Below, in pieces: positions 1 to 64,000 of a DNA stretch of 64,000 nucleotides. The stretch comes from Candidatus Limnocylindrales bacterium (GTDB taxonomy: Bacteria; Desulfobacterota; Binatia; UBA1149; CAITLU01): assembly GCA_035571835.1 (NCBI GenBank), contig DATNBU010000002.1, positions 1-64,000 on the forward strand, given 5' to 3'. Below the pieces are notes generated by a model. That model had not been told where the DNA came from and made no database searches. It saw nothing but the letters and a program-made list of their open reading frames with translations. The position numbers and the translations under genes are program-made. Position 1 is the first letter of the stretch. Each line of letters starts with the position of its first letter.

Positions 1-108
1 CCCGACGCCGTGCACTCGCTGATCTCGTCGCGCCGCGCGGTCGAAGACTATCGTGCGCCGCTTCTCGACAGGCCGGAAGGAATCAAGAATGTCCTCGCCT
101 TCGGCTGA
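1..108 (+). CDS. 3' end of an unidentified upstream gene
   Basis: An open frame enters from the left edge and stops at the TGA at 106-108, giving the last 35 residues of a protein that ends in IKNVLAFG. Its end overlaps the start of the debranching enzyme by 20 bp, which suggests co-transcription. The fragment is too short for me to assign a family. A carbohydrate-metabolism role would fit the neighbours, but nothing in these residues shows it. Confidence 0.5.
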   Translation, partial: PDAVHSLISSRRAVEDYRAPLLDRPEGIKNVLAFG

Positions 109-2065
109 GTGGCTCGAAGCCGACGGCGAAGGAGGATTCGCATCGGGCACCGTCTCCGGCGAGCGCACGCGGCGCTACCACGCGCTGCTGCTCACGGCGG
201 CCACGCCGCCGACGGGAAGGATGGTCCTGGTCGACGGCCTCGAAGTGTGGGCGGAAACCGACGCGGGCGACTTCGCGCTGTCCTCGCAGCGCTACGACTC
301 CGCCAGCGGCGATGTCGTGCATCCCGACGGAGCATCCCGCATCGCCGCATTCGACAGCGAGCCGTGGCCGGCGTGGCGTTTTCGCGTTCCGACCTTGACG
401 CACGGCGATTGCATCGTCGTGCAGGAAATCTTCGCGGCGGGAACCACGACCGTCGTGCGATGGTTTCTCGACGGGGCGAGCGCAAGCGTGCGGCTGCGCG
501 TGCGGCCGCTTCTTTCGGGCCGCGACTACCACAGTCTTCATCACGAGAACCCGGCGTTCGGTTTTACGCCGGAGCGCAGAGCGACCGGCCACTGGATCTG
601 GCGTCCGTACCGGGGCGTGCCGCCTGTCTCGATCCGCTGCAACGGATCGTACGAACACGCGCCCGAATGGTACCGCAACTTCGCGATGACGGCGGAGAGA
701 GAGCGCGGCCTCGACTGGAAGCATGACCTGGCCTCGCCCGGAGTGTTCCGCTTCGAGCTTGCGAACGCGGCGGCTGCGGAGATGTCGCTGCATGCCGGCA
801 CCGACGCCCCCGCACCGGCGGCGGTGCTGCGCGATCTCGAGATTGCCCGCCGCGCGGCATTCCGGGATCCGATCGACCGCGCGGCCGACGCGTACTTCGT
901 GCGTCGCGGAAGCGGTCTTACGATCGTCGCCGGCTATCCGTGGTTTACCGACTGGGGTCGCGACTCGTTCATCGCGCTGCGCGGTCTCGCGCTCGCGACC
1001 GGCCGGTTCGACGACGCACTGGCAATCCTCGTCGAGTGGGCCGGCGCGGTCAGCGAGGGCATGCTGCCGAACCGCTTCGCCGATCGCGGCGAAACTGCCG
1101 AGTTCAACTCGGTCGATGCGTCGCTGTGGTTCGTCGTCGTCGCCGGCGAGCTGCTCGAGCTTGCGCGCATACGCAGCGGCCTCGCGATCACGGCAGTCGA
1201 CGAGCAGAAGATTCGCGGCGCGATCGCAGCCATCGTCACGTCGTACGCGCGCGGCACGCGTTACGGAATCCGCGCCGACAGCGACGGCCTGCTCGCATGC
1301 GGCGTTCGCGGTGTGCAGCTGACGTGGATGGACGCGAAAGTCGGCGACTGGGTCGTCACGCCCCGCATCGGAAAGCCTGTCGAGGTCCAGGCGCTGTGGC
1401 TGAACGCGCTCGCCGCGGCCGCGGACATCGTTCCCGAGGCTGCCGCCCTGCTGAAGAAAGGCACCGCGTCGTTCCGCACGAAGTTCTGGAATGCGGAGCG
1501 CAGCTGCCTGTATGACGTCGTCGATTGCGACCACGTCGCCGGCCGCGTCGATGCGTCGATGCGCCCCAACCAGATCTTGGCCGTTGGCGGGCTTCCGCTC
1601 GTGCTGCTCGGCCGTGACCGGGCGCGCGCCGTCGTGGACGCCGTCGAACGCGAGCTCGTCACTCCGGTCGGCCTTCGCAGCCTCTCGCCGAACGACCCCG
1701 GCTATCGCGCGCATTATCGAGGAGGCGTCGTCGAGCGCGACGGCGCATATCATCAGGGCACCGTGTGGCCATGGCTGATCGGGCCGTTCGTGGAAGCGTG
1801 GGTGCGAGCGCGCGGATCGAACGACACGGCGAGGCGCGAAGCGCGCGAGCGTTTCCTTCCGCCGCTTCGCGAGCTCATGCATGCGGCCGGCCTCGGCCAT
1901 CTCAGCGAAGTCGCCGACGGCGAGGCACCCCACGCACCGGGCGGCTGTCCGTTCCAGGCATGGTCGCTTGCGGAGTTCATCCGGCTGGAGCGAGATGTGC
2001 TCGCCCGGCCGGACGACATCCAGGCCGACCGTAACTTCGAAGGCGCTGCGGCATCGGTGCTCTGA
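89..2065 (+). CDS. glycogen debranching enzyme (amylo-alpha-1,6-glucosidase, GH133 type)
   Basis: A 658-residue protein that should hydrolyse alpha-1,6 branch points of glycogen or maltodextrin in the cytoplasm. The N-terminal third (about 1-220) is the beta-rich GDE_N type, with GEGGFASGT and RRYHALL near the start. From about 265 it is an alpha/alpha barrel with WFTDWGRDSFIALRGL at about 285-300 and YHQGTVWPWLIGP at about 553, both hallmarks of archaeal/bacterial debranching enzymes. I chose the ATG at 89 over the in-frame ATG at 53 because GGAAGGA lies about nine bases upstream and the family core starts just after it. The upstream gene overlaps it by 20 bp and the next glycosidase starts 7 bp after its stop, so the three look like one operon. 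Confidence 0.9.
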   Translation: MSSPSAEWLEADGEGGFASGTVSGERTRRYHALLLTAATPPTGRMVLVDGLEVWAETDAGDFALSSQRYDSASGDVVHPDGASRIAAFDSEPWPAWRFRVPTLTHGDCIVVQEIFAAGTTTVVRWFLDGASASVRLRVRPLLSGRDYHSLHHENPAFGFTPERRATGHWIWRPYRGVPPVSIRCNGSYEHAPEWYRNFAMTAERERGLDWKHDLASPGVFRFELANAAAAEMSLHAGTDAPAPAAVLRDLEIARRAAFRDPIDRAADAYFVRRGSGLTIVAGYPWFTDWGRDSFIALRGLALATGRFDDALAILVEWAGAVSEGMLPNRFADRGETAEFNSVDASLWFVVVAGELLELARIRSGLAITAVDEQKIRGAIAAIVTSYARGTRYGIRADSDGLLACGVRGVQLTWMDAKVGDWVVTPRIGKPVEVQALWLNALAAAADIVPEAAALLKKGTASFRTKFWNAERSCLYDVVDCDHVAGRVDASMRPNQILAVGGLPLVLLGRDRARAVVDAVERELVTPVGLRSLSPNDPGYRAHYRGGVVERDGAYHQGTVWPWLIGPFVEAWVRARGSNDTARREARERFLPPLRELMHAAGLGHLSEVADGEAPHAPGGCPFQAWSLAEFIRLERDVLARPDDIQADRNFEGAAASVL

Positions 2066-2072
2066 GGTTTTC

Positions 2073-4847
<2,775 letters not shown>

Positions 4848-4900
4848 CGCGAGCTGCGTAGCGAGCGTGGCTGGCGGGCGCGCTATTCCCTGGTGCATGA

Positions 4901-4918
4901 ACATTCCCCGGGGAATGT
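4901..4918. repeat. 18-bp palindrome ACATTCCCCGGGGAATGT
   Basis: A perfect inverted repeat with no loop, about 50 bp after the glucosidase stop. It is the first of three tandem palindromic units. Confidence 0.9.
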
Positions 4919-4941
4919 CGGGCGATGTCCCTGCTGCACGA

Positions 4942-4959
4942 GCATTCCGCGGGGAATGT
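4942..4959. repeat. palindrome variant, second tandem unit
   Basis: GCATTCCGCGGGGAATGT, an imperfect version of the 18-bp palindrome. It is 41 bp after the first copy and embedded in similar flanks (GATGTC-CTGCT). Confidence 0.85.
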
Positions 4960-4985
4960 TGGGATGGCGATGTCGCTGCTGGCGA

Positions 4986-5003
4986 GCATTCCGCGGGGAA
5001 TGT
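4986..5003. repeat. palindrome variant, third tandem unit
   Basis: The same variant sequence as the preceding copy, 44 bp further on. It is followed directly by the module GCGATGGCGACGGGTCCG that also occurs near 38663. Confidence 0.85.
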
Positions 5004-5069
5004 TGGCGATGGCGACGGGTCCGTCGTCGAACGCATACGCGCGGCGTCGGGCGCCGATCACGGCCGGCT

Positions 5070-5417
5070 ATGGGTCTGAAGAGTTTCGTCGGAAATTATA
5101 CGCGGCGTATCCCCGCAGCCGTGCGGCGCGAGGTATGGCGACGCGACTCGGGACGCTGCTGCTACGTAGACGCACGAGGACGTCGCTGCCGCGAGACCAG
5201 CAACATCGAGTTCCACCACAGAGCTCCCTTTGCCATGGGTGGACTTCCTACCCTGGAGAACATCGAGCTGCGCTGCGCGGCACACAACCAGTATCAGGCC
5301 GACCGCGACTTCGGCCGCGCCTTCATGGACGCGAGGCGCGGCAATCTCGACGGTGCGCGAACATTCCCCGGGGAATGTCGTGCCGTCGACCGCGGAACGA
5401 TGGCGGCCGCACCGTGA
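5070..5417 (+). pseudogene. HNH endonuclease C-terminal fragment
   Basis: A 115-codon open frame nearly identical to the last third of the full DUF222-HNH protein at 39072-40406. It shares AAVRREVWRRDSGRCCYVDA, RCRETSNIEFHH, ENIELRCAAHNQYQAD and the FGRAFMDARRGNL tail. The DUF222 region is absent and the sequence just before the HNH module does not match the full copy, so this is a remnant, not an independent gene. The ATG at 5070 is only the first start in frame. The HNH residues themselves look intact, so a short HNH peptide could in principle be made. Confidence 0.75.
5361..5378. repeat. 18-bp palindrome in the HNH remnant
   Basis: A perfect copy that is translated in the remnant as TFPGEC. 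It is followed by a tail (GTGCCGTCGACCGCGG, then CGATGGCGGCCGC) that recurs after other copies. Confidence 0.9.
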
Positions 5418-5426
5418 AGACGTCGT

Positions 5427-5459
5427 AGGCTCGGAAAGCCCGCGAAGAGCCTTTGTTTT
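5427..5459 (+). terminator. candidate intrinsic terminator
   Basis: AGGCTC and GAGCCT pair across a 14-base loop and are followed by TTGTTTT. It lies between the HNH remnant and the aquaporin gene and could end transcripts from the glycosidase operon. The stem is only 6 bp, so this is tentative. Confidence 0.4.
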
Positions 5460-5508
5460 CAATCGGGGACGATTCGTAACCCCGCTCCCGCCCGGGCATC
5501 GGAGCGGC

Positions 5509-6357
5509 ATGAAACCGAACCCCGGCCTGCCCGAATACCTGATGGAAGCTGCAGGCCTCGGCATCTTCATGCTGTCGGCATGCGTATTCGCAACGCTGCT
5601 CGAGGATCCGCACTCGGCGCTGCGCGCGTCGGCAAGCGGCGCGCTGCTTGCCGACGCGTTTAGTCGCCGCTGCCTGATGGGCGCGGCGATGGCCGTCACC
5701 GCCGTCGTAATTTTTTACTCGCCATGGGCGAAGCGCTCCGGCGCGCACATCAATCCCGCGGTCACGCTGACGTTCTGGCGCCTCGGACGAATCGGCGGCG
5801 CCGACGCGATGCTCTATTTCGTGTTCCAGTTCGTCGGCGGGACGCTCGGTGTCGCGCTTGCGAGCATCCCTGCCGGCAACGGCATCTCGAGCCCGTTCGT
5901 CAACTATGCGGTGACCGTGCCGGGACGAGGCGGCACCGCCGTTGCGCTACTCGCCGAGACCGGAATCTGTTTCGCGATGATGGCCGCCGTGCTGGTCTGC
6001 TCTTCGTTCGAGCGCCTGCAGCGGTTCGGCGGACTCGCGTGCGCAACGCTGCTTGCGATCTTCATCGTGTTCGAATCACCGCTGTCGGGCACGAGCCTGA
6101 ATCCGGCAAGGACGTTCGCATCGGCCATCGCAGCCGGCATCTGGACCGATGCGTGGATCTACTTCGTCGCGCCGCCGCTCGGCATGCTGGCCGCGGCACA
6201 GGTCTATCTGCTGGTGCAGCAGCTCGCGGTAGCGCGGCGCGATCGCAGAGCCACCGCCGGCGACACTCGCAAAATTTCCATCCTCGCCGGTAACGATGCC
6301 ACGACGGCGGCATCCGATCGACGGGGTTGCACGGCGAGCGCGCATCAAGCCGCCTGA
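5509..6357 (+). CDS. MIP-family aquaporin or glycerol facilitator
   Basis: A 282-residue inner-membrane channel of the major intrinsic protein family. Both half-helix signature motifs are present, AHINPAVT at about 79-86 and GTSLNPAR at about 193-200, with six hydrophobic segments arranged around them. I chose the ATG at 5509 because GGAG lies just upstream and the first helix (AAGLGIFMLSACVFATLL) follows; longer in-frame starts run into the HNH remnant. The C-terminal 40 residues are polar and poorly conserved. Water versus glycerol selectivity cannot be assigned safely. The next gene begins 15 bp after its stop, but their functions are not obviously linked. Confidence 0.88.
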   Translation: MKPNPGLPEYLMEAAGLGIFMLSACVFATLLEDPHSALRASASGALLADAFSRRCLMGAAMAVTAVVIFYSPWAKRSGAHINPAVTLTFWRLGRIGGADAMLYFVFQFVGGTLGVALASIPAGNGISSPFVNYAVTVPGRGGTAVALLAETGICFAMMAAVLVCSSFERLQRFGGLACATLLAIFIVFESPLSGTSLNPARTFASAIAAGIWTDAWIYFVAPPLGMLAAAQVYLLVQQLAVARRDRRATAGDTRKISILAGNDATTAASDRRGCTASAHQAA

Positions 6358-6372
6358 CCCAGGGAGCTTCCG

Positions 6373-7971
6373 ATGAATTCGACCTCACGCGCCGGCGCCT
6401 CTCCGAACGAGCATTACGACGTCATCATCATCGGTACCGGCGCCGGCGGCGGGACGCTCGCGTGGAGACTCGCGCCGTCGGGCAAGAAAATCCTGCTGAT
6501 CGAGCGGGGAACGTACATTCCGCGCGAGAAAGAGAACTGGGATACGCGTGCCGTCGTCGTCGACGGCCGCTACAACTGCGGCGAGACGTGGCACGACAAG
6601 AACGGCGGCGCGTTCGAGCCCGGCACGCACTACGCGGTCGGCGGCAATACGAAGTTCTACGGCGCGGCGCTGATCCGCATGCGCGAAAGCGACTTCGGCG
6701 AAGTCCGGCACATGGACGGCCTCTCGCCGGCGTGGCCGATCTCGTACAGCGATCTCGAGCCGTACTACACGAGAGCCGAGTATCTGTACCACGTGCACGG
6801 CAGGCGCGGCGCCGATCCGACCGAGCCGCCGTCGAGCGCGCCGTACCGGCATCCGGCGATCTCGAGCGAGCCGCGCATCCGCGAGATCTGGGAAGGCATG
6901 GAGCGCCAGGGGCACCATCCGTTCCCGATGCCGGTCGGCATCCTGCTCGACGAGACAACATCCAGCGGCAGCGATTCGCCGACAGCCGCGAGGACCAGTG
7001 CCTGCATCCGCTGCAACACCTGCGACGGCTTTCCGTGTCTGGTCGGCGCCAAGGCCGATGCGCAGGTGATCTGCGTCGATCCGGCGCTGCGCCACGACAA
7101 CGTCACGCTTCTCGACAACGCGCGCGCCGTGCGCCTCGAGACTTCCGCTTCGGGCCGGGAGGTGACCGGGGTCGTCGTCGAGAAGGACGGGCGCCTGGAG
7201 ACCTACCGCGCGAGCATCGTCGTGTCGTCGTGCGGTGCGATCAATTCGTCCGCGCTGCTGCTGCGCTCGGCCAGCGACCTGCATCCGGGCGGCCTTGCCA
7301 ACCGCTCGGGCCTCGTCGGGCGCAACTACATGTCGCACGTCAACACGATGTTTCTGGCGATCTCGCGGCATCGCCACGAAACGCGCTTCAGCAAGACGCT
7401 CGGCCTCAACGACTTCTACCACGCCGGCGAAGGCCGCGAGTATCCGCTCGGGCACATCTCGCTGATGGGCTCGATCGATGCGAACGTGCTCCGCGCCGGA
7501 GCGCCGCGCATCGCGCCGACGATGACGCTCGAGCTGATGGCTGAGCACGCCGTGCCGTTCTGGATGACGACCGAGGATCTGCCCGATCCGAACAACCGCG
7601 TCACGCTCGGCGAAGACGGCAGCGTCGTGCTGTCGTACACCGCCAGCAACGAGAATGCGCACCGGCAGCTCGGCCGCGAGCTCAGGAAGATCCTTCGCAG
7701 CATCGAGTTCGAGGAGCACCTCGTACCGCTGCAGGCGTACATCCCGGGCCGGATTCCGCTTGCGGGCGTCGCGCACCAGAACGGTACGCTGCGTTTCGGC
7801 GCGGACCCCGCGACGTCGGTGCTCAACACCGACTGCCGCGCGCATCATGTCGACAACCTGTACGTCGTCGACGGCAGCTTCTTTCCGTCGAGCTCGGCGG
7901 TGAACCCGGCGCTGACGATCATGGCCAACGCGCTGCGGGTCGGCGACCATCTGCTCGAACGCCTCGGGTGA
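6373..7971 (+). CDS. GMC-family FAD-dependent oxidoreductase
   Basis: A 532-residue flavoenzyme of the glucose-methanol-choline family, which oxidises an alcohol or sugar hydroxyl. It has the FAD-binding dinucleotide fold DVIIIGTGAGGGTLAWRLA (about 15-35) followed by the acidic end of strand two (LLIERG). The C-terminal GMC signature is NLYVVDGSFFPSSSAVNPA near 495-513. A cysteine-rich stretch, CIRCNTCDGFPC (about 215-226), is typical of one bacterial subgroup. No Sec or Tat signal is visible. AGGGAG precedes the start at good spacing. The double-VOC gene starts 4 bp after its stop, so the two are almost certainly one operon. The substrate is unknown. Confidence 0.9.
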   Translation: MNSTSRAGASPNEHYDVIIIGTGAGGGTLAWRLAPSGKKILLIERGTYIPREKENWDTRAVVVDGRYNCGETWHDKNGGAFEPGTHYAVGGNTKFYGAALIRMRESDFGEVRHMDGLSPAWPISYSDLEPYYTRAEYLYHVHGRRGADPTEPPSSAPYRHPAISSEPRIREIWEGMERQGHHPFPMPVGILLDETTSSGSDSPTAARTSACIRCNTCDGFPCLVGAKADAQVICVDPALRHDNVTLLDNARAVRLETSASGREVTGVVVEKDGRLETYRASIVVSSCGAINSSALLLRSASDLHPGGLANRSGLVGRNYMSHVNTMFLAISRHRHETRFSKTLGLNDFYHAGEGREYPLGHISLMGSIDANVLRAGAPRIAPTMTLELMAEHAVPFWMTTEDLPDPNNRVTLGEDGSVVLSYTASNENAHRQLGRELRKILRSIEFEEHLVPLQAYIPGRIPLAGVAHQNGTLRFGADPATSVLNTDCRAHHVDNLYVVDGSFFPSSSAVNPALTIMANALRVGDHLLERLG

Positions 7972-7975
7972 CGTC

Positions 7976-9025
7976 ATGGTGCGGGCGCTAGTCTACCGTT
8001 CCGGCATTGCCGCGGTCGTAGCGTGGAGCCTCACGGCCGCGCTGCATTCGGCATCGGCGCGGACCGCGGCGGAAATTCCGGACCGTATTCCGGCGACGGC
8101 GGTAGCCGCCGTATCCGACGTCGGACTGACCGTGGACGATCTCGACCGTTCGGTTTCGTTCTTCACGAACGTTCTCGGCTTCGAAAAAGTGTCCGAGGTC
8201 GAGGTCGCGGGCCCCGAATGGGAGAAGCTCACCGGCGTATTCGGCGCGCGAGCCAGAATCGCGACGCTGCGACTCGGCGAAGAGACCATCGAGCTGACCG
8301 ACTACCTGACGCCGCGCGGCCAGCCCTTTCCGTACGACACACGCGCCAACGACGTGTGGTTCCAGCACATCGCGATCGTCGTCTCCGACATGGATGCCGC
8401 CTACGCGCGGCTGCGTGCGGCCGGCATCGAGCACGCATCCACCGGACCGCAGCGCCTTCCCGACTCCATTCCTTCGGCCGCGGGGATCCGCGCATTCTAC
8501 TTCCGTGATCCCGACGGACACTTCCTCGAGCTGCTCGAGTTTCCGGCGGGCAAAGGCGATGCGCGCTGGCACGCCGGCGAAACCGGTACGAACGCGCCGC
8601 TGTTCCTCGGCATCGACCATACGGCAATCGTGGTCCGCGATACCGACCGTGCGCTCGCCTTCTACCGGGACCGGCTCGGCTTCCGGGTTACCGGAACGAG
8701 CGAGAACTACGGCACGGAGCAGGAACACCTGAACAACGTCGAGCATGCGCGGCTGCGCATCACGACGCTCCGCGCGGCGCACGGCCCGGGCATCGAGCTG
8801 CTCGAATACCTCGCTCCTTCCGGAGGCCGGACGTCCTCGCAGCCGATCCGCGCGAACGATCTCGCGTACTGGCAGACAAGACTTGTCGTCGACACGTCGG
8901 CCGACGCTCGATGCGGCGGCATTGCGCATTGCAACCCGGATTCTTCTGCGCGTTTCCGCGGCGGCACGGCAGTGGTCGTTCGCGACACCGATGGGCATGC
9001 GCTCGAGCTTTTGAGCAACCGATGA
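7976..9025 (+). CDS. exported double-VOC (glyoxalase/dioxygenase-fold) protein
   Basis: A 349-residue protein with a likely Sec signal (hydrophobic stretch to about residue 28, ALHSASA then R-T). Two vicinal-oxygen-chelate domains follow, at about 45-190 and 205-345. Each has the family pattern of an opening helix (LDRSVSFFTNVLGFEKV; TDRALAFYRDRLGFRV) and a closing DPDGHFLELLEF or DTDGHALELL with candidate metal ligands His/Glu. VOC proteins include glyoxalases, ring-cleaving dioxygenases and binding proteins, and the chemistry here cannot be fixed. The tight coupling to the GMC oxidoreductase suggests joint processing of a small organic substrate, but a periplasmic VOC and a cytoplasmic GMC enzyme would be an odd pair. 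Confidence 0.82.
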   Translation: MVRALVYRSGIAAVVAWSLTAALHSASARTAAEIPDRIPATAVAAVSDVGLTVDDLDRSVSFFTNVLGFEKVSEVEVAGPEWEKLTGVFGARARIATLRLGEETIELTDYLTPRGQPFPYDTRANDVWFQHIAIVVSDMDAAYARLRAAGIEHASTGPQRLPDSIPSAAGIRAFYFRDPDGHFLELLEFPAGKGDARWHAGETGTNAPLFLGIDHTAIVVRDTDRALAFYRDRLGFRVTGTSENYGTEQEHLNNVEHARLRITTLRAAHGPGIELLEYLAPSGGRTSSQPIRANDLAYWQTRLVVDTSADARCGGIAHCNPDSSARFRGGTAVVVRDTDGHALELLSNR

Positions 9026-9219
9026 CTGCGCACGCCGAGCAGACGCCGAAAGGGATGACATCCCTCCCGGAAGACTTCGTGAGGACACTCACTAGTGAGC
9101 AGATCCGCGTGCTGCATTACCCGGAAGAAGCACGCCCGGACGAAAGATACCCGTCCGCACGCACCCGCCGAGCGATTCCCCGTAGACAACTCCATGGGCC
9201 GCGTTAATCCGGTACCTGT

Positions 9220-9975
9220 ATGTTTCGCCTTCCGGACATGCTCCTGCTGCTCGCAGAAACCGCATCGGCGGTCGAGCTGCCGCGACTCCTGTGGCGCTCA
9301 CCCGACCTGCTGAAGCAGCCACCTGGGCATGGCGAGCCGGTGATCGTGCTGCCGGGCTTTGCAACCGATGACCATTCCACGCTGATCCTGCGCTCCTATC
9401 TGAGCCTGCTCGGATATCGCGTGAGCGGCTGGGGTCTCGGAATCAACCGCGGCGACATCAGCGGCGTCACGCCGCGCGTAAGCGAGCTCGTGCGCCGCAC
9501 CGCCGACCAGACCGGCCAGCGCGTCCGCCTCGTCGGATGGAGCCTCGGCGGTGTCGTTTCGCGAGAGGTTGCGCGCGAGGAGCCCGATCTGGTCGAGCGC
9601 GTCATCACGCTCGGGTCGCCGGTATGCGGCGGCTACAAGTACACCGCGGCTCGCTACTGGTACGCGCTGACGCGCGGCAATCTCGACGAGGAAGCCGCGC
9701 AGATCGACGAGCGCAACCGCATCCTCCTTCGGGTGCCGGTTACCGCGATCCTTGCCTCATACGACGGAATCGTCGCGCGCAAGGCGTGCGTCGACCCATA
9801 CAGCAGGATCGAGCATCTGGAAGTCGGCACGACGCACATCGGTCTCGGCATGAATGCGGAGGTCTTCCGCATCATCGCCCAGCGGCTTGCGATCCCGACG
9901 GCCCGCCGTCGACGCTACGTGCGGCGCCCGGAGGCCGAGACCAGCGAAGTGGCCGTGCTGCAGCAGACCGGCTGA
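9220..9975 (+). CDS. alpha/beta hydrolase, lipase-like
   Basis: A 251-residue serine hydrolase. VIVLPGFATDDHST (about 41-54) forms the oxyanion region and GWSLGG (about 107-112) is the nucleophile elbow with the catalytic Ser. Asp and His are expected within ILASYDGIVARKAC and TTHIGLGMN near the C-terminus. The layout resembles triacylglycerol lipase/PGAP1-like esterases that act on lipid or polyester esters. It stands alone after a 194-bp gap in which I see no supported gene. The N-terminus is hydrophobic but not a clear signal peptide. Confidence 0.78.
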   Translation: MFRLPDMLLLLAETASAVELPRLLWRSPDLLKQPPGHGEPVIVLPGFATDDHSTLILRSYLSLLGYRVSGWGLGINRGDISGVTPRVSELVRRTADQTGQRVRLVGWSLGGVVSREVAREEPDLVERVITLGSPVCGGYKYTAARYWYALTRGNLDEEAAQIDERNRILLRVPVTAILASYDGIVARKACVDPYSRIEHLEVGTTHIGLGMNAEVFRIIAQRLAIPTARRRRYVRRPEAETSEVAVLQQTG

Positions 9976-10012
9976 GCTGCGCCGCGTAAATGCAGCTGTC
10001 CTCTTTTCCGTA

Positions 10013-10026
10013 ACCGGTTCGCCGGT
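10013..10026. terminator. short convergent hairpin
   Basis: ACCGG-TTCG-CCGGT forms a 5-bp stem with a stable UUCG-type loop between two convergent genes. There is no T-tract on either side, so termination is only a suggestion. Confidence 0.3.
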
Positions 10027-10032
10027 GCGGCC

Positions 10033-11541
10033 TCAAATCCCGAGGACGTCGTCGAGCGACGGCAGGTTGCCGTCCCATCCGACGCTCTCGAAGTAGCCGG
10101 ACTCGAGCGCATGCGCGAAGGCGTCCTTGATCTCTTCCGGCGGTTCGACCGGCAGCCCGTCGAGCTCTTCACCCGGACACGGTTGGGAGGTGACGACCGA
10201 GCGCGGCAGTGCATCGACGATCTCGGCCGCATCGAGCCGCGGCGTCTGCGTGAAGTCGAGCAGCTCGAGGCCGATGTTGGCCGCGGCCGCATCGCGCGCC
10301 GTCAGCGGCGCAAGACCGAAGCGCCACTCGATGTACTTGAGGATCGACGTGTGGTCGTAGAACCGTGACGGCGTCGGCGCGAACAGCTTGCCCGGCGGCG
10401 GGCTCTTCGGAGAGCGGATGCCGAGCAGCGACGACGACAGCACGCCTTTGGCCGCATACGGCGACAGGATCATGGTCGGCACGCGGAAGCCGAGCTGGCC
10501 GAAGTCCTCGAGGCCGGCGGGATCCGAGTCGGTTCCGCGCGCATCCGGCATGCGCGGCGGACGCACGTGATCGAAGAACCCGCCCCACTCGTCGTAGTTG
10601 ACGAACAGCACCGAGCGCGGCCACAGCGGCGACTCGACGATGGCCTTGACGACGTTGTGCGAGAACGCCTGGCCGGCGCGCATGTCGCCGTGCGGATGCT
10701 CGTCGGTGCGAAGCCCGGTCGTGAAGCCGGGATCGATGAACGCGACTTTCGGCAGCGTGCCGGCCGCGGCATCGGCGAAAAGCTCGGCAATCGGATGGAC
10801 GCCTTTCGCAAGGCGCGGACCCCACAGCAGCGCGGCGGGAAGATCGACGTGGTAGTAGCCCCATGGCACGCCGGCCGCTTCGAGGCGGTCCCAGATCGTC
10901 GCCCACGTGAATCCGCTCGAGTATCCGATCTCCGGCGGCAGCGCGTTGGTCTTGATGCCGCCCGACTGCGCCGAGTGCATGTACTCGCGGTTCGGAAACG
11001 TCGGGCCGAGCAGCGACGCGAAATAGTTGTCGCAGAGCACGCCCTCGCCCGCGAGCTTCGCATAGAACTCGACATCGGCCTCGTTGTAGTAGCCGATCGC
11101 GAACTCGTCGTTGTCGCCGCTCAGGAAACCACTCCGAAGCTGCGAGCGGCCGCCTTCCCATCCGTGCGACGGATCGCCGAAATTGCAGCCGCGGTAGTCC
11201 GGCGCGAGCGCATGCGTCGCGACCGTCTGGCCGTCGAGCGGATTCTCGGGATCGTCGTACGTTCCCGTGTAGTGCTGCTGGTTGGTCCCGGTGCGCCAGC
11301 CCATGTAGTGGTCGAACGAACGGTTCTCCATCATCAGCACGAAGATGTGATCGACCGGCGTGTTCTGCGGAAGCGGCGCGATGCCGAGGTCGAACGGCAA
11401 CGACTGTGCGCCCGACCAGCGCGGCCATCCGAGCGCCGCTGCGCCGCCCGCGAGGGCGAGCTCGGTGAGGAAGCGCCGCCGCGTCAGCGTACGGCTCGCA
11501 GTCAGGATCAACGGGGCTTTCGATTTGTCTCGCGAAGACAT
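10033..11541 (-). CDS. Tat-exported phospholipase C/acid phosphatase-like phosphoesterase
   Basis: A 502-residue protein of the bacterial phosphoesterase (phospholipase C/AcpA) family. A twin-arginine signal is clear: TRRRFL at residues 20-25, then a hydrophobic ALAGGAAALGW. The mature part opens with VDHIFVLMMENRSFDHYMGW, the family's metal/nucleophile region. DEWGGFFDHVRPPR is the second conserved metal-binding motif (Asp, His). The start at 11541 has AAGGGAG upstream; longer frames begin inside the neighbouring gene. It lies 34 bp downstream of the alkaline phosphatase-like gene on the same strand, which indicates an operon for extracytoplasmic phosphoester cleavage. Substrates could be phospholipids or other phosphodiesters. 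Confidence 0.87.
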   Translation of the reverse strand: MSSRDKSKAPLILTASRTLTRRRFLTELALAGGAAALGWPRWSGAQSLPFDLGIAPLPQNTPVDHIFVLMMENRSFDHYMGWRTGTNQQHYTGTYDDPENPLDGQTVATHALAPDYRGCNFGDPSHGWEGGRSQLRSGFLSGDNDEFAIGYYNEADVEFYAKLAGEGVLCDNYFASLLGPTFPNREYMHSAQSGGIKTNALPPEIGYSSGFTWATIWDRLEAAGVPWGYYHVDLPAALLWGPRLAKGVHPIAELFADAAAGTLPKVAFIDPGFTTGLRTDEHPHGDMRAGQAFSHNVVKAIVESPLWPRSVLFVNYDEWGGFFDHVRPPRMPDARGTDSDPAGLEDFGQLGFRVPTMILSPYAAKGVLSSSLLGIRSPKSPPPGKLFAPTPSRFYDHTSILKYIEWRFGLAPLTARDAAAANIGLELLDFTQTPRLDAAEIVDALPRSVVTSQPCPGEELDGLPVEPPEEIKDAFAHALESGYFESVGWDGNLPSLDDVLGI

Positions 11542-11575
11542 GAGAGTTCTCCCTTCGGAATTTTGCGGATGACCG

Positions 11576-13624
11576 TCAGTCGCCGGAGACGGCGTCGAAA
11601 CGTCCGGGAACGTTGCGCTTGATGCCCTGGCCGTCGAACGAGGCTTCCCAGCATCCGCCGCCGCGTGACTGCAGCTGCGCGCGGACCGGCAGATCCAGCG
11701 GCGTAGCCGCGAGGACGCCGCTGTGCGCCTTGACCGCAATGCGCGCCTGTCCGTCGCCGCCCGCCGTCAGCAGGGCCTTCTCGACGCCGTCGGGATGGCC
11801 GTCGGCGCTCTGGAACCTGAGCTTCGTCGAACGCAGCTCGCGCCAGCAGCTCTCGCCCTCGCACAGAAGATCGAGCGGCATGCGCAGCTCGCCGATCGAG
11901 CGCGCGAGGCCGTCCGCGCCGGAGTACAGGCAGAGGCTCAGCGCTTCATCGTCGGCATCGCGGAAATCGTCGAGCGAAGTCGCTGCCCCATCCTTCCAGT
12001 TGAAGCGAAGCGACTGCACGTCGTCGCCCGAGATGGAAAGCTTCGATGCGCCCGGGTGCGTCGTCTGCCGGCAATCCGCATCGGGGACAGGCGGGCAGAT
12101 GCAGCCGCTGCCGTACGCGATGTACGGACACGGATCGCGGAAGTCGGGGTCACCGTCGGCATCGCTGTCGGCAAGATCGCCGCAGATCGACGGCGGAGCG
12201 GCGCTGGTGAACGCCTCGGCAAGAGGCCGCCCGTCCATGCCTGTCGCATCGATTCCGAGCAGCCATGCAACCGTGGCGGCAACGTCGGTGTTCTCGGACT
12301 GCTCCGGCAGGCGCGACATCGGGTCGACCACTGCGGCCGGATCGCCGATCGTCTGCTTGCGCAGCGTCGCGAGGCCGCCGGTCACGACGAACGTGTTGTG
12401 GAACGTAACCAAGTGGCCGTGATTGCCGGGCAGAGGATTGGACGACGAGCTTGGGTCGCTGATGCGCCATCCCTGTTTCGCGACGATCACGAGATCGCCG
12501 ATGTTTTCATGGCGGGCGCCGAGCGACGCGGGAATCAGCGTGTCTTCGCCCGGATCGAGCGGGTTCGGCTCGCGATACCATGCCGCGTCGACGCCTTCGT
12601 GCATCAGCGCCGTGCTGCGCGCTGCCGCGAGCTTCTGGTTCCTGTCGGGATCGGCCGGATCGACGACGAAAATGCTTCCGGTGCCGCCGTTCTGCACGGC
12701 GAAAAGGCCTGCGTCGAGGTCCGGGGTCAGGTTCACGTAGTTCATCGGCGTCGACCAGTCCATGCCGTGATCGCTGACGAGGATCATCACCGTCGTGTCC
12801 CATCGCCCCGCCGCGTCGAGATCGTCGACGAGCTGGCCGACGAGCGTGTCGGTGTCCATCAGTGCGGCGTAGCGTGCGAACGGCGTACCGGACGGGCCGC
12901 TCGCGTCGATGTGCCCGCTGCGATCGGTGTCGCCGAGATTGATGAAAAGAAAGTCCGCGTCGGGCAGGAAGCCGCGCGCTTCGCGCATCGTTGTCTGATC
13001 GGGCGTGTGGTTCGACTCCGGGATGAACGTCGGGTCGGCGCTCGGATCGAAGCTCTGGCCGGGTGCGCGGTTGATCCCGCAATCGCTTCCCGAATAGCCG
13101 CACTCCGAAAAGATCTCGTACAGATAGCTCTTCGACAGTGCAGCAGCCGTGCGGACGCCGGGACACGCGTCGTGGATGCGCGTGAACAGCGTGGTCGCTT
13201 CGAGCTCGCTCGGCAGCGACAGATCGGTCGCGACCGGATCGCCGGTGCGGTTCCAGTAGCTGTTGCCGGCGATGCCACTGTGCTCGGGCATCATGCCGGT
13301 CATCATCGCGACGTGGTTCGGAATCGTCTCCGCGGAAAAGACCGCTCGCGAATGCGCGTAGCTGGTGCCTTCGTCGCGCAGAAGCGTCAGGTTCGGCGTT
13401 GCCGGATACGACTGGCCGAACTCGTCGGGCATCAGGCTGTCGACCACAAGCACCACCACGGTCAGTTTTTGCGGGTCGGCCGCAGCCGCGGCCGCCGGCA
13501 GGGCCGCAGCGACCGCGAATGTCGCAAGGGCCATGGTCACGGCGGAGCAACGCAAGGAGCCGGCAAGGCTTGGGATTCTCGGGAACAGAGCCGCGCTGAG
13601 CAGGCGGCCGGTTCGAAGCTGCAT
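11576..13624 (-). CDS. exported type I phosphodiesterase/nucleotide pyrophosphatase-like enzyme
   Basis: A 682-residue alkaline phosphatase-superfamily protein with a Sec signal (about 28-49, ending AAAAAA-D). Superfamily metal and nucleophile residues are visible: Asp62 in VLVVDSLMPD, Thr100 in SAETIPNH, INLGDTDRSGH, ILVSDHGM and PGNHGHLV. It therefore should cleave phosphodiesters or pyrophosphates outside the cytoplasm. A calcium-rich linker (DSDADGDPDFRDPCP) precedes a C-terminal beta-rich region of about 170 residues typical of secreted proteins in this lineage. The ATG at 13624 has GGAGG upstream. It is the first gene of a two-gene operon with the phospholipase C-like enzyme. I see no Pho-box that I could defend. 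Confidence 0.85.
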   Translation of the reverse strand: MQLRTGRLLSAALFPRIPSLAGSLRCSAVTMALATFAVAAALPAAAAAADPQKLTVVVLVVDSLMPDEFGQSYPATPNLTLLRDEGTSYAHSRAVFSAETIPNHVAMMTGMMPEHSGIAGNSYWNRTGDPVATDLSLPSELEATTLFTRIHDACPGVRTAAALSKSYLYEIFSECGYSGSDCGINRAPGQSFDPSADPTFIPESNHTPDQTTMREARGFLPDADFLFINLGDTDRSGHIDASGPSGTPFARYAALMDTDTLVGQLVDDLDAAGRWDTTVMILVSDHGMDWSTPMNYVNLTPDLDAGLFAVQNGGTGSIFVVDPADPDRNQKLAAARSTALMHEGVDAAWYREPNPLDPGEDTLIPASLGARHENIGDLVIVAKQGWRISDPSSSSNPLPGNHGHLVTFHNTFVVTGGLATLRKQTIGDPAAVVDPMSRLPEQSENTDVAATVAWLLGIDATGMDGRPLAEAFTSAAPPSICGDLADSDADGDPDFRDPCPYIAYGSGCICPPVPDADCRQTTHPGASKLSISGDDVQSLRFNWKDGAATSLDDFRDADDEALSLCLYSGADGLARSIGELRMPLDLLCEGESCWRELRSTKLRFQSADGHPDGVEKALLTAGGDGQARIAVKAHSGVLAATPLDLPVRAQLQSRGGGCWEASFDGQGIKRNVPGRFDAVSGD

Positions 13625-14009
13625 GAAGGTGGCCCTCCGGCCGGAAAGCATTCGAAGCCGGGAAACCCTCCCCGGGGACGCCCATCCGGACACTGCTGAC
13701 ATTAGTGTAAGGTAGGCTGGGCCAGCAAGACGGTTTGCCGGACGTCTTAAAAGAAAGCGGCGCCGGCCGGCTGCCGGACCTGGTCAGCCGTCGAGTTGTC
13801 GGACCTCGCCGCAGGGAATGCAGTGGCCAATCGTCGGGGCGGTTGGGGCCGCTTGCTCGCCCGGGTCGTGGTCACCCGTCGGCGGCGCGCGTCAGGGTTG
13901 AAGTGCGAATTCTCTCCCGCACGCGCCGGGAAAGGCATTGGCACACCTTCCAATTCTGCAAACGTTTGTTGTGTTCAGGCAACGGCAACGAACCGCAAGG
14001 AGTTTCCCC
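13625..14009. other. 385-bp divergent intergenic region
   Basis: This lies between the phosphatase operon (minus) and the small exported protein gene (plus), so it must hold promoters for both. I cannot pick out convincing -35/-10 boxes. Short open frames here have no family features and atypical starts, and I see no gene. Confidence 0.5.
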
Positions 14010-14420
14010 ATGAAGATCCAGAGTCTCGCATCAATACTTTCTTTCGGGCTACTGCTCGGCTCACTGGTCGCCACGACGAGCAGCGCCGACGAGACCGTCA
14101 CGACAACCACGAAGACCACGACGTACTCCGGCATCGTTTCGCAGATCGACCCGACCGCATCGACGATCATCCTCAAGTCGGAGTCCTCGCCGGAGCCGAC
14201 GACCTACAGCTTCACGAAGGAGACCACCTTCGTCGATCCGACCGGCCGCGTCGTGTCGTACGAATCGATGCGCAATGCGCCGGTGACCGTCGAGTACACG
14301 AACGACGGCGGCCGCATGGTCGTTCGCAAGGTCATCCAGACGGGCCCCGCCGTGGTCGTGCCGGCGCAGCCGCAGGTTCAAAAGCGCGTGACCGAGACGC
14401 GCACGGTGCACGAGGACTGA
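14010..14420 (+). CDS. small exported protein of unknown function
   Basis: A 136-residue protein with a good Sec signal (MKIQSLASILSFGLLLGSL to about residue 26). The mature part is Thr/Val-rich and beta-strand-like. The core YSGIVSQIDPTASTIIL resembles small OB-like or DUF5666-type periplasmic proteins, but I would not name it. AAGGAG lies eight bases before the ATG, so translation is well supported. A 10-bp hairpin follows the stop by 18 bp. Confidence 0.75.
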   Translation: MKIQSLASILSFGLLLGSLVATTSSADETVTTTTKTTTYSGIVSQIDPTASTIILKSESSPEPTTYSFTKETTFVDPTGRVVSYESMRNAPVTVEYTNDGGRMVVRKVIQTGPAVVVPAQPQVQKRVTETRTVHED

Positions 14421-14762
14421 TTGAGTCTGTCGATCGCGTGCCGCCGGCGGTTATCGTGCACCGGCGGCACGTGGTCGCTCGGTCGAGCGATACCGGGGCG
14501 CGCTGTGGCAGCCCGTTGCCGGCGTCGCATCCAGCATCACCACCGCATCGTCCGCTCGTTCGGCGCAGCGAACGACCATCGGCCCCTGCATCGCCCCGGA
14601 TCATCTTCCCGTCACGCACGCATGAACTTCGCAGATCTCGACGGCGGGCGGCTGTCCGCCGAAAAAATTTAGGGCGCATGGGTTGCATGCCGCGCACCGA
14701 TGTTTATCCGGTCATTGCTCACTTTGATTCGTGTCAACGACCACGACTTGGGAGTAACGACG
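14421..14762. other. 342-bp gap between two small genes
   Basis: Apart from the hairpin at its left end I see no gene, repeat or recognised regulatory motif. Open frames here are short and composition-driven. Confidence 0.5.
14438..14470 (+). terminator. hairpin after the small exported-protein gene
   Basis: GTGCCGCCGG and CCGGCGGCAC are perfect 10-bp inverted repeats around a 13-base loop, 18 bp past the stop codon. There is no downstream T-tract. It may be a terminator or 3' stability hairpin. Confidence 0.45.
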
Positions 14763-15035
14763 ATGCTTTCGGGCCGCGAGATCTGGCAGTTCGAGGTGAA
14801 AGAGATTCCAGGGGGCGACTACTGCCTCTGTCCTGAGCCGAGAGAGGAACCCCACCGGCTGGCACGCGCGAAACAGGCGGCAAAGACCGTTCTCGACAGC
14901 TGGCACATCAACTTCGTTCTTCCGTCCGGAACCGATTTCGAAGACGCACAGCGAATTGCCGAGCTGCTCAACGAGTGGGTGCGGGAGGTCACGTGTACGG
15001 CGCGTGTCCCGGCCGCCGAGGCGTGCGACGGCTGA
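14763..15035 (+). CDS. small conserved-looking hypothetical protein
   Basis: A 90-residue acidic, soluble protein beginning MLSGREIWQFEVKEIPGG. It has an amphipathic helix (AQRIAELLNEWVREV) near the end and no signal peptide. I do not recognise it. GGGAG upstream and the regular codon pattern support expression from the ATG at 14763; an in-frame ATG at 14700 lacks such a site. It converges on the DUF899 gene 125 bp away. Confidence 0.55.
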   Translation: MLSGREIWQFEVKEIPGGDYCLCPEPREEPHRLARAKQAAKTVLDSWHINFVLPSGTDFEDAQRIAELLNEWVREVTCTARVPAAEACDG

Positions 15036-15160
15036 CGAATCGGTCCCTTCGCGTGCGCTGCGTTTGTCGCGTCGCTCCCGTGCCGCTTGCCGCGAGTCGC
15101 TCCCGTGGCGCCCGCCGCGAGTCGCTTCCGTCCGGCTCTGCGAATGGACGGCCGGTGGTC

Positions 15161-15901
15161 CTACCGTGAAGCGCCCGCGGCGCGCAGCTTCGGCGCATAG
15201 TCGAGCGACGCGTACCAGCTTCCGCGTCCCTGCGGAGTGATATCCAGAAAATTGTAGACCGCGCAGAGAAGGTCGATGCCGCGCTCCTTGATGTCGGGAG
15301 CCATCTTCGGATGCGCCGTATAGAAGTGGCGCACCTTGCCGTTCGCATCCTTCGTGAACACCGTGACGCTCGAGTCCTGGTTTCCCTCGCGGTCCTCGCC
15401 GGCCAGGTCGTACTTGAACGTGCTGTCGCCGGCGCTGAGCAGCCGAAGATTGTTCCAGCCCCGCTCGCGCGCATAGGCCCGCAGCGTCCTCGTGTCGGCG
15501 GCCGCGACGATCGCGACGTCGACGTTCTGTGCCAGGTGATGCGCCACGCCGTTGCAACCGTCGATCCACATCGTGCACATCGGGCAGGCCGTGGTCTTCT
15601 TCTTGCCGTACATGAAGTGGTAGACGATCAGTGCGCGGTCCGGGCCGGTGAAGAGCTCGCTCAGGCGCGTTTTTCGCACCGGCGAATCGCCGGCTTCGAG
15701 ATCGGCCGGTCCTTCCTCGAACACGTAGTCCTCGACGATCGCACCGGGTGGGAGCCGGCGCCGAAGCTCGGCGACGCGCTCGCGCTGTTGCATGAGCTCG
15801 ATTTCCGCGAGTCGCAGCTCCTCGCGCCTGGCGAGGTACTCGGCCGGCTCGTCGGGAAGATTGGTCAGCCGGAACGTACCGTCGATTGTCTCGTAGACCA
15901 T
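15161..15901 (-). CDS. DUF899 thioredoxin-like protein
   Basis: A 246-residue cytoplasmic protein of the DUF899 family, which has a thioredoxin/AhpC-like fold. The redox motif CPMC sits at about 105-108 within YHFMYGKKKTTACPMCTMW, typical of the family. The conserved C-terminal region contains GSWYASLDYAP. Family members are often described as predicted dithiol-disulfide isomerases, but their physiological substrate is unknown. The start is strongly supported by AGGAGGT seven bases upstream. It lies 84 bp downstream of otsB on the same strand, so read-through from the trehalose operon is possible. Confidence 0.85.
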   Translation of the reverse strand: MVYETIDGTFRLTNLPDEPAEYLARREELRLAEIELMQQRERVAELRRRLPPGAIVEDYVFEEGPADLEAGDSPVRKTRLSELFTGPDRALIVYHFMYGKKKTTACPMCTMWIDGCNGVAHHLAQNVDVAIVAAADTRTLRAYARERGWNNLRLLSAGDSTFKYDLAGEDREGNQDSSVTVFTKDANGKVRHFYTAHPKMAPDIKERGIDLLCAVYNFLDITPQGRGSWYASLDYAPKLRAAGASR

Positions 15902-15985
15902 GTTCGCACCTCCTGATCGCGGCGGGAGCGAGGCCTCCCGCAGGTTGTGGGAAGACGGCGATATCCGTCGAGCGGTCCCCGGGAG

Positions 15986-16735
15986 CTACGCCGCACTGCG
16001 GAAGCGGGCGAGCTGCTCGAGAACGCTGTCCACCTCGTGCTGGTCGCTCAGGAAATATTCCGCGGCCGTCGATCGCGACGGTCCGACGCGCACCGAAGTC
16101 ACGTGCTCGGACGGTCCCAGGCGGAACGCGTCTTCGTCGGTCACGTCGTCGCCGATGTAGAGCGCATGCTCGACCTCTTCGGCATTCATGACCTGCAGCA
16201 GCGCATTTCCCTTGTTCGGCGCTTCCGCCGGAACGACATTGAACACGAGCTTGCCCGGAACCACGCGCACTCGCTGCGTGAGCTCCTTGATCGCCGCACG
16301 GATCACGCGGCGCGCATCGGCACGGTGCGGCGAACGCCGGTAATGCACCGCCAGCGAGTAACGCTTGTTCTCGATGTCGATGTCCTGACGGTTGCCGAGC
16401 AGCTCCATCAGGCGCTGGTACGCCTCGCCGGAATCGCGCTCGAACTGCGCCATGCGCGAGCACGGCTCGATCCCGTGGTTGCCGACCACGTGCTGGATCC
16501 CGGTTCCGCCGACGCGATGCTCGACGTCGCTGCGGCTTCGGCCCGAAATCACCGCGCACGGATACAGCGAGCAGACCTGCTCGACGAGCCGCCTGGTATC
16601 GGGCCGCATCTCGGCGCGTTCACGGTCGGGAACGATCGGTGCGAGCGTTCCGTCGAAATCGAATGCCACCAGCAGGCGCGTATGCGCCAGCTCCGAAAGG
16701 GTTTTCGTTCCTGAGTCTTCGAGAAGGTGTGTCAT
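15986..16735 (-). CDS. otsB: trehalose-6-phosphate phosphatase
   Basis: A 249-residue HAD-superfamily phosphatase that removes phosphate from trehalose-6-phosphate to give trehalose. Motif I is DFDGTLAPIV (Asp26, Asp28), motif II is ISGRS (about 66), the conserved lysine region is APNKGNALL, and motif IV is GDDVTDEDAF (about 196). Length and order are standard for OtsB. The ATG at 16735 overlaps the otsA stop codon as ATGA, so the two are probably translationally coupled. Regulation should follow otsA. Confidence 0.93.
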   Translation of the reverse strand: MTHLLEDSGTKTLSELAHTRLLVAFDFDGTLAPIVPDRERAEMRPDTRRLVEQVCSLYPCAVISGRSRSDVEHRVGGTGIQHVVGNHGIEPCSRMAQFERDSGEAYQRLMELLGNRQDIDIENKRYSLAVHYRRSPHRADARRVIRAAIKELTQRVRVVPGKLVFNVVPAEAPNKGNALLQVMNAEEVEHALYIGDDVTDEDAFRLGPSEHVTSVRVGPSRSTAAEYFLSDQHEVDSVLEQLARFRSAA

Positions 16736-19002
16736 ATTCCCACTGCCCGTTGCGGAGGTCCGAAAGACGAACCTGTAGAAGGAGTCGCAGTCGATAGGCG
16801 TCCTGTGATTCGTTCGCGCCGCCGCAGCTCGGCCGCGTCGATCAGCATGCGCCCTGCCCATCTATAAACATTGAATTCGGAAACCATACGTCGCATCGAG
16901 CGCATGCGCTCGCGCTGCTCTTCGACCGGCATGCGAAGCGCCGTCGCGAGGGCGTCGGCGGCCTGGCGAAGATCATAGGGGTTGACAATGAGCGCTTCGG
17001 CGAGATCGCGCGCAGCGCCTGTGAACTGACTGAGCACGAGCACGCCGAGGCCGTCCTCGCGCGCGGCCACGAACTCCTTGGCCGTCAGGTTCATTCCATC
17101 GTGAAGGCTGCTCACGTAGCAGAGATCGGCGGCCCGGAAATAACGGAACACCGCCTGCGGCTCGTGATGGAAACGCCGCAGCACGATCGGACGGTAGCTC
17201 CCGCTCGCCCAGCGCTCGTTGATCTCGCGGGCGAGCTGCTCGATCCGGTCGTTGAGCTCCTGGTAGCGCGCGATCTTGGTGCGGCTCGGCGCGGCGATCT
17301 GCACGAACACGAAGCGGCCTCGGAACTCCGGATAATGCTCCAGCAGCGTGTCGACCGCGTGCAGCCGCTCCTCGATTCCCTTGGTGTAGTCGAGCCGGTC
17401 GGCACCGACGCCGATCAGGGCATCCTCGGCGAGGCCGAGCTCTTCGCGCACCTCGCGACGGCAGTCGGCAACCGCCGGCACGTGCTTGAGCCAGCGCACC
17501 GGCCATTCGATGGAAATCGGATACGCGCGCACGAGCGTGCGGCGCGCGCCCTGCACGACGGCGTTCATCTCGCGATCGATGCGGCTTTCCATGAACGCAT
17601 CGACCGAATCGAAGAAATTGTTGCAGTGCTGGCGCGTATGAAAGCCGATGATGCTCGAGCCGAGCAGTCCGGAGATCAGCTCCTCGGACCACGGGCAGAT
17701 CGCGATGCGCTCCGCGCTCGGCCAAGGAATGTGCCAGAACGTGAGGATCGTCGCGCGCGGCAGCCGTTCCCGGATCATCCGCGGCGCAAGCGCGAAGTGG
17801 TAGTCCTGCACCAGCACGATCGGATCGTCGCTGTCGACCTCCTCGCAGACCGCATCGGCGAATTTGCGGTTGACGCTGACGTAGTGCTCCCAGTTCTCCG
17901 ATCGGAAGATCGGGCGCGCGTCGGCTACGTGACAGAGCGGCCACAGGCCTTCGTTCGAAAAACCGTAGTAGTACCCGTTCTCTTCTTCCTCGCTCAGCCA
18001 CACGCGGCGGACCGTGTAGGACTCTTCGCCGGGCGGAACGCGGATGTGCGCATCGGCATCGACGGTTTCGCGGTCGGCCGAACCTCCGCCATGGGCAACC
18101 CACACGCCCGAGCATGCGCGCATGACCGGTTCGAGCGCCGTCACGAGCCCGCTTGCCGGATGAAGTACCTGGACGTCGCCGTTGCTTCGCTGGTGGATGT
18201 AAGGCTCGCGGTTGGCGAGCACGACCACGCGCTCTCCCTGCAGGTGCTCGCGCAGCGCTGCGCGCAGCCGTTCGGCGTCCCACGGCCCGAGCTTCGACTC
18301 GCGGCGTCGTTCGCGATCGAGGCGGCTCACGAGCGAGCGCACATCGCGCGCAAGCGGCTGGAATGCGCTCTCCGGCTCGGGTTCCGGCTCCGGCCCGGCC
18401 GGCGCCGGGACCGGCTGGTCGACGGCAATGGTTCGCACCGCCAGCAGCGTGACGAACGACGCGCCGACGGCCAGCGCGAAGAACGTCAGCAGGAAGACCG
18501 CGACCGTCGTGGTTTCGCGCCGATGCATGCGCTCGAGATCGTGCATGAGCACGACGACGCCGAACGGCGTGCTGCCGGACTCGAGCGGCACCGCGCTCAG
18601 CAGGACTCGACCCGATTCGAGCTTGTCCTTCATCATGAAGTCGACGAGCTGACCTCCGCCCCCGGCGGCGGCCTTCATGCGCTCGACTACCGTCCGGCAC
18701 TCGAGCTCCGGCGGCCAGGCCTCCGTGGTGGCCAGCACCGTGCCGTCGGCCGCGCACGCCGCTGCCCCCATCACGCGCTCCTCGCGCGCGATGTCGCGCA
18801 GATTCTCGGCGAGCTTCTCGCGACTCCCTTTCCAGTTGGCAACGAGAGTTCGCCTGGCGATCGTCACGGCAAGGCGCGATCGGGACTGGAGATCGTTCTC
18901 GGACCAGCGCTCGGTGATGGTGCTGCTCGTCAGATAACCGACGAGTGTGAGCACAGCGAGGCCGGCGAGAAGCACCACACCAAAGCGAACTGCGCGGCGC
19001 AT
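16732..19002 (-). CDS. otsA: trehalose-6-phosphate synthase with N-terminal membrane sensor-like region
   Basis: A 756-residue fusion. Residues from about 250 form a complete GT20 trehalose-6-phosphate synthase, joining UDP- or other NDP-glucose to glucose-6-phosphate. Markers are VLANREPY, VQDYHFALAPRMIR, HIPWPS, GADRLDYTKGIEERL (about 532-546) and LHDGMNLTAKEFVAAR (about 628). Standard OtsA is about 450-500 residues; the extra 250 here comprise TM1 (about 7-25), an extracytoplasmic loop of about 140 residues, TM2 (about 165-190) and a Pro/Glu-rich linker. That is the topology of a sensor module placing the enzyme on the inner face of the membrane. It is coupled to otsB and divergent from a GH15 enzyme 60 bp away. 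A direct osmotic or envelope-stress input to trehalose synthesis is my inference. Confidence 0.9.
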   Translation of the reverse strand: MRRAVRFGVVLLAGLAVLTLVGYLTSSTITERWSENDLQSRSRLAVTIARRTLVANWKGSREKLAENLRDIAREERVMGAAACAADGTVLATTEAWPPELECRTVVERMKAAAGGGGQLVDFMMKDKLESGRVLLSAVPLESGSTPFGVVVLMHDLERMHRRETTTVAVFLLTFFALAVGASFVTLLAVRTIAVDQPVPAPAGPEPEPEPESAFQPLARDVRSLVSRLDRERRRESKLGPWDAERLRAALREHLQGERVVVLANREPYIHQRSNGDVQVLHPASGLVTALEPVMRACSGVWVAHGGGSADRETVDADAHIRVPPGEESYTVRRVWLSEEEENGYYYGFSNEGLWPLCHVADARPIFRSENWEHYVSVNRKFADAVCEEVDSDDPIVLVQDYHFALAPRMIRERLPRATILTFWHIPWPSAERIAICPWSEELISGLLGSSIIGFHTRQHCNNFFDSVDAFMESRIDREMNAVVQGARRTLVRAYPISIEWPVRWLKHVPAVADCRREVREELGLAEDALIGVGADRLDYTKGIEERLHAVDTLLEHYPEFRGRFVFVQIAAPSRTKIARYQELNDRIEQLAREINERWASGSYRPIVLRRFHHEPQAVFRYFRAADLCYVSSLHDGMNLTAKEFVAAREDGLGVLVLSQFTGAARDLAEALIVNPYDLRQAADALATALRMPVEEQRERMRSMRRMVSEFNVYRWAGRMLIDAAELRRRERITGRLSTATPSTGSSFGPPQRAVGI

Positions 19003-19062
19003 ACGAAATGATTACCACGAGGATGGTTGGGTGCCCAGATACTGCGTGCTAGAAGCGACTCG

Positions 19063-20829
19063 ATGTCCCTGAGTGATCTTGCCCTCATCGGGAACTGTCA
19101 GCTGTCTGCACTGGTGTCCCGTTCGGGGAGTATTGTCTGGTCGTGCATGCCGCGCTTCGACTCTCCTCCGGTGTTCGCATCCCTGCTCGACGAACTCGAT
19201 GGAGGGGCGTTCACGATCTGTCCGGCCGACCAGAGCGCCGGCATCCAGCGATACCTGCCGAACACCAACGTCGTCGAGACGACGTTCCATTCGAGCGACG
19301 GAAGCTTTCGAATCCTCGATTTCGCGCCGCGTTTCCTGCAATTCGATCGCAGCTTCCGCCCGACCAAGCTGGTGCGCATGGTCGAGCCGCTTTCGGGCAC
19401 GCCGCGCATCTGCGTGCGCTGTGAACCGGTCCTCGGATGGTCGCGGCTTCGTCCGCGCCGCGAATTTGGATCGCACCACATCGACTTCCACGGATATTCC
19501 GAGGAGCTGCGCCTGACCACCAACGCGCCGCTGTCGTACCTCGACGGTGACGCATTCGCGCTCAGCTCGCGTACCGATTTCGTCCTGTCCTGGGGATCAC
19601 CAGTCGAGGAAGGGCTCGAGGCGCTGTGCGACCGCTTCCTGCTCGAGACCGTGCGTTACTGGCAACAGTGGGTAAAGCACTGCGAGATCCCGCCGTTCTA
19701 CCAGGAGCAGGTGATCCGCTCGGCACTTGCGCTCAAGCTGCATTGCTTCGAGGACACCGGTGCGATCATCGCATCGACGACGACGTCGATTCCGGAAGCT
19801 CCGGGCAGCGGACGCACGTGGGACTACCGCTACTGCTGGCTGCGTGACGCGTTCTATACGCTCGGTGCATTCCGCCTGCTCGGCCACTTCGAGGAGCGCG
19901 AGCAGTTCCTTCACTTCCTTCTCAACATCGCTTCGGCATCGGGCGACCTCGACCTCGCGCCGCTCTATCGCATCGACGGCAAGACCGATCTCGACGAACG
20001 CCTGCTCGACGACTGGCCCGGCTATCTCGGCGAGAAACCGGTACGCGTCGGCAACCAGGCCGCCACGCATCGCCAGTACGACGTCTTCGGTGAGATGGTG
20101 CTCGCACTGACGCCGATCTTCCTCGACGCGCGTTTCCGCGAACAGGCCACACCGGCCGCTCTCGACCTCATGCAGAGGCTGGCGCGCAAAGCCGTGCGCG
20201 TGGCGGGTCAACCCGACGCCGGCATCTGGGAGTATCGCGCGGAGTGGCGACCGCAGACGTTCAGCACGCTGATGTGCTGGGCGGCCGCCGACCGCATGAG
20301 CCGCATTGCCGAAGTTCACCGTCCGGCCGACACCGCCGAGTTCCGCGAGGCCGCCGCGAAGATCCGCGACGAGATCCTGCGCGAGGCGCTCGATCCGTCG
20401 CGCGGATGCCTGGTGGCCGATTATCGCGGTACGGAAGTCGACGCGGCGCTGCTGCAGGCCGTCTCCCTGCGTTTCCTCGATCCCTCGGACGAGCGTCTTG
20501 TCGCGACCGTCAACGCCGTGCAGCGCGACCTTCTGTTCGACGGCTGGCTCAGGCGCTATCGCACCAACGACGGCTTCGGCGTTCCCACCGTCGCGTTCAC
20601 GCTGTGCACGTTCTGGCTGATCGAGGCGCTCGGAGCGACCGGCCGCGTGCGCGAAGCGCGCTCGATGATGGAACGCATCTCCGACGTGCATTCGCCGCTC
20701 GGCCTGCTGTCGGAGGACGTCGATCCGAAGACGGGGATGATGTGGGGCAACTTCCCGCAGGCGTATTCGCACGTCGGGATGATTCACGCGGCCTTCGCCG
20801 CGTCGCCGCGCTGGGGCGAGGTAGCATGA
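19063..20829 (+). CDS. GH15 glucoamylase/trehalase-family hydrolase
   Basis: A 588-residue cytoplasmic GH15 enzyme. The N-terminal beta domain opens with the usual ALIGNCQLSALVSRSGSIVW. The alpha/alpha barrel carries TWDYRYCWLRDAFYTL (about 251), GIWEYR (about 388, with the expected catalytic acid Glu) and LLSEDVDPKTGMMWGNFPQA (about 548, with the expected catalytic base Glu). The start at 19063 is the first Met that matches the family N-terminus. It is divergent from otsA with only 60 bp between. GH15 includes glucoamylases and bacterial trehalases, and the location beside otsAB makes a trehalose-degrading role attractive, closing a synthesis/degradation pair. The other possibility is a maltodextrin-directed glucoamylase. 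Confidence 0.87.
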   Translation: MSLSDLALIGNCQLSALVSRSGSIVWSCMPRFDSPPVFASLLDELDGGAFTICPADQSAGIQRYLPNTNVVETTFHSSDGSFRILDFAPRFLQFDRSFRPTKLVRMVEPLSGTPRICVRCEPVLGWSRLRPRREFGSHHIDFHGYSEELRLTTNAPLSYLDGDAFALSSRTDFVLSWGSPVEEGLEALCDRFLLETVRYWQQWVKHCEIPPFYQEQVIRSALALKLHCFEDTGAIIASTTTSIPEAPGSGRTWDYRYCWLRDAFYTLGAFRLLGHFEEREQFLHFLLNIASASGDLDLAPLYRIDGKTDLDERLLDDWPGYLGEKPVRVGNQAATHRQYDVFGEMVLALTPIFLDARFREQATPAALDLMQRLARKAVRVAGQPDAGIWEYRAEWRPQTFSTLMCWAAADRMSRIAEVHRPADTAEFREAAAKIRDEILREALDPSRGCLVADYRGTEVDAALLQAVSLRFLDPSDERLVATVNAVQRDLLFDGWLRRYRTNDGFGVPTVAFTLCTFWLIEALGATGRVREARSMMERISDVHSPLGLLSEDVDPKTGMMWGNFPQAYSHVGMIHAAFAASPRWGEVA

Positions 20830-20849
20830 CGTTGCGGCAGACTGCACGA

Positions 20850-20867
20850 ACATTCCGCGCGGAATGT
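20850..20867. repeat. palindrome variant ACATTCCGCGCGGAATGT
   Basis: A perfect 18-bp inverted repeat whose centre differs from the main form by changes on both arms, so symmetry is kept. Confidence 0.88.
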
Positions 20868-20938
20868 CGGCGATCGTGACGGGTGCGATCGGACGCGCCT
20901 TTATCGATGTGAGACGGAGCAATCTCGCCGATGCGCGA

Positions 20939-20956
20939 ACATTCCCCGGGGAATGT
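20939..20956. repeat. 18-bp palindrome in copy B
   Basis: A perfect copy, followed by the same GACCCAGGTTTCGT tail that follows the copy at 38581. Confidence 0.9.
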
Positions 20957-21111
20957 GACCCAGGTTTCGTTCGATGCATCAGCGCTTGGGATGCATCATC
21001 GCTTCGAGTGATCGGTGTCGTGCCGTCAACCGCGGGGCGATGGCCGCGGCGCCCGGCTCGTGTTGCGGACGCTCTCGTCGCTCGGCGTTTCCCGAACGAC
21101 CGCTTCGGAGC

Positions 21112-24100
21112 TCAGTCGCGGCCCGGCAACCTTCGCTCTTCCACCGCTGCGGCCGGCTGAACCACCGGCACGCCTTCGGGCACCGTCGGCGAGAAGCTCG
21201 GCGTGACGAGCTCGTACGGCAGCACGAACGCGCGCGGCTTTCCGGCCGGCTTGTCGGAGACCGTGAACGGCTTGCCGCGCTCGAGGAACAGATCCTCCAT
21301 TTCGGCGCGCGAGAACGGACGCGAGCCGAGGCGGCCGAATACGCTGACCTGGTTGCCGCTTTCGTCGACCGCGCGATCGCGGTCGATTCCCTTCGACAAC
21401 GTGATCGCCGGCTCTTTCGTCTTGTACGATGCGATCAGGCGCGGCGTCGGCGTCGGGCTGAAACCGGAGTTGCCGGGCGTTTCGGTCGGCGCGATCAGCT
21501 GCACGACGCGCAGCCCGTTCTTTCCGTCGGCGACGTAGGCAAACACGCTCGCACCGGTGGCGCCGATGCGCACTGAGCGGACGTCGTTCATCTGTCCGTC
21601 GGCGTTGTACATCTGATGAAGGAACGGATGCTCGGGGCGCTCGATGTCGACGATTGCAAGGCCCTGGCTGCCGGCAGGAACGTACGCGTACGTGCGCGCC
21701 ACGTAGATCTCGCCGGCTTCGGCGAGATCGAGCCCGGCGACGACGCGCGGCCGGTCGAGCGACGTGACGTCGAGAACCTTCATGCCGTTGCCGTCGGTCA
21801 CGAACGCATAGCGGAACTGGACGGCAATCGACCTCGGATCGTCGAGCGCAATCGATGAAACCACGGCCGGATGAACGGGGTCGTCGATGCTGACCACCAC
21901 GAGTCCGTGCGGCGTCAGCACGTACGCAAACGATCCGGCAATCGTGATGTACCTGGCGCCGGTCAGCAGCCCGTCCGGATTGAACGATGCGACGCGCTTC
22001 AGGAAATTGTTCTGCGGATCGCCGTCGGTGAGCATGTCGGCGTCGACGACGACGAGGCCTTCCTCCGAATCCGTGACGTAGACGTAGCGATACAACGGAT
22101 GCATCGGCTGCTCTTCGTTTTCGGCAGCGTGCGGCCGGTCGTAGTGGATCGGCATGTTGGTCGGGAGCGCCACGCACGTGGCGTTCGGCGTCTTGATGTA
22201 CGTGCGCTGTCCGAGCGGCGAGACCGGCGCGGTGACGATGCGCTCGGAGAAGCCCTTGTTGTCGATGTTGGCCACGTCGAACACGCGCAGGCCGTCCGTG
22301 CCGTTGGCCGTGTAGAGATATTCGCCGCGAAGCTGCAGGCAGTGGACGGTCTGCGCCGAATGCTCGTGGCTCTCCTTCAACTGCGCGTCGTTGGCGACGT
22401 GCTTCTCGTATTCTTTCGGATAGGCGAGCTTGTGCAGGTTGCTGCCGATCACGGCCTGCGGCTCGTCCCATTCGGTCACGGCCACCGCTTCGATCCCCTC
22501 GTCCTCGCCGACCCATGCGAATCGGCCGACGAAGTTGACGAAGTTGGTGCCGAGGGTCAGCACCTGGGCCATCCACGCGTTGTTGTCGCCGGCGGCCGAC
22601 GGATGGCAGCTCGAGCACGGCTGGGTCTGTCGCGTGCGGACGGTGTGCGCGAAGTGCGTGTTGAACGCCTGGCTGCTGTAGCCTTCGCCGGAGATCGGAA
22701 GCTGCTGGATGTACAGCCGCTCGCGGTTGGCGTTGGTGGTGCTTATCATCACCGCGCTCGACGAGCGCACCGGTGCGATGATGTGCCCCTTGCTCGTCGT
22801 GTGCTTGCCGAGCATGAAGATGTCGTGGCGCAGGACCTGCGGGTTGTACGACGTCCAGTTGCGCGAGTCGCCGCCTTCGAAATGCTGCGAGTCCTTCTTC
22901 CAGTTGGCCTGCTGCGGCAGGTGGCATCCGAAGCAGCTGGTGACCCACGACGTGTGGCACGACGAGCACGCCATCTCGGTCTCCCCGTGCGCGAGCGCGT
23001 TCGGGTCGTTCGGGAACCCGCCCCACTGCCCATCCTTGCGGATGGTCTTCGCGTAGCGTGCTTTCTCGTTGTAGAGGCGCGGGTTGGTCGGATCGATCGT
23101 GTCGAGGACCTGCTTCACTTCCCACTCGACGTTGTCGTTGACCATCGAGCGCTGCATGAGGCGGCTCGTCGGTCCGTCGAACATCCATTCGAAGCGGCGC
23201 TTGCCGGACGGCGTGATGCCGTTCTCGAGACTGTGTCCGCCTTTCGGTGCGGCCGGACCGCTGGTCGCAAGACTTGCCTTTCTGGTCGCCGATCCGTGGC
23301 AGTCCTGGCACTGCACTTCGACGGCGTCCGGATACGCACCGTAGATGTTGCCGTCGCCGTGCGCGTCCTGGCGGAAGTGGCAGTCGACGCAGTGCATGCC
23401 CTTCTCCGCGTGGATGTCCATCAGCTGGACCGCGTCGTCGAGCTTGTCCGGCGCGTTCCAGTCGATCTTCGCGCCCTTCTTGTCGAGGAGATTTCCCTTG
23501 CGGTCCTGCCAGTACACCGCGCGGAAGATCCAGCCGTGGCCGTTGTAATCGGCAAAGCGCGTCTCTTTCGTGGGCAGCGTGCTGACCTGGCGCAGGAAAT
23601 CCTCGTTGGTCCACAGGCCGCGCACTGCCGCTTCTTCCGGATCGCGCTCGAGGCTCGTGTGCATCGATGCCGAATCCTTCGCGTTGAGCGGCGTCGGCGC
23701 AGAGACCGTCGGATAGCGCTGCTCCTTCGGCCACATCAGGTCGCCGTCGGTTTCGTAATCCCACATCTGGTAGCCGAAGTACGTGTTCACGAACGAGTTC
23801 GGCTGATGCATGTGGCAGACCATGCACTGGCTCGATGGAATCGCCTTGGTGAGACGATGCTCGATCGGATGGCCGGACTCGTCCTTCGGAATGGTCGGGT
23901 CGCCGCCGCGGTACGTGCCGGTATGGCCGGCCTTCGCATACGGCCCGGAGTGCACCGGATCGCGATCGTTCGCGTAGACCACGTGACACGCCGTGCATCC
24001 GCTCGAACGGAAGTCGCCGGGATGATCGTTGGTGCCGAGAAACGCGAGCATCGGATCGTTGAGCCGCGTCTTCTGAAGATTGAGCACGCCGGCACTGATG

Positions 24101-24954
24101 CGCAGGTCGGTCCCCGGGCCGCGCGTGCCGAGCTTTGCATCGGGAAGTCCGGGCTCGTCGAGAAACGGACCGAGGTTCGGGTTGCCGACTTCGGCGACGT
24201 TCGAGCGGTCGACGCGCCCGCCGCGCTCGAACGCGCGCACCGGATCCGGCGGATCGACGACGTTCCAGCGCGGCAGCGGAACCAGTGACGGCAGGACGCC
24301 GCGGGCCGCTTCTTCGGGAGTTGGCGGCTTCGCGCTCGAAATCCGCTGCGGCACGCCGTCGGCGCTGTACGATTCACCGAAGATATAGCGCTTGAGCTTC
24401 GTGATGCCGTTGTTGTACGCGGCGCCGCCCCACAGCATCGCCGACGTCGCCATCAGGCTCTTGTGAACGTGATCGACGTCTTCACGGTGGCAGTTGCCGC
24501 ACGTCTCGCCCGCGACGCGAAGATCGCCCGGATTCTTGAAGCGGATGTACTCGGGCGATTCGCGGTTGAGCAGCGTGTACGTGCGCTCGGGATTGGCGCT
24601 AAGGATGCGCGACGGATTCTTAGGATCCTTCCAGTCTTCGGGATGCCGCGGCAGTACGTGCGCGCGGTTCATTGCATTCGCGTAGTCGGCGCTGCCGGCC
24701 GCGAGCCCCGACGCGCGGATCGAGCTCGTTCCGCCGTGGCAATCGGTGCACCCGAGGTTGACCTGTCCCGACTTGTGCATCGGCTCGATGCCGTTGTGAC
24801 ACGTCAGGCATCCTTCGCTCTTGGCCGCCGCCTCGGCGTCGGTCTGGCGAAGCAGCAGCGTTTCGGTTCCGGCGAGCGCAGGCGCGGCCGGCCCGGCGAT
24901 CACGGCGGCAGCAGCGACCAGCAGGCACGCGGCGATATGCAGTCGAGTACGCAT
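21112..24954 (-). CDS. decahaem c-type cytochrome fused to LVIVD repeats
   Basis: A 1,280-residue exported protein with a Sec signal (to about residue 29). It has ten CxxCH haem sites between about 49 and 785: CLTCH, CTDCH, CGNCH, CTACH, CMVCH, CVDCH, CQDCH, CSSCH, CFGCH, CSSCH. Residues about 870-1125 are LVIVD-type beta-propeller repeats (LRVFDVANIDN, LVVVDADML, LVVVSIDDPVHP, MKVLDVTSLDRP, LAIVDIERPEHP). The product should be a periplasmic or surface electron carrier whose propeller may dock a partner. GGAGGAGG precedes the start. The porin-like gene ends 12 bp upstream on the same strand, recalling porin-cytochrome conduits. It is probably the last gene of a minus-strand operon beginning near 33951. 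Confidence 0.88.
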   Translation of the reverse strand: MRTRLHIAACLLVAAAAVIAGPAAPALAGTETLLLRQTDAEAAAKSEGCLTCHNGIEPMHKSGQVNLGCTDCHGGTSSIRASGLAAGSADYANAMNRAHVLPRHPEDWKDPKNPSRILSANPERTYTLLNRESPEYIRFKNPGDLRVAGETCGNCHREDVDHVHKSLMATSAMLWGGAAYNNGITKLKRYIFGESYSADGVPQRISSAKPPTPEEAARGVLPSLVPLPRWNVVDPPDPVRAFERGGRVDRSNVAEVGNPNLGPFLDEPGLPDAKLGTRGPGTDLRISAGVLNLQKTRLNDPMLAFLGTNDHPGDFRSSGCTACHVVYANDRDPVHSGPYAKAGHTGTYRGGDPTIPKDESGHPIEHRLTKAIPSSQCMVCHMHQPNSFVNTYFGYQMWDYETDGDLMWPKEQRYPTVSAPTPLNAKDSASMHTSLERDPEEAAVRGLWTNEDFLRQVSTLPTKETRFADYNGHGWIFRAVYWQDRKGNLLDKKGAKIDWNAPDKLDDAVQLMDIHAEKGMHCVDCHFRQDAHGDGNIYGAYPDAVEVQCQDCHGSATRKASLATSGPAAPKGGHSLENGITPSGKRRFEWMFDGPTSRLMQRSMVNDNVEWEVKQVLDTIDPTNPRLYNEKARYAKTIRKDGQWGGFPNDPNALAHGETEMACSSCHTSWVTSCFGCHLPQQANWKKDSQHFEGGDSRNWTSYNPQVLRHDIFMLGKHTTSKGHIIAPVRSSSAVMISTTNANRERLYIQQLPISGEGYSSQAFNTHFAHTVRTRQTQPCSSCHPSAAGDNNAWMAQVLTLGTNFVNFVGRFAWVGEDEGIEAVAVTEWDEPQAVIGSNLHKLAYPKEYEKHVANDAQLKESHEHSAQTVHCLQLRGEYLYTANGTDGLRVFDVANIDNKGFSERIVTAPVSPLGQRTYIKTPNATCVALPTNMPIHYDRPHAAENEEQPMHPLYRYVYVTDSEEGLVVVDADMLTDGDPQNNFLKRVASFNPDGLLTGARYITIAGSFAYVLTPHGLVVVSIDDPVHPAVVSSIALDDPRSIAVQFRYAFVTDGNGMKVLDVTSLDRPRVVAGLDLAEAGEIYVARTYAYVPAGSQGLAIVDIERPEHPFLHQMYNADGQMNDVRSVRIGATGASVFAYVADGKNGLRVVQLIAPTETPGNSGFSPTPTPRLIASYKTKEPAITLSKGIDRDRAVDESGNQVSVFGRLGSRPFSRAEMEDLFLERGKPFTVSDKPAGKPRAFVLPYELVTPSFSPTVPEGVPVVQPAAAVEERRLPGRD

Positions 24955-24966
24955 GACGCCTCCTCC

Positions 24967-26829
24967 TCAGAACACCAGCACCAGCTCGGCGCCGGCTTGG
25001 TAGAGCGTGCCCGATTGATAGATGTCGGCGAATCCGCCGAGCGGCTGGAACACCGCGACGAACGGCTTGACGATGACGTTGTTGTTCAGCCACGGGCGCC
25101 ATTCGGCGCCGAGGCTGATGTCGATGCCGATGTCGTTGCTGACCGACGCCTGCTTGAGCAGGATCTCGAGCGGCCGCGTCTCGACGAAGCGAAGGTAGCT
25201 CGCGTTACCGACCAGCTTCAGCGTCGGCGTCAGCTCCGCGCTCGCGCCGAGGTTGGCGATCACGATGCCGGGATTGACGAAGTTCGCCTGGCCCTGGATC
25301 TTGCTGCTGCGCAGGTCCGGAATGATGCTGTTCCTCTGCGTGACCGCGACGCCGCCGCGATCGGCAATGCGGATGCTCTGGCGGTTCCAGTAGCTGAACT
25401 CGCCGCCCATGATCTTCGGATTGTCGAGGATCGAGTCGAACCCGCGCGCGTGCGCGTCGCGCGGGTCGTCGTCGCCGGACGAGAAGAACGCGGAGGCCTG
25501 GTAGCGCATCCAGTCGCGGTCAAGTGACAGCTCGAGAAACGCGAGCTGCCCGTTGATGTCGGTACCGCGACCGGCGATCGGACTGTTCGAATCCTTGCCG
25601 ACGACTTCGTAGAGCGCGTGGCTCACGTTGATCGGGCCGAAATGGCCCTCGCCCGTCCAGCCGATGTAATACGCCTTGACCTGGTGCGGCTGCGCGATGC
25701 CGACCGGATCGGGACGTACGAGGAATCCCTGCTTGTCGAACTCGAGGCCGTCCTCGACGCCGTCGTCATGGTCGAGATGGAAACTGAACTGCGTCTGATA
25801 GCCGAGCTGCAGGAAATCCTGGATGTAGAGATTGCCGACGAAGACCTGCTGGTGGCGGATGTCGAACGTGTTCAGCTCGCTGTTGGTGTCCTTCTCGGCC
25901 TGGTAAAAATACAGCAGGTTGGCCTGGTAACGGTTGCCGTCGGCCGACCCGAACAGGCGCACGCCCTGGTTCACGTCCGAGAAGATCAGGCTGCGAAAAT
26001 CACTGTTGAACGGCTGGCGTCCGACGCGCACCGAAACCGAATCGTACCGCGTCGAGAGATCGGCGAGGTGCACTTCGACGGCGGCTTCCTGCAGCGCGAC
26101 GTCGCTGGTCGTGCGCGTGGTGCCGTCGCGCACGTCGGGGCTGACGTTGCCGCGTTCCTCGACGCCGAGATGGTTGACGTCGCCGACGGCCTCGACCGTC
26201 AGCTGCCAGTCGAACGGGCGGAACGCCGTCAGTCCTTTCTGCAGGTCGACGCGCAGCGCGAACTTCTGGTCGATGATGTCGGCGTTCTTGTCGCCGAAGA
26301 ACTTGTCGCTGCCGGGCCCCTCGGCGCTCGCTCCGCTCGGCGTCGGCGCCGAGCGGCCTTCGATCGACGTTTTCGAGATGCCGGTCAGCTTGAGGAAGAT
26401 CTCGTCGCCCCAGATCGGATAGTCGCCCTTGAGAATGTTGCGATTGTACGGATCGAACCACCGGTACGGCGACTTGAGGATGTTCCAGCGGTCACTCACG
26501 GGCTCGAGCACGGTGGCCGATCCGGTCGTGGCCTCCGCGGCCTGCTCTTCGGTCATCGGCGGCGCTTCGTTGGGACCGAGCACTCGCGGCGCAGCGGTTT
26601 CGTCCGGCGCAATCACCGGGACATCGGCGGCCGGCCCCGCGGCGTTCGGCGCGGCGGGCGGCAACGCAGCCGGCTGCGGCGCATTCGGTGACGGCGGTGC
26701 CGGTCGCGGTGCGTTCGGCGACGCGGCGGGAATCGTGTCGGCCGGCGCCGCGTTCGGTTCTTCGGCGCGTGCGATCGACGCGCCGATCACCAGGGCCGCA
26801 ATGAGAAAGAGGTTTGCTGCGGGCATCAT
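24967..26829 (-). CDS. outer-membrane porin-like beta-barrel protein
   Basis: A 620-residue protein with a Sec signal (to about residue 22), a Pro/Ala/Asn-rich linker (about 25-105) and a long region of alternating amphipathic strands that ends in a hydrophobic residue plus Phe (AELVLVF), the usual outer-membrane barrel ending. Residues such as VSVRVGRQPF and QANLLYFYQ recall alginate-export/DcaP-like porins, but I cannot name the family firmly. The start is at 26829, with a second Met one codon later that has slightly better spacing from AGG. It directly precedes the LVIVD decahaem cytochrome gene, so an outer-membrane conduit pairing is plausible. Haem-binding motifs are absent from the barrel itself. 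Confidence 0.75.
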   Translation of the reverse strand: MMPAANLFLIAALVIGASIARAEEPNAAPADTIPAASPNAPRPAPPSPNAPQPAALPPAAPNAAGPAADVPVIAPDETAAPRVLGPNEAPPMTEEQAAEATTGSATVLEPVSDRWNILKSPYRWFDPYNRNILKGDYPIWGDEIFLKLTGISKTSIEGRSAPTPSGASAEGPGSDKFFGDKNADIIDQKFALRVDLQKGLTAFRPFDWQLTVEAVGDVNHLGVEERGNVSPDVRDGTTRTTSDVALQEAAVEVHLADLSTRYDSVSVRVGRQPFNSDFRSLIFSDVNQGVRLFGSADGNRYQANLLYFYQAEKDTNSELNTFDIRHQQVFVGNLYIQDFLQLGYQTQFSFHLDHDDGVEDGLEFDKQGFLVRPDPVGIAQPHQVKAYYIGWTGEGHFGPINVSHALYEVVGKDSNSPIAGRGTDINGQLAFLELSLDRDWMRYQASAFFSSGDDDPRDAHARGFDSILDNPKIMGGEFSYWNRQSIRIADRGGVAVTQRNSIIPDLRSSKIQGQANFVNPGIVIANLGASAELTPTLKLVGNASYLRFVETRPLEILLKQASVSNDIGIDISLGAEWRPWLNNNVIVKPFVAVFQPLGGFADIYQSGTLYQAGAELVLVF

Positions 26830-26860
26830 GAAACCTGCTTCGCGGTGCCGGAACGACCGG

Positions 26861-27946
26861 TCAGAGCATTCCGAGCAGCCACAGGAGAACGAGCAGACTC
26901 GCCGCGCCTGCGAGCACGACCGGTACCACGACCTGCCAGCGCGTCTTTCGCGAATCTTCGCGCGGCTGCGGGTCTTCCTGATCGACGACCAGAAGCTCAT
27001 CGTCGCCGAAGCTGAGACGCATGCCGGTCTGAAGCTCGATCTCGTCTTCCACGATTTGGCCATCGACCATTACCCTCCGGCCTTCGATCGGAGCGAGATA
27101 CCAGCCGTCCTCGCGCTGCTCGATGCGGGCGTGCTGGCGCGAAGCGCTGGCCGAATACAGACGCACGTCGCATTCGAGCGAGCGACCGACGATCGCGACT
27201 TCCTTGTCGAGCCGCTCCACGCCCGCGAAGTCCGGCGGCAGGACGTGCTCGAGGCTGATCCACGGTCGTTCGGACCTGTCCTCCCACCGAACCGTCGACG
27301 CATCGGTCGAACGAAGCGAAACCACGCGCGTACGATCGGTGTCGTCGGCAGTCGCGATGCGTCCGGTTGCGGCTGGCTTTGGCGGAGCGGCCTTTGTGCC
27401 GCCAGCCGGCGGCTGTGCAGCAGCAGAAGCAGCGGGCTTTGGCGGTGCTGCGGCCGGAGGCGAAGGCTTCGCAGGTTCGGTAACCCGCGCTGGTTCGGAG
27501 CCGGGCGTTGCCGCTCTGGCCGGCTCGCGGGCTTCGGGAGCTTTGGCAGGCGGTGATGGTGCAGCCGCCGGTGTGGATGACGTTGTGGGCGATGCGGGCG
27601 GTTTCGCAGCGGGCGGCGATGCTGCAGGTCTCGATGTCGAAAGCGCCGCTGGAGGACCTTCGGGAACGGCAGTCGTTGCGTCGGAGCGCGACGGCAGAGT
27701 CGGCGGCGGAGCTTCGATCTGCACCGTGGATTCGTGAGGCGGCTTGCCGCGCGGAAGCACCTGCGTGACGTCGCCGTCCTCGTCTTCATCCGCGTGAGTC
27801 GCCACCGGAGCCGTCGGTGATTCCTGCGCAGGAACCGGCGCGGCGGGCGCAGGACGCTGCGCTTCTCCCGGACGCAGCTTCGGCGGCGCATCCGTGAGGA
27901 TGACGGTGCCGTCGTCGGGAGAATCCTTTTCCGGTTCGTCGGTCAT
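26861..27946 (-). CDS. tail-anchored FHA-domain protein
   Basis: A 361-residue protein. The first 240 residues are disordered, Pro/Ala-rich and dotted with acidic Thr motifs (GTVILTD, DVTQVLPRG, ESTVQIE) that look like kinase/FHA target sites. An FHA domain follows at about 245-330 with GRSLECDV and SASRQHARIE, so the core Gly-Arg and Ser/His pThr-binding residues are kept. A single hydrophobic helix (about 338-358) ends the protein, giving a C-terminal membrane anchor with the FHA domain in the cytoplasm. It lies 31 bp upstream of the porin gene and 41 bp downstream of the lipoprotein gene on the same strand. Role inferred: a scaffold that recruits phosphorylated partners to the membrane. 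Confidence 0.82.
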   Translation of the reverse strand: MTDEPEKDSPDDGTVILTDAPPKLRPGEAQRPAPAAPVPAQESPTAPVATHADEDEDGDVTQVLPRGKPPHESTVQIEAPPPTLPSRSDATTAVPEGPPAALSTSRPAASPPAAKPPASPTTSSTPAAAPSPPAKAPEAREPARAATPGSEPARVTEPAKPSPPAAAPPKPAASAAAQPPAGGTKAAPPKPAATGRIATADDTDRTRVVSLRSTDASTVRWEDRSERPWISLEHVLPPDFAGVERLDKEVAIVGRSLECDVRLYSASASRQHARIEQREDGWYLAPIEGRRVMVDGQIVEDEIELQTGMRLSFGDDELLVVDQEDPQPREDSRKTRWQVVVPVVLAGAASLLVLLWLLGML

Positions 27947-27987
27947 CGCGCTCGGCGTGCTCGTTTCGTCATCGCAGCAAGTGTCGA

Positions 27988-29934
27988 TCAGTCGCCGGGA
28001 TTTCGGTTGAACTTGAGATACGGCAGACGGATGTCGCCGCGCACCTGGATCTGGTCGGCGCGGATGTCTTCGGGTGCTTCGAACCCGGGTGCAGCCTGCG
28101 TACCGGCGGCGGTCACGAGATCGTCCTGCTCGACGCCGTCACCGCTGACACCGAAACCACCTGCCAGCACGCCGTCCACGTAGAGCGGCGCACTGCCGGG
28201 AAAGAACACGATTCCGTTCTGGCGGCCGTTGGCCGGCTCGCCCGCGTTCGTGCAGGGGTTTGCCGAATCGTTGACGAAGATCCGGCGGAACGGGCCCGGA
28301 TCGCTTCCGTCGATTCCCGGCGGAAAGAACGGCTGCGACGCGAAGCTGATGGTGCGGTTCGTGATCGCCGTGCCGGCCGGAAAGAAGAACTCGTCGTCGC
28401 AGCCGGCTACCGACGGGTCGGGACAGTCGCGGCGATCGAGCGGAAGGATCGCTTCGCTGCTGAAGTACGTCACGTTGCGCGCCTTGGCGACGGCGACGTC
28501 GATCGAAAACACCGTCGCATCCGGCATGCGGAACACACCGAGCAACTCGCCATTGAGGTCGCTGATCGCAAGCACCATCGCGGTTCGCTGCTGGAGCGGG
28601 AGCCGGATCGCGGCGCGCACGCGCTGCGCTTCGGCAAGGCCTGCATTGATGATCGATTCGACATCGTCCGACGAGAGCGGTCCGCCGCCGGCGCTCGCGC
28701 CGCGCGGGGTGACGAGCCAGCCGGAAGCAGCCACATCGGCAACCGGCGGATCGGCCGGATCCAGCGGATCGACAATGAACGGTTCGGTAAGCGGCGCGCC
28801 GGTCCCGATGCCGCTGACGTGAGGGTCGTGCTCGACTTCGGGAATCTCGATGCCGTCGACGAAGATCACCGGCTCGATCGACCGCGGCAGCGGCGGAAGA
28901 ATTCCAAAGCGGCACGATGTCGCGCAGCATGCGGGCATATCGACGCCCGGCGTCGGAGTGCACAGATCGGTCAGGCCTTTGGGCTTGACCGTCGGGATCC
29001 CGGCGTTGTCGCCCGCAAATGCGCGAGCCGCGAACTCGCCGGCAGCGAACGCGTCGTCGCGGTCGTCACGGCGGAGAATCTGCTGCGGCGCATCGAATGC
29101 GGCGACCGGATCCGGGTCGACTGCAATCCCGCGAACAGCCACTCCGACGCCGCCGACCATCACGCCTTCGCGATAAATCGGCACTGCGCCGGGCAGCGTC
29201 GCGATGCCGGTCGTGCAGCCGCACTTGTCGTCTTCGACGACGCTGCTCGTGCAGGAGAGGTCCGCGTCGAACAGTGTCGCGAGACCCGTCGCGCGCGGAA
29301 CCAGCGCTGCGTCCGATCGGCGCCGGTCGACATCTGTGCCGTCGCCGTTCGGCAGATCCGGACGAACCGGTCCGAGACCCGGAAGCGCATCGAAGCTGCA
29401 GCCGCGGTTGGTGTTCTCGATGCCGAACAACGCGGCCGCGCCCGTGTTGCGGATATCGGGCGGAAAATGCTCGCCGCTCAGGAAGCGCACCGAACGCGAC
29501 GTGAGAGGCGTTTCGTTCGCACTGAAGAATGCTGCGGTGCGCGCAAGCTGGACCGCGCGGTTGATCACTGCGCAGTCGGAAGAGGAGTCGAGAGGAATGT
29601 CGGCAAGCGGGCAGGCGGTGACGCATTGGTCCGCATAGTACGCCTCGTCCCTGCCGAAGTTGGTCGCGACGCCCTGGATGACGCCGCGACGATCGACGAC
29701 CGCAACCGCGACCGGGCGCGACTGCGCGCGAGCGGCGCTCTGCATGATCGCGCGCACCTGGTCGCCCTGCAGGACCAATGCACTGCTGGCTTCGTCGCGC
29801 GCGGGAAAATCGGGCGCATCCTCGCTGCTCTCGCCTCCTCCGCCGCCGCCGCAGGCGACGAGGTTCGCGCCGAAGACAGCGACGCCCGCAAACAGGAGCG
29901 CGCGCAGGAAGGTGCCGGGCGTTGAGAATGTCAT
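27988..29934 (-). CDS. lipoprotein with two GlcG/HbpS-like domains
   Basis: A 648-residue exported lipoprotein. The signal ends in the lipobox LVAC with Cys28, followed by a Gly-rich spacer. Two related domains (about 50-300 and 425-640) each show the GlcG/HbpS (DUF336) pattern: a helix, then AVAVVDRRGVIQGV or AMVLAISDLNGELLGVFR, then an Ala-rich helix ending ARTAAFFS or ARNVTYFSS, then a Gly-rich GVMVGGVGV or GVLAGGFGVSGDG. HbpS relatives bind haem or small ligands and some are redox sensors. Many extra cysteines occur between the domains. The location among cytochrome genes suggests haem or redox-ligand handling in the periplasm; the substrate is unknown. Confidence 0.72.
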   Translation of the reverse strand: MTFSTPGTFLRALLFAGVAVFGANLVACGGGGGGESSEDAPDFPARDEASSALVLQGDQVRAIMQSAARAQSRPVAVAVVDRRGVIQGVATNFGRDEAYYADQCVTACPLADIPLDSSSDCAVINRAVQLARTAAFFSANETPLTSRSVRFLSGEHFPPDIRNTGAAALFGIENTNRGCSFDALPGLGPVRPDLPNGDGTDVDRRRSDAALVPRATGLATLFDADLSCTSSVVEDDKCGCTTGIATLPGAVPIYREGVMVGGVGVAVRGIAVDPDPVAAFDAPQQILRRDDRDDAFAAGEFAARAFAGDNAGIPTVKPKGLTDLCTPTPGVDMPACCATSCRFGILPPLPRSIEPVIFVDGIEIPEVEHDPHVSGIGTGAPLTEPFIVDPLDPADPPVADVAASGWLVTPRGASAGGGPLSSDDVESIINAGLAEAQRVRAAIRLPLQQRTAMVLAISDLNGELLGVFRMPDATVFSIDVAVAKARNVTYFSSEAILPLDRRDCPDPSVAGCDDEFFFPAGTAITNRTISFASQPFFPPGIDGSDPGPFRRIFVNDSANPCTNAGEPANGRQNGIVFFPGSAPLYVDGVLAGGFGVSGDGVEQDDLVTAAGTQAAPGFEAPEDIRADQIQVRGDIRLPYLKFNRNPGD

Positions 29935-29947
29935 CGCAGGTTTTCCG

Positions 29948-32344
29948 TCAGGACTTCGGCACGACTTTGAGCGTCGCGGCACCCTTGACGCGCGTCAGGC
30001 AGGCCAACCTGTATTTGCCGAGGTCGGGCGACACGTGGCGCACGTTCTGCAACGTCGATTTCTCCAGCTCGGGATTGCTCGACTCGGCGACCTGGTCGGC
30101 GCCGTCGACGATCTGCACCGCGCAGTAGCCGCACGTTCCGACCTCACAGCTCCAGTCGAGCGGTTCCTTGTAGTGGTCGTCCGGACATTTCTTCGACTTG
30201 TCGAGGCCGCAGCGCTTGAGGTCGGTGTCCGGGTACTTCGCCTTCAGGTAATCGAAGAACGAATGCAGCACGTCGCGGTTGTCGGCGACCGGAAACGAAA
30301 TCGGATGTTTCGCATCCTCGAAGCTGACGCTCGGGCCTTGCGCCGCGGCCGGTGCTGCGGCAGCGGCCGGCGCCGCTGGTGCTGCTCCCGATGCCGCGGC
30401 AGCGGGTGCAGCTGCGGCAGCAGGCGGCGGCGGAACGCTCGGCCTTGCGGCCGGAATTTCGAGAACGAGCGCGCCGGGCGCGATCGGCTCTTCGGTCGCG
30501 ACCGATTCGAAGCGCAGGCGATGCTTGCCGACGCGGAATTCGTCGCCGTTGGCGAGAACCGTCGGGCGGCTCAGCTTGACGAACGTTCCGTTGGTGCTTC
30601 CGATGTCGCTGACGACGACCGCACCGGACGCAAGGCTGAAGCGTGCGTGCCCGCGCGACAGTGCGCGGTCATTCGCATCGAGCGTCACGTCGGCCGCTCG
30701 CCCGACGACCATTCCCCTGTCGGTCAGCTCGTGCGTGCGCTGGTACTCGCCGCGTCCGTTGTAATGCTCGAGTCCCCAGCCGGCGCCCTGGCGCATCACG
30801 CGAATGATCTGCGTGCCGAGCCAGACCTGGTCTTCGGCAGCGAGCGTGTGCCCTTCGTTGCGCACGCGCAGCCAGACACCGGATCCGTTTCCGGTATCGC
30901 TGAGCTCGAGCTTGCCGTCCTTGCGCGTGACCGTGGCGTGGTGGTCTGCAATCTGCGGATCGTCGAACGCGACGCCGTCGGTCTTGCGGCCGATGCGGGT
31001 CGTCTCGCCCTTGAGTGAGAACGTTCCTTCCGGCGAACCGTCGGGCAGCAGGCTGACGAGGCGATCCTCGATCGCGACCGGCGCTTCGTCACGCGCTTCG
31101 GGTTTGAAGACGACGGTGGCGTCCGAGCCTTTCTTCGTCTTCGCCGGAGCCGCGGGCTGCTCGAGCTTTCCGCGCCGCGTTGCGATGACTTCGACCGCGC
31201 GCACGGCGTCGCGCATCGCCATCTTGATGTTGCGCTTGTCGCGCCGCTTCTTGTATCCGGCCGTGTCGGCGAAGTCGGTGCACTGGTAATACTCGGGCGT
31301 TCCTTTGAGATCGCCGACGAGGAACACGCCCGGTACCGAGCATTCGCCGTCGGGCGTCACCACGATGTACGGCTCGCCGTCGATGGTCGGAACCTTGACG
31401 CCGAACTTCTGCAGCGTCTGGTGCGGAACGTCGCCGCCGATGCACGCCACGACGCGGTTCTTCGGGAATTCCATGTGCAGCGATTCGGTCGGGCGGCCTT
31501 CGATGACCTTGCGGTCGATGCGCACCGACAGGTATTCGTTGCGGTCCGGCGCGGTCAGCACCAGGATCGGCTCGGAGAACGGCAGGTAGCGAACGTTCGC
31601 GTTGACAACGTACGCATCGAAGAACGCGCCGCTCAGGCTCTTCTCGACGCGCGGCATCTGGCTCTTGCGATACGACCAGTACACGTTCGACGTATCGCCC
31701 GCCGCGATCTTTGCATTGGAGATTGCGATGACTGCCTCGGCCGCCGACGTTCCCCCGCCGATGACGAGCGTCGGCCCGCTCGCGTAGTCCTTGGCATCGT
31801 CGAGACGGAACGCCATGCCATCGAGATTGCCCGGGATCTGGAACCGTCGCGGCCGGCCCGCGCCGAGCGCCAGGATCGCACTGCGCGCGCGGTAAACGAC
31901 TTCTTCCTGAATCCGGTGATTCCAGGTTTTGATCTCGAACACACCGTCGCTTCCCGCAGCAAGGCTGAGGAACTCGCTGCCGACCTTGAGCGGAAGGTTG
32001 ACGGTCTTGAACTTCGCCTTCCAGTCCGCCACGAGGTCGTCCTTGTCGACCTCCGCGAACTGAAGCGAAGCCATGAGCTCGCCGCCGGCGGGAAACGGGC
32101 TCTCGTCGTCGCCGTACTCCGGATAAATGTGCTTTTCCTTCGGATAGTCGCGGATGCGCGACATCGCGTCGTCGTATTCGACGATCAGGCACGACAGCCC
32201 GAGCTCGGTCGCGCGAAACGCGGCCGCGGTACCTGCCGGGCCGCCGCCGGCGATGAACACGTCGAGGATATCGGGAAGCTCGCGCGGCTCGGACACACGC
32301 AGTGTGCCACGAACCGTATAGTCGCTTGTGTCCGTGGGGGGCAT
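29948..32344 (-). CDS. flavin reductase-FHA-FHA-[2Fe-2S] ferredoxin chimera
   Basis: A 798-residue cytoplasmic fusion. Residues 28-400 are an NAD(P)/FAD two-dinucleotide-fold reductase of the thioredoxin-reductase-like superfamily (FAD: VFIAGGGPAGTAAA; NAD(P): LVIGGGTSAAEAVIA near 195). FHA1 (about 445-520) keeps Gly-Arg but has DHH in place of the usual Ser-x-x-His. FHA2 (about 548-615) is canonical, with GRAADV, SRGHARF and STNGTF. A Pro/Ala-rich linker leads to a plant-type [2Fe-2S] domain (about 700-795) with Cys in SCEVGTCGYC and ACLTR. No CxxC active site of a true thioredoxin reductase is seen. The likely role is NAD(P)H-to-ferredoxin electron transfer with phosphothreonine docking. 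The ATG at 32344 has AAGGTG upstream; a GTG two codons earlier is the alternative. Confidence 0.85.
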   Translation of the reverse strand: MPPTDTSDYTVRGTLRVSEPRELPDILDVFIAGGGPAGTAAAFRATELGLSCLIVEYDDAMSRIRDYPKEKHIYPEYGDDESPFPAGGELMASLQFAEVDKDDLVADWKAKFKTVNLPLKVGSEFLSLAAGSDGVFEIKTWNHRIQEEVVYRARSAILALGAGRPRRFQIPGNLDGMAFRLDDAKDYASGPTLVIGGGTSAAEAVIAISNAKIAAGDTSNVYWSYRKSQMPRVEKSLSGAFFDAYVVNANVRYLPFSEPILVLTAPDRNEYLSVRIDRKVIEGRPTESLHMEFPKNRVVACIGGDVPHQTLQKFGVKVPTIDGEPYIVVTPDGECSVPGVFLVGDLKGTPEYYQCTDFADTAGYKKRRDKRNIKMAMRDAVRAVEVIATRRGKLEQPAAPAKTKKGSDATVVFKPEARDEAPVAIEDRLVSLLPDGSPEGTFSLKGETTRIGRKTDGVAFDDPQIADHHATVTRKDGKLELSDTGNGSGVWLRVRNEGHTLAAEDQVWLGTQIIRVMRQGAGWGLEHYNGRGEYQRTHELTDRGMVVGRAADVTLDANDRALSRGHARFSLASGAVVVSDIGSTNGTFVKLSRPTVLANGDEFRVGKHRLRFESVATEEPIAPGALVLEIPAARPSVPPPPAAAAAPAAAASGAAPAAPAAAAAPAAAQGPSVSFEDAKHPISFPVADNRDVLHSFFDYLKAKYPDTDLKRCGLDKSKKCPDDHYKEPLDWSCEVGTCGYCAVQIVDGADQVAESSNPELEKSTLQNVRHVSPDLGKYRLACLTRVKGAATLKVVPKS

Positions 32345-32469
32345 GGTCACCTTGCGGGAAGTTTTCCTGCCGGCGAACGTCGCCGGCGAGGCGCGGCAAC
32401 CTACCTTTCAGGCCTTCATAGTGTCAAGGAAACCGGCGGCGGATCAGAGGCTTCCGCCGGCCGCGACGG

Positions 32470-33951
32470 TCATTCTCCGGCAAAGAGCTTGCGGTGGATC
32501 TCGGACAGGAGCCGGGAGAATTCGGCCGGGTCGTAGCGGAAGCGATCGGTCGCATCGATGAGCTTTCCGAGGTCGGGATCGATACCCTTGCCGCCGCTGC
32601 AGCGCGTTCCCCCCATCAGATCGAAAGCCGGAGTACACAGCGCCTGAATCGACAGCACGGTCTGCTCCGGTGTGCCGGCGGTGTACCACCATGGAAGGTT
32701 CACTTCGTCGACGCTCTCGACGTTCGAGCTCGGCGAGGAAGAGTGGCTGAAGCGCCGCACCTGCTTGAGAGTGGATGCGCCTGACGTGATCCGGCTGAGG
32801 AGCATCTGCGCCTCCGATCGCGTGACCGACCTCGAAGCCAGGCGGCGCGAGTATTCCGCGGCCGCCGCGCTGAGCTCGCCGGCACGCCGCTCGGCCGACG
32901 CCGCGTCGCTGCCGGCAGCAGCGACGAGCTGTTCCCACGCGGACGAGAGACTGGCCTTCTCGCCGGGCAGAAGCACCGAAAGCACGATCTCCGACATCGC
33001 AAAGTGGCCGCGCGCCTGCCGCAGTCCGTCTTCGACCAGCTTGTGATGACAGTTGTAGCAGTTGCGGTCACGGAAGTGCGGGCTCTTGCCGAGCGACTGG
33101 TAGTCCGAGTCGCCCGCACGCTCGGCAATCATGGATGCTGCATGGCGAAGCCCGACCAGCTGGCCGATGCTCCACAGCGTCGGATCTGCGCAGTCGGGAC
33201 TCGACGGACGATCTTCCGAATCGTTCCAGTGCTTCATCAGCTGCGCGTAGGCGACCATCTCGAACTGCAGCGGCGGATGGCCGCCGGCGAGGATCTCATG
33301 ATCGATCTCGACGTGGCATTGCGCGCATTTCTCGGCGCGCAGGCGGAAATTGGCGTTGTCGTAGAAGCCCTTCGCGAGGAACTCGGGCTTCTTCTGCTTC
33401 CAGTCGCTCTGGCTGTGTGCCTCTTTCCAGAATTCCGAGCCGCCGTGGCAGTGCTCGCACGTGACGCCGTCCTTGCGCTGGTAGTTTCCGCCGGGCATCG
33501 CCGTGGCCGCCGGAGCATGACAGACGAGGCACTTCTCGCTCTGCGTCGGGTTGATCTGCATGTAGCGGCCGATCGCCTGCGACTCGGGCCGCAGCAGCGT
33601 CTCGTACGATCGGCTGTGGTGGTCGACGCGCTTGTTGCGCCACTGGGTCCAGGCCCACTTCCACGAGCTCGGCACGTCGCGACAACCGGTGTGCGGAGGA
33701 TTGGAAGGAACCGCCCCGCCGTGGCACGCCGATTTTCCGCACGACGTGTCTCCGAAGAATCTGGCCTCGGTGTCCGCGCGAGCGCGCGGCACCGCGACGA
33801 CCGCGATCGAGAGAATGGCCGCCGTCAGCAGGCCGCTGCGGGGAGAGAATGGAACGAGTGCCCGGATCGTTCGTTTGCCTGAGCTCTGTACCGGCGGATA
33901 TGATTCTCGCCGCTCGTCACGACGGAACCGGCGAAGATCGAAGGCAAGCAT
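32470..33951 (-). CDS. multihaem cytochrome c (c554-like)
   Basis: A protein of about 493 residues with a hydrophobic export segment at about 40-58 (LLTAAILSIAVVAV, then PRARA). Four standard CxxCH sites are seen: CLVCH, CEHCH, CAQCH, CYNCH. A fifth, expanded site CGKSACH near residue 67 fits a CX4CH haem motif. The spacing and the motifs HSRSYE and EFWKEAH resemble cytochrome c554/NrfB-like proteins that pass electrons in the periplasm. The ATG at 33951 is the best of two starts, because the alternative at 33984 would overlap the divergent gene. It heads the minus-strand redox operon and is divergent, with 22 bp between start codons, from the cNMP/FHA/Fe-S gene. Confidence 0.82.
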   Translation of the reverse strand: MLAFDLRRFRRDERRESYPPVQSSGKRTIRALVPFSPRSGLLTAAILSIAVVAVPRARADTEARFFGDTSCGKSACHGGAVPSNPPHTGCRDVPSSWKWAWTQWRNKRVDHHSRSYETLLRPESQAIGRYMQINPTQSEKCLVCHAPAATAMPGGNYQRKDGVTCEHCHGGSEFWKEAHSQSDWKQKKPEFLAKGFYDNANFRLRAEKCAQCHVEIDHEILAGGHPPLQFEMVAYAQLMKHWNDSEDRPSSPDCADPTLWSIGQLVGLRHAASMIAERAGDSDYQSLGKSPHFRDRNCYNCHHKLVEDGLRQARGHFAMSEIVLSVLLPGEKASLSSAWEQLVAAAGSDAASAERRAGELSAAAAEYSRRLASRSVTRSEAQMLLSRITSGASTLKQVRRFSHSSSPSSNVESVDEVNLPWWYTAGTPEQTVLSIQALCTPAFDLMGGTRCSGGKGIDPDLGKLIDATDRFRYDPAEFSRLLSEIHRKLFAGE

Positions 33952-33973
33952 CCGGACTATCTTCACTATCTTG

Positions 33974-35875
33974 ATGAGCAGCAATTCGACTATAGACTTC
34001 GGCCTTTCATCCGGTCAAGCCATCGCGCCCGAACAGCTCGCCGAGATTCCGTTCTTTGCCGGACGCAAGTCGAACTTCGCCGACAAGCTGCGCGAGAACC
34101 TCGTCCATCGCGTGACCGGCGAGCCGATCCGCGCTGCAGTGATCCGCGAATTCAAGGCCGGCGACACGATCTGTGAAGCAGGAGCGTACGGATCGACGGC
34201 CTTCCTGATCCTCGAAGGCGCGGCCACCGCATTCGTTCCGGATGCGGCCGAGCCCGCACTGCCTCCGGGCCGCACGGCTCGCTCGCTGCGCCGCCTTGCG
34301 CGCCTGTTCTCACGCCGTACCCGCTCCGAGAAGCCGGTCGCTGCGCGCGTCGGCATCGGCGAGGTGACTTCCAGCGCGACGCTGCACCGCAGCGTTGCCG
34401 CGGCCCCGCGCAAGCTCGGGCCCGGCGACTTCTTCGGGATCGACACCTGCATCAACTTTCATCCGCGCGAAGCGAGCGTGCGCGCCGAGACCGACTGCCG
34501 CGTGGTCGAGATGCTGCGCTCGGTGCTCGACACCGTGCGATCGAGCGGAAAGTCGGGAGCCGCCGTCGAGGACTTTCATCGCGGTGCGACGATCCGCGGC
34601 GCGCTGTCTGCGCAGGAGCTGTTCGGTGCGCTCACGCCCGAGCAGCGCGAGCGGCTTGCGGAAGCCGCCGAGCTCGTCACGCAGGACGACCTCGACAACG
34701 GCGTGCTCTACGAGGAGGGCACCGACGCCGACAGCCTGCTCGTGGTCGCGAGCGGCACCGTGAAGCTGTCGCGACGCATGCCCGGAGGCGAGCGCATTCT
34801 TACCTACGCCGCGCGCGGTACGGCGCTCGGGCTCGAAGCGCTGCTGGTCAAAGATCCGGTGCGCCAGCTCGTCCTGCGACGGATCGGTCCGAGCGGTGCG
34901 GCCACCGAGAGCGTACCGCTTACCGGAACGGTGACGATCGGCCGCCGCAAATCGGCCACGATTCCGTTCGGCCCCGAGCACGCGAGTCTCAGCCGGCGCC
35001 ATTGCCGCTTCGAAGTGCGCGAAGGCGACGTGCAGGAAATCCGCGTATTCGACGAGAACACCGACAACGGCACGTTCGTAAACGGCGCGCGCATCCAGGA
35101 GGCGATCGTCGGCGTCGGCGACCGCGTCACGCTCGCCGAGGACTACACGTTCGAAATCGCCGAAGTCGCGGCGGGCGGGCCGACGCGGGCGCGCGCGGCA
35201 ACGGCCACCGCGCTCGACAACTGCGAGATCGTCCGCATTCCGGTTGCGGCCGTGCGCGAAGTAGCCGGGAACGACAAGCGCATTGCCGACGTCGCCGACG
35301 AGCTCAGCCGGATCCTTTCGACGACGGCGCCTTCGGCTCCGGCCGAGCAGGCGTTCCTCAAGAAGATCGTCGACCTCAATCTGTACAATTCGCAGAACAC
35401 GCTGCTGATTGATCTCGAGCGCTGCACGCGCTGCGACGAATGCGTGCGTGCGTGCGCCGATGCCCACGACGGCGTCCCGCGTTTTACGCGCGACGGGCCG
35501 CGCTTCGGCAAGTACCTGGTGACGCTCGCGTGCCGTTCGTGCACCGATCCCAAGTGCATGATCGGCTGTCCGGTCAGCTCGATTCGACGCACGGAGTCGC
35601 TCGAAGTCCACATCGAGGACTGGTGCATCGGTTGCGGCCTGTGCGCGAACAACTGCCCGTTCGGCAATATCAACATGGTCGATCTGGCCGCGCCGCAAGG
35701 TCCGGCCGAACCGCTAGGGCCGGTGGATCTGACGTCCGGGAAACTGCGCGCCACGGTTTGCGACCTGTGCTCCGGGCTCGACGGCCCAAGCTGCGTGTAC
35801 GCGTGCCCGCACGATGCGGCGATCCGCGTCAAGCCGGCAGACTTCCTCGCACCCGCCGATCTGCAAGTACTGTGA
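33974..35875 (+). CDS. cNMP-binding/FHA/four-[4Fe-4S] chimera
   Basis: A 633-residue cytoplasmic protein. Residues about 25-215 form a cyclic-nucleotide-binding domain with an Arg/Pro-rich insertion. A second cNMP domain (about 225-450) is interrupted by an FHA domain (about 316-398: TIGRRKSATIPFG, SLSRRHCRFE, NGTFVNG), after which the last cNMP strand and helix resume (CEIVRIPVAAVREV). Residues about 480-625 are a DmsB/HybA-like polyferredoxin with four clusters: CTRCDECVRAC, CRSCTDPKCMIGC, CIGCGLCANNC and CDLCSGLDGPSCVYAC. A b-type membrane gene follows after 7 bp and a decahaem gene follows that, so electrons probably pass from this protein to the membrane. Control of a polyferredoxin by cyclic nucleotides and phosphothreonine would be unusual. 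Confidence 0.85.
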   Translation: MSSNSTIDFGLSSGQAIAPEQLAEIPFFAGRKSNFADKLRENLVHRVTGEPIRAAVIREFKAGDTICEAGAYGSTAFLILEGAATAFVPDAAEPALPPGRTARSLRRLARLFSRRTRSEKPVAARVGIGEVTSSATLHRSVAAAPRKLGPGDFFGIDTCINFHPREASVRAETDCRVVEMLRSVLDTVRSSGKSGAAVEDFHRGATIRGALSAQELFGALTPEQRERLAEAAELVTQDDLDNGVLYEEGTDADSLLVVASGTVKLSRRMPGGERILTYAARGTALGLEALLVKDPVRQLVLRRIGPSGAATESVPLTGTVTIGRRKSATIPFGPEHASLSRRHCRFEVREGDVQEIRVFDENTDNGTFVNGARIQEAIVGVGDRVTLAEDYTFEIAEVAAGGPTRARAATATALDNCEIVRIPVAAVREVAGNDKRIADVADELSRILSTTAPSAPAEQAFLKKIVDLNLYNSQNTLLIDLERCTRCDECVRACADAHDGVPRFTRDGPRFGKYLVTLACRSCTDPKCMIGCPVSSIRRTESLEVHIEDWCIGCGLCANNCPFGNINMVDLAAPQGPAEPLGPVDLTSGKLRATVCDLCSGLDGPSCVYACPHDAAIRVKPADFLAPADLQVL

Positions 35876-35882
35876 TGTTCGC

Positions 35883-36773
35883 GTGCTGATCAATCGCGAT
35901 CATCGCGCACCGGCGGCCGCATTCGCGCTGGCGACCATCGGAGCCGGCCTTTATTACCGGCATTACGCAACGACCGCTCTGTATGGTCCGTCCGGCGGAA
36001 GCTTTGCCGGGCTTTGCTACGGAATCGCCGGAACCACGCTGATGGTACTGGCTGCGCTGCTGTCGGTTCGAAAGCGCTTCCGCACGCGCCGCATCGGAAG
36101 CGCGCGCGCATGGATGACGCTGCACCTGTGGGGCGGGCTGCTCAGCGTGCCGCTCATCCTGTTTCACAGCGGCTTCGCTCTAGGCGGGCCGCTCACCACG
36201 GCGCTGATGGTGCTGTTCGCAATCGTCATCGTGAGCGGCCTCGCCGGTCTCATGCTGCAGCAGGTTCTTCCGCGGCTGATGACCGACCTGCTGCCGGCCG
36301 AGACGCTCCGCACACAGATCGAGCATGTCCGTGCGCGCCTCGCGGCCGACGCGTACGACCTGGTCGCGAACGTGACCGGACCGATCGCCGAAGCGGCCGA
36401 AGAGCAGACGTGGCTGCAGGCCGAGAAGAAAGCCGGGTGGAAAGCCGAGCCGCGGCGTGAGCCGGCATCCGCTCCGCAGGCCGGGGCCGAGCCGCTGCGC
36501 GCGCTCTACGTTGCGTACGTAAGGCCGTATCTTCGGCGCAACGCCGGCTCGCGCATGCCGATGCCCGATCTTCGGGCGGCGGCACCCGACATGCCGCCCG
36601 AGCTGCTGCCGCGCATCGAACAGCTGCGCGCGATCTGCGACGAGTCGAGGCAGCTCGATCTGCAGCTTCGCCTCCATGCGTGGCTGCACAACTGGCTGTT
36701 CGTCCACGCACCGCTTTCGATCGGGCTGTTCCTGCTCGTCGCGATCCACATCTGGTTCGCGCTGCGGTACTGA
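35883..36773 (+). CDS. probable dihaem b-type membrane electron carrier
   Basis: A 296-residue integral membrane protein with about four transmembrane segments. Histidines sit in or near the helices: HLWGGLLSVPLILFHSG (about 79-95), and LRLHAWLHNWLFVHAP plus LLVAIHIWFALRY near the C-terminus, a pattern expected for b-haem ligands. A soluble loop of about 130 residues lies between helices 3 and 4. It sits between a polyferredoxin and a decahaem cytochrome, so the natural reading is a quinone- or ferredoxin-linked transmembrane step. I chose the GTG at 35883, 7 bp after the upstream stop; an ATG at 35814 would overlap the upstream gene by 62 bp. Family assignment is not certain. Confidence 0.72.
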   Translation: MLINRDHRAPAAAFALATIGAGLYYRHYATTALYGPSGGSFAGLCYGIAGTTLMVLAALLSVRKRFRTRRIGSARAWMTLHLWGGLLSVPLILFHSGFALGGPLTTALMVLFAIVIVSGLAGLMLQQVLPRLMTDLLPAETLRTQIEHVRARLAADAYDLVANVTGPIAEAAEEQTWLQAEKKAGWKAEPRREPASAPQAGAEPLRALYVAYVRPYLRRNAGSRMPMPDLRAAAPDMPPELLPRIEQLRAICDESRQLDLQLRLHAWLHNWLFVHAPLSIGLFLLVAIHIWFALRY

Positions 36774-36775
36774 CG

Positions 36776-38215
36776 ATGCTGTCGAGCAAGGACATCGCAA
36801 GGCGCCTGCGGCTGGCGGGCTATCCGGGGCGCGACACGTTCCGGCGCTACTACGTCGCCACCGCGCTCGTGTGCATGGTTTCGGCTCTCGGCTGCTGGCT
36901 GGTGATGCACTGGTTCCTCGGACCGCGCCAGTACCTGCCGCGACCGATCTCGAGCAATCACGCCCTTTTCGGTGACCGCTGCGAGAGCTGTCATGACGCC
37001 TTTCAGAACGTCACCGACGCCGCGTGCCTCGGCTGCCATTCGGCGCGCGTGCATGCGCCGAACGAGGTCGGCACTCCGCAGTGCGCGCACTGCCACGTCG
37101 AGCATCGTTCGACCGATGTGTTCCTGTCGGTCAGCAGCAACGCGTGCGTCGCGTGTCACGCGGACCTCGAGACCAGCGGCAAGGACGCCGTCGTCGAGCG
37201 CCGCATCGCGACTTTCGCCGCGCATCCCGAGTTCAATGCGCTTCGCGAAGGAAAACGCGACCACGATCCGGCGCGGCTTCGCTTCAATCATCGCATTCAC
37301 CTGACGTCCGACCAGATTCCGGAGAACGAGCGCCCGCTCGGCTGCCCGAGTTGTCACCGCATCGACCCGCAGGGCAGGCTCATGCAGCCGGTTCGTTTCG
37401 CGACCGACTGCAAGCGCTGTCACCAGCAGATCGTCGAGGGGCCGACCGGAAGCATCGAGGCGCTGCACGACACGCCGGAAGTGATCCACGAGGATCTGCG
37501 ACGGCAGCTGCTCGATGTCGCGGCATCGATCGGGACCGTCACGTCGGCGGAGCTGCGCAGCCAGCTCGACAAGATCGCAACGCCGTCACCGGAGCTGCTG
37601 TCTCCGCCGCACATCGTCGGACGCGTGCCGCGGCCCGGCTTCAGCAAGGAACGCCTGTCGGTCGCCGCGCTCGAAAAGGATCTCTACAAGCCGTTCGTGG
37701 CTCCCGGCACCGACGGCACGTCGCCGACGGCGCCGCTCTACGAGCTGAACAAGGGCTGCTTCCTGTGCCACTACGAAGATGGTCCGCGCGAAGATCCTGC
37801 CGCGATGCCCACTGACCCCGCTAGCCCAAGGATCGCGCCGACGGCCGTCGCCGCACGCTGGCTGTTGCGCAGCGAATTCTCCCACCGGCGTCACGAGCTG
37901 ATGCCGTGCGAGTCGTGCCATCCGCATGTCGCGGAGAGTCGCGAGACGGCCGACACGAACCTTCCGGACAAGGCCGTCTGCCAGCGCTGCCACGTCGACG
38001 GCGCACGCGCGTCGGCGGGAGCCGTCTGCATGTCGTGTCACCTGTACCACGACACGTCGAAGCGTCGCGATGCCGGCACGCTCGCGTCGCACGGGAACGA
38101 GGCGGAGTGCGGGGAAAAAGGGAATTGTGGGCAAGGCGCGGCCAAGCGCGCGCGCTCGGCGCCGCTGCGGACGCAGGGGTGGTGGGAGATTCCGGGGGGC
38201 GCGGCGCCCAAGTAA
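36776..38215 (+). CDS. membrane-anchored decahaem cytochrome c
   Basis: A 479-residue protein with an uncleaved N-terminal membrane anchor (about 21-43, YYVATALVCMVSALGCWLV). Ten CxxCH sites follow: CESCH, CLGCH, CAHCH, CVACH, CPSCH, CKRCH, CFLCH, CESCH, CQRCH, CMSCH. Extra histidines in FNHRIHL and FSHRRHEL are likely sixth haem ligands, as in c3/NapC-type multihaem proteins. Its ATG begins 2 bp after the b-type gene's stop, so the three plus-strand genes form one operon. It is likely to receive electrons from the membrane and pass them to periplasmic or outer-membrane cytochromes. The Ala/Arg-rich tail has no visible function. Confidence 0.88.
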   Translation: MLSSKDIARRLRLAGYPGRDTFRRYYVATALVCMVSALGCWLVMHWFLGPRQYLPRPISSNHALFGDRCESCHDAFQNVTDAACLGCHSARVHAPNEVGTPQCAHCHVEHRSTDVFLSVSSNACVACHADLETSGKDAVVERRIATFAAHPEFNALREGKRDHDPARLRFNHRIHLTSDQIPENERPLGCPSCHRIDPQGRLMQPVRFATDCKRCHQQIVEGPTGSIEALHDTPEVIHEDLRRQLLDVAASIGTVTSAELRSQLDKIATPSPELLSPPHIVGRVPRPGFSKERLSVAALEKDLYKPFVAPGTDGTSPTAPLYELNKGCFLCHYEDGPREDPAAMPTDPASPRIAPTAVAARWLLRSEFSHRRHELMPCESCHPHVAESRETADTNLPDKAVCQRCHVDGARASAGAVCMSCHLYHDTSKRRDAGTLASHGNEAECGEKGNCGQGAAKRARSAPLRTQGWWEIPGGAAPK

Positions 38216-38580
38216 GCAAAGTCTCGGCCGCGCAATAGGAGACCGACCTTGTCACCGCGCTGCTGTCTCAAGGTTTTAAAATCACCGGCTCTTGCGACGC
38301 CGATATAAAAACGGGTCTTCGTGGATTTGTGCGGGGCCCCGTTTCGGGTTTTTGATCAAATGGGCTCCGCCGGATTGGCGGCAGCATCATCCTCAGGAAC
38401 TTCAGCCTGATTATTCTTCGTCGCGTGGACCGCAGGTCACGGCGCCGGACGATCGTATGGCCTGGTTGGCGTCGAGCGTTGATTCATTCGGCTGGAAACC
38501 AGCTCGTGTCGATGCCGCTGCCGGTGATGGACTTGTTGTTGGGATGCGCAGCACGGCCGGCGCGGGTTTCTGCCGCACGA
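38216..38580. other. 365-bp gap between redox operon and HNH element
   Basis: Less GC-rich than its surroundings, with a GGGGCCCC stretch near 38332 and short A/T runs. I see no gene, no convincing terminator and no recognised regulatory site. Confidence 0.5.
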
Positions 38581-38598
38581 ACATTCCCCGGGGAATGT
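38581..38598. repeat. 18-bp palindrome, left side of copy C
   Basis: A perfect copy, followed by the same GACCCAGGTTTCGT tail as at 20957. Confidence 0.9.
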
Positions 38599-38718
38599 GA
38601 CCCAGGTTTCGTCTGATGCATCAGCGCTCAGAGTGATCGGTGTCTCGAGCACCTGCCCAGGATGAGCGATGGCGACGGGTCCGAGGGTTTGTCGGATCAT
38701 GCGCGCGCGGCGGGCTTA

Positions 38719-38828
38719 GATACGCGCGGCGTCGGGCGGCGAATACGCGCGACGTCGGATTCGGATACGTGCGGCGTCGGGCTCGAATACGTGCGGCGTC
38801 GGATTCGGATGCGTGCGGCGTCGGGCTC
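38719..38828 (+). repeat. 22-bp minisatellite, five units
   Basis: Five back-to-back 22-bp units start at 38719, 38741, 38763, 38785 and 38807. Each carries the core CGYGCGRCGTCGG and ends alternate between ATTC and GCTC, suggesting a 44-bp higher-order period. A single related unit occurs in copy A near 5034. There is no plausible coding role. Confidence 0.85.
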
Positions 38829-39071
38829 GAATCACGGCTGGTTATGCCATTTTTGTTATTGAAGCGTCGTCGCGATGTCGATTTCGTTTGACGCGGTTTT
38901 TCGCCGCTTGACGTCGCTCGTAGCGAAGCGAAACAGAGCGCGCCGCTTTTTTCGCGACTCGCGGCCGTAACACGGCTCAGACTTCGCGCACTGTCGCGAC
39001 AGGCGCATCTCTGTAGGCGTCGCGTCCTTACGGAGAACGATCACTGAAAAACCCGTGTTACAAGGGTCGTC

Positions 39072-40406
39072 ATGACGACATCCTTCGACAGCATTGCAAA
39101 GCTCTCCGAAAAGGAACTGCTCGATCACTTCGAGTGTCTCGTCGCACGCGACCGTCGTACGACTGCGGCGCTACTCGTCGCGATCGCCGAGATCGACGAG
39201 CGCAAGCTCTGGGCCAGGCATGCCTGCTCCTCCATGTTCAGCTTCTGCATGGAGCGCTTCCACATATCGGAGCAGGTAACGGCCAAGCGGCTCTGGGCTG
39301 CGCGTACGGCGCGCCGCTTTCCGGTCGTCCTCGACCTCGTCGCACGCGGCGAGCTGCATCTCAGCGCGATCCATCTGCTTGCAAGGCATCTGACGGCCGA
39401 GAACCACCTGCGAGTGCTCGAACGCGCCCGGCACAAGAGCTCGCGTGAGGTCGAGCGGCTGGTTGCCGAGCTCGCGCCGCGAGCGGATGTGGCGTCGCGT
39501 GTTCGGGCGATGCCGCGGCGTCGCGGTACGGGCGCGGCGAACAATGCACTGGCGGTGTCGGCCGGCGCGACTTCGATGGATTGCGAGCAGGCCGGCGGTG
39601 TGAGCGATCGGTGCGCTTCGACAGACCGCGAGTCCGCCGGCTGCTCGAGCAATCGGCCGGCCTCCTCGGACTCGGCGTTCGTCGGCATCGCAATCGCTCC
39701 ACGGTCAGCGCAGCCGGCAACGAAGCCGATCGTTCCGCTCAGCCCGTGTCGTTTCAAGATCGAGATCACTGTAGACGAAGACACGCACGACAAGCTCCGG
39801 TCGCTTCAGGATCTGCTCGGCCGCTCGGCGACCGGTCGCGATGCGGCCGCGATCATCAGTCGTGCGATCGATGTACTGCTCGTCCGGACACTCGCGCGCA
39901 AAGCAGGCTCGACCGATCGACCGAAATCGACGATGCCGGCGAAAGAAAAATGCGATCGACCGAGGTCGACCACGTCGACGAACGCGGAATGCATCGATCG
40001 ACCCGCCACAATGCCCGCGCCAGATACTGCCGCTTCGCAGCAAGCACAGCGATCCCGGACCATCCCGGCAGCCGTGCGACGCGAAGTATGGCGGCGCGAC
40101 TCGGGACGCTGCTGCTACGTAGACGCACGAGGACGTCGCTGCCGCGAGACCAGCAACATCGAGTTCCACCACAAAGCTCCCTTCGCGATGGGCGGACCTG
40201 CTACGCCCGAGAACATCGAGCTGCGCTGCGCGGCACACAACCAGTATCAGGCGGATCTCGACTTCGGCCGCGCCTTCATGGATGCAAGGCGCGGCAATCT
40301 CGCCGATGCGCGAACATTCCCCGGGGAATGTCGGGGGAGGCGCGGCAATCTCGTCGATGCGCGAACATTCCCCGGAGAATGTCGGGCGATGGCGGCCGCG
40401 CCGTGA
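39072..40406 (+). CDS. DUF222-HNH endonuclease (13E12-repeat type)
   Basis: A 444-residue protein. Residues about 10-170 are DUF222 (KLSEKELLDHFECLVARDRR; FHISEQVTAKRLWAARTARR; GELHLSAIHLLARHL). A low-complexity Ser/Arg linker follows. The HNH nuclease module at about 335-405 has AAVRREVWRRDSGRCCYVDA, CRETSNIEFHH and ENIELRCAAHNQYQA. The last 40 residues include two copies of a 17-residue repeat encoded by 51-bp units that contain the palindrome. The ATG at 39072 has AAGGG upstream. This looks like an intact homing-type or defence-type nuclease, and the decayed copies at 5.1 and 20.9 kb share its 3' end. Its DNA target is unknown; the palindrome is an obvious candidate. Confidence 0.87.
   Translation: MTTSFDSIAKLSEKELLDHFECLVARDRRTTAALLVAIAEIDERKLWARHACSSMFSFCMERFHISEQVTAKRLWAARTARRFPVVLDLVARGELHLSAIHLLARHLTAENHLRVLERARHKSSREVERLVAELAPRADVASRVRAMPRRRGTGAANNALAVSAGATSMDCEQAGGVSDRCASTDRESAGCSSNRPASSDSAFVGIAIAPRSAQPATKPIVPLSPCRFKIEITVDEDTHDKLRSLQDLLGRSATGRDAAAIISRAIDVLLVRTLARKAGSTDRPKSTMPAKEKCDRPRSTTSTNAECIDRPATMPAPDTAASQQAQRSRTIPAAVRREVWRRDSGRCCYVDARGRRCRETSNIEFHHKAPFAMGGPATPENIELRCAAHNQYQADLDFGRAFMDARRGNLADARTFPGECRGRRGNLVDARTFPGECRAMAAAP
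40314..40331. repeat. 18-bp palindrome inside the HNH gene
   Basis: A perfect copy translated as TFPGEC within the nuclease C-terminus. Confidence 0.9.
40365..40382. repeat. palindrome copy with one mismatch
   Basis: ACATTCCCCGGAGAATGT, the second copy in the duplicated C-terminal coding unit. One base breaks the symmetry. Confidence 0.88.
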
Positions 40407-40690
40407 AGACGTCGTCGGTGGTTCGGATGATGGACGGCCTTGGTAGCGAAGGCGTACGCGAATTCCTCGCGCATTCGCGTCGCCGACATACCGACGACCA
40501 TCTGCTCGGGACCGAAACCATCGAAGCGAAAGGAATCAGACACGCGACGGCGACGTGCGACGCGGCATCCACAGGCCGTCCCAGGTTTTCTTCGCTGGCA
40601 GCAGCGATCTGGGTCTGGAAATCAGGCTGGTTGCGCTCCGCTCAGAACTCGGAAGCACCCATCCGATGCCACCGCAAATTAATCAGGCCC

Positions 40691-42592
40691 TCAATGCCTG
40701 GTCATCGAATTCCACTCGCGCGAGCAGACCAGGTCCGGCGATCGCAGCCATTCGACCAGAGCCGTTCCGGTAAAGGCGATCTGGCTGCGCACCAGGCGTC
40801 CGTCGCTCTGCTGGTGCGGCATCACGTCGCGCACCTCGCAGCGGCCGAAGTCGAGGTCGGGACATTCCTGCATTTCCGCAATCACCGGCTCGGACGCGAG
40901 CGGCGCCGTTTCGGGATGCAGCAGGATCGCCGACTCATCCGCGAGCAGACGGATCAGCCACGCCCGGTCGCCACCGATGCGAACGGGAATGTGAAGCACG
41001 ATCTCCGAATGGGCAGTGCGCAGGCCGCGCAGGCTGCGCACCGTCAGCATTCCGGTCTTGTTCTTGACCCGCAGCGGCGGCATCGCGATTCCGATGCCGC
41101 TGCCGGCGAGCTCGGCCCACGTGGCCTGGCTGATCAGGATCTGTCCGCGGCACGCCGCGACCTCCATGCGCTGGGCCGTGTTTACGGCATCTCCGATCAC
41201 CGTGTACGAAACGCGGTTGTCCGCTCCGATGTTACCCGCGACGACGGTTCCGCTGTTGATTCCGATGCCCATCTCCAGGCATGGCCCGTCTTCGCAGTAG
41301 CGCCGCGTGTCGAGCCCGACGCATGCGTTCTGCATCGCCAGCGCCGCTCCGGCCGCGCGCAGCGCGGCGTCGGGTTTGACGAGCGGGACTCCCCAGACGG
41401 CAAGGATCGCGTCGCCCATGAATTTGTCGACGGCGCCGCCCAGGTTCTCGATGCACGGAACCATCCGGCTGAAGTAATCGTTCATCAGCTTGACGACGGT
41501 CTCGGGCGGCAGCGTTTCGGCGAACCCGGTGAACCCGACGATGTCCGAGAACAGGATCGTGCCGTGGCACGTGTTGCCGCCGAGCGCCAGATCGAGCTTT
41601 CCGAGCAGCACCTGTTCGACCATCGCACCTGGCAGGAAACGCATGAGACTGGTGCGGCTCGTGCTCTCCTCCTCGACTTTGCGCAGCAGGAACGCGTTGT
41701 GAAGCGCGATCGCGGCCTGCTGGCTGACGGCTGCGGCAAGCTCGAGATCCGACGCGGTGAACGCCGCACGCTGAACGGGCGTGTCGATCTGCAGCACGCC
41801 GAGGATTTCGTCCTCGACGATGAGCGGCACGACCATCGCGCCGCGGATGTTCAGCGCATAAACCGATTCTCCCACCGTGAAATCGCCGGCGGTCAGGTCA
41901 TTGAACAATATCGCGCGGCGATGCTCGATTGCCGAGCGGCAGATCGAGCGGGAAATGACGAGGTCGGCCGCGAACACCTTGCCGCGGCTCTTGACCGCCT
42001 GCGGCACGAGCTGGCTGACGTCGTTGCCGAGCATCAGGAAGCCGCGATCCGCCTGCGGAAAGACTTCGAACAGCGCATCGAGGATTCCGTGCGAGATACG
42101 GTCGAAGTCGCGGATGTTGACCAGCGCCTTGGAGACTTTGATGATTGCTTCGAGGCGCAGTGCGAGCCCTCGTTCGTCGATCGCCCTGGCCGGAAGGTCC
42201 GCCATCAGAAGCGACGTGCGCTCGTCGAATTTGTCCGGCCGGCCGCTGTCGGACATGTCGCGCAGCGAGAAGACCTGCGTGGCGTCGTCGGGCTCGTCCT
42301 TGCGTTTGCGGACGCCGAAGCGGAGCAGCGTCTGGCCGATGCGCACCTCGTCGCCATCCTGCATCGTCGCCGGAGCGGTCAGCAGCACGTCGTTCAGATA
42401 GGTGCCGTTGATCGAATGACGGTCTTCGAGCACGACGTTGGCACCGTCGAGGACGAATCCGCAATGATGCCGGCTGGTGTTCGGATCGGGCACGACGAGC
42501 GAGCAATCGGCGCTGCGGCCCGCGACGAGCGTGCGGGTGATCGGGACCACCTGGCCCGCGCGTCCACCGGTCAGAAAGAGCAACTCGTACAC
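40691..42592 (-). CDS. FHA-GAF-class III adenylate cyclase
   Basis: A 633-residue soluble cyclase. An N-terminal FHA domain (about 1-95: VAGRSADCSL, TSRHHCGF, SINGTYLND) is canonical for pThr binding. A GAF domain (about 150-320) is followed by the class III catalytic domain (about 343-530). Metal Asp residues lie in LFSDIVGFT and MGDAILAVWG. DKFMGDA and YTVIGDAVNTAQRM supply the Lys and Thr that favour ATP, plus the transition-state Asn/Arg, so adenylate cyclase is likelier than guanylate. The C-terminal 80 residues are unassigned. The start is GTG at 42592 and no strong ribosome site is seen. It is divergent from a cNMP-binding patatin gene 100 bp away, and several other cNMP-binding proteins lie within 10 kb. 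Activation by kinase-phosphorylated partners is my inference. Confidence 0.88.
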   Translation of the reverse strand: MYELLFLTGGRAGQVVPITRTLVAGRSADCSLVVPDPNTSRHHCGFVLDGANVVLEDRHSINGTYLNDVLLTAPATMQDGDEVRIGQTLLRFGVRKRKDEPDDATQVFSLRDMSDSGRPDKFDERTSLLMADLPARAIDERGLALRLEAIIKVSKALVNIRDFDRISHGILDALFEVFPQADRGFLMLGNDVSQLVPQAVKSRGKVFAADLVISRSICRSAIEHRRAILFNDLTAGDFTVGESVYALNIRGAMVVPLIVEDEILGVLQIDTPVQRAAFTASDLELAAAVSQQAAIALHNAFLLRKVEEESTSRTSLMRFLPGAMVEQVLLGKLDLALGGNTCHGTILFSDIVGFTGFAETLPPETVVKLMNDYFSRMVPCIENLGGAVDKFMGDAILAVWGVPLVKPDAALRAAGAALAMQNACVGLDTRRYCEDGPCLEMGIGINSGTVVAGNIGADNRVSYTVIGDAVNTAQRMEVAACRGQILISQATWAELAGSGIGIAMPPLRVKNKTGMLTVRSLRGLRTAHSEIVLHIPVRIGGDRAWLIRLLADESAILLHPETAPLASEPVIAEMQECPDLDFGRCEVRDVMPHQQSDGRLVRSQIAFTGTALVEWLRSPDLVCSREWNSMTRH

Positions 42593-42692
42593 GCGACGCG
42601 TACGCTAGCAGCCGGAGCGCCTGACGCCAGCCCGCGGGCCACGAGGTCCCTGGGCTATTGCGCCCGGGCCGGGTGACGCGGATATTTCCGGT
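42593..42692. promoter_or_regulatory. 100-bp shared divergent promoter region
   Basis: This separates the cyclase start (minus) from the cNMP-patatin start (plus), so it must contain control sequences for both. No operator or sigma-factor boxes could be identified with confidence. Confidence 0.35.
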
Positions 42693-44511
42693 GTGATCGA
42701 CGAGCTTTCCCAGACCGGGCTGTTCTCGCTGCTGCCGCCCGACGTGTTCGCTTCGATCCGCAGCGAGATCGCGCTCCTCGGCATCCCCGGCGGACACTGG
42801 CTGTTTCGCAAAGGTGACGAAGCCGACGGCCTCTACATCGTGCTGCGCGGTCGCCTGCGTTCGCTGTCGGACGACGGGCGCGTGCTCGGCGAAGTGCACT
42901 CGGGCGGCTACGTCGGCGAGATGGCGATGCTGACGGGAGCGCCGCGCTCGGCCAGCGTGGTGGCCGTGCGCGACAGCACGGTCGCGCGGCTGTCACGCAA
43001 AGGCTTCGACAAGATGGTCGCTGCGTGTCCGGCCAGCACGATGATGCTCGCCCGTACCGTCGCCGCGCGCGCGCAGTCCAACATCAACGTCGGCCTTCGC
43101 ACCGATCCGTTCTCCACCGTCTGCCTGTTCACCGACCACACCGACGACGACGCGCTCGGGTTCGAGCGCCGGTTCCTCGCCGAGCTCCGCGGCATCGGTC
43201 CGACGGTCGACGTGGGACCGGAATCGCTGCCGAGCTCGCGCTGGAAGACTTCCGGTGGCGACCCGACGACCGAAACGCGCGCATGGCGCCTCATCGACAC
43301 GACCTCGCGATCCACGATGCATGCGGAAGACGCCGCGTGGTTCGACGCCGTCGAGACCAGCTCACGGTTCGTCGTGTACCGGTGTCATCTCGACAATCCG
43401 GAGTGGACCGGACTTTGCCTGCGGCGCGCGGACCTCGTGCTGGTGGCGATTCGCCCGGACCAGGTTGCGTCGGTTGCGTCCGCGGTCGCGGCCACGCCCA
43501 AGGGCAACCTTGCCGCGACCGACGTCGTGCTGCTGCAGAAAAGCGAAGCGCTGGTCACTCCGGACCTGCGCGCGACGACGACGTTCCGGCATGTTCATCA
43601 TGTGCGCTGCGGAAGCGCGCGCGACGTTGCGCGCACCGTCCGGCTGCTGGCCGGACGCGCAACAGGGCTTGCGTTCAGCGGCGGCGGACGGCGCGGAGCG
43701 GCGCATCTCGGCGCGCTCCGTGCGGTGCAGGAAAGCGGCATCGCGATCGACCTCGTGGCCGGCACCAGCGCCGGAGCGATCGTCGGCGCGATGGCGGCGC
43801 TCGAGATGGACTGGCGCGACGGGCTCCGGCACGTCCACCTGCTCGGGCGAATGCCTGCGTGGCGCGACGTCGGGCCGCCGATCATCGCGCTGCTGAGCGG
43901 ACGCAGCCTGAGCAGCACGCTCCGCACCATCTTCGGCGACGTCCTGGTCGACGGTACGCCGATTCCGTTCCTTCCCGTCTGCGCGGCGGTCGAATGCGGC
44001 GAGGTGTTCGTGCCCGATCGCGGTCCGCTGTGGCTCGCGCTGCGCGCAAGCGCATCGCTGCCCGGGATCTTTCCGCCGGTTCCGTGGCGCCGCCGCCTGC
44101 TCATGGACGGAGCGCTCGTCAACAACCTGCCGGCCGACCTGCTGCGGCTTCGCTGTCCGGTCGGACGCGTCATCGCAAGCGACGTCGGCCTGCCGACACT
44201 GCGCACCGACTATCCGGAAGATCTTCACTCGACGTCGGGATGGAAGCTGCTGATGACACGCCTGCGCGGCCTCGAACGGCGCGACGAGCGCGCGAGTCTC
44301 GTCGATCTGCTGACCGGTGCGGCGTGCGCCGCGAGCACGCGCCATCTCGCGCTCATCCGTGACGGAATCGATTGCTACATCGCGCCGGCGATCGCCGACC
44401 ACGCAATGCTGTCGCGCCGGCGAGGCCACGATATCGACGTCATGGTCGAACGGGGTTACAACGCCGCACGGCGCGCGCTCGACGAAGGCGGGTTCCGCGG
44501 CGAGGAGCTCT

Positions 44512-44531
<20 letters not shown>
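42693..44531 (+). CDS. cNMP-binding patatin-like phospholipase (NTE/RssA type)
   Basis: A 612-residue protein. Residues about 10-130 are a cyclic-nucleotide-binding domain (GLYIVLRGRLRSL, GGYVGEMAMLTGAPRSASV). A linker region of about 170 residues is of the kind found in NTE-family proteins. The patatin domain (about 325-560) has the oxyanion loop AFSGGGRRGAAHLGAL, the nucleophile GTSAG (Ser about 358) and the DGA motif (MDGALVNNLP, Asp about 472). It should hydrolyse phospholipid or lysophospholipid esters, with the cNMP domain controlling activity or location. The start is GTG at 42693. Its 3' end overlaps the convergent kinase gene by 20 bp. Pairing with the divergent cyclase suggests a cAMP-to-lipase switch. 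Confidence 0.87.
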
Positions 44532-48186
<3,655 letters not shown>

Positions 48187-48217
48187 CGCGTGTCGGTTCT
48201 CTTCGGTGCGGATCGCC

Positions 48218-48973
48218 TCAGGCGCTGTAGCGGACGAGGATCGCGCTGATGTTGTCGCGGCCGCCGGCTTCGTTGGCTGCTGCGATCAGCTGCTGGCAAG
48301 CGGCGTTCAGGTCGCTCGCGTTCGAGGTGACGATGGCAAGGATCTGCTCATCGCTCAGCATGTTGGTCAGGCCGTCCGAGCACAGCAGCAGGATGTCGCC
48401 GTCGGCGAGCTCCTGCGTATTCACGTCGAAGTCGACGTCGTCCTGCGCGCCGAGCGCCTTGGTCAGCACGTGCTTCATGTTGACGGCGACGGTCACGTCG
48501 ACCTTGTCGGCTCCCCACGGAAGGTTTGCCCAGGAGTCGTCGCGGCTGAGCTGTGTGATGGTTCCCTGGTGAAGCAGATAGAGCCGGCTGTCGCCGACAT
48601 TGGCGTACGTGACGTACGGCCGGTTCGGTGCGATCAGTGCGACCGTGGCCGTCGTTCCCATGCCCGTGTAGTCGTCGGAAGAGGCCGCCTTGCGTGAAAC
48701 GGCCCTGTTGGCGAGCTTGATCGCCGTGCGAAGCCGGTTGGCTTCCAGCGAGGAGCGGGTCTGGAACCCGTACGGCCACGTGATCTCGTCGTCCTCGTTC
48801 GACCTGCCGATGAAGCGGGCAATGCTCTCGAGAGCAAGCTGCGAGGCGACTTCCCCGGCTTTGTGTCCGCCCATTCCGTCGCAGACGACGAACAGGTTCT
48901 CGTCGACCAGGATGGAGTCCTCGTTGAGACTGCGTCGTTTGCCGACGTCGGTCAGGCCATAGGCAGCGATCAT
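48218..48973 (-). CDS. PP2C-family Ser/Thr phosphatase
   Basis: A 251-residue PppA/PstP-type phosphatase that should reverse phosphorylation by the adjacent kinase. All metal-site motifs are present: NEDSILVD, VVCDGMGGHKAGEVAS, TYANVGDSRLYLL, LLLCSDGLTNML and GGRDNISAILV. The ATG at 48973 has GGAGGA at good spacing and matches the start of the paralogue at 53493; a longer frame reaches 49099 and beyond without family similarity. It is divergent from the PP2C-cNMP gene across 293 bp, where I see no gene. Confidence 0.88.
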   Translation of the reverse strand: MIAAYGLTDVGKRRSLNEDSILVDENLFVVCDGMGGHKAGEVASQLALESIARFIGRSNEDDEITWPYGFQTRSSLEANRLRTAIKLANRAVSRKAASSDDYTGMGTTATVALIAPNRPYVTYANVGDSRLYLLHQGTITQLSRDDSWANLPWGADKVDVTVAVNMKHVLTKALGAQDDVDFDVNTQELADGDILLLCSDGLTNMLSDEQILAIVTSNASDLNAACQQLIAAANEAGGRDNISAILVRYSA

Positions 48974-49266
48974 CAGGCGGTTCCTCCACACCGCGTAGCT
49001 GGCGGCGTCATCTGGCGTCCCCGAGGGCTTGCCGCCACTCGAACCCGGCCGATCCCATCCTCCGCGCCGGTCCGGACCGACGTCCTTCGGTCTCGACATC
49101 GCCGCGCCCTGCGCGGTTTCGCGGAACCGCAGAAGGTTACCACGCGGCCTGCACCGACAGAAGGGCGCCAGCCTTGCCGCGCGGCTCTCCGTGAGGAACG
49201 GGAACGGGGTCCTCTTGCCACGGCTCGCGTTCGCTGAACAGATCAGGGCGAACCTGGGTATCACGG

Positions 49267-50553
49267 ATGCGAATCGTCGCCGCGGGCAGCACCGAGGCCG
49301 GAAACGGCAACAAGCCGAACGAGGATTACCTCGTTCTGGATCCCGCGCTGTCGCTCTACGTCGTCTGCGACGGAATCGGCGGCAAGGCTGCCGGCGAAGT
49401 GGCTGCGAAGGCCGCTGCGGAAGCGGCGCGGCAGTACGTGATCGAGCACCGCAATCTGCTCGAATGTGTCGACGGGAGTGCTTCGTCACGCGACGGGCTG
49501 CTGCGACTGGTCGACGAAGCCATCCAGTTCGCATGTCGTGAAGTCTTCCGCATCGCGACGTCCGACGCCGGACGCGCAGGCATGGGCACGACGCTGACCA
49601 TGGTGCTCGTCGCCAGCGACTTCGGCGTGATGGGCCACGTCGGAGACTCGAGACTGTACCTGCACCGCGCCGGCCGCACCGATCAGCTGTCCGAAGATCA
49701 CACCTACGCTGCCGAAGCGGTCAACCGCGGGCTGATGACGCTCGAGGAAGCCATGAGCGGTCCCTATGCGAAGGTGATCACCCGCGCCGTCGGCAACCAG
49801 TCGAGCGTACGCGCGGACACGCTGATCTTCGACATCCTGCCGGGCGATACGCTGCTGCTGTGTTCGCGCGGCATCCATCGGAACATCGGCGAAACGACCG
49901 GCCTCGCGGGGCTTCTCGGTGCAGACGACATCGAAAAGATTCCTTCGAAGCTTCGCGAGCAGGCGCGCACCGACGGATCGAAAAGCGACGCGACCTCCAT
50001 CGTGCTGCGCGCGATCTCCGGTGAAGACGAGATCGTTCGCGACAGCGGTCGCGCAACCCAGGTGAACCTGAGGATCGACACGCTCCGGCGCGTCGTGATC
50101 TTCCGCCACCTCGACATGCGGGAAGTCTGCAAGGTGCTCAACGTGGTCCGGACCGAGGAAATCGAAGCCGGCAGGACCGTCATCCGCGAAGGCGAGCGAA
50201 GCGACGCGCTCTACGCGATCCTGCACGGCACGCTGCGCGTCGAGCGCGACGGGCACCTCGTGCGCACGATGACCGCCGGGGATCACTTCGGGGAGATGGC
50301 GCTGTTCAACAACAGGCCGCGCTCGGCCACCGTCCACGCGCAGACCGGGTGCGGGCTGCTCATGATGGAGCTGGCGCGCTTCCATGAGCTGCTTCGAACC
50401 GAGCCGGCGCTGTCGGTGAAGTTGTTGTGGTGTTTTGCGCAGGTTCTTTCGCTGCGTCTCGACGACGTGACCGGGATGCTCTACGACGATGCCGACGGAC
50501 CTTCGGATGTTGCCGAGGAGCTGAGGCACGCGCCGTTTCCGGTCTGCGGGTAG
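49267..50553 (+). CDS. PP2C-like domain fused to a cNMP-binding domain
   Basis: A 428-residue protein. The PP2C-like region (about 5-255) keeps NKPNEDYLV, VVCDGIGGKAAGEVA and GHVGDSRLYLH. The usual LLLCSDGL, however, reads LLLCSRGI, so Arg201 replaces a metal-binding Asp. The final RDN motif is KSDATSIVL. Residues about 290-400 form a cyclic-nucleotide-binding domain (ALYAILHGTLRVERDG, GDHFGEMALFNNRPRSATV). Activity may be reduced, altered or lost, and the protein could be a cNMP-responsive pseudophosphatase. It is the only plus-strand gene among the kinase/phosphatase pairs and is divergent from the PP2C gene at 48218. Confidence 0.82.
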   Translation: MRIVAAGSTEAGNGNKPNEDYLVLDPALSLYVVCDGIGGKAAGEVAAKAAAEAARQYVIEHRNLLECVDGSASSRDGLLRLVDEAIQFACREVFRIATSDAGRAGMGTTLTMVLVASDFGVMGHVGDSRLYLHRAGRTDQLSEDHTYAAEAVNRGLMTLEEAMSGPYAKVITRAVGNQSSVRADTLIFDILPGDTLLLCSRGIHRNIGETTGLAGLLGADDIEKIPSKLREQARTDGSKSDATSIVLRAISGEDEIVRDSGRATQVNLRIDTLRRVVIFRHLDMREVCKVLNVVRTEEIEAGRTVIREGERSDALYAILHGTLRVERDGHLVRTMTAGDHFGEMALFNNRPRSATVHAQTGCGLLMMELARFHELLRTEPALSVKLLWCFAQVLSLRLDDVTGMLYDDADGPSDVAEELRHAPFPVCG

Positions 50554-50598
50554 AGCGGGCTCGCCGATCTCACGATCCCGTTTGTTCGCGGCCGTTCG

Positions 50599-52758
50599 TC
50601 AGTTCGCCGGTACGGTGAGCTCCGCCCTTATCTGTGCCTGCTCGTAGTAGTCGCTGGCCGCGCGTTCGGCCTCGATCGCCTTGGAAAAATTCTTCTCGCG
50701 CGCCAGCCGCAGCGCTTCGGTCTGCCGGGCGGATCCCTTGCCGAACAACTCCGCCGCGAACCGTTCCGCTCCTGAAGCGATCGCTTCCCGACGCCGCGCG
50801 CTGGTTTCGTCCATCGCTTCTTCGAGCTCCTGCTCGAGGGCAGCGACTTTCGTTGCGGCGGTCTTTGCGGCGGATCGGTAGTCGCTGGTCGCGCTGTCGA
50901 AGAATCTGGTCGCGCCCGGGAAATCCGACCGTTCGAGCGCAGCTGCCGCGAGAGCCTCGCTGCGGGCAGCTCTCGCGAACAGATCCCCGGCATGGATGTC
51001 GGCCTCGAGGCGGGATGCCTGCGAACGCGCGCTCAGCATGGCAGCCCGCGAGCTGCCGGCCTGGGCTTCGGCGCGAGCCTTCGCATTCTCGAGCTTCTTC
51101 GCCGCAGCTGCTTCGGCTTCGGCCTTCTTTGCGGCTTGCTCACGGGCAGCGGCGGCTTTTTCCGAAGCGAGCTTTGCGTCTGCGCTCGCCCTCGCGTCCG
51201 CAGCGGCTTTGGCTTCTGCAGCGGCTTTGGCTTCTGCAGCGGCTTTGGCTTCCGCAGCGGCTTTGGCGTCTGCAATTTCCTTGGCTTCTGCAGCTGCCTT
51301 GGCTTCTGCAATTGCCTTGGCCTCCGCAGCCGCGTTGGCATCAGCAATTGCCTTGGCCTCTGCGGCTGCCTTCGCTTGTGCGGCTGCATCGGCTTCGGCC
51401 GCTGCTTTCGCTTCTGCAGCTGCTCTCGCTTCCGCAGCTGCTTTCGCTTCTGCGGCCGCTCGCGCTGCGTCCGCTTCGCGTTCGGCGGCGCCGGCATCTG
51501 CCGGCTTCGGAGGCTCGGGCGTCTCGATCGGGCGAGCGGCGGGAACTCCGTCCGGAACGGTGCGCCGACCCGAAATCGCGAGAACGACGACGATCGCGGC
51601 CGAAGTCGCCGCGAGTGCGAATCCCCATCGTCTCCACGATGTCGATGCAAGGAACCCTCTCGCCCGCAGCAGAGCACGCGCCATCGCAAGCGGCGGCGAG
51701 CGGGGCGGAACGGCCGCTGCCCGCGCCTGTTTCGTCGCCCGGGCCACCGCGCGCAACTCTTCGAGCTCTGCAGCAAGCCCGTCAGGCGGAGGCAGCTCCG
51801 CGGCCTGTTCGATGATGCTCAGGCACAGCGACGCATCACCTTCGGCAAGGCATGCGCGCGCGTCGTCGATCAGCTTCCGCGCCAGGTTGTCGCGACGATC
51901 GTTCTCGGCCCCACTCGCCAGTTGCCGCTGGACGTCCTCGAGCTCCTTGCGCATGTGGGCGAGGTCCGGATAGCGGTCGGACGCTTCGCGCCTCATCGCA
52001 CGTTCGACGATCGCAGCGAGCTGTTGCGGGACCGCCGGATTGAGCTCGCGAATCGGCTGAACGCTCTCCGAGCGAAGCTGCTCGAGCAGCTCGATCGGAT
52101 CGTCGCCGGGATACGGAGGTCGCAGCGTCAGCATTTCGTAGCAGACCGCGCCGACCGAATACTGGTCGGAACGCGCATCGGCCTGTCCGCGAATCTGCTC
52201 GGGCGACATGTACTTGATCGTGCCCATGATCAGGCCGGTTCGCGTCGCCGAAGCGGACACGGCCATCTTCGCGATGCCGAAATCGATGATCTTGACCGAC
52301 CGGTCGCCGAGGACGATGACGTTTCCCGGCTTGATGTCGCGATGAACGATGCCCTGCGCGTGCGCGTAGTGAAACGCATCGCAGAGCTGGATCATGATCG
52401 AGACTTTCTCGTCGAGATCGAGCTTGGCGCCGTCGGCCAGCAGGCGGGCGAGCTCCTGTCCGTCGAGGAGCTCCATGACGATGAAGACGCGCTCGCCCTC
52501 TTCGCCGACGTCGTAAATCGTGACGATGTTCTGGTGCCGCAGGCCGGCGCACGCCTGCGCCTCCGACATGAAGCGGACGCGAAGATCCTCGGTGATCTCG
52601 ATGTCGGGCGAGATGACCTTGATTGCGACGTGCCGGTTCAGTCGCGTATCGCGCGCCCGGTAGACGGTGCCCATTCCGCCTCGGCCAATGCGCTCGAGGA
52701 TCTCGTATTTGCCGATTTTTTCTGCAGCGACGGGGTCGGTACCGGTCGACTCAGCCAT
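50599..52758 (-). CDS. transmembrane Ser/Thr kinase with Ala-rich extracytoplasmic helix
   Basis: A 719-residue Hanks-type kinase. The catalytic domain (16-275) has GRGGMGTV, the VAIK lysine, HRDIKPGN, DFGIAK and MSPEQ. A short cytoplasmic linker is followed by one membrane helix at about 370-390 (WGFALAATSAAIVVVLAI). An extracytoplasmic region dominated by six-residue Ala-Glu-Ala-Lys-type repeats (about 428-520) leads to a helical tail. No DUF4189-like sensor is present, unlike the kinase at 44512. It starts 6 bp after the stop of a PP2C gene on the same strand, so the two are co-translated or nearly so. High similarity in the kinase domain to the other two kinases indicates local duplication. 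Confidence 0.87.
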   Translation of the reverse strand: MAESTGTDPVAAEKIGKYEILERIGRGGMGTVYRARDTRLNRHVAIKVISPDIEITEDLRVRFMSEAQACAGLRHQNIVTIYDVGEEGERVFIVMELLDGQELARLLADGAKLDLDEKVSIMIQLCDAFHYAHAQGIVHRDIKPGNVIVLGDRSVKIIDFGIAKMAVSASATRTGLIMGTIKYMSPEQIRGQADARSDQYSVGAVCYEMLTLRPPYPGDDPIELLEQLRSESVQPIRELNPAVPQQLAAIVERAMRREASDRYPDLAHMRKELEDVQRQLASGAENDRRDNLARKLIDDARACLAEGDASLCLSIIEQAAELPPPDGLAAELEELRAVARATKQARAAAVPPRSPPLAMARALLRARGFLASTSWRRWGFALAATSAAIVVVLAISGRRTVPDGVPAARPIETPEPPKPADAGAAEREADAARAAAEAKAAAEARAAAEAKAAAEADAAAQAKAAAEAKAIADANAAAEAKAIAEAKAAAEAKEIADAKAAAEAKAAAEAKAAAEAKAAADARASADAKLASEKAAAAREQAAKKAEAEAAAAKKLENAKARAEAQAGSSRAAMLSARSQASRLEADIHAGDLFARAARSEALAAAALERSDFPGATRFFDSATSDYRSAAKTAATKVAALEQELEEAMDETSARRREAIASGAERFAAELFGKGSARQTEALRLAREKNFSKAIEAERAASDYYEQAQIRAELTVPAN
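51199..51474 (-). repeat. 18-bp coding repeats in kinase gene
   Basis: Degenerate tandem units near GCGGCTTTGGCTTCTGCA (plus-strand reading) encode six-residue Ala/Glu/Lys helix repeats in the extracytoplasmic part of the kinase at 50599. Unit boundaries drift at the ends. Confidence 0.7.
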
Positions 52759-52764
52759 GGTCCG

Positions 52765-53493
52765 TCATCCGGTGTAGTGAACGAGGATCGCGCTGATGTT
52801 GTCGCGCCCGCCCGCAGCGTTCGCGGCAGCGATCAGATCGCGGCCTGCCACCTGCAGATCGGGGGTTTTCTTCGCGACGATCGTGAGGATCTCACGATCG
52901 GTCAACATGCTGGTCAGCCCGTCCGAACACAGCAGAAGGACATCTCCGCTGACCAGGTCGTGATCCTTGACGTCGAAGTCGAGCTCTTCGTGGGTTCCGA
53001 GCGCCTTGGTCAGAACGTGCTGCAGCGAGCCGGCTGTCGCGGTGTCCGCCCCATCCGGGCCGAACGCGGCGTTTGCCCAGGAATCGTCGCGGCTGAGCTG
53101 GGAGATCGAACCCGAACGAATCAGGTAGATGCGGCTGTCGCCGACGTTGGCATACGTGATCCGGGAGCATCTCTCGTCGACGTAGACTGCGGCAACGGTC
53201 GTTCCCATCCCCGCATGGACTACGGAGGCGCCGGCGAGCTTGCGAATCGCGCCGTTGGCGAGCCGGATCGCCGTCTTCAGGCATTCGTGCCGCGCGGCAC
53301 CGTCGGTGTGACCGTCGATTCCTCTGGCCGTCTCGCTTTCGATGGTGTCGACGGCGAGGCGGGATGCGACTTCGCCGGCTTTGCGGCCGCCCATCCCGTC
53401 ACAGACGAGAAACAGGCTCGCCGACGTCAGGATCGTATCTTCGTTCTGTTTCCGCTGGCGACCGACGTCGCTCAGCCCGTAGTACGAGATCAT
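52765..53493 (-). CDS. PP2C-family Ser/Thr phosphatase
   Basis: A 242-residue phosphatase closely related to the one at 48218. The motifs are QNEDTILT, LVCDGMGGRKAGEVAS, TYANVGDSRIYLI, LLLCSDGLTSML and GGRDNISAILV, all intact. The start MISYYGLSDVG at 53493 has GGAGA upstream and matches MIAAYGLTDVG of the paralogue; a longer frame to 53550 has no support. It is followed by a kinase gene after 6 bp. The 147-bp gap upstream separates it from the DUF11 protein gene on the same strand; read-through from there is possible. Confidence 0.88.
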   Translation of the reverse strand: MISYYGLSDVGRQRKQNEDTILTSASLFLVCDGMGGRKAGEVASRLAVDTIESETARGIDGHTDGAARHECLKTAIRLANGAIRKLAGASVVHAGMGTTVAAVYVDERCSRITYANVGDSRIYLIRSGSISQLSRDDSWANAAFGPDGADTATAGSLQHVLTKALGTHEELDFDVKDHDLVSGDVLLLCSDGLTSMLTDREILTIVAKKTPDLQVAGRDLIAAANAAGGRDNISAILVHYTG

Positions 53494-53640
53494 CCCGGAC
53501 AATCTCCGCTCACGCGCCGAGGTTATGCGGCAAGGTTGCGCTCCAGGCAACCCCGTTGAATTCGCCGCACGCCGCGGATGACGACACCGGTCGTGACGAC
53601 CGGGACCGCGAATTTCCGCTGACGCAGCGCGATCGGGGCG

Positions 53641-56600
53641 CTACGGAGAGCACGTCAACGTAACAACCTGTCCGACGGCCGCGCGCAGGATCTTCAGCGC
53701 ATCGGTGGTCGTGATCTTCCCGTTGGCGTCGGTGTCGCACACCTTCACGCTGCACGTCACCTGCGCGACGGCAGCTTTCAGCGTGAACAACGCATCGCTG
53801 GTCTTCGGCAGCGCACCGGTCGAGTTGGTCGGTCTGCCGCACGGGATCTTCACGCACGCAACGCCGCAGTCTTCGCCCGGCGTGAACAGCGAGTTTCCGT
53901 CGTCACACTGCTCGCCGGCAGCAACGACTCCGTCTCCGCAGGTTCCCGTACCGGCATCGATCCGGTCCGGGTACGCGGCTCCTGCGCGTGTCAACGCGTC
54001 GAGCCCCTCGTCGGGAGCTCCGATCGCCGCTTCGTCTGCATCGACCGCGACGGCAAACGCGAACTTGCTGAGCACCGGAGGCAGGCCCTCGGGCGGCACG
54101 ATCTCGCGCGTCGAGAGCCATTTACCGGATTCGAATCGCGGGAACGCCTGCCGATTGGCGACCGCTCCGCTTTCCGAGCTTTCGAACAGATACGCCGCCA
54201 CACCCGGCGCTCCGACGAGAATGCGGTCGCCGCTGATATCGAGTGAAGCGCCGAAGCCATCGCCCTCGGCCGCGTTCTCGAATCGGAGAAGCTGCGCGGT
54301 GATCTCCCACTGCGAGTTGCTGCGTTCGATCACGTAGGCAGCACCCGCATCGTTCGCTGCGGTGTTGTCGTATGGCGCTCCGATCACGCCGGTATCACCG
54401 TCTACTCCGACGGCCGCGCCAAAACAGGCTCCACCGCCCGACTCCGCCGGTTCGGTTATCGTATCTTCGAGCGGCCACGCGCCGGCATTGCGGCGATAGG
54501 CGTAGACGGCGCCTTGCGCATCGCAACCGGAATCCGCCGTTTTGCCGGGTGCTCCGACGAGAATTTCACTGCCGGAAACATCCACACTGCGACCGAACCG
54601 GACGCCGCTCACCGGAGCATCCAGCCTCGCCGCCAGGTTCCACTGCGCTGCTTCGCGTTCGAACACCAGAGCGCAGTTGCCCGCCGGAGCACCGAGAACG
54701 ATCGTGTCGCCGCTGATCGCCACGTCGCTGCCGAGCGCGGTGCACGTGCCGGTCGGATCCAGCAGCTTCTGCTGAAAGGTCCACGACTCCCCGATCCGCA
54801 CGAACACCGATGCGCTTCCGAAGGAGCTCGTGCCGCCCACCGGTACGACATCGAACGGCGCGCCGACGACGATCGTGCTGGCGTCGACGTCGACCGATGC
54901 TCCGAAATCGAGGTCGCCGGTGGCATGCACGGAGTCCTGGAACGGCAACGCGACCGGAGTGGACTGGGTCTGCTCGACGAATCCATCACCCGACGGCACG
55001 AAAACGTGGACTCGACCCGAGCTGGAGCTTTCCGGGGCCGGTGCTCCGATCACCAGATACTCGTGGCTGAGCGCCATCGAAGCGCCGAACTCATCGCCGG
55101 CAAGCTGCTCCGCTGGTGCGATCGGACACGCAACCAGCGTGCCGCCGCTGAGATCGCCGCACGAGCCGATGTCTCCGCCGATCACGCTGCCGTGGACGAC
55201 GGTCTGCTCGTCCGAGACCGTGGACACGCCTTCGCCGGTCACCGTCGATTCATTGACGATCAGCGAGCCTTTGATCGCGGTCAGCACCTTGACCGTAAGC
55301 TCCACGATCTGGCTTCCGCCTCCCGGGATGGAAACGAACGTCCAGCTGACGCGGTGGCCCGCATCGCACGTCGATTCGCAGACGCCGCCGACGAACGTTT
55401 TCCCGTCGGTGAACGAAGGAATCACGGTCTCGAGCTTCACGTTCTGGATCGGAAGGACGTTGCGATTGCGGATCGTGTACCGGTAGACGATCGTGTCTCC
55501 GGTAATCACAGCGTCGGGAGTCGCGTCGGTCTCCAGCTGCAGCGCAGCTTCCGTGGACTCGCTCGTCGTTTCCCCGGCAGTCGCGGACCGCAGCACTCCT
55601 CCGATCGTGCCGGTCGCGATTGCCGAAGCGGAGTGCAACGTGCCGGGAGCACTGCCGTCCGGCGGAAGGGCGAGGAACGTTCGCCTCGTCGCGGTGCCCG
55701 GGGCCAGGGTCGCGATCGGCCACGTGACCATTGGCACGGCGCCGCCGGTGATCTCGCCGCCGTGACTTGCCGAAAGGATCTGCGCGCCCTCCGGCGCGAA
55801 TCCGCGCACCGAAAGGTTGTCGGCAAAACCGACGAGATCCGACTGATGGCTCACGGTCACCGTGTAACGGATTGCGCCGTCGGCTTCGGTCGACGGATCG
55901 AAATCGTCGTTGAGGGCGATCTCGAGATCCGGTGCGGCCTCGACCACCGTCACCTGCTCGTCGGTGATCGTGGAAACGTCGGTTCCGGTAATCGTGGCCC
56001 GGTTGCGCAGAATGGTGCCGTTGGCCGTGGAAAGAACCGTGACGACCATCCACACGGTACGGCTCTGCCCTGCCGGAATTGCCCCCAATGACCACGTGAC
56101 ACGGTTGCCCGCGTTGCACGTGCTGGCGCAGCTGCCGCCGCTGCTGATCCGCAGTCCGTCGGTGCTCCTCGGAATGATGGTTTCGAGCACCACGTTCTGG
56201 ATCTCGAGGTCGCGGACATTGCTGACCGTGTAGCGGTACTCGAGCCGCGCGCCAACCCGGACCGGATCCGGATTGGCTTCGGTCTGCAGCCGCAGCGCCG
56301 GGCTCGCGGCCACGCTGGTCGTCTCTTCCGCAACCGCAGTCCGCTCGATCGTATTGATCGTGCCGGTCGCCGTTGCCGATGCGGCAAGCAGGGAGCCGGC
56401 CGGCGCGCCGCCCTCGGGTTTGACCCGAAACGACCTACGCATCGACGTGCCGGGTTTCAGCGTACCGATCGGCCACGAAACAACCGGAGCAATGCCATCG
56501 GTGACGACGCCGTTGTCGCTGACCGACACGATCTCCGAGCCGTCCGGAGCGAACGCACGAAGTGAAGTCGCGTCCGACGATTCCACGGAAGCGGACTGAT

Positions 56601-58716
56601 GACTGACCGTCACGGTGTAGCTCAGCTCGCCCGCCGCGCCGGCCGACGGATCGAAGTTCTCGCTCATGGCCACGCCGAGATTCGGCTCGGACTCGACGAC
56701 GACGGTCTGCTCGTCGGTGACGGTGGTGACCTCGCTGCCCGAGACCGTGATCTGGTTGCGAAGCAGCGTTCCTTTCGCGGTAGCCAGGACTCTGACGACC
56801 ATCCAGAACGTGCGGGTCTGGTGAGCCGGCAGCGACGCGAGCAACCACGTGACCCGATGGCCTGCGTCGCAGGTCGATTCGCAGACGGATCCCGCGCTCA
56901 GCGTGACTCCGTCCGTCCTCGTCGGGATCACGGTTTCCAGCCTCACGTTGAGGATGTCGAGATCCGTGGTGTTGCCGACGGTGTATCGAAATTCGACTGT
57001 GCCGTTGACCGAAACCGGGTCCGGGCTCGCCTCGGTCTGGATCCGCAGCGACGGCTGCGACGACACGGTCGTCGTTTCCTCCGCGGCAGCCTCTCTTGGC
57101 GCGCCGGAGATGATGCCACTGGCACCGGCCACGGCAGTGAGGAGATCTCCGTCGACGAGGCCTGCTTCGGGAGCGATGCGGAACGTTCGCCGAACGGCGT
57201 TTCCAGGTTTGAGCGAGCCGATCGGCCACGAAACGGACGGCGTCGATCCGTCTGTAATCTCATTGTCGTCGCTGGCGGCAACGATCACCGCACCGTCGGG
57301 TGCAAATGCATGAAGCTCGGTTGCATCCGACGACACCACGGCGTCGGACTGGTGGCTCAGCGTGACCGAATACGTCAGTTGACCGTCGTCTCTGGCGGAC
57401 GCATCGAAATCCTCCTTCAACGCCACGTTGAGCTGCGGCACGGTTTCGACGGCGACCGTCTGCTCGTCCGTCACGGTGGAGACGCCCTGCCCGCTGAGGA
57501 TCACCTGATTGTTGATCAGCGTACCTCTCGGCGTGGTGGACAGGATCGTCACGATCATCCAGAGCGTGCGACTTTGATGGGGAGGGATCTTGTCGAGAGC
57601 CCACGACACGCGATTGCCGGCGTTGCAGGTGGAAGCGCAGGTTCCCCCGGCGCTGATGCGCAGGCCGTCGGTAAAGCTCGGAATGACCGTGTCGAGCTTG
57701 ACCAGTTGTACGTCGAGGTCGGTAACGTTCGTGATCGTGTAGCGGAACTCGAGCTGCCCCAGGGTCGCCACCGGGTCCGGATTGGCTTCGATCTGCACAC
57801 GAAGGGCCGGAGCTGTTGATATGCTCGTCGTCTCGTCCGCACTGGCCGATCTCTGGACGCCGGCGATCGTCCCGGTGGCACCGGCGCTCGCGCTGAGCAG
57901 CGTGCCGCCGGCAAGCCCCGGGGCCGGCGCGATCCGGAACGAGCGCCGAGTCGCGAAACCCGGTTTCAGGCTGGCGATCGACCACGAGACCATCGGCGAG
58001 TTTCCGCCGGTGATCAGGCCGTTGTCGCTCGCTTCGAGGATGGTCGCTCCGTTTGGAGCGAATGCATGCAGGTCGGTCTGGTCGGCGGATCCGACGAGAT
58101 CCGACTGCTGACTCAAAGTGACGCCATAGATGATCTCTCCGCCGGAATCGGCCGGCGGATCGAAGTCGTCCTGGATCGACACGTTCAGCTGCGGTGTCGC
58201 TTCGACGACGACGCTTCGGTCGGCGGTCTGCGTCGACACGCCCGTGCCGCTGGCCGTGACGTGATTCGTGATCGACGTTCCGGTCGGCGTCGAGAGCACC
58301 GTGACGATCAATCGCAGCACGCGAGACTGACCGAAGGGAATCGTCCCGACGGACCAGGTGGCTTTGTCGCCGGCGTCGCAGGTCGAGACACACGTCGATG
58401 GAAGACTCAGCGTGGCTCCGTCGGTGTGCTCCGGAATCACGGTATCCACGACGACCGCCGGAATATCGGAATTCCCGGTGTTGCTGACGATGTAGCGATA
58501 TTCGATGCGCCCGCCGCTCACGACCGGATCCGGAGAGGCCTCGATACTGAGCTGCAGCGCAGCGCTGCACGGGATTGCCGAGGAGGCCAGTATGAGCGCC
58601 GACATCAGCGGGCTCGCCGCCACGACGCGCAACGACCGCGACGGCCGGCACCGCGATCCCGGAAGATCGACTTGCAGCGGCACGTGGCCGCCGACCCGAG
58701 TACTGCTTGATTTCAT
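53641..58716 (-). CDS. giant DUF11/FG-GAP/dockerin-like secreted protein
   Basis: A 1,691-residue exported protein with a signal ending near residue 52. Residues about 53-1195 alternate two DUF11-like beta-sandwich types: five A units (each with an SPDP- or NPDP-type start and a CxSTCxAG pair) and four B units (VSHQS, FAPDG or FAPEG). Residues about 1200-1570 are FG-GAP/propeller-like repeats (GDEFGASMAL, VVGAPFD, ILVGAPG). Next comes a DUF4215 Cys motif CGDGVVAAGEQCDDGN (about 1590). Last is a dockerin-like pair with DTDANGKITTTDALKILRAA. The ATG at 58716 has GGAGA upstream. Role inferred: a surface adhesin or scaffold component stabilised by calcium and disulfides. No cohesin partner is visible in this window. 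Confidence 0.82.
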   Translation of the reverse strand: MKSSSTRVGGHVPLQVDLPGSRCRPSRSLRVVAASPLMSALILASSAIPCSAALQLSIEASPDPVVSGGRIEYRYIVSNTGNSDIPAVVVDTVIPEHTDGATLSLPSTCVSTCDAGDKATWSVGTIPFGQSRVLRLIVTVLSTPTGTSITNHVTASGTGVSTQTADRSVVVEATPQLNVSIQDDFDPPADSGGEIIYGVTLSQQSDLVGSADQTDLHAFAPNGATILEASDNGLITGGNSPMVSWSIASLKPGFATRRSFRIAPAPGLAGGTLLSASAGATGTIAGVQRSASADETTSISTAPALRVQIEANPDPVATLGQLEFRYTITNVTDLDVQLVKLDTVIPSFTDGLRISAGGTCASTCNAGNRVSWALDKIPPHQSRTLWMIVTILSTTPRGTLINNQVILSGQGVSTVTDEQTVAVETVPQLNVALKEDFDASARDDGQLTYSVTLSHQSDAVVSSDATELHAFAPDGAVIVAASDDNEITDGSTPSVSWPIGSLKPGNAVRRTFRIAPEAGLVDGDLLTAVAGASGIISGAPREAAAEETTTVSSQPSLRIQTEASPDPVSVNGTVEFRYTVGNTTDLDILNVRLETVIPTRTDGVTLSAGSVCESTCDAGHRVTWLLASLPAHQTRTFWMVVRVLATAKGTLLRNQITVSGSEVTTVTDEQTVVVESEPNLGVAMSENFDPSAGAAGELSYTVTVSHQSASVESSDATSLRAFAPDGSEIVSVSDNGVVTDGIAPVVSWPIGTLKPGTSMRRSFRVKPEGGAPAGSLLAASATATGTINTIERTAVAEETTSVAASPALRLQTEANPDPVRVGARLEYRYTVSNVRDLEIQNVVLETIIPRSTDGLRISSGGSCASTCNAGNRVTWSLGAIPAGQSRTVWMVVTVLSTANGTILRNRATITGTDVSTITDEQVTVVEAAPDLEIALNDDFDPSTEADGAIRYTVTVSHQSDLVGFADNLSVRGFAPEGAQILSASHGGEITGGAVPMVTWPIATLAPGTATRRTFLALPPDGSAPGTLHSASAIATGTIGGVLRSATAGETTSESTEAALQLETDATPDAVITGDTIVYRYTIRNRNVLPIQNVKLETVIPSFTDGKTFVGGVCESTCDAGHRVSWTFVSIPGGGSQIVELTVKVLTAIKGSLIVNESTVTGEGVSTVSDEQTVVHGSVIGGDIGSCGDLSGGTLVACPIAPAEQLAGDEFGASMALSHEYLVIGAPAPESSSSGRVHVFVPSGDGFVEQTQSTPVALPFQDSVHATGDLDFGASVDVDASTIVVGAPFDVVPVGGTSSFGSASVFVRIGESWTFQQKLLDPTGTCTALGSDVAISGDTIVLGAPAGNCALVFEREAAQWNLAARLDAPVSGVRFGRSVDVSGSEILVGAPGKTADSGCDAQGAVYAYRRNAGAWPLEDTITEPAESGGGACFGAAVGVDGDTGVIGAPYDNTAANDAGAAYVIERSNSQWEITAQLLRFENAAEGDGFGASLDISGDRILVGAPGVAAYLFESSESGAVANRQAFPRFESGKWLSTREIVPPEGLPPVLSKFAFAVAVDADEAAIGAPDEGLDALTRAGAAYPDRIDAGTGTCGDGVVAAGEQCDDGNSLFTPGEDCGVACVKIPCGRPTNSTGALPKTSDALFTLKAAVAQVTCSVKVCDTDANGKITTTDALKILRAAVGQVVTLTCSP

Positions 58717-59071
58717 ACGAGGCTTCTCCGCATGACGTGTTGACCGACAAGTCCGAAGCGCACTGCGAGCATGCGTGCCCTGCAGAGCTCGCTTCCAGAG
58801 ACAGCAGTTGTTCGAGGACGCGCAGACTTGATGGCGGCGACGCACCTGAATCAAACCTGAGATGTGGCCTTCGACACGCGCCGCTGGCTTTATCGGCGCA
58901 TTTTGTCGGGCAAAGATTCAAACAGCGCAGAGCGCCAGGCTTGACCCTGCTGCGACCAGCATGGTATCGGCGCGTCCGTCGCGGAGTGAGTCGCGTCGCT
59001 TCAGAACCGGGGTTTCCTGGCTGCTCGCGCGACTCCACGCACCTTCGAATTCACCGAAAGGGGATCCAACA
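58717..59071. other. 355-bp divergent intergenic region
   Basis: This lies between the giant secreted protein gene (minus) and the outer-membrane barrel gene (plus). It must contain two promoters, but none could be located by eye, and I see no gene or repeat. Confidence 0.5.
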
Positions 59072-60196
59072 ATGAAAAAGGCACGGGTTCTGATGCCGAT
59101 CATATCGGCTCTGGTCTTGGCAAACGTCACCGCCGCTCGCGCAGGCGCCTATGGCGAGACAGGAACGGCCGAGGAGACGCCGCACGCTGCGCCGCCTGCC
59201 TCGCTGGTCGCCGACGAGGAGGAAGAAGGCTGGACGTTCGTCATCACGCCGCAGCTCTGGGCGCCGCACATCGACAGCGGCGGCTTTGCCGGTAACTCGA
59301 ACCTGCAGACGGTTTCCAACGTGCTTGCCGCCAACGGCATTTCGGATGGACGCTTCAAGGGCGCGAACAGCGAGGCCGTCGACGACCTGGATCTTCAGTG
59401 GGGATTCCAGCTCGGAGCGAAGAAGGGCCGGTGGGCGATCGGATTGAGCTATCAGAGCTCCGACTTCGAGACCCGGACCGACATGGTCTACCACGGCACG
59501 GGGTTCTCGGATCCGAACGTCGGCTCGCTGTCACCGGGAGAGGTCGCCGCGCAGGAATTCGTCAACACGTCGCGCACCGACGTCGACTTTGCCATGAGCT
59601 ACACGTTCCCGGACGTGGTGCCGAACAGGCTCGATCTTGCGGCGGGGCTCGGGCTCAAGATGATCTACGCGGATTCGGTCCGCTACTACTCGAACCTCAA
59701 CCAGTTCGTCGCAACGGTCAATGCAATCCCGCCGCCGGGCCTCTACGACATCTGCCACGGTGGAAAGACCTGCGACGACGGCACCGGCGTTCCGGGCGCC
59801 GGAGAGAAATTCGACCAGCGCGTCAAATCCACCACGTGGATGTACGGCGCGACGATCCCGCTGACCGCAGTGCTGCATCTGACGGAAGATGCCAAGTGGC
59901 TGCTTCCCATCAGCGTCGCACCGTTCCTCGGCGCGGAGACACGCGACGACCACCACGTGATCTACAAGGTGAACCATGATGCCGCCGGCTTCGCGACGAC
60001 CGTCGACCGGCAGGACGGCACGTTCTTCGCGTACGGCGTGACGGCCGACGCAAGGCTTTCATGGGCGCTGTCCGATTCGCTTTCGGCCTATCTCGGCATG
60101 CGCGTGCAGTACATGAACGGTGACAGCCCGAACAGCGACGCGTATCTTGCGTATGGTCCGCTTCTCGGCATCTCCGCCAGCTTCCACGCGGGCTGA
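59072..60196 (+). CDS. outer-membrane beta-barrel protein of unknown function
   Basis: A 374-residue protein with a Sec signal (MKKARVLMPIISALVLANV, cleavage near ARA-G). An acidic spacer is followed by repeating amphipathic strands (FVITPQLWAPHID, LQWGFQLGAKKGRWAIGLSY, AYLGMRVQYMNG), ending in GISASFHAG. AAGGGG lies eight bases before the ATG. One extracellular-type loop contains CHGGKTC. I do not recognise a transport family; it may be an OmpA-like or porin-type barrel. A strong hairpin follows the stop, and a small lipoprotein gene begins 58 bp downstream. Confidence 0.75.
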   Translation: MKKARVLMPIISALVLANVTAARAGAYGETGTAEETPHAAPPASLVADEEEEGWTFVITPQLWAPHIDSGGFAGNSNLQTVSNVLAANGISDGRFKGANSEAVDDLDLQWGFQLGAKKGRWAIGLSYQSSDFETRTDMVYHGTGFSDPNVGSLSPGEVAAQEFVNTSRTDVDFAMSYTFPDVVPNRLDLAAGLGLKMIYADSVRYYSNLNQFVATVNAIPPPGLYDICHGGKTCDDGTGVPGAGEKFDQRVKSTTWMYGATIPLTAVLHLTEDAKWLLPISVAPFLGAETRDDHHVIYKVNHDAAGFATTVDRQDGTFFAYGVTADARLSWALSDSLSAYLGMRVQYMNGDSPNSDAYLAYGPLLGISASFHAG

Positions 60197-60207
60197 TCCG
60201 GCAGGAC

Positions 60208-60241
60208 GAGGGGAATCGTCGCAGCTGCGGCGATTCCTCTC
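60208..60241 (+). terminator. hairpin after the barrel gene
   Basis: GAATCGTCGC and GCGGCGATTC form a 10-bp stem (one G-T pair) around AGCT, extended by GAG/CTC ends. It lies 12 bp after the stop. No full T-tract follows (GCTTTCCC), but the stem is strong. Confidence 0.5.
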
Positions 60242-60254
60242 GCTTTCCCATCGC

Positions 60255-60446
60255 ATGCGAACCGTTGCTTTCGCGTTGCTCGTCTCAGTCGCGGCAGTCT
60301 GCTGGGGATGTGCGCCGCGACAGGATTCGGCTGCGGAATTTGATCGCGGCGCGGCTTCGGTAGTTGCGGGCGGTGACCGGACAGTCGGCCACACGCGCCA
60401 GGCGCACCATCGTCACCGGTCGCACACCGTGCTCCCGCCGTTCTGA
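60255..60446 (+). CDS. small putative lipoprotein
   Basis: A 63-residue protein with a lipoprotein-like signal (MRTVAFALLVSVAAVCWGC, with Cys19 as the acylation site) and a short, His/Arg-rich polar tail. I do not recognise it. The gene sits between the terminator-like hairpin and the convergent kinase gene, 6 bp from its stop. Expression is plausible but unproven. Confidence 0.5.
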   Translation: MRTVAFALLVSVAAVCWGCAPRQDSAAEFDRGAASVVAGGDRTVGHTRQAHHRHRSHTVLPPF

Positions 60447-60452
60447 CGCTCG

Positions 60453-63400
60453 TCAGAAGATCGGACTGCTCGTGCTTCGTTTGGTTTTCGGCCTGGTCTT
60501 CGCCTGAGCGGCGGCTTCCTCGTAGAACCGGATCGCAGCGCGCTGCTCGGCAATCGCGTCCTGCAGTTTGCCGTCGCGCGCGAGACGCCGCGATTCTTCC
60601 TGCTTGGCCCCACCCTTGCCGTAAAGATCCGAAGCGAACTTGCCCGCTCCGGCGTCGAGCGCTTCGGACCGTCGTGCGTTGGCCTCGCTGATCGTCCGCT
60701 CGAGATCGCGCCCGAGCGACGCAACTTTTTCGACGGCGCGGCTTGCCGCGGCGCGATAGTCTCTGGTCGCGTCGCCATACAGTCGGGCGGCTTTCGCGTA
60801 GTCCGACGCGGCGAGCGCGCTCGCCGCCTGGTTCTCGCTCGACGCTGCCTTCGACAGCAGGTCCGCAGCATACATTGCGGCTTTCGCACGCACGGCCTCC
60901 GACTTTGCGGACGACATGTCGTTGCGTGCGGACGTGGCGCTGCTTTGCGCAGCAGTCGCCGCCTCGCGAGCTTTCGCCGCTTTGTCTGCTTCGGCCTTTC
61001 CCGCTTTGTCAGCCTCAGCCTTTGCCGCTTTGTCAGCCTCAGCCTTTGCTGCTTTGTCAGCCTCGGCCTTTGCTGCTTTGTCAGCCTCAGCCTTTGCCGC
61101 TTTGTCTGCTTCAGCCTTTGCGGCTTTGTCTGCTTCCGCCTTCGCCGCTTTGTCTGCTTCGGCCTTCGCCGCTTTGTCTGCTTCCGCTCTCGCCGCCTTG
61201 TCTGCCTCGGCCTTTGCAGCAGCTTCGGCTCGTGCCTTCTCCGCTTCTGCTCGGGCTGCGGCTTCTGCACGCGCGGCGGCGTCGACTCGTTCCTTCTCGG
61301 CTCGTTCGGCATCTGCACGGGCGGCAGCGTCGGCTCGAGCCTTGTCGGCTTGCTCGCGTTCGGCTCGAGCGGAATCTTCGTCCCGCGGGGCCTTCTGCGC
61401 TTCGCTGCCCGGTGACGGCTGCGGCGACTGCGGCACTTCGCCGCTGCGCGGCTGCGGCATCGGAACCTCGCCGTCCGTCGCGGGCCGTCGCGACAGCATC
61501 ACCGCGACTACAGCTGCAATCGCGAGCACGCCGGCTGCCAGTGCGACTCGAGTCCGGACCGGCAAAGCGAGCATGTTCCAGCGGGCGGCAGATGCCGGCT
61601 TCGAGACCGGCGCAGCATAGACAACGGTGCGATCTTCGGGTGCAGCTTTGCGCGCTTCGGTCGAGGCCGGCGCGGGATGGCGCAGCAGTGTGCGATCGTC
61701 GGGCATGGCACCGCCCACGATCGTGGCGTCGCCGCCGTCGCGTTTCGGCGGTCGGCGCGCGGCAGATTGCTGCTTGCGACGTTCCGCGTCGCGCGCCTCG
61801 GCTTCGCGCTTTCGCCGTTCGAGCTCGCGGCGGCGCTGGTCTTCTTCGTCGCGGCGACGCTGATCTTCCTCTTCGCGGCGACGCTGTTCTTCCTTCTCGC
61901 GGCGGCGCTGTTCTTCTTCGCGCTTGCGCCGCTGATCCTCCGCGCGCTTGCGTTCCTCGTCGGCGGCACGCCGGCGCTGGTCTTCCGCCTCGCGCCTGAG
62001 CCGTTCTTCGGCCTCGCGACGCTCGGCTTCCCTTGCCTCCGCCTCGCGGCGCTCGGCTTCCTTTGCCTCAGCCTCGCGGCGCTCTGCCTCGCGTCGCCTG
62101 GTTTCCCTGGCCTCTGCCTCGCGGCGTTCGGCTTCCCTCGCCTCGGCCTCGCGTCGTTCGAGCTCGAGCCGCCGGGCCTCCGCCTCCTTGCGCTGGCGTT
62201 CGGCCTCAACCTCGATCCGGTGCTGCTCCGCTTTCCTGGCTTCCTCGCGCCGCCGCTCGGCTTCCTCCGCCTCTCGCCGGAGCTGCTCCGCGACGTCCTT
62301 CGCAACCTGCTCGTAACCGGCGCCCGCTCTCACGAACGATGCCAGTGCATCCTTTGAGCGGCCGGCCGCGAGCGCGTTGCTGCCGTCGGCGGAAATTTTT
62401 TCGACTACGGCCCACGCGCCGGCTGCATGAGCCGGGGCTCCCGATCGTTCCGCCGCGTCGCGCGCCGCTTCCATCCGCGCGCGCGCGGTTTCGGCCTCGC
62501 GCCGAAGCCGCAGCTCTTCCTCGCGATGGGCAATCGCTTCCGCGCGCAACGATTCGATGGCCGCCTTCAGCTCGTCCGGAGGCGGAATCTCGGCGGCCTG
62601 CTCGAGAATGCTGAGGCAGAGCGCAACGTCTCCGTCGGCGAGCGCGGCGCGCGAATCGTCGATCAGCTTGCGGGCGAGCTCTTCACGGCGCTGCGACGCT
62701 TCGAGCTCGCGCGCGTCGGCGAGCAGCTTCTGCACGCCGGCATGCTCGGGAACCTCGGCAAGGATCGCTTCGAATCGCGCCACGGCGTCGACGGCCTTTC
62801 CGCTGCGCAGACATTCCTCTGCCGTCCGGATGTCTTCGAGCAGCCCGTCCGCGCGCTCGATGCGGTGACGAATCTCGTCGAGGCGGCTTTCGATCTGCTG
62901 ATCCCATCTCTGCAGAGTCGTCAGGCGCATCGTGCGCTCGCTGTCCGGCGGCAGGTCCGCAACGACCGCGCCGACCCGGCTGCCGTAGCGGCCGGCGAGC
63001 TCGCGGAATTCCTTCAGCCGGGGACCGAGAGAGCGGCGAAGGCGGTCGCTTTCGGAACGAAGATGCTGCTGTACGTCCTCGAGCTCGGTCTTCATCTCGC
63101 CGAGATCCGCGTAGCGCGCTGCGGCGTCGCGCTGGATGGACCGCTCGATGATGGCCGCCAGGTCCGCGGGAATCGCCGGGTCGAGCTCGCGCAGCGGCGG
63201 CACACGCTCCGAGCGAAGCTTCTCGAGAAGAGCGATCGGATCGTCACCGACGAACGGCGGGCGATAGGCGAGCATTTCGTAGCAGACCGCGCCCAGCGAG
63301 TACTGGTCCGACCGCGCATCGGCCCGCCCGCGGACCTGCTCGGGCGACATGTACTTGATCGTGCCCATGATCAGACCGGTGCGGGTGGCCGAAGCCGACT

Positions 63401-63869
63401 GCGTCATCTTCGCGATGCCGAAGTCGATGATCTTGACCGAGCCGTCGCGCTGGACGACGACGTTGCCGGGCTTGACGTCGCGATGGATGATGCCCTGCCT
63501 GTGCGCGTAGTGCAGCGCATCGCAGAGCTGCACCATGATCGAGACCTTGTCTTCGATATCGAGCGCGACGCGGTCGACGATGAGCTTCTTCAGCTCCTGG
63601 CCGTCGAGCAGCTCCATGACGATGAAGACCCGCTCGCCCTCCTCGCCCACGTCGTAGATCGTGACGATGTTCTGGTGCCGCAGTCCCGCGCACGCCTGTG
63701 CTTCGGAAATGAAACGCGTGCGCAGGTCGTCGGTGATCTCGATGTCGGGCGAGATGACTTTTACCGCGACGAAACGGTTGAGACGCGCGTCGCGCGCCTT
63801 GAAGACCGTTCCCATGCCGCCGCGGCCGATGCGCTCGACGATGTCGTATTTGCCGATCTTCTCAGACAT
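60453..63869 (-). CDS. transmembrane Ser/Thr kinase with long coiled coil
   Basis: A 1,138-residue Hanks-type kinase. The catalytic domain (5-265) has GRGGMGTV, the VAVK lysine, HRDVKPGN, DFGIAK and MSPEQ. A very long Arg/Glu-rich helical region (about 280-700, REAEARE-type repeats) follows in the cytoplasm. One membrane helix lies at about 765-790 (ALAAGVLAIAAVVAVML). The outer part has a regular eight-residue AEADKAAK repeat (about 884-963), then a helical tail. A phosphatase gene, cut by the window edge, ends 63 bp upstream on the same strand, so this is the third phosphatase/kinase pair. No ligand-binding domain is recognisable outside the membrane. Confidence 0.87.
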   Translation of the reverse strand: MSEKIGKYDIVERIGRGGMGTVFKARDARLNRFVAVKVISPDIEITDDLRTRFISEAQACAGLRHQNIVTIYDVGEEGERVFIVMELLDGQELKKLIVDRVALDIEDKVSIMVQLCDALHYAHRQGIIHRDVKPGNVVVQRDGSVKIIDFGIAKMTQSASATRTGLIMGTIKYMSPEQVRGRADARSDQYSLGAVCYEMLAYRPPFVGDDPIALLEKLRSERVPPLRELDPAIPADLAAIIERSIQRDAAARYADLGEMKTELEDVQQHLRSESDRLRRSLGPRLKEFRELAGRYGSRVGAVVADLPPDSERTMRLTTLQRWDQQIESRLDEIRHRIERADGLLEDIRTAEECLRSGKAVDAVARFEAILAEVPEHAGVQKLLADARELEASQRREELARKLIDDSRAALADGDVALCLSILEQAAEIPPPDELKAAIESLRAEAIAHREEELRLRREAETARARMEAARDAAERSGAPAHAAGAWAVVEKISADGSNALAAGRSKDALASFVRAGAGYEQVAKDVAEQLRREAEEAERRREEARKAEQHRIEVEAERQRKEAEARRLELERREAEAREAERREAEARETRRREAERREAEAKEAERREAEAREAERREAEERLRREAEDQRRRAADEERKRAEDQRRKREEEQRRREKEEQRRREEEDQRRRDEEDQRRRELERRKREAEARDAERRKQQSAARRPPKRDGGDATIVGGAMPDDRTLLRHPAPASTEARKAAPEDRTVVYAAPVSKPASAARWNMLALPVRTRVALAAGVLAIAAVVAVMLSRRPATDGEVPMPQPRSGEVPQSPQPSPGSEAQKAPRDEDSARAEREQADKARADAAARADAERAEKERVDAAARAEAAARAEAEKARAEAAAKAEADKAARAEADKAAKAEADKAAKAEADKAAKAEADKAAKAEADKAAKAEADKAAKAEADKAAKAEADKAGKAEADKAAKAREAATAAQSSATSARNDMSSAKSEAVRAKAAMYAADLLSKAASSENQAASALAASDYAKAARLYGDATRDYRAAASRAVEKVASLGRDLERTISEANARRSEALDAGAGKFASDLYGKGGAKQEESRRLARDGKLQDAIAEQRAAIRFYEEAAAQAKTRPKTKRSTSSPIF
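60979..61218 (-). repeat. ten 24-bp coding repeats
   Basis: Ten consecutive 24-bp units (first at 60979, then every 24 bp) encode an eight-residue helical repeat in the outer region of the kinase at 60453. Neighbouring units are nearly identical in DNA as well as protein, which points to recent expansion. Confidence 0.9.
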
Positions 63870-63932
63870 CGGTCATCCGCATGCTGCGCATGGTGCGCAC
63901 GGTGCGCGCTCGGCACGATGCCGGCACGTCAT

Positions 63933-64000
63933 TCACCGAACCGCACCACGATTGCGCTGATGTTGTCGCGCCCGCCCGCGCGGTTGGCGGCGTCGATCAA
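63933..64000 (-). CDS. C-terminal end of a PP2C-family phosphatase (partial)
   Basis: The minus strand entering from the right edge reads AGGRDNISAIVVRFGE, then stops at 63933. The GGRDNISAI motif is the last metal-site motif of PP2C phosphatases and matches the two intact copies at 48218 and 52765. It precedes the kinase at 60453 by 63 bp, as in the other two pairs. Confidence 0.8.
   Translation of the reverse strand, partial: DRRRQPRGRARQHQRNRGAVR

What the first reader, a model, noticed from the sequence alone, without database searches (positions are those of the whole stretch)
21112..38215. 17-kb redox island joining multihaem cytochromes with FHA and cNMP signalling domains
Two divergent gene sets encode three multihaem cytochromes (two with ten CxxCH sites), a porin-like barrel, a b-type membrane protein, a haem/ligand-type lipoprotein, a tail-anchored FHA protein, an FHA-bearing flavin reductase-ferredoxin and an FHA/cNMP-bearing polyferredoxin. 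The parts can be ordered as NAD(P)H to ferredoxins to membrane b-haems to periplasmic decahaem to outer-membrane porin-cytochrome. Control of such a chain by phosphothreonine and cyclic nucleotides is, to my knowledge, not described as a system.
Basis: partly seen in the sequence, partly recalled or inferred. Interest (0 to 1): 0.85.

Follow-up and report, generated by a model that had tools for sequence, protein, structure and literature searches.

The report
Electron conduit genes with signalling domains
A bacterial gene cluster that looks built to move electrons from inside the cell to its surface carries, and sits beside, protein-kinase and second-messenger signalling parts, and related clusters occur in many bacterial groups, so electron export may be switched directly by cell signals.

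Summary
In detail: nine genes at 21.1-38.2 kb encode two decahaem and one tetrahaem cytochrome, a barrel, a two-b-haem membrane protein, an HbpS-like lipoprotein, a tail-anchored FHA protein, a flavin reductase with two FHA domains and [2Fe-2S], and a ferredoxin with two cNMP-type domains plus FHA. The gene set is kept in five relatives. Relatives of the large decahaem number 234, and most components recur in the 80 loci examined. The redox core resembles porin-cytochrome clusters already in print. I did not find the signalling layer in print: cNMP domains in 57 of 59 cytosolic subunits; FHA, PP2C, cyclase and kinase genes among the commonest extra neighbours; FHA-like domains fused to the second decahaem; repeated acidic-Thr motifs in the tail-anchored protein. 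Phosphothreonine-dependent assembly is therefore likelier than cNMP gating here. Control is inferred; nothing shows it biochemically.

The parts
21112..24954 (-). large decahaem cytochrome with C-terminal LVIVD (propeller-type) repeats, 1280 aa
   Evidence: 10 CxxCH; LVIVD E 1e-19; 234 relatives in named genomes
24967..26835 (-). outer-membrane beta-barrel, about 18 strands, AlgE-like fold; start inferred
   Evidence: AlphaFold model pLDDT 78; best PDB match AlgE E 9e-16, TMq 0.46
26861..27946 (-). tail-anchored FHA protein; Pro/Ala-rich N-terminal region with repeated [DE]xTx[VIL] motifs
   Evidence: FHA E 3e-12; 18 motifs in 6 orthologues, 0 of 10000 shuffles as high
27988..29982 (-). lipoprotein-like protein with HbpS-like domain
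   Evidence: PF03928 E 7e-17; homologue in 62 of 80 loci
29948..32350 (-). FAD/NAD(P) reductase + FHA1 (degenerate) + FHA2 (canonical residues, GarA-like) + [2Fe-2S] ferredoxin domain
32470..33951 (-). tetrahaem cytochrome, C554-like; start inferred
   Evidence: 4 CxxCH; PF13435 E 5e-9
33974..35875 (+). 2 cNMP-type domains + FHA + Fer4 polyferredoxin; start inferred
35874..36773 (+). inner-membrane protein with two WX3HX13H and SGXXG (two b haems predicted), PCC3/PCC4-type; start inferred
36773..38215 (+). membrane-anchored periplasmic decahaem cytochrome; start inferred
   Evidence: 10 CxxCH; conserved in 56-row alignment
40691..42592 (-). FHA-GAF-adenylate/guanylate cyclase, next to the cluster also in the same-genus genome
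42693..44531 (+). cNMP-patatin phospholipase-like protein (neighbour, link uncertain)
44512..48186 (-). Ser/Thr protein kinase; best window match of the kinase gene inside the G016 cluster
48218..49534 (-). PP2C phosphatase; 75% identical gene near the cluster in G001
49267..50553 (+). PP2C-cNMP fusion
50599..52758 (-). Ser/Thr protein kinase (link uncertain)
52765..53550 (-). PP2C phosphatase (link uncertain)
60453..63869 (-). Ser/Thr protein kinase (link uncertain)

Best explanation
It is a porin-cytochrome-type electron conduit fed from the cytoplasm, whose cytosolic docking is signal-dependent. Inferred electron path: NAD(P)H -> FAD of the reductase -> its [2Fe-2S] domain -> the Fer4 clusters of the ferredoxin -> two b haems of the inner-membrane protein -> membrane-anchored decahaem -> tetrahaem -> large propeller-decahaem at the barrel. 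Inferred control: a Hanks-type kinase phosphorylates the acidic-Thr repeats of the tail-anchored FHA protein; the canonical FHA2 of the reductase, and perhaps the FHA of the ferredoxin, bind these at the membrane so that the soluble donors meet the b-haem protein; PP2C reverses it. In many relatives the same cytosolic subunit carries canonical cNMP cassettes and would be switched by cAMP or cGMP instead. Shown here: genes, haem and haem-ligand motifs, kept gene set, FHA/cNMP domains, kinase/phosphatase/cyclase neighbours, conserved FHA2 binding residues, motif enrichment. Inferred: direction of electrons, extracellular endpoint, phosphorylation, docking.
For: Parts and motifs. Gene set kept in five relatives. 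Co-occurrence over the same 58 genomes, the window's own included: large decahaem in 12, all 12 with a ferredoxin hit (partial in five), against 3 of the other 46; FHA reductase in 7, all 7 with both. Homologues in 80 loci: barrel 78, tetrahaem 64, HbpS-like 62, ferredoxin 60, decahaem-2 57, b-type 53, reductase 50. Both WX3HX13H motifs in 42 of 43. FHA2 residues GR, SLSRxH, GSxNG kept in 7 of 7; its best solved matches are GarA and OdhI. cNMP in 57 of 59 cytosolic subunits. Neighbour families: FHA 11, PP2C 9, CHASE2-cyclase 8, Ser/Thr kinase 7 of 80 loci. N-terminal extension on decahaem-2 in 39 of 55; FHA hit in 28 of 56. Acidic-Thr motif 15.5 per 1000 aa against 1.9 in other window proteins.
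Against: Window ferredoxin: first cNMP cassette lacks the consensus Glu, second lacks more. Reductase FHA1 is degenerate; ferredoxin FHA has S->G in five of seven. Decahaem-fused FHA-like domains keep GR in 32 of 39 but the Arg of SRxH in none. The Thr motif was chosen after seeing the sequences; with it fixed, 11 neighbouring FHA proteins gave only 11 against 5.5 expected (129 of 5000 shuffles as high), and reductase/ferredoxin homologues and cyclases were enriched too, so it is not specific. The reductase's own acidic-Thr site occurs in the window genus only, 2 of 7 orthologues. The FHA/PP2C-versus-cassette contrast rests on three origins. Cyclases are common, 21 hits in the genome, one here. 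Several neighbours come from one clade. An 18-strand barrel is narrower than MtrB-type barrels (recalled), so how haems cross it is open. No expression or biochemistry.
Confidence: 0.45

Rival explanations
1. The FHA-like and cNMP-like domains are structural docking modules of a membrane redox complex, as the FHA-like domain of YscD/PrgH is (recalled), with no phosphothreonine or nucleotide input; kinase and phosphatase genes nearby are bystanders.
For: Decahaem-2 N-terminal domains: Arg of SRxH in 0 of 39, and 29 of 56 members hit the YscD cytoplasmic-domain model; window cNMP cassettes and FHA1 are degenerate.
Against: FHA2 keeps the pThr-binding set in 7 of 7; both cNMP cassettes fit the consensus in 34 of 57 relatives, at least one in 41; PP2C, FHA, kinase and cyclase genes recur as extra neighbours.
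Confidence: 0.3
2. Electrons run inward: an extracellular donor such as Fe(II) or Mn(II) is oxidised at the surface and the chain reduces quinone or NAD(P)+ (the direction that He et al. drew for PCC4).
For: Same type of inner-membrane protein as PCC3/PCC4; several carriers are cultured genera known to me as aerobes (recalled; names).
Against: An NAD(P)-binding reductase plus two ferredoxin types suits output from NAD(P)H; the motifs allow both directions.
Confidence: 0.3
3. Not a wire to minerals but a periplasmic/outer-membrane reductase for a particular substrate, as the Geobacter ext cluster is for selenite/tellurite; the HbpS-like lipoprotein and propeller would bind the substrate.
For: Weak match of the decahaem to ExtM, 97.8 bits against a cut-off of 800; barrel resembles AlgE and small-molecule porins; ExtI is a porin implicated in selenite/tellurite reduction and not needed for Fe(III) citrate.
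Against: ExtM match far below cut-off; no Rieske hit among the nine proteins; ExtI barrel not compared directly.
Confidence: 0.2

Closest known systems
PCC3 / PCC4 porin-cytochrome clusters (He et al. 2017, PMC5566968; abstract, passages and part 5 of section 3 read)
   Same: Inner-membrane protein with two WX3HX13H and SGXXG; porin; decahaem and tetrahaem; Fe-S protein beside the membrane protein in PCC4 subgroup II
   Different: Here 10, 4, 10 haems instead of 4, 5, 10 (PCC4) or very large haem numbers (PCC3); LVIVD-decahaem, HbpS-like protein; FHA, cNMP and kinase/PP2C layer. 'FHA', 'cyclic nucleotide' and 'cNMP' do not occur in its main text; its Supplementary Figure 4 was not seen
'Group 1' PCC of a 2026 cave/groundwater metagenome study (PMC13264449; section 18 and passages read)
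   Same: Large decahaem gene of 4-5 kb beside a porin of about 20 strands, with a ferredoxin-NADP reductase nearby in 7 of 11; one of its PCC-bearing MAGs is a Limnobacter, a genus whose isolates carry the present cluster
   Different: Identity with the present family is inferred from the description; 'FHA', 'cyclic nucleotide' and 'kinase' do not occur in its main text
Geobacter extHIJKLMNOPQS selenite/tellurite cluster (PMC5877670; passages read)
   Same: Porin, decahaem, tetrahaem lipoprotein, b cytochrome together
   Different: Rieske protein and rhodanese instead of reductase/ferredoxins; ExtM similarity far below family cut-off
GarA / OdhI phosphothreonine switches (solved structures; function recalled)
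   Same: FHA2 sequence and pThr-binding residues; acidic-Thr-x-V-F type sites (recalled for GarA)
   Different: Here the FHA is built into a redox enzyme rather than a free inhibitor
MtrCAB (PMC8805035; passages read)
   Same: Decahaems plus barrel as an outer-membrane conduit
   Different: Barrel about 18 strands and AlgE-like; the paper calls Parahaliea mediterranea DSM 21924 mtrCAB-lacking, yet that strain carries the present cluster (L115)

Membership tests
PCC3/PCC4 inner-membrane protein | two WX3HX13H motifs | tested here: met
   window W100/H104/H118 and W294/H298/H312; 42 of 43 rows
PCC3/PCC4 inner-membrane protein | SGXXG motif | tested here: met
   window residue 141; 39 of 43 rows
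PCC3/PCC4 inner-membrane protein | five transmembrane helices | tested here: inconclusive
   model shows several long helices, pLDDT 90; topology not predicted
PCC4 cluster | periplasmic cytochromes with 4, 5 and 10 haems | tested here: not met
   10, 4, 10 CxxCH
PCC3 cluster | very large haem numbers in low-complexity cytochromes | tested here: not met
   at most ten haems each; low complexity not measured
MtrCAB | MtrB-type barrel | tested here: inconclusive
   model about 18 strands, best PDB matches AlgE; MtrB strand number recalled
MtrCAB | OmcA/MtrC-family cytochrome | tested here: not met
   TIGR03507 listed only for the tetrahaem, 25.9 bits against 209.3; PF22113 below its cut-off in decahaem-1 and tetrahaem, weak hits in 17 of 56 decahaem-2 rows
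ext selenite/tellurite cluster | ExtM equivalog | tested here: not met
   97.8 bits against cut-off 800
phosphothreonine-binding FHA | GR, SRxH, NG residues | tested here: met
   reductase FHA2 in 7 of 7; FHA1 not; decahaem-fused FHA-like domains not, 0 of 39 with the Arg
phosphothreonine-binding FHA | binds phosphothreonine peptide | not testable with these tools
   needs a binding assay
CRP-type cyclic-nucleotide-binding domain | phosphate-binding cassette GE...RxA[TS] (consensus recalled) | tested here: not met
   absent from both cassettes of the window ferredoxin and its six orthologues; at least one met in 41 of 57 relatives
TrxR-like ferredoxin-NAD(P) reductase | FAD/NAD(P)-binding domains related to FNR | tested here: met
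   Pyr_redox models; 3ab1 ferredoxin-NADP reductase E 1e-8 over residues 26-248; coenzyme choice and activity not tested

The most novel reading that the evidence does not exclude
A widespread family of trans-envelope electron conduits whose current is set directly, after translation, by phosphothreonine and cyclic nucleotides: kinase/PP2C/FHA and cyclase/cNMP inputs are interchangeable modules on the same redox subunits, with lineages switching between the two. The window lineage would be the phosphothreonine form, with a membrane-tethered multi-phosphothreonine scaffold that gathers the reductase and ferredoxin at the b-haem protein.
Probability: 0.33. Interest if true: 0.88.

Novelty: new variant of a known kind. 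Interest (0 to 1): 0.7.

Why it matters
Multihaem electron-transfer systems are usually thought to be controlled by transcription and by acceptor supply (recalled). A conduit with built-in cNMP and FHA domains, next to kinases, phosphatases and cyclases, would mean a cell can open or close electron export quickly without new protein. Cultured carriers exist (strains of Limnobacter, Parahaliea, Chromatocurvus, Steroidobacter, Zhongshania, Stagnimonas), so it can be tested directly, and it raises the question of why such bacteria keep a surface electron outlet at all.

Tried and rejected
Rejected: chance clustering of FHA (binomial P from 2e-6 to 1e-12 in six genomes, with intervals taken after seeing the hits). 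Recent acquisition of this stretch: G+C is even at 64-69%, no tRNA, no Rfam hit; not tested further. 'Known complex with incidental FHA': FHA or cNMP recur on the same subunits across phyla.

Weak or negative. The cassette-versus-FHA/PP2C contrast: 0 of 41 loci with at least one canonical cassette have an FHA or PP2C gene nearby, against 11 of 16 without (Fisher 2e-8), but the tree needs only three changes and the sign test gives p 0.5, so a 'signal switch' is suggested, not shown. Two reductase-only rows (L039, L044) were dropped before that count; L039 was scored as FHA-bearing by hand, and the window row was added by hand. Many loci are cut by contig ends, so absence of neighbours is soft. 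The regular expression was too strict (it missed L049) and was replaced by column scoring. Foldseek gave no PDB match for the b-type protein at E below 0.5; VIA-align rows reached Z 10 with helical sensor domains, within what its notes give for helical models. The large decahaem was not modelled; by sequence its profile matched only a 39-residue stretch of octahaem nitrite reductases at E 0.001. Nine tests of the Thr motif: high in the tail-anchored protein, reductase/ferredoxin homologues (some near-duplicate rows), cyclases and, weakly, FHA neighbours; not in kinases, b-type or decahaem-2; low in PP2C and the large decahaem. Garber et al. 2024 (PMC11475568, parts 1 and 2 of 3 read) describes no FHA or cNMP layer; passages of PMC12016527 and PMC10732223 added nothing. 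Deng et al. 2018 was not held. Literature searches behind 'not found in print': (open-licence papers only); supplements could not be opened.
Full report
What is there. Translation gives nine genes in two divergent sets. On the minus strand: a 1280-aa decahaem with LVIVD repeats, a barrel, a tail-anchored FHA protein, an HbpS-like lipoprotein, a reductase with two FHA domains and a [2Fe-2S] domain, and a tetrahaem. On the plus strand: a ferredoxin with two cNMP-type domains, one FHA and Fer4 clusters, an inner-membrane protein, and a second decahaem.

More than chance. Five of the six Pfam FHA hits of the whole genome lie at 27.0-42.5 kb of this window. In seven genomes that bear the cluster, the window's included, 25 of 38 FHA hits are on contigs with cluster genes. 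For six of these genomes I took the span of the hits as the interval after seeing them; the binomial probabilities are 2e-6 to 1e-12, so they are flattered. In ten named carriers chosen because they have FHA, PP2C or kinase genes nearby, FHA hits per genome number 3 to 12. In eight of them I mapped hits to the cluster locus by coordinates: 2 of 3 (Chromatocurvus), 2 of 3 and 2 of 4 (Parahaliea), 2 of 6 (Zhongshania), 3 of 12 (Steroidobacter), 4 of 5 (L044), 4 of 8 (L092), 2 of 12 (L058). L065 was matched by eye only (2 of 12), and L040 was not mapped.

Gene set in relatives. The FHA reductase was found in 7 of 58 genomes, the window's own included, and the full-length ferredoxin in the same seven. 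In five of the other six the region could be read across: large decahaem, barrel, HbpS-like, reductase, tetrahaem, ferredoxin, b-type, second decahaem and an FHA protein all have a match there; order and extra genes vary, and in G023 the FHA protein matches by its FHA domain only. In the sixth (G055) the genes lie on separate short contigs. The large decahaem occurs in 12 of the 58; all 12 have a ferredoxin hit, against 3 of the other 46 (Fisher 5e-10). In five of these 12 (G005, G015, G024, G031, G037) there is no FHA reductase hit and the ferredoxin hit is partial. It lies about 3-5 kb from the decahaem in two, 20-26 kb in two, and on another contig in one. In the class at large the FHA reductase was found in 9 of 148 genomes, own included.

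Beyond the lineage. One scan of named genomes with the large decahaem gave 281 pattern matches, 234 relatives, 80 kept. They include KSB1, Zixibacteria, Ignavibacteria, Nitrospirota, Nitrospinia, Acidobacteria, Marinimicrobia and many Proteobacteria, with strains of Limnobacter, Parahaliea, Chromatocurvus, Steroidobacter, Zhongshania and Stagnimonas. Of the 80 loci, many cut by contig ends, the numbers with a homologue are: barrel 78, tetrahaem 64, HbpS-like 62, ferredoxin 60, second decahaem 57, b-type 53, reductase 50, cyclase 15, tail-anchored FHA protein 7. In most loci the reductase and ferredoxin matches fall in one protein of about 800 aa, Pyr_redox + two cNMP + Fer4 in those looked at singly; the window lineage has the split form, as does the Ignavibacteria locus L044. 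cNMP hits 57 of 59 members of the set; at least one miss is a stand-alone reductase row. One ferredoxin also has a PilZ domain (L049).

Signalling neighbours. I clustered all other open frames of 110 aa or more in the 80 loci (1127, including spurious ones). The families seen in most loci were FHA proteins (11), CcmAB (10), CcmHI (10), PP2C (9), CHASE2-adenylate cyclase (8), Ser/Thr kinase (7) and a small unknown protein (7); one representative of each named family was checked by Pfam. In eight loci PP2C and FHA genes follow the tetrahaem gene; these eight form one gammaproteobacterial clade in the decahaem tree (one is labelled only Proteobacteria). The four Limnobacter cyclases likewise count as one lineage. 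Kinase and FHA genes come with the cluster in the Ignavibacteria and two KSB1 loci. In the window the same kinds of gene follow at 40.7-63.9 kb: FHA-GAF-cyclase, cNMP-patatin, three kinases, two PP2C, one PP2C-cNMP fusion. Three of the genome's seven kinase-domain hits are in this window. The FHA-cyclase adjoins the cluster in the same-genus genome; in G036 a cyclase-FHA gene lies one gene away from the second decahaem. A kinase lies inside the G016 cluster. Cyclases as such are common, 21 hits in the genome and one here, so that neighbour alone proves little.

FHA-like domain on the decahaem. In 39 of 55 complete homologues of the second decahaem more than 100 residues precede the membrane helix; 28 of 56 scanned, the window included, hit FHA and 29 the YscD cytoplasmic-domain model at E up to 0.01. 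GR is kept in 32 of 39 and the Arg of SRxH in none; the seven without GR are all members of the clade with separate FHA and PP2C genes. So these copies look more like docking domains than phosphothreonine readers. The window homologue has no such extension; there FHA sits on the reductase, the ferredoxin and the tail-anchored protein.

Do the domains look able to bind? Reductase FHA2 keeps GR, SLSRxH and GSxNG in 7 of 7 orthologues; FHA1 does not; the tail-anchored FHA keeps GR and SRxH in 6 of 6; the ferredoxin FHA keeps GR, with SRRH in two and GR(R/K)H in five. The best solved matches to FHA2 are GarA and OdhI, and the reductase part matches a ferredoxin-NADP reductase. The ferredoxin's first cNMP cassette keeps the Arg but not the Glu; the second has lost the pattern. 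Among 57 relatives assessed both cassettes fit the consensus in 34 and at least one in 41; six of six loci with a CHASE2 cyclase have a canonical first cassette. FHA or PP2C genes occur in 11 of 16 loci without a canonical cassette and 0 of 41 with one, but this is three changes on the tree and not significant by independent pairs.

A possible phosphothreonine scaffold. The region of the tail-anchored protein before its FHA domain holds 18 [DE]xTx[VIL] motifs in six orthologues (1165 aa); shuffles average 1.24 and none of 10000 reaches 18; 22 other window proteins average 1.9 per 1000 aa against 15.5 here. The motif was defined after reading these sequences. With the motif fixed, 11 neighbouring FHA proteins gave 11 against 5.5 expected (129 of 5000 shuffles as high), CHASE2 cyclases 17 against 8.5, reductase/ferredoxin homologues 130 against 72, kinases 6 against 5.8, PP2C 1 against 4.2. 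A similar site before FHA1 of the reductase is present in the two genomes of the window's genus and not in the other five. That such sites are kinase targets and FHA ligands is an inference from GarA/OdhI (recalled).

The membrane and outer parts. The b-type protein has four invariant His in 43 rows, both WX3HX13H motifs in 42 and SGXXG in 39, which He et al. 2017 give for the PCC3/PCC4 inner-membrane protein. It modelled well (pLDDT 90) without a clear PDB match. The barrel modelled with about 18 strands and matches AlgE best.

What is known. PCC4 has a porin, cytochromes of 4, 5 and 10 haems, this inner-membrane protein, other redox genes and in one subgroup an Fe-S protein; haem numbers differ here. 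A 2026 paper describes a group of 11 clusters with a 4-5 kb decahaem gene, a porin of about 20 strands and, in 7, a ferredoxin-NADP reductase, very likely the same redox family. Neither main text contains FHA or cyclic nucleotide; He et al.'s domain figure is in a supplement I could not open. MtrCAB and the Geobacter ext cluster are further off. So the redox core is a new variant of a known kind, and the signalling layer is what I did not find described in the searches listed under Tried and rejected.

Judgement. That this is a trans-envelope electron-transfer cluster I hold at about 0.75; that its cytosolic FHA/cNMP domains report signals rather than only dock, about 0.5; that the window lineage uses phosphothreonine rather than cNMP, about 0.65 given the former.

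Noticed in passing
window 42693-44531 and 49267-50553: cNMP domain fused to a patatin-like phospholipase, and cNMP fused to PP2C: two more cNMP effectors beside the cluster.
   Followed up: partly
window 39072-40406: 444-aa protein with a weak HNH match between the redox cluster and the signalling block; in the same-genus genome G001 the FHA-cyclase adjoins the decahaem gene directly.
   Followed up: no
window 53-19002: Left flank holds glycogen debranching enzyme, glycosidase, aquaporin-type protein, GMC oxidoreductase, glyoxalase-type protein, phosphoesterase, trehalose-phosphate synthase and phosphatase.
   Followed up: no
window 53641-58854: 1737-aa DUF11/FG-GAP repeat protein inside the kinase/PP2C block.
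   Followed up: no
L049:17387-19294 and L049:13627-14475: PilZ domain in the cNMP-ferredoxin, and a cNMP-DUF1003 protein beside the decahaem.
   Followed up: partly
L054, L059, L103, L112: Type II secretion ATPase family near the cluster in four loci; might serve to export the surface decahaem.
   Followed up: no
L075, L082, L087, L089, L096, L097, L100, L102, L105 and one more each: Cytochrome c maturation genes (CcmAB, CcmHI) next to the cluster in ten loci each.
   Followed up: no
alignment A7, one member: One homologue of the second decahaem has a WD40 propeller (E 6e-46) in the same reading frame; not traced to its locus.
   Followed up: no
G029 (L035:5062-8119): Cytochrome c assembly protein, glutamyl-tRNA reductase and porphobilinogen deaminase genes upstream of the reductase.
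   Followed up: no
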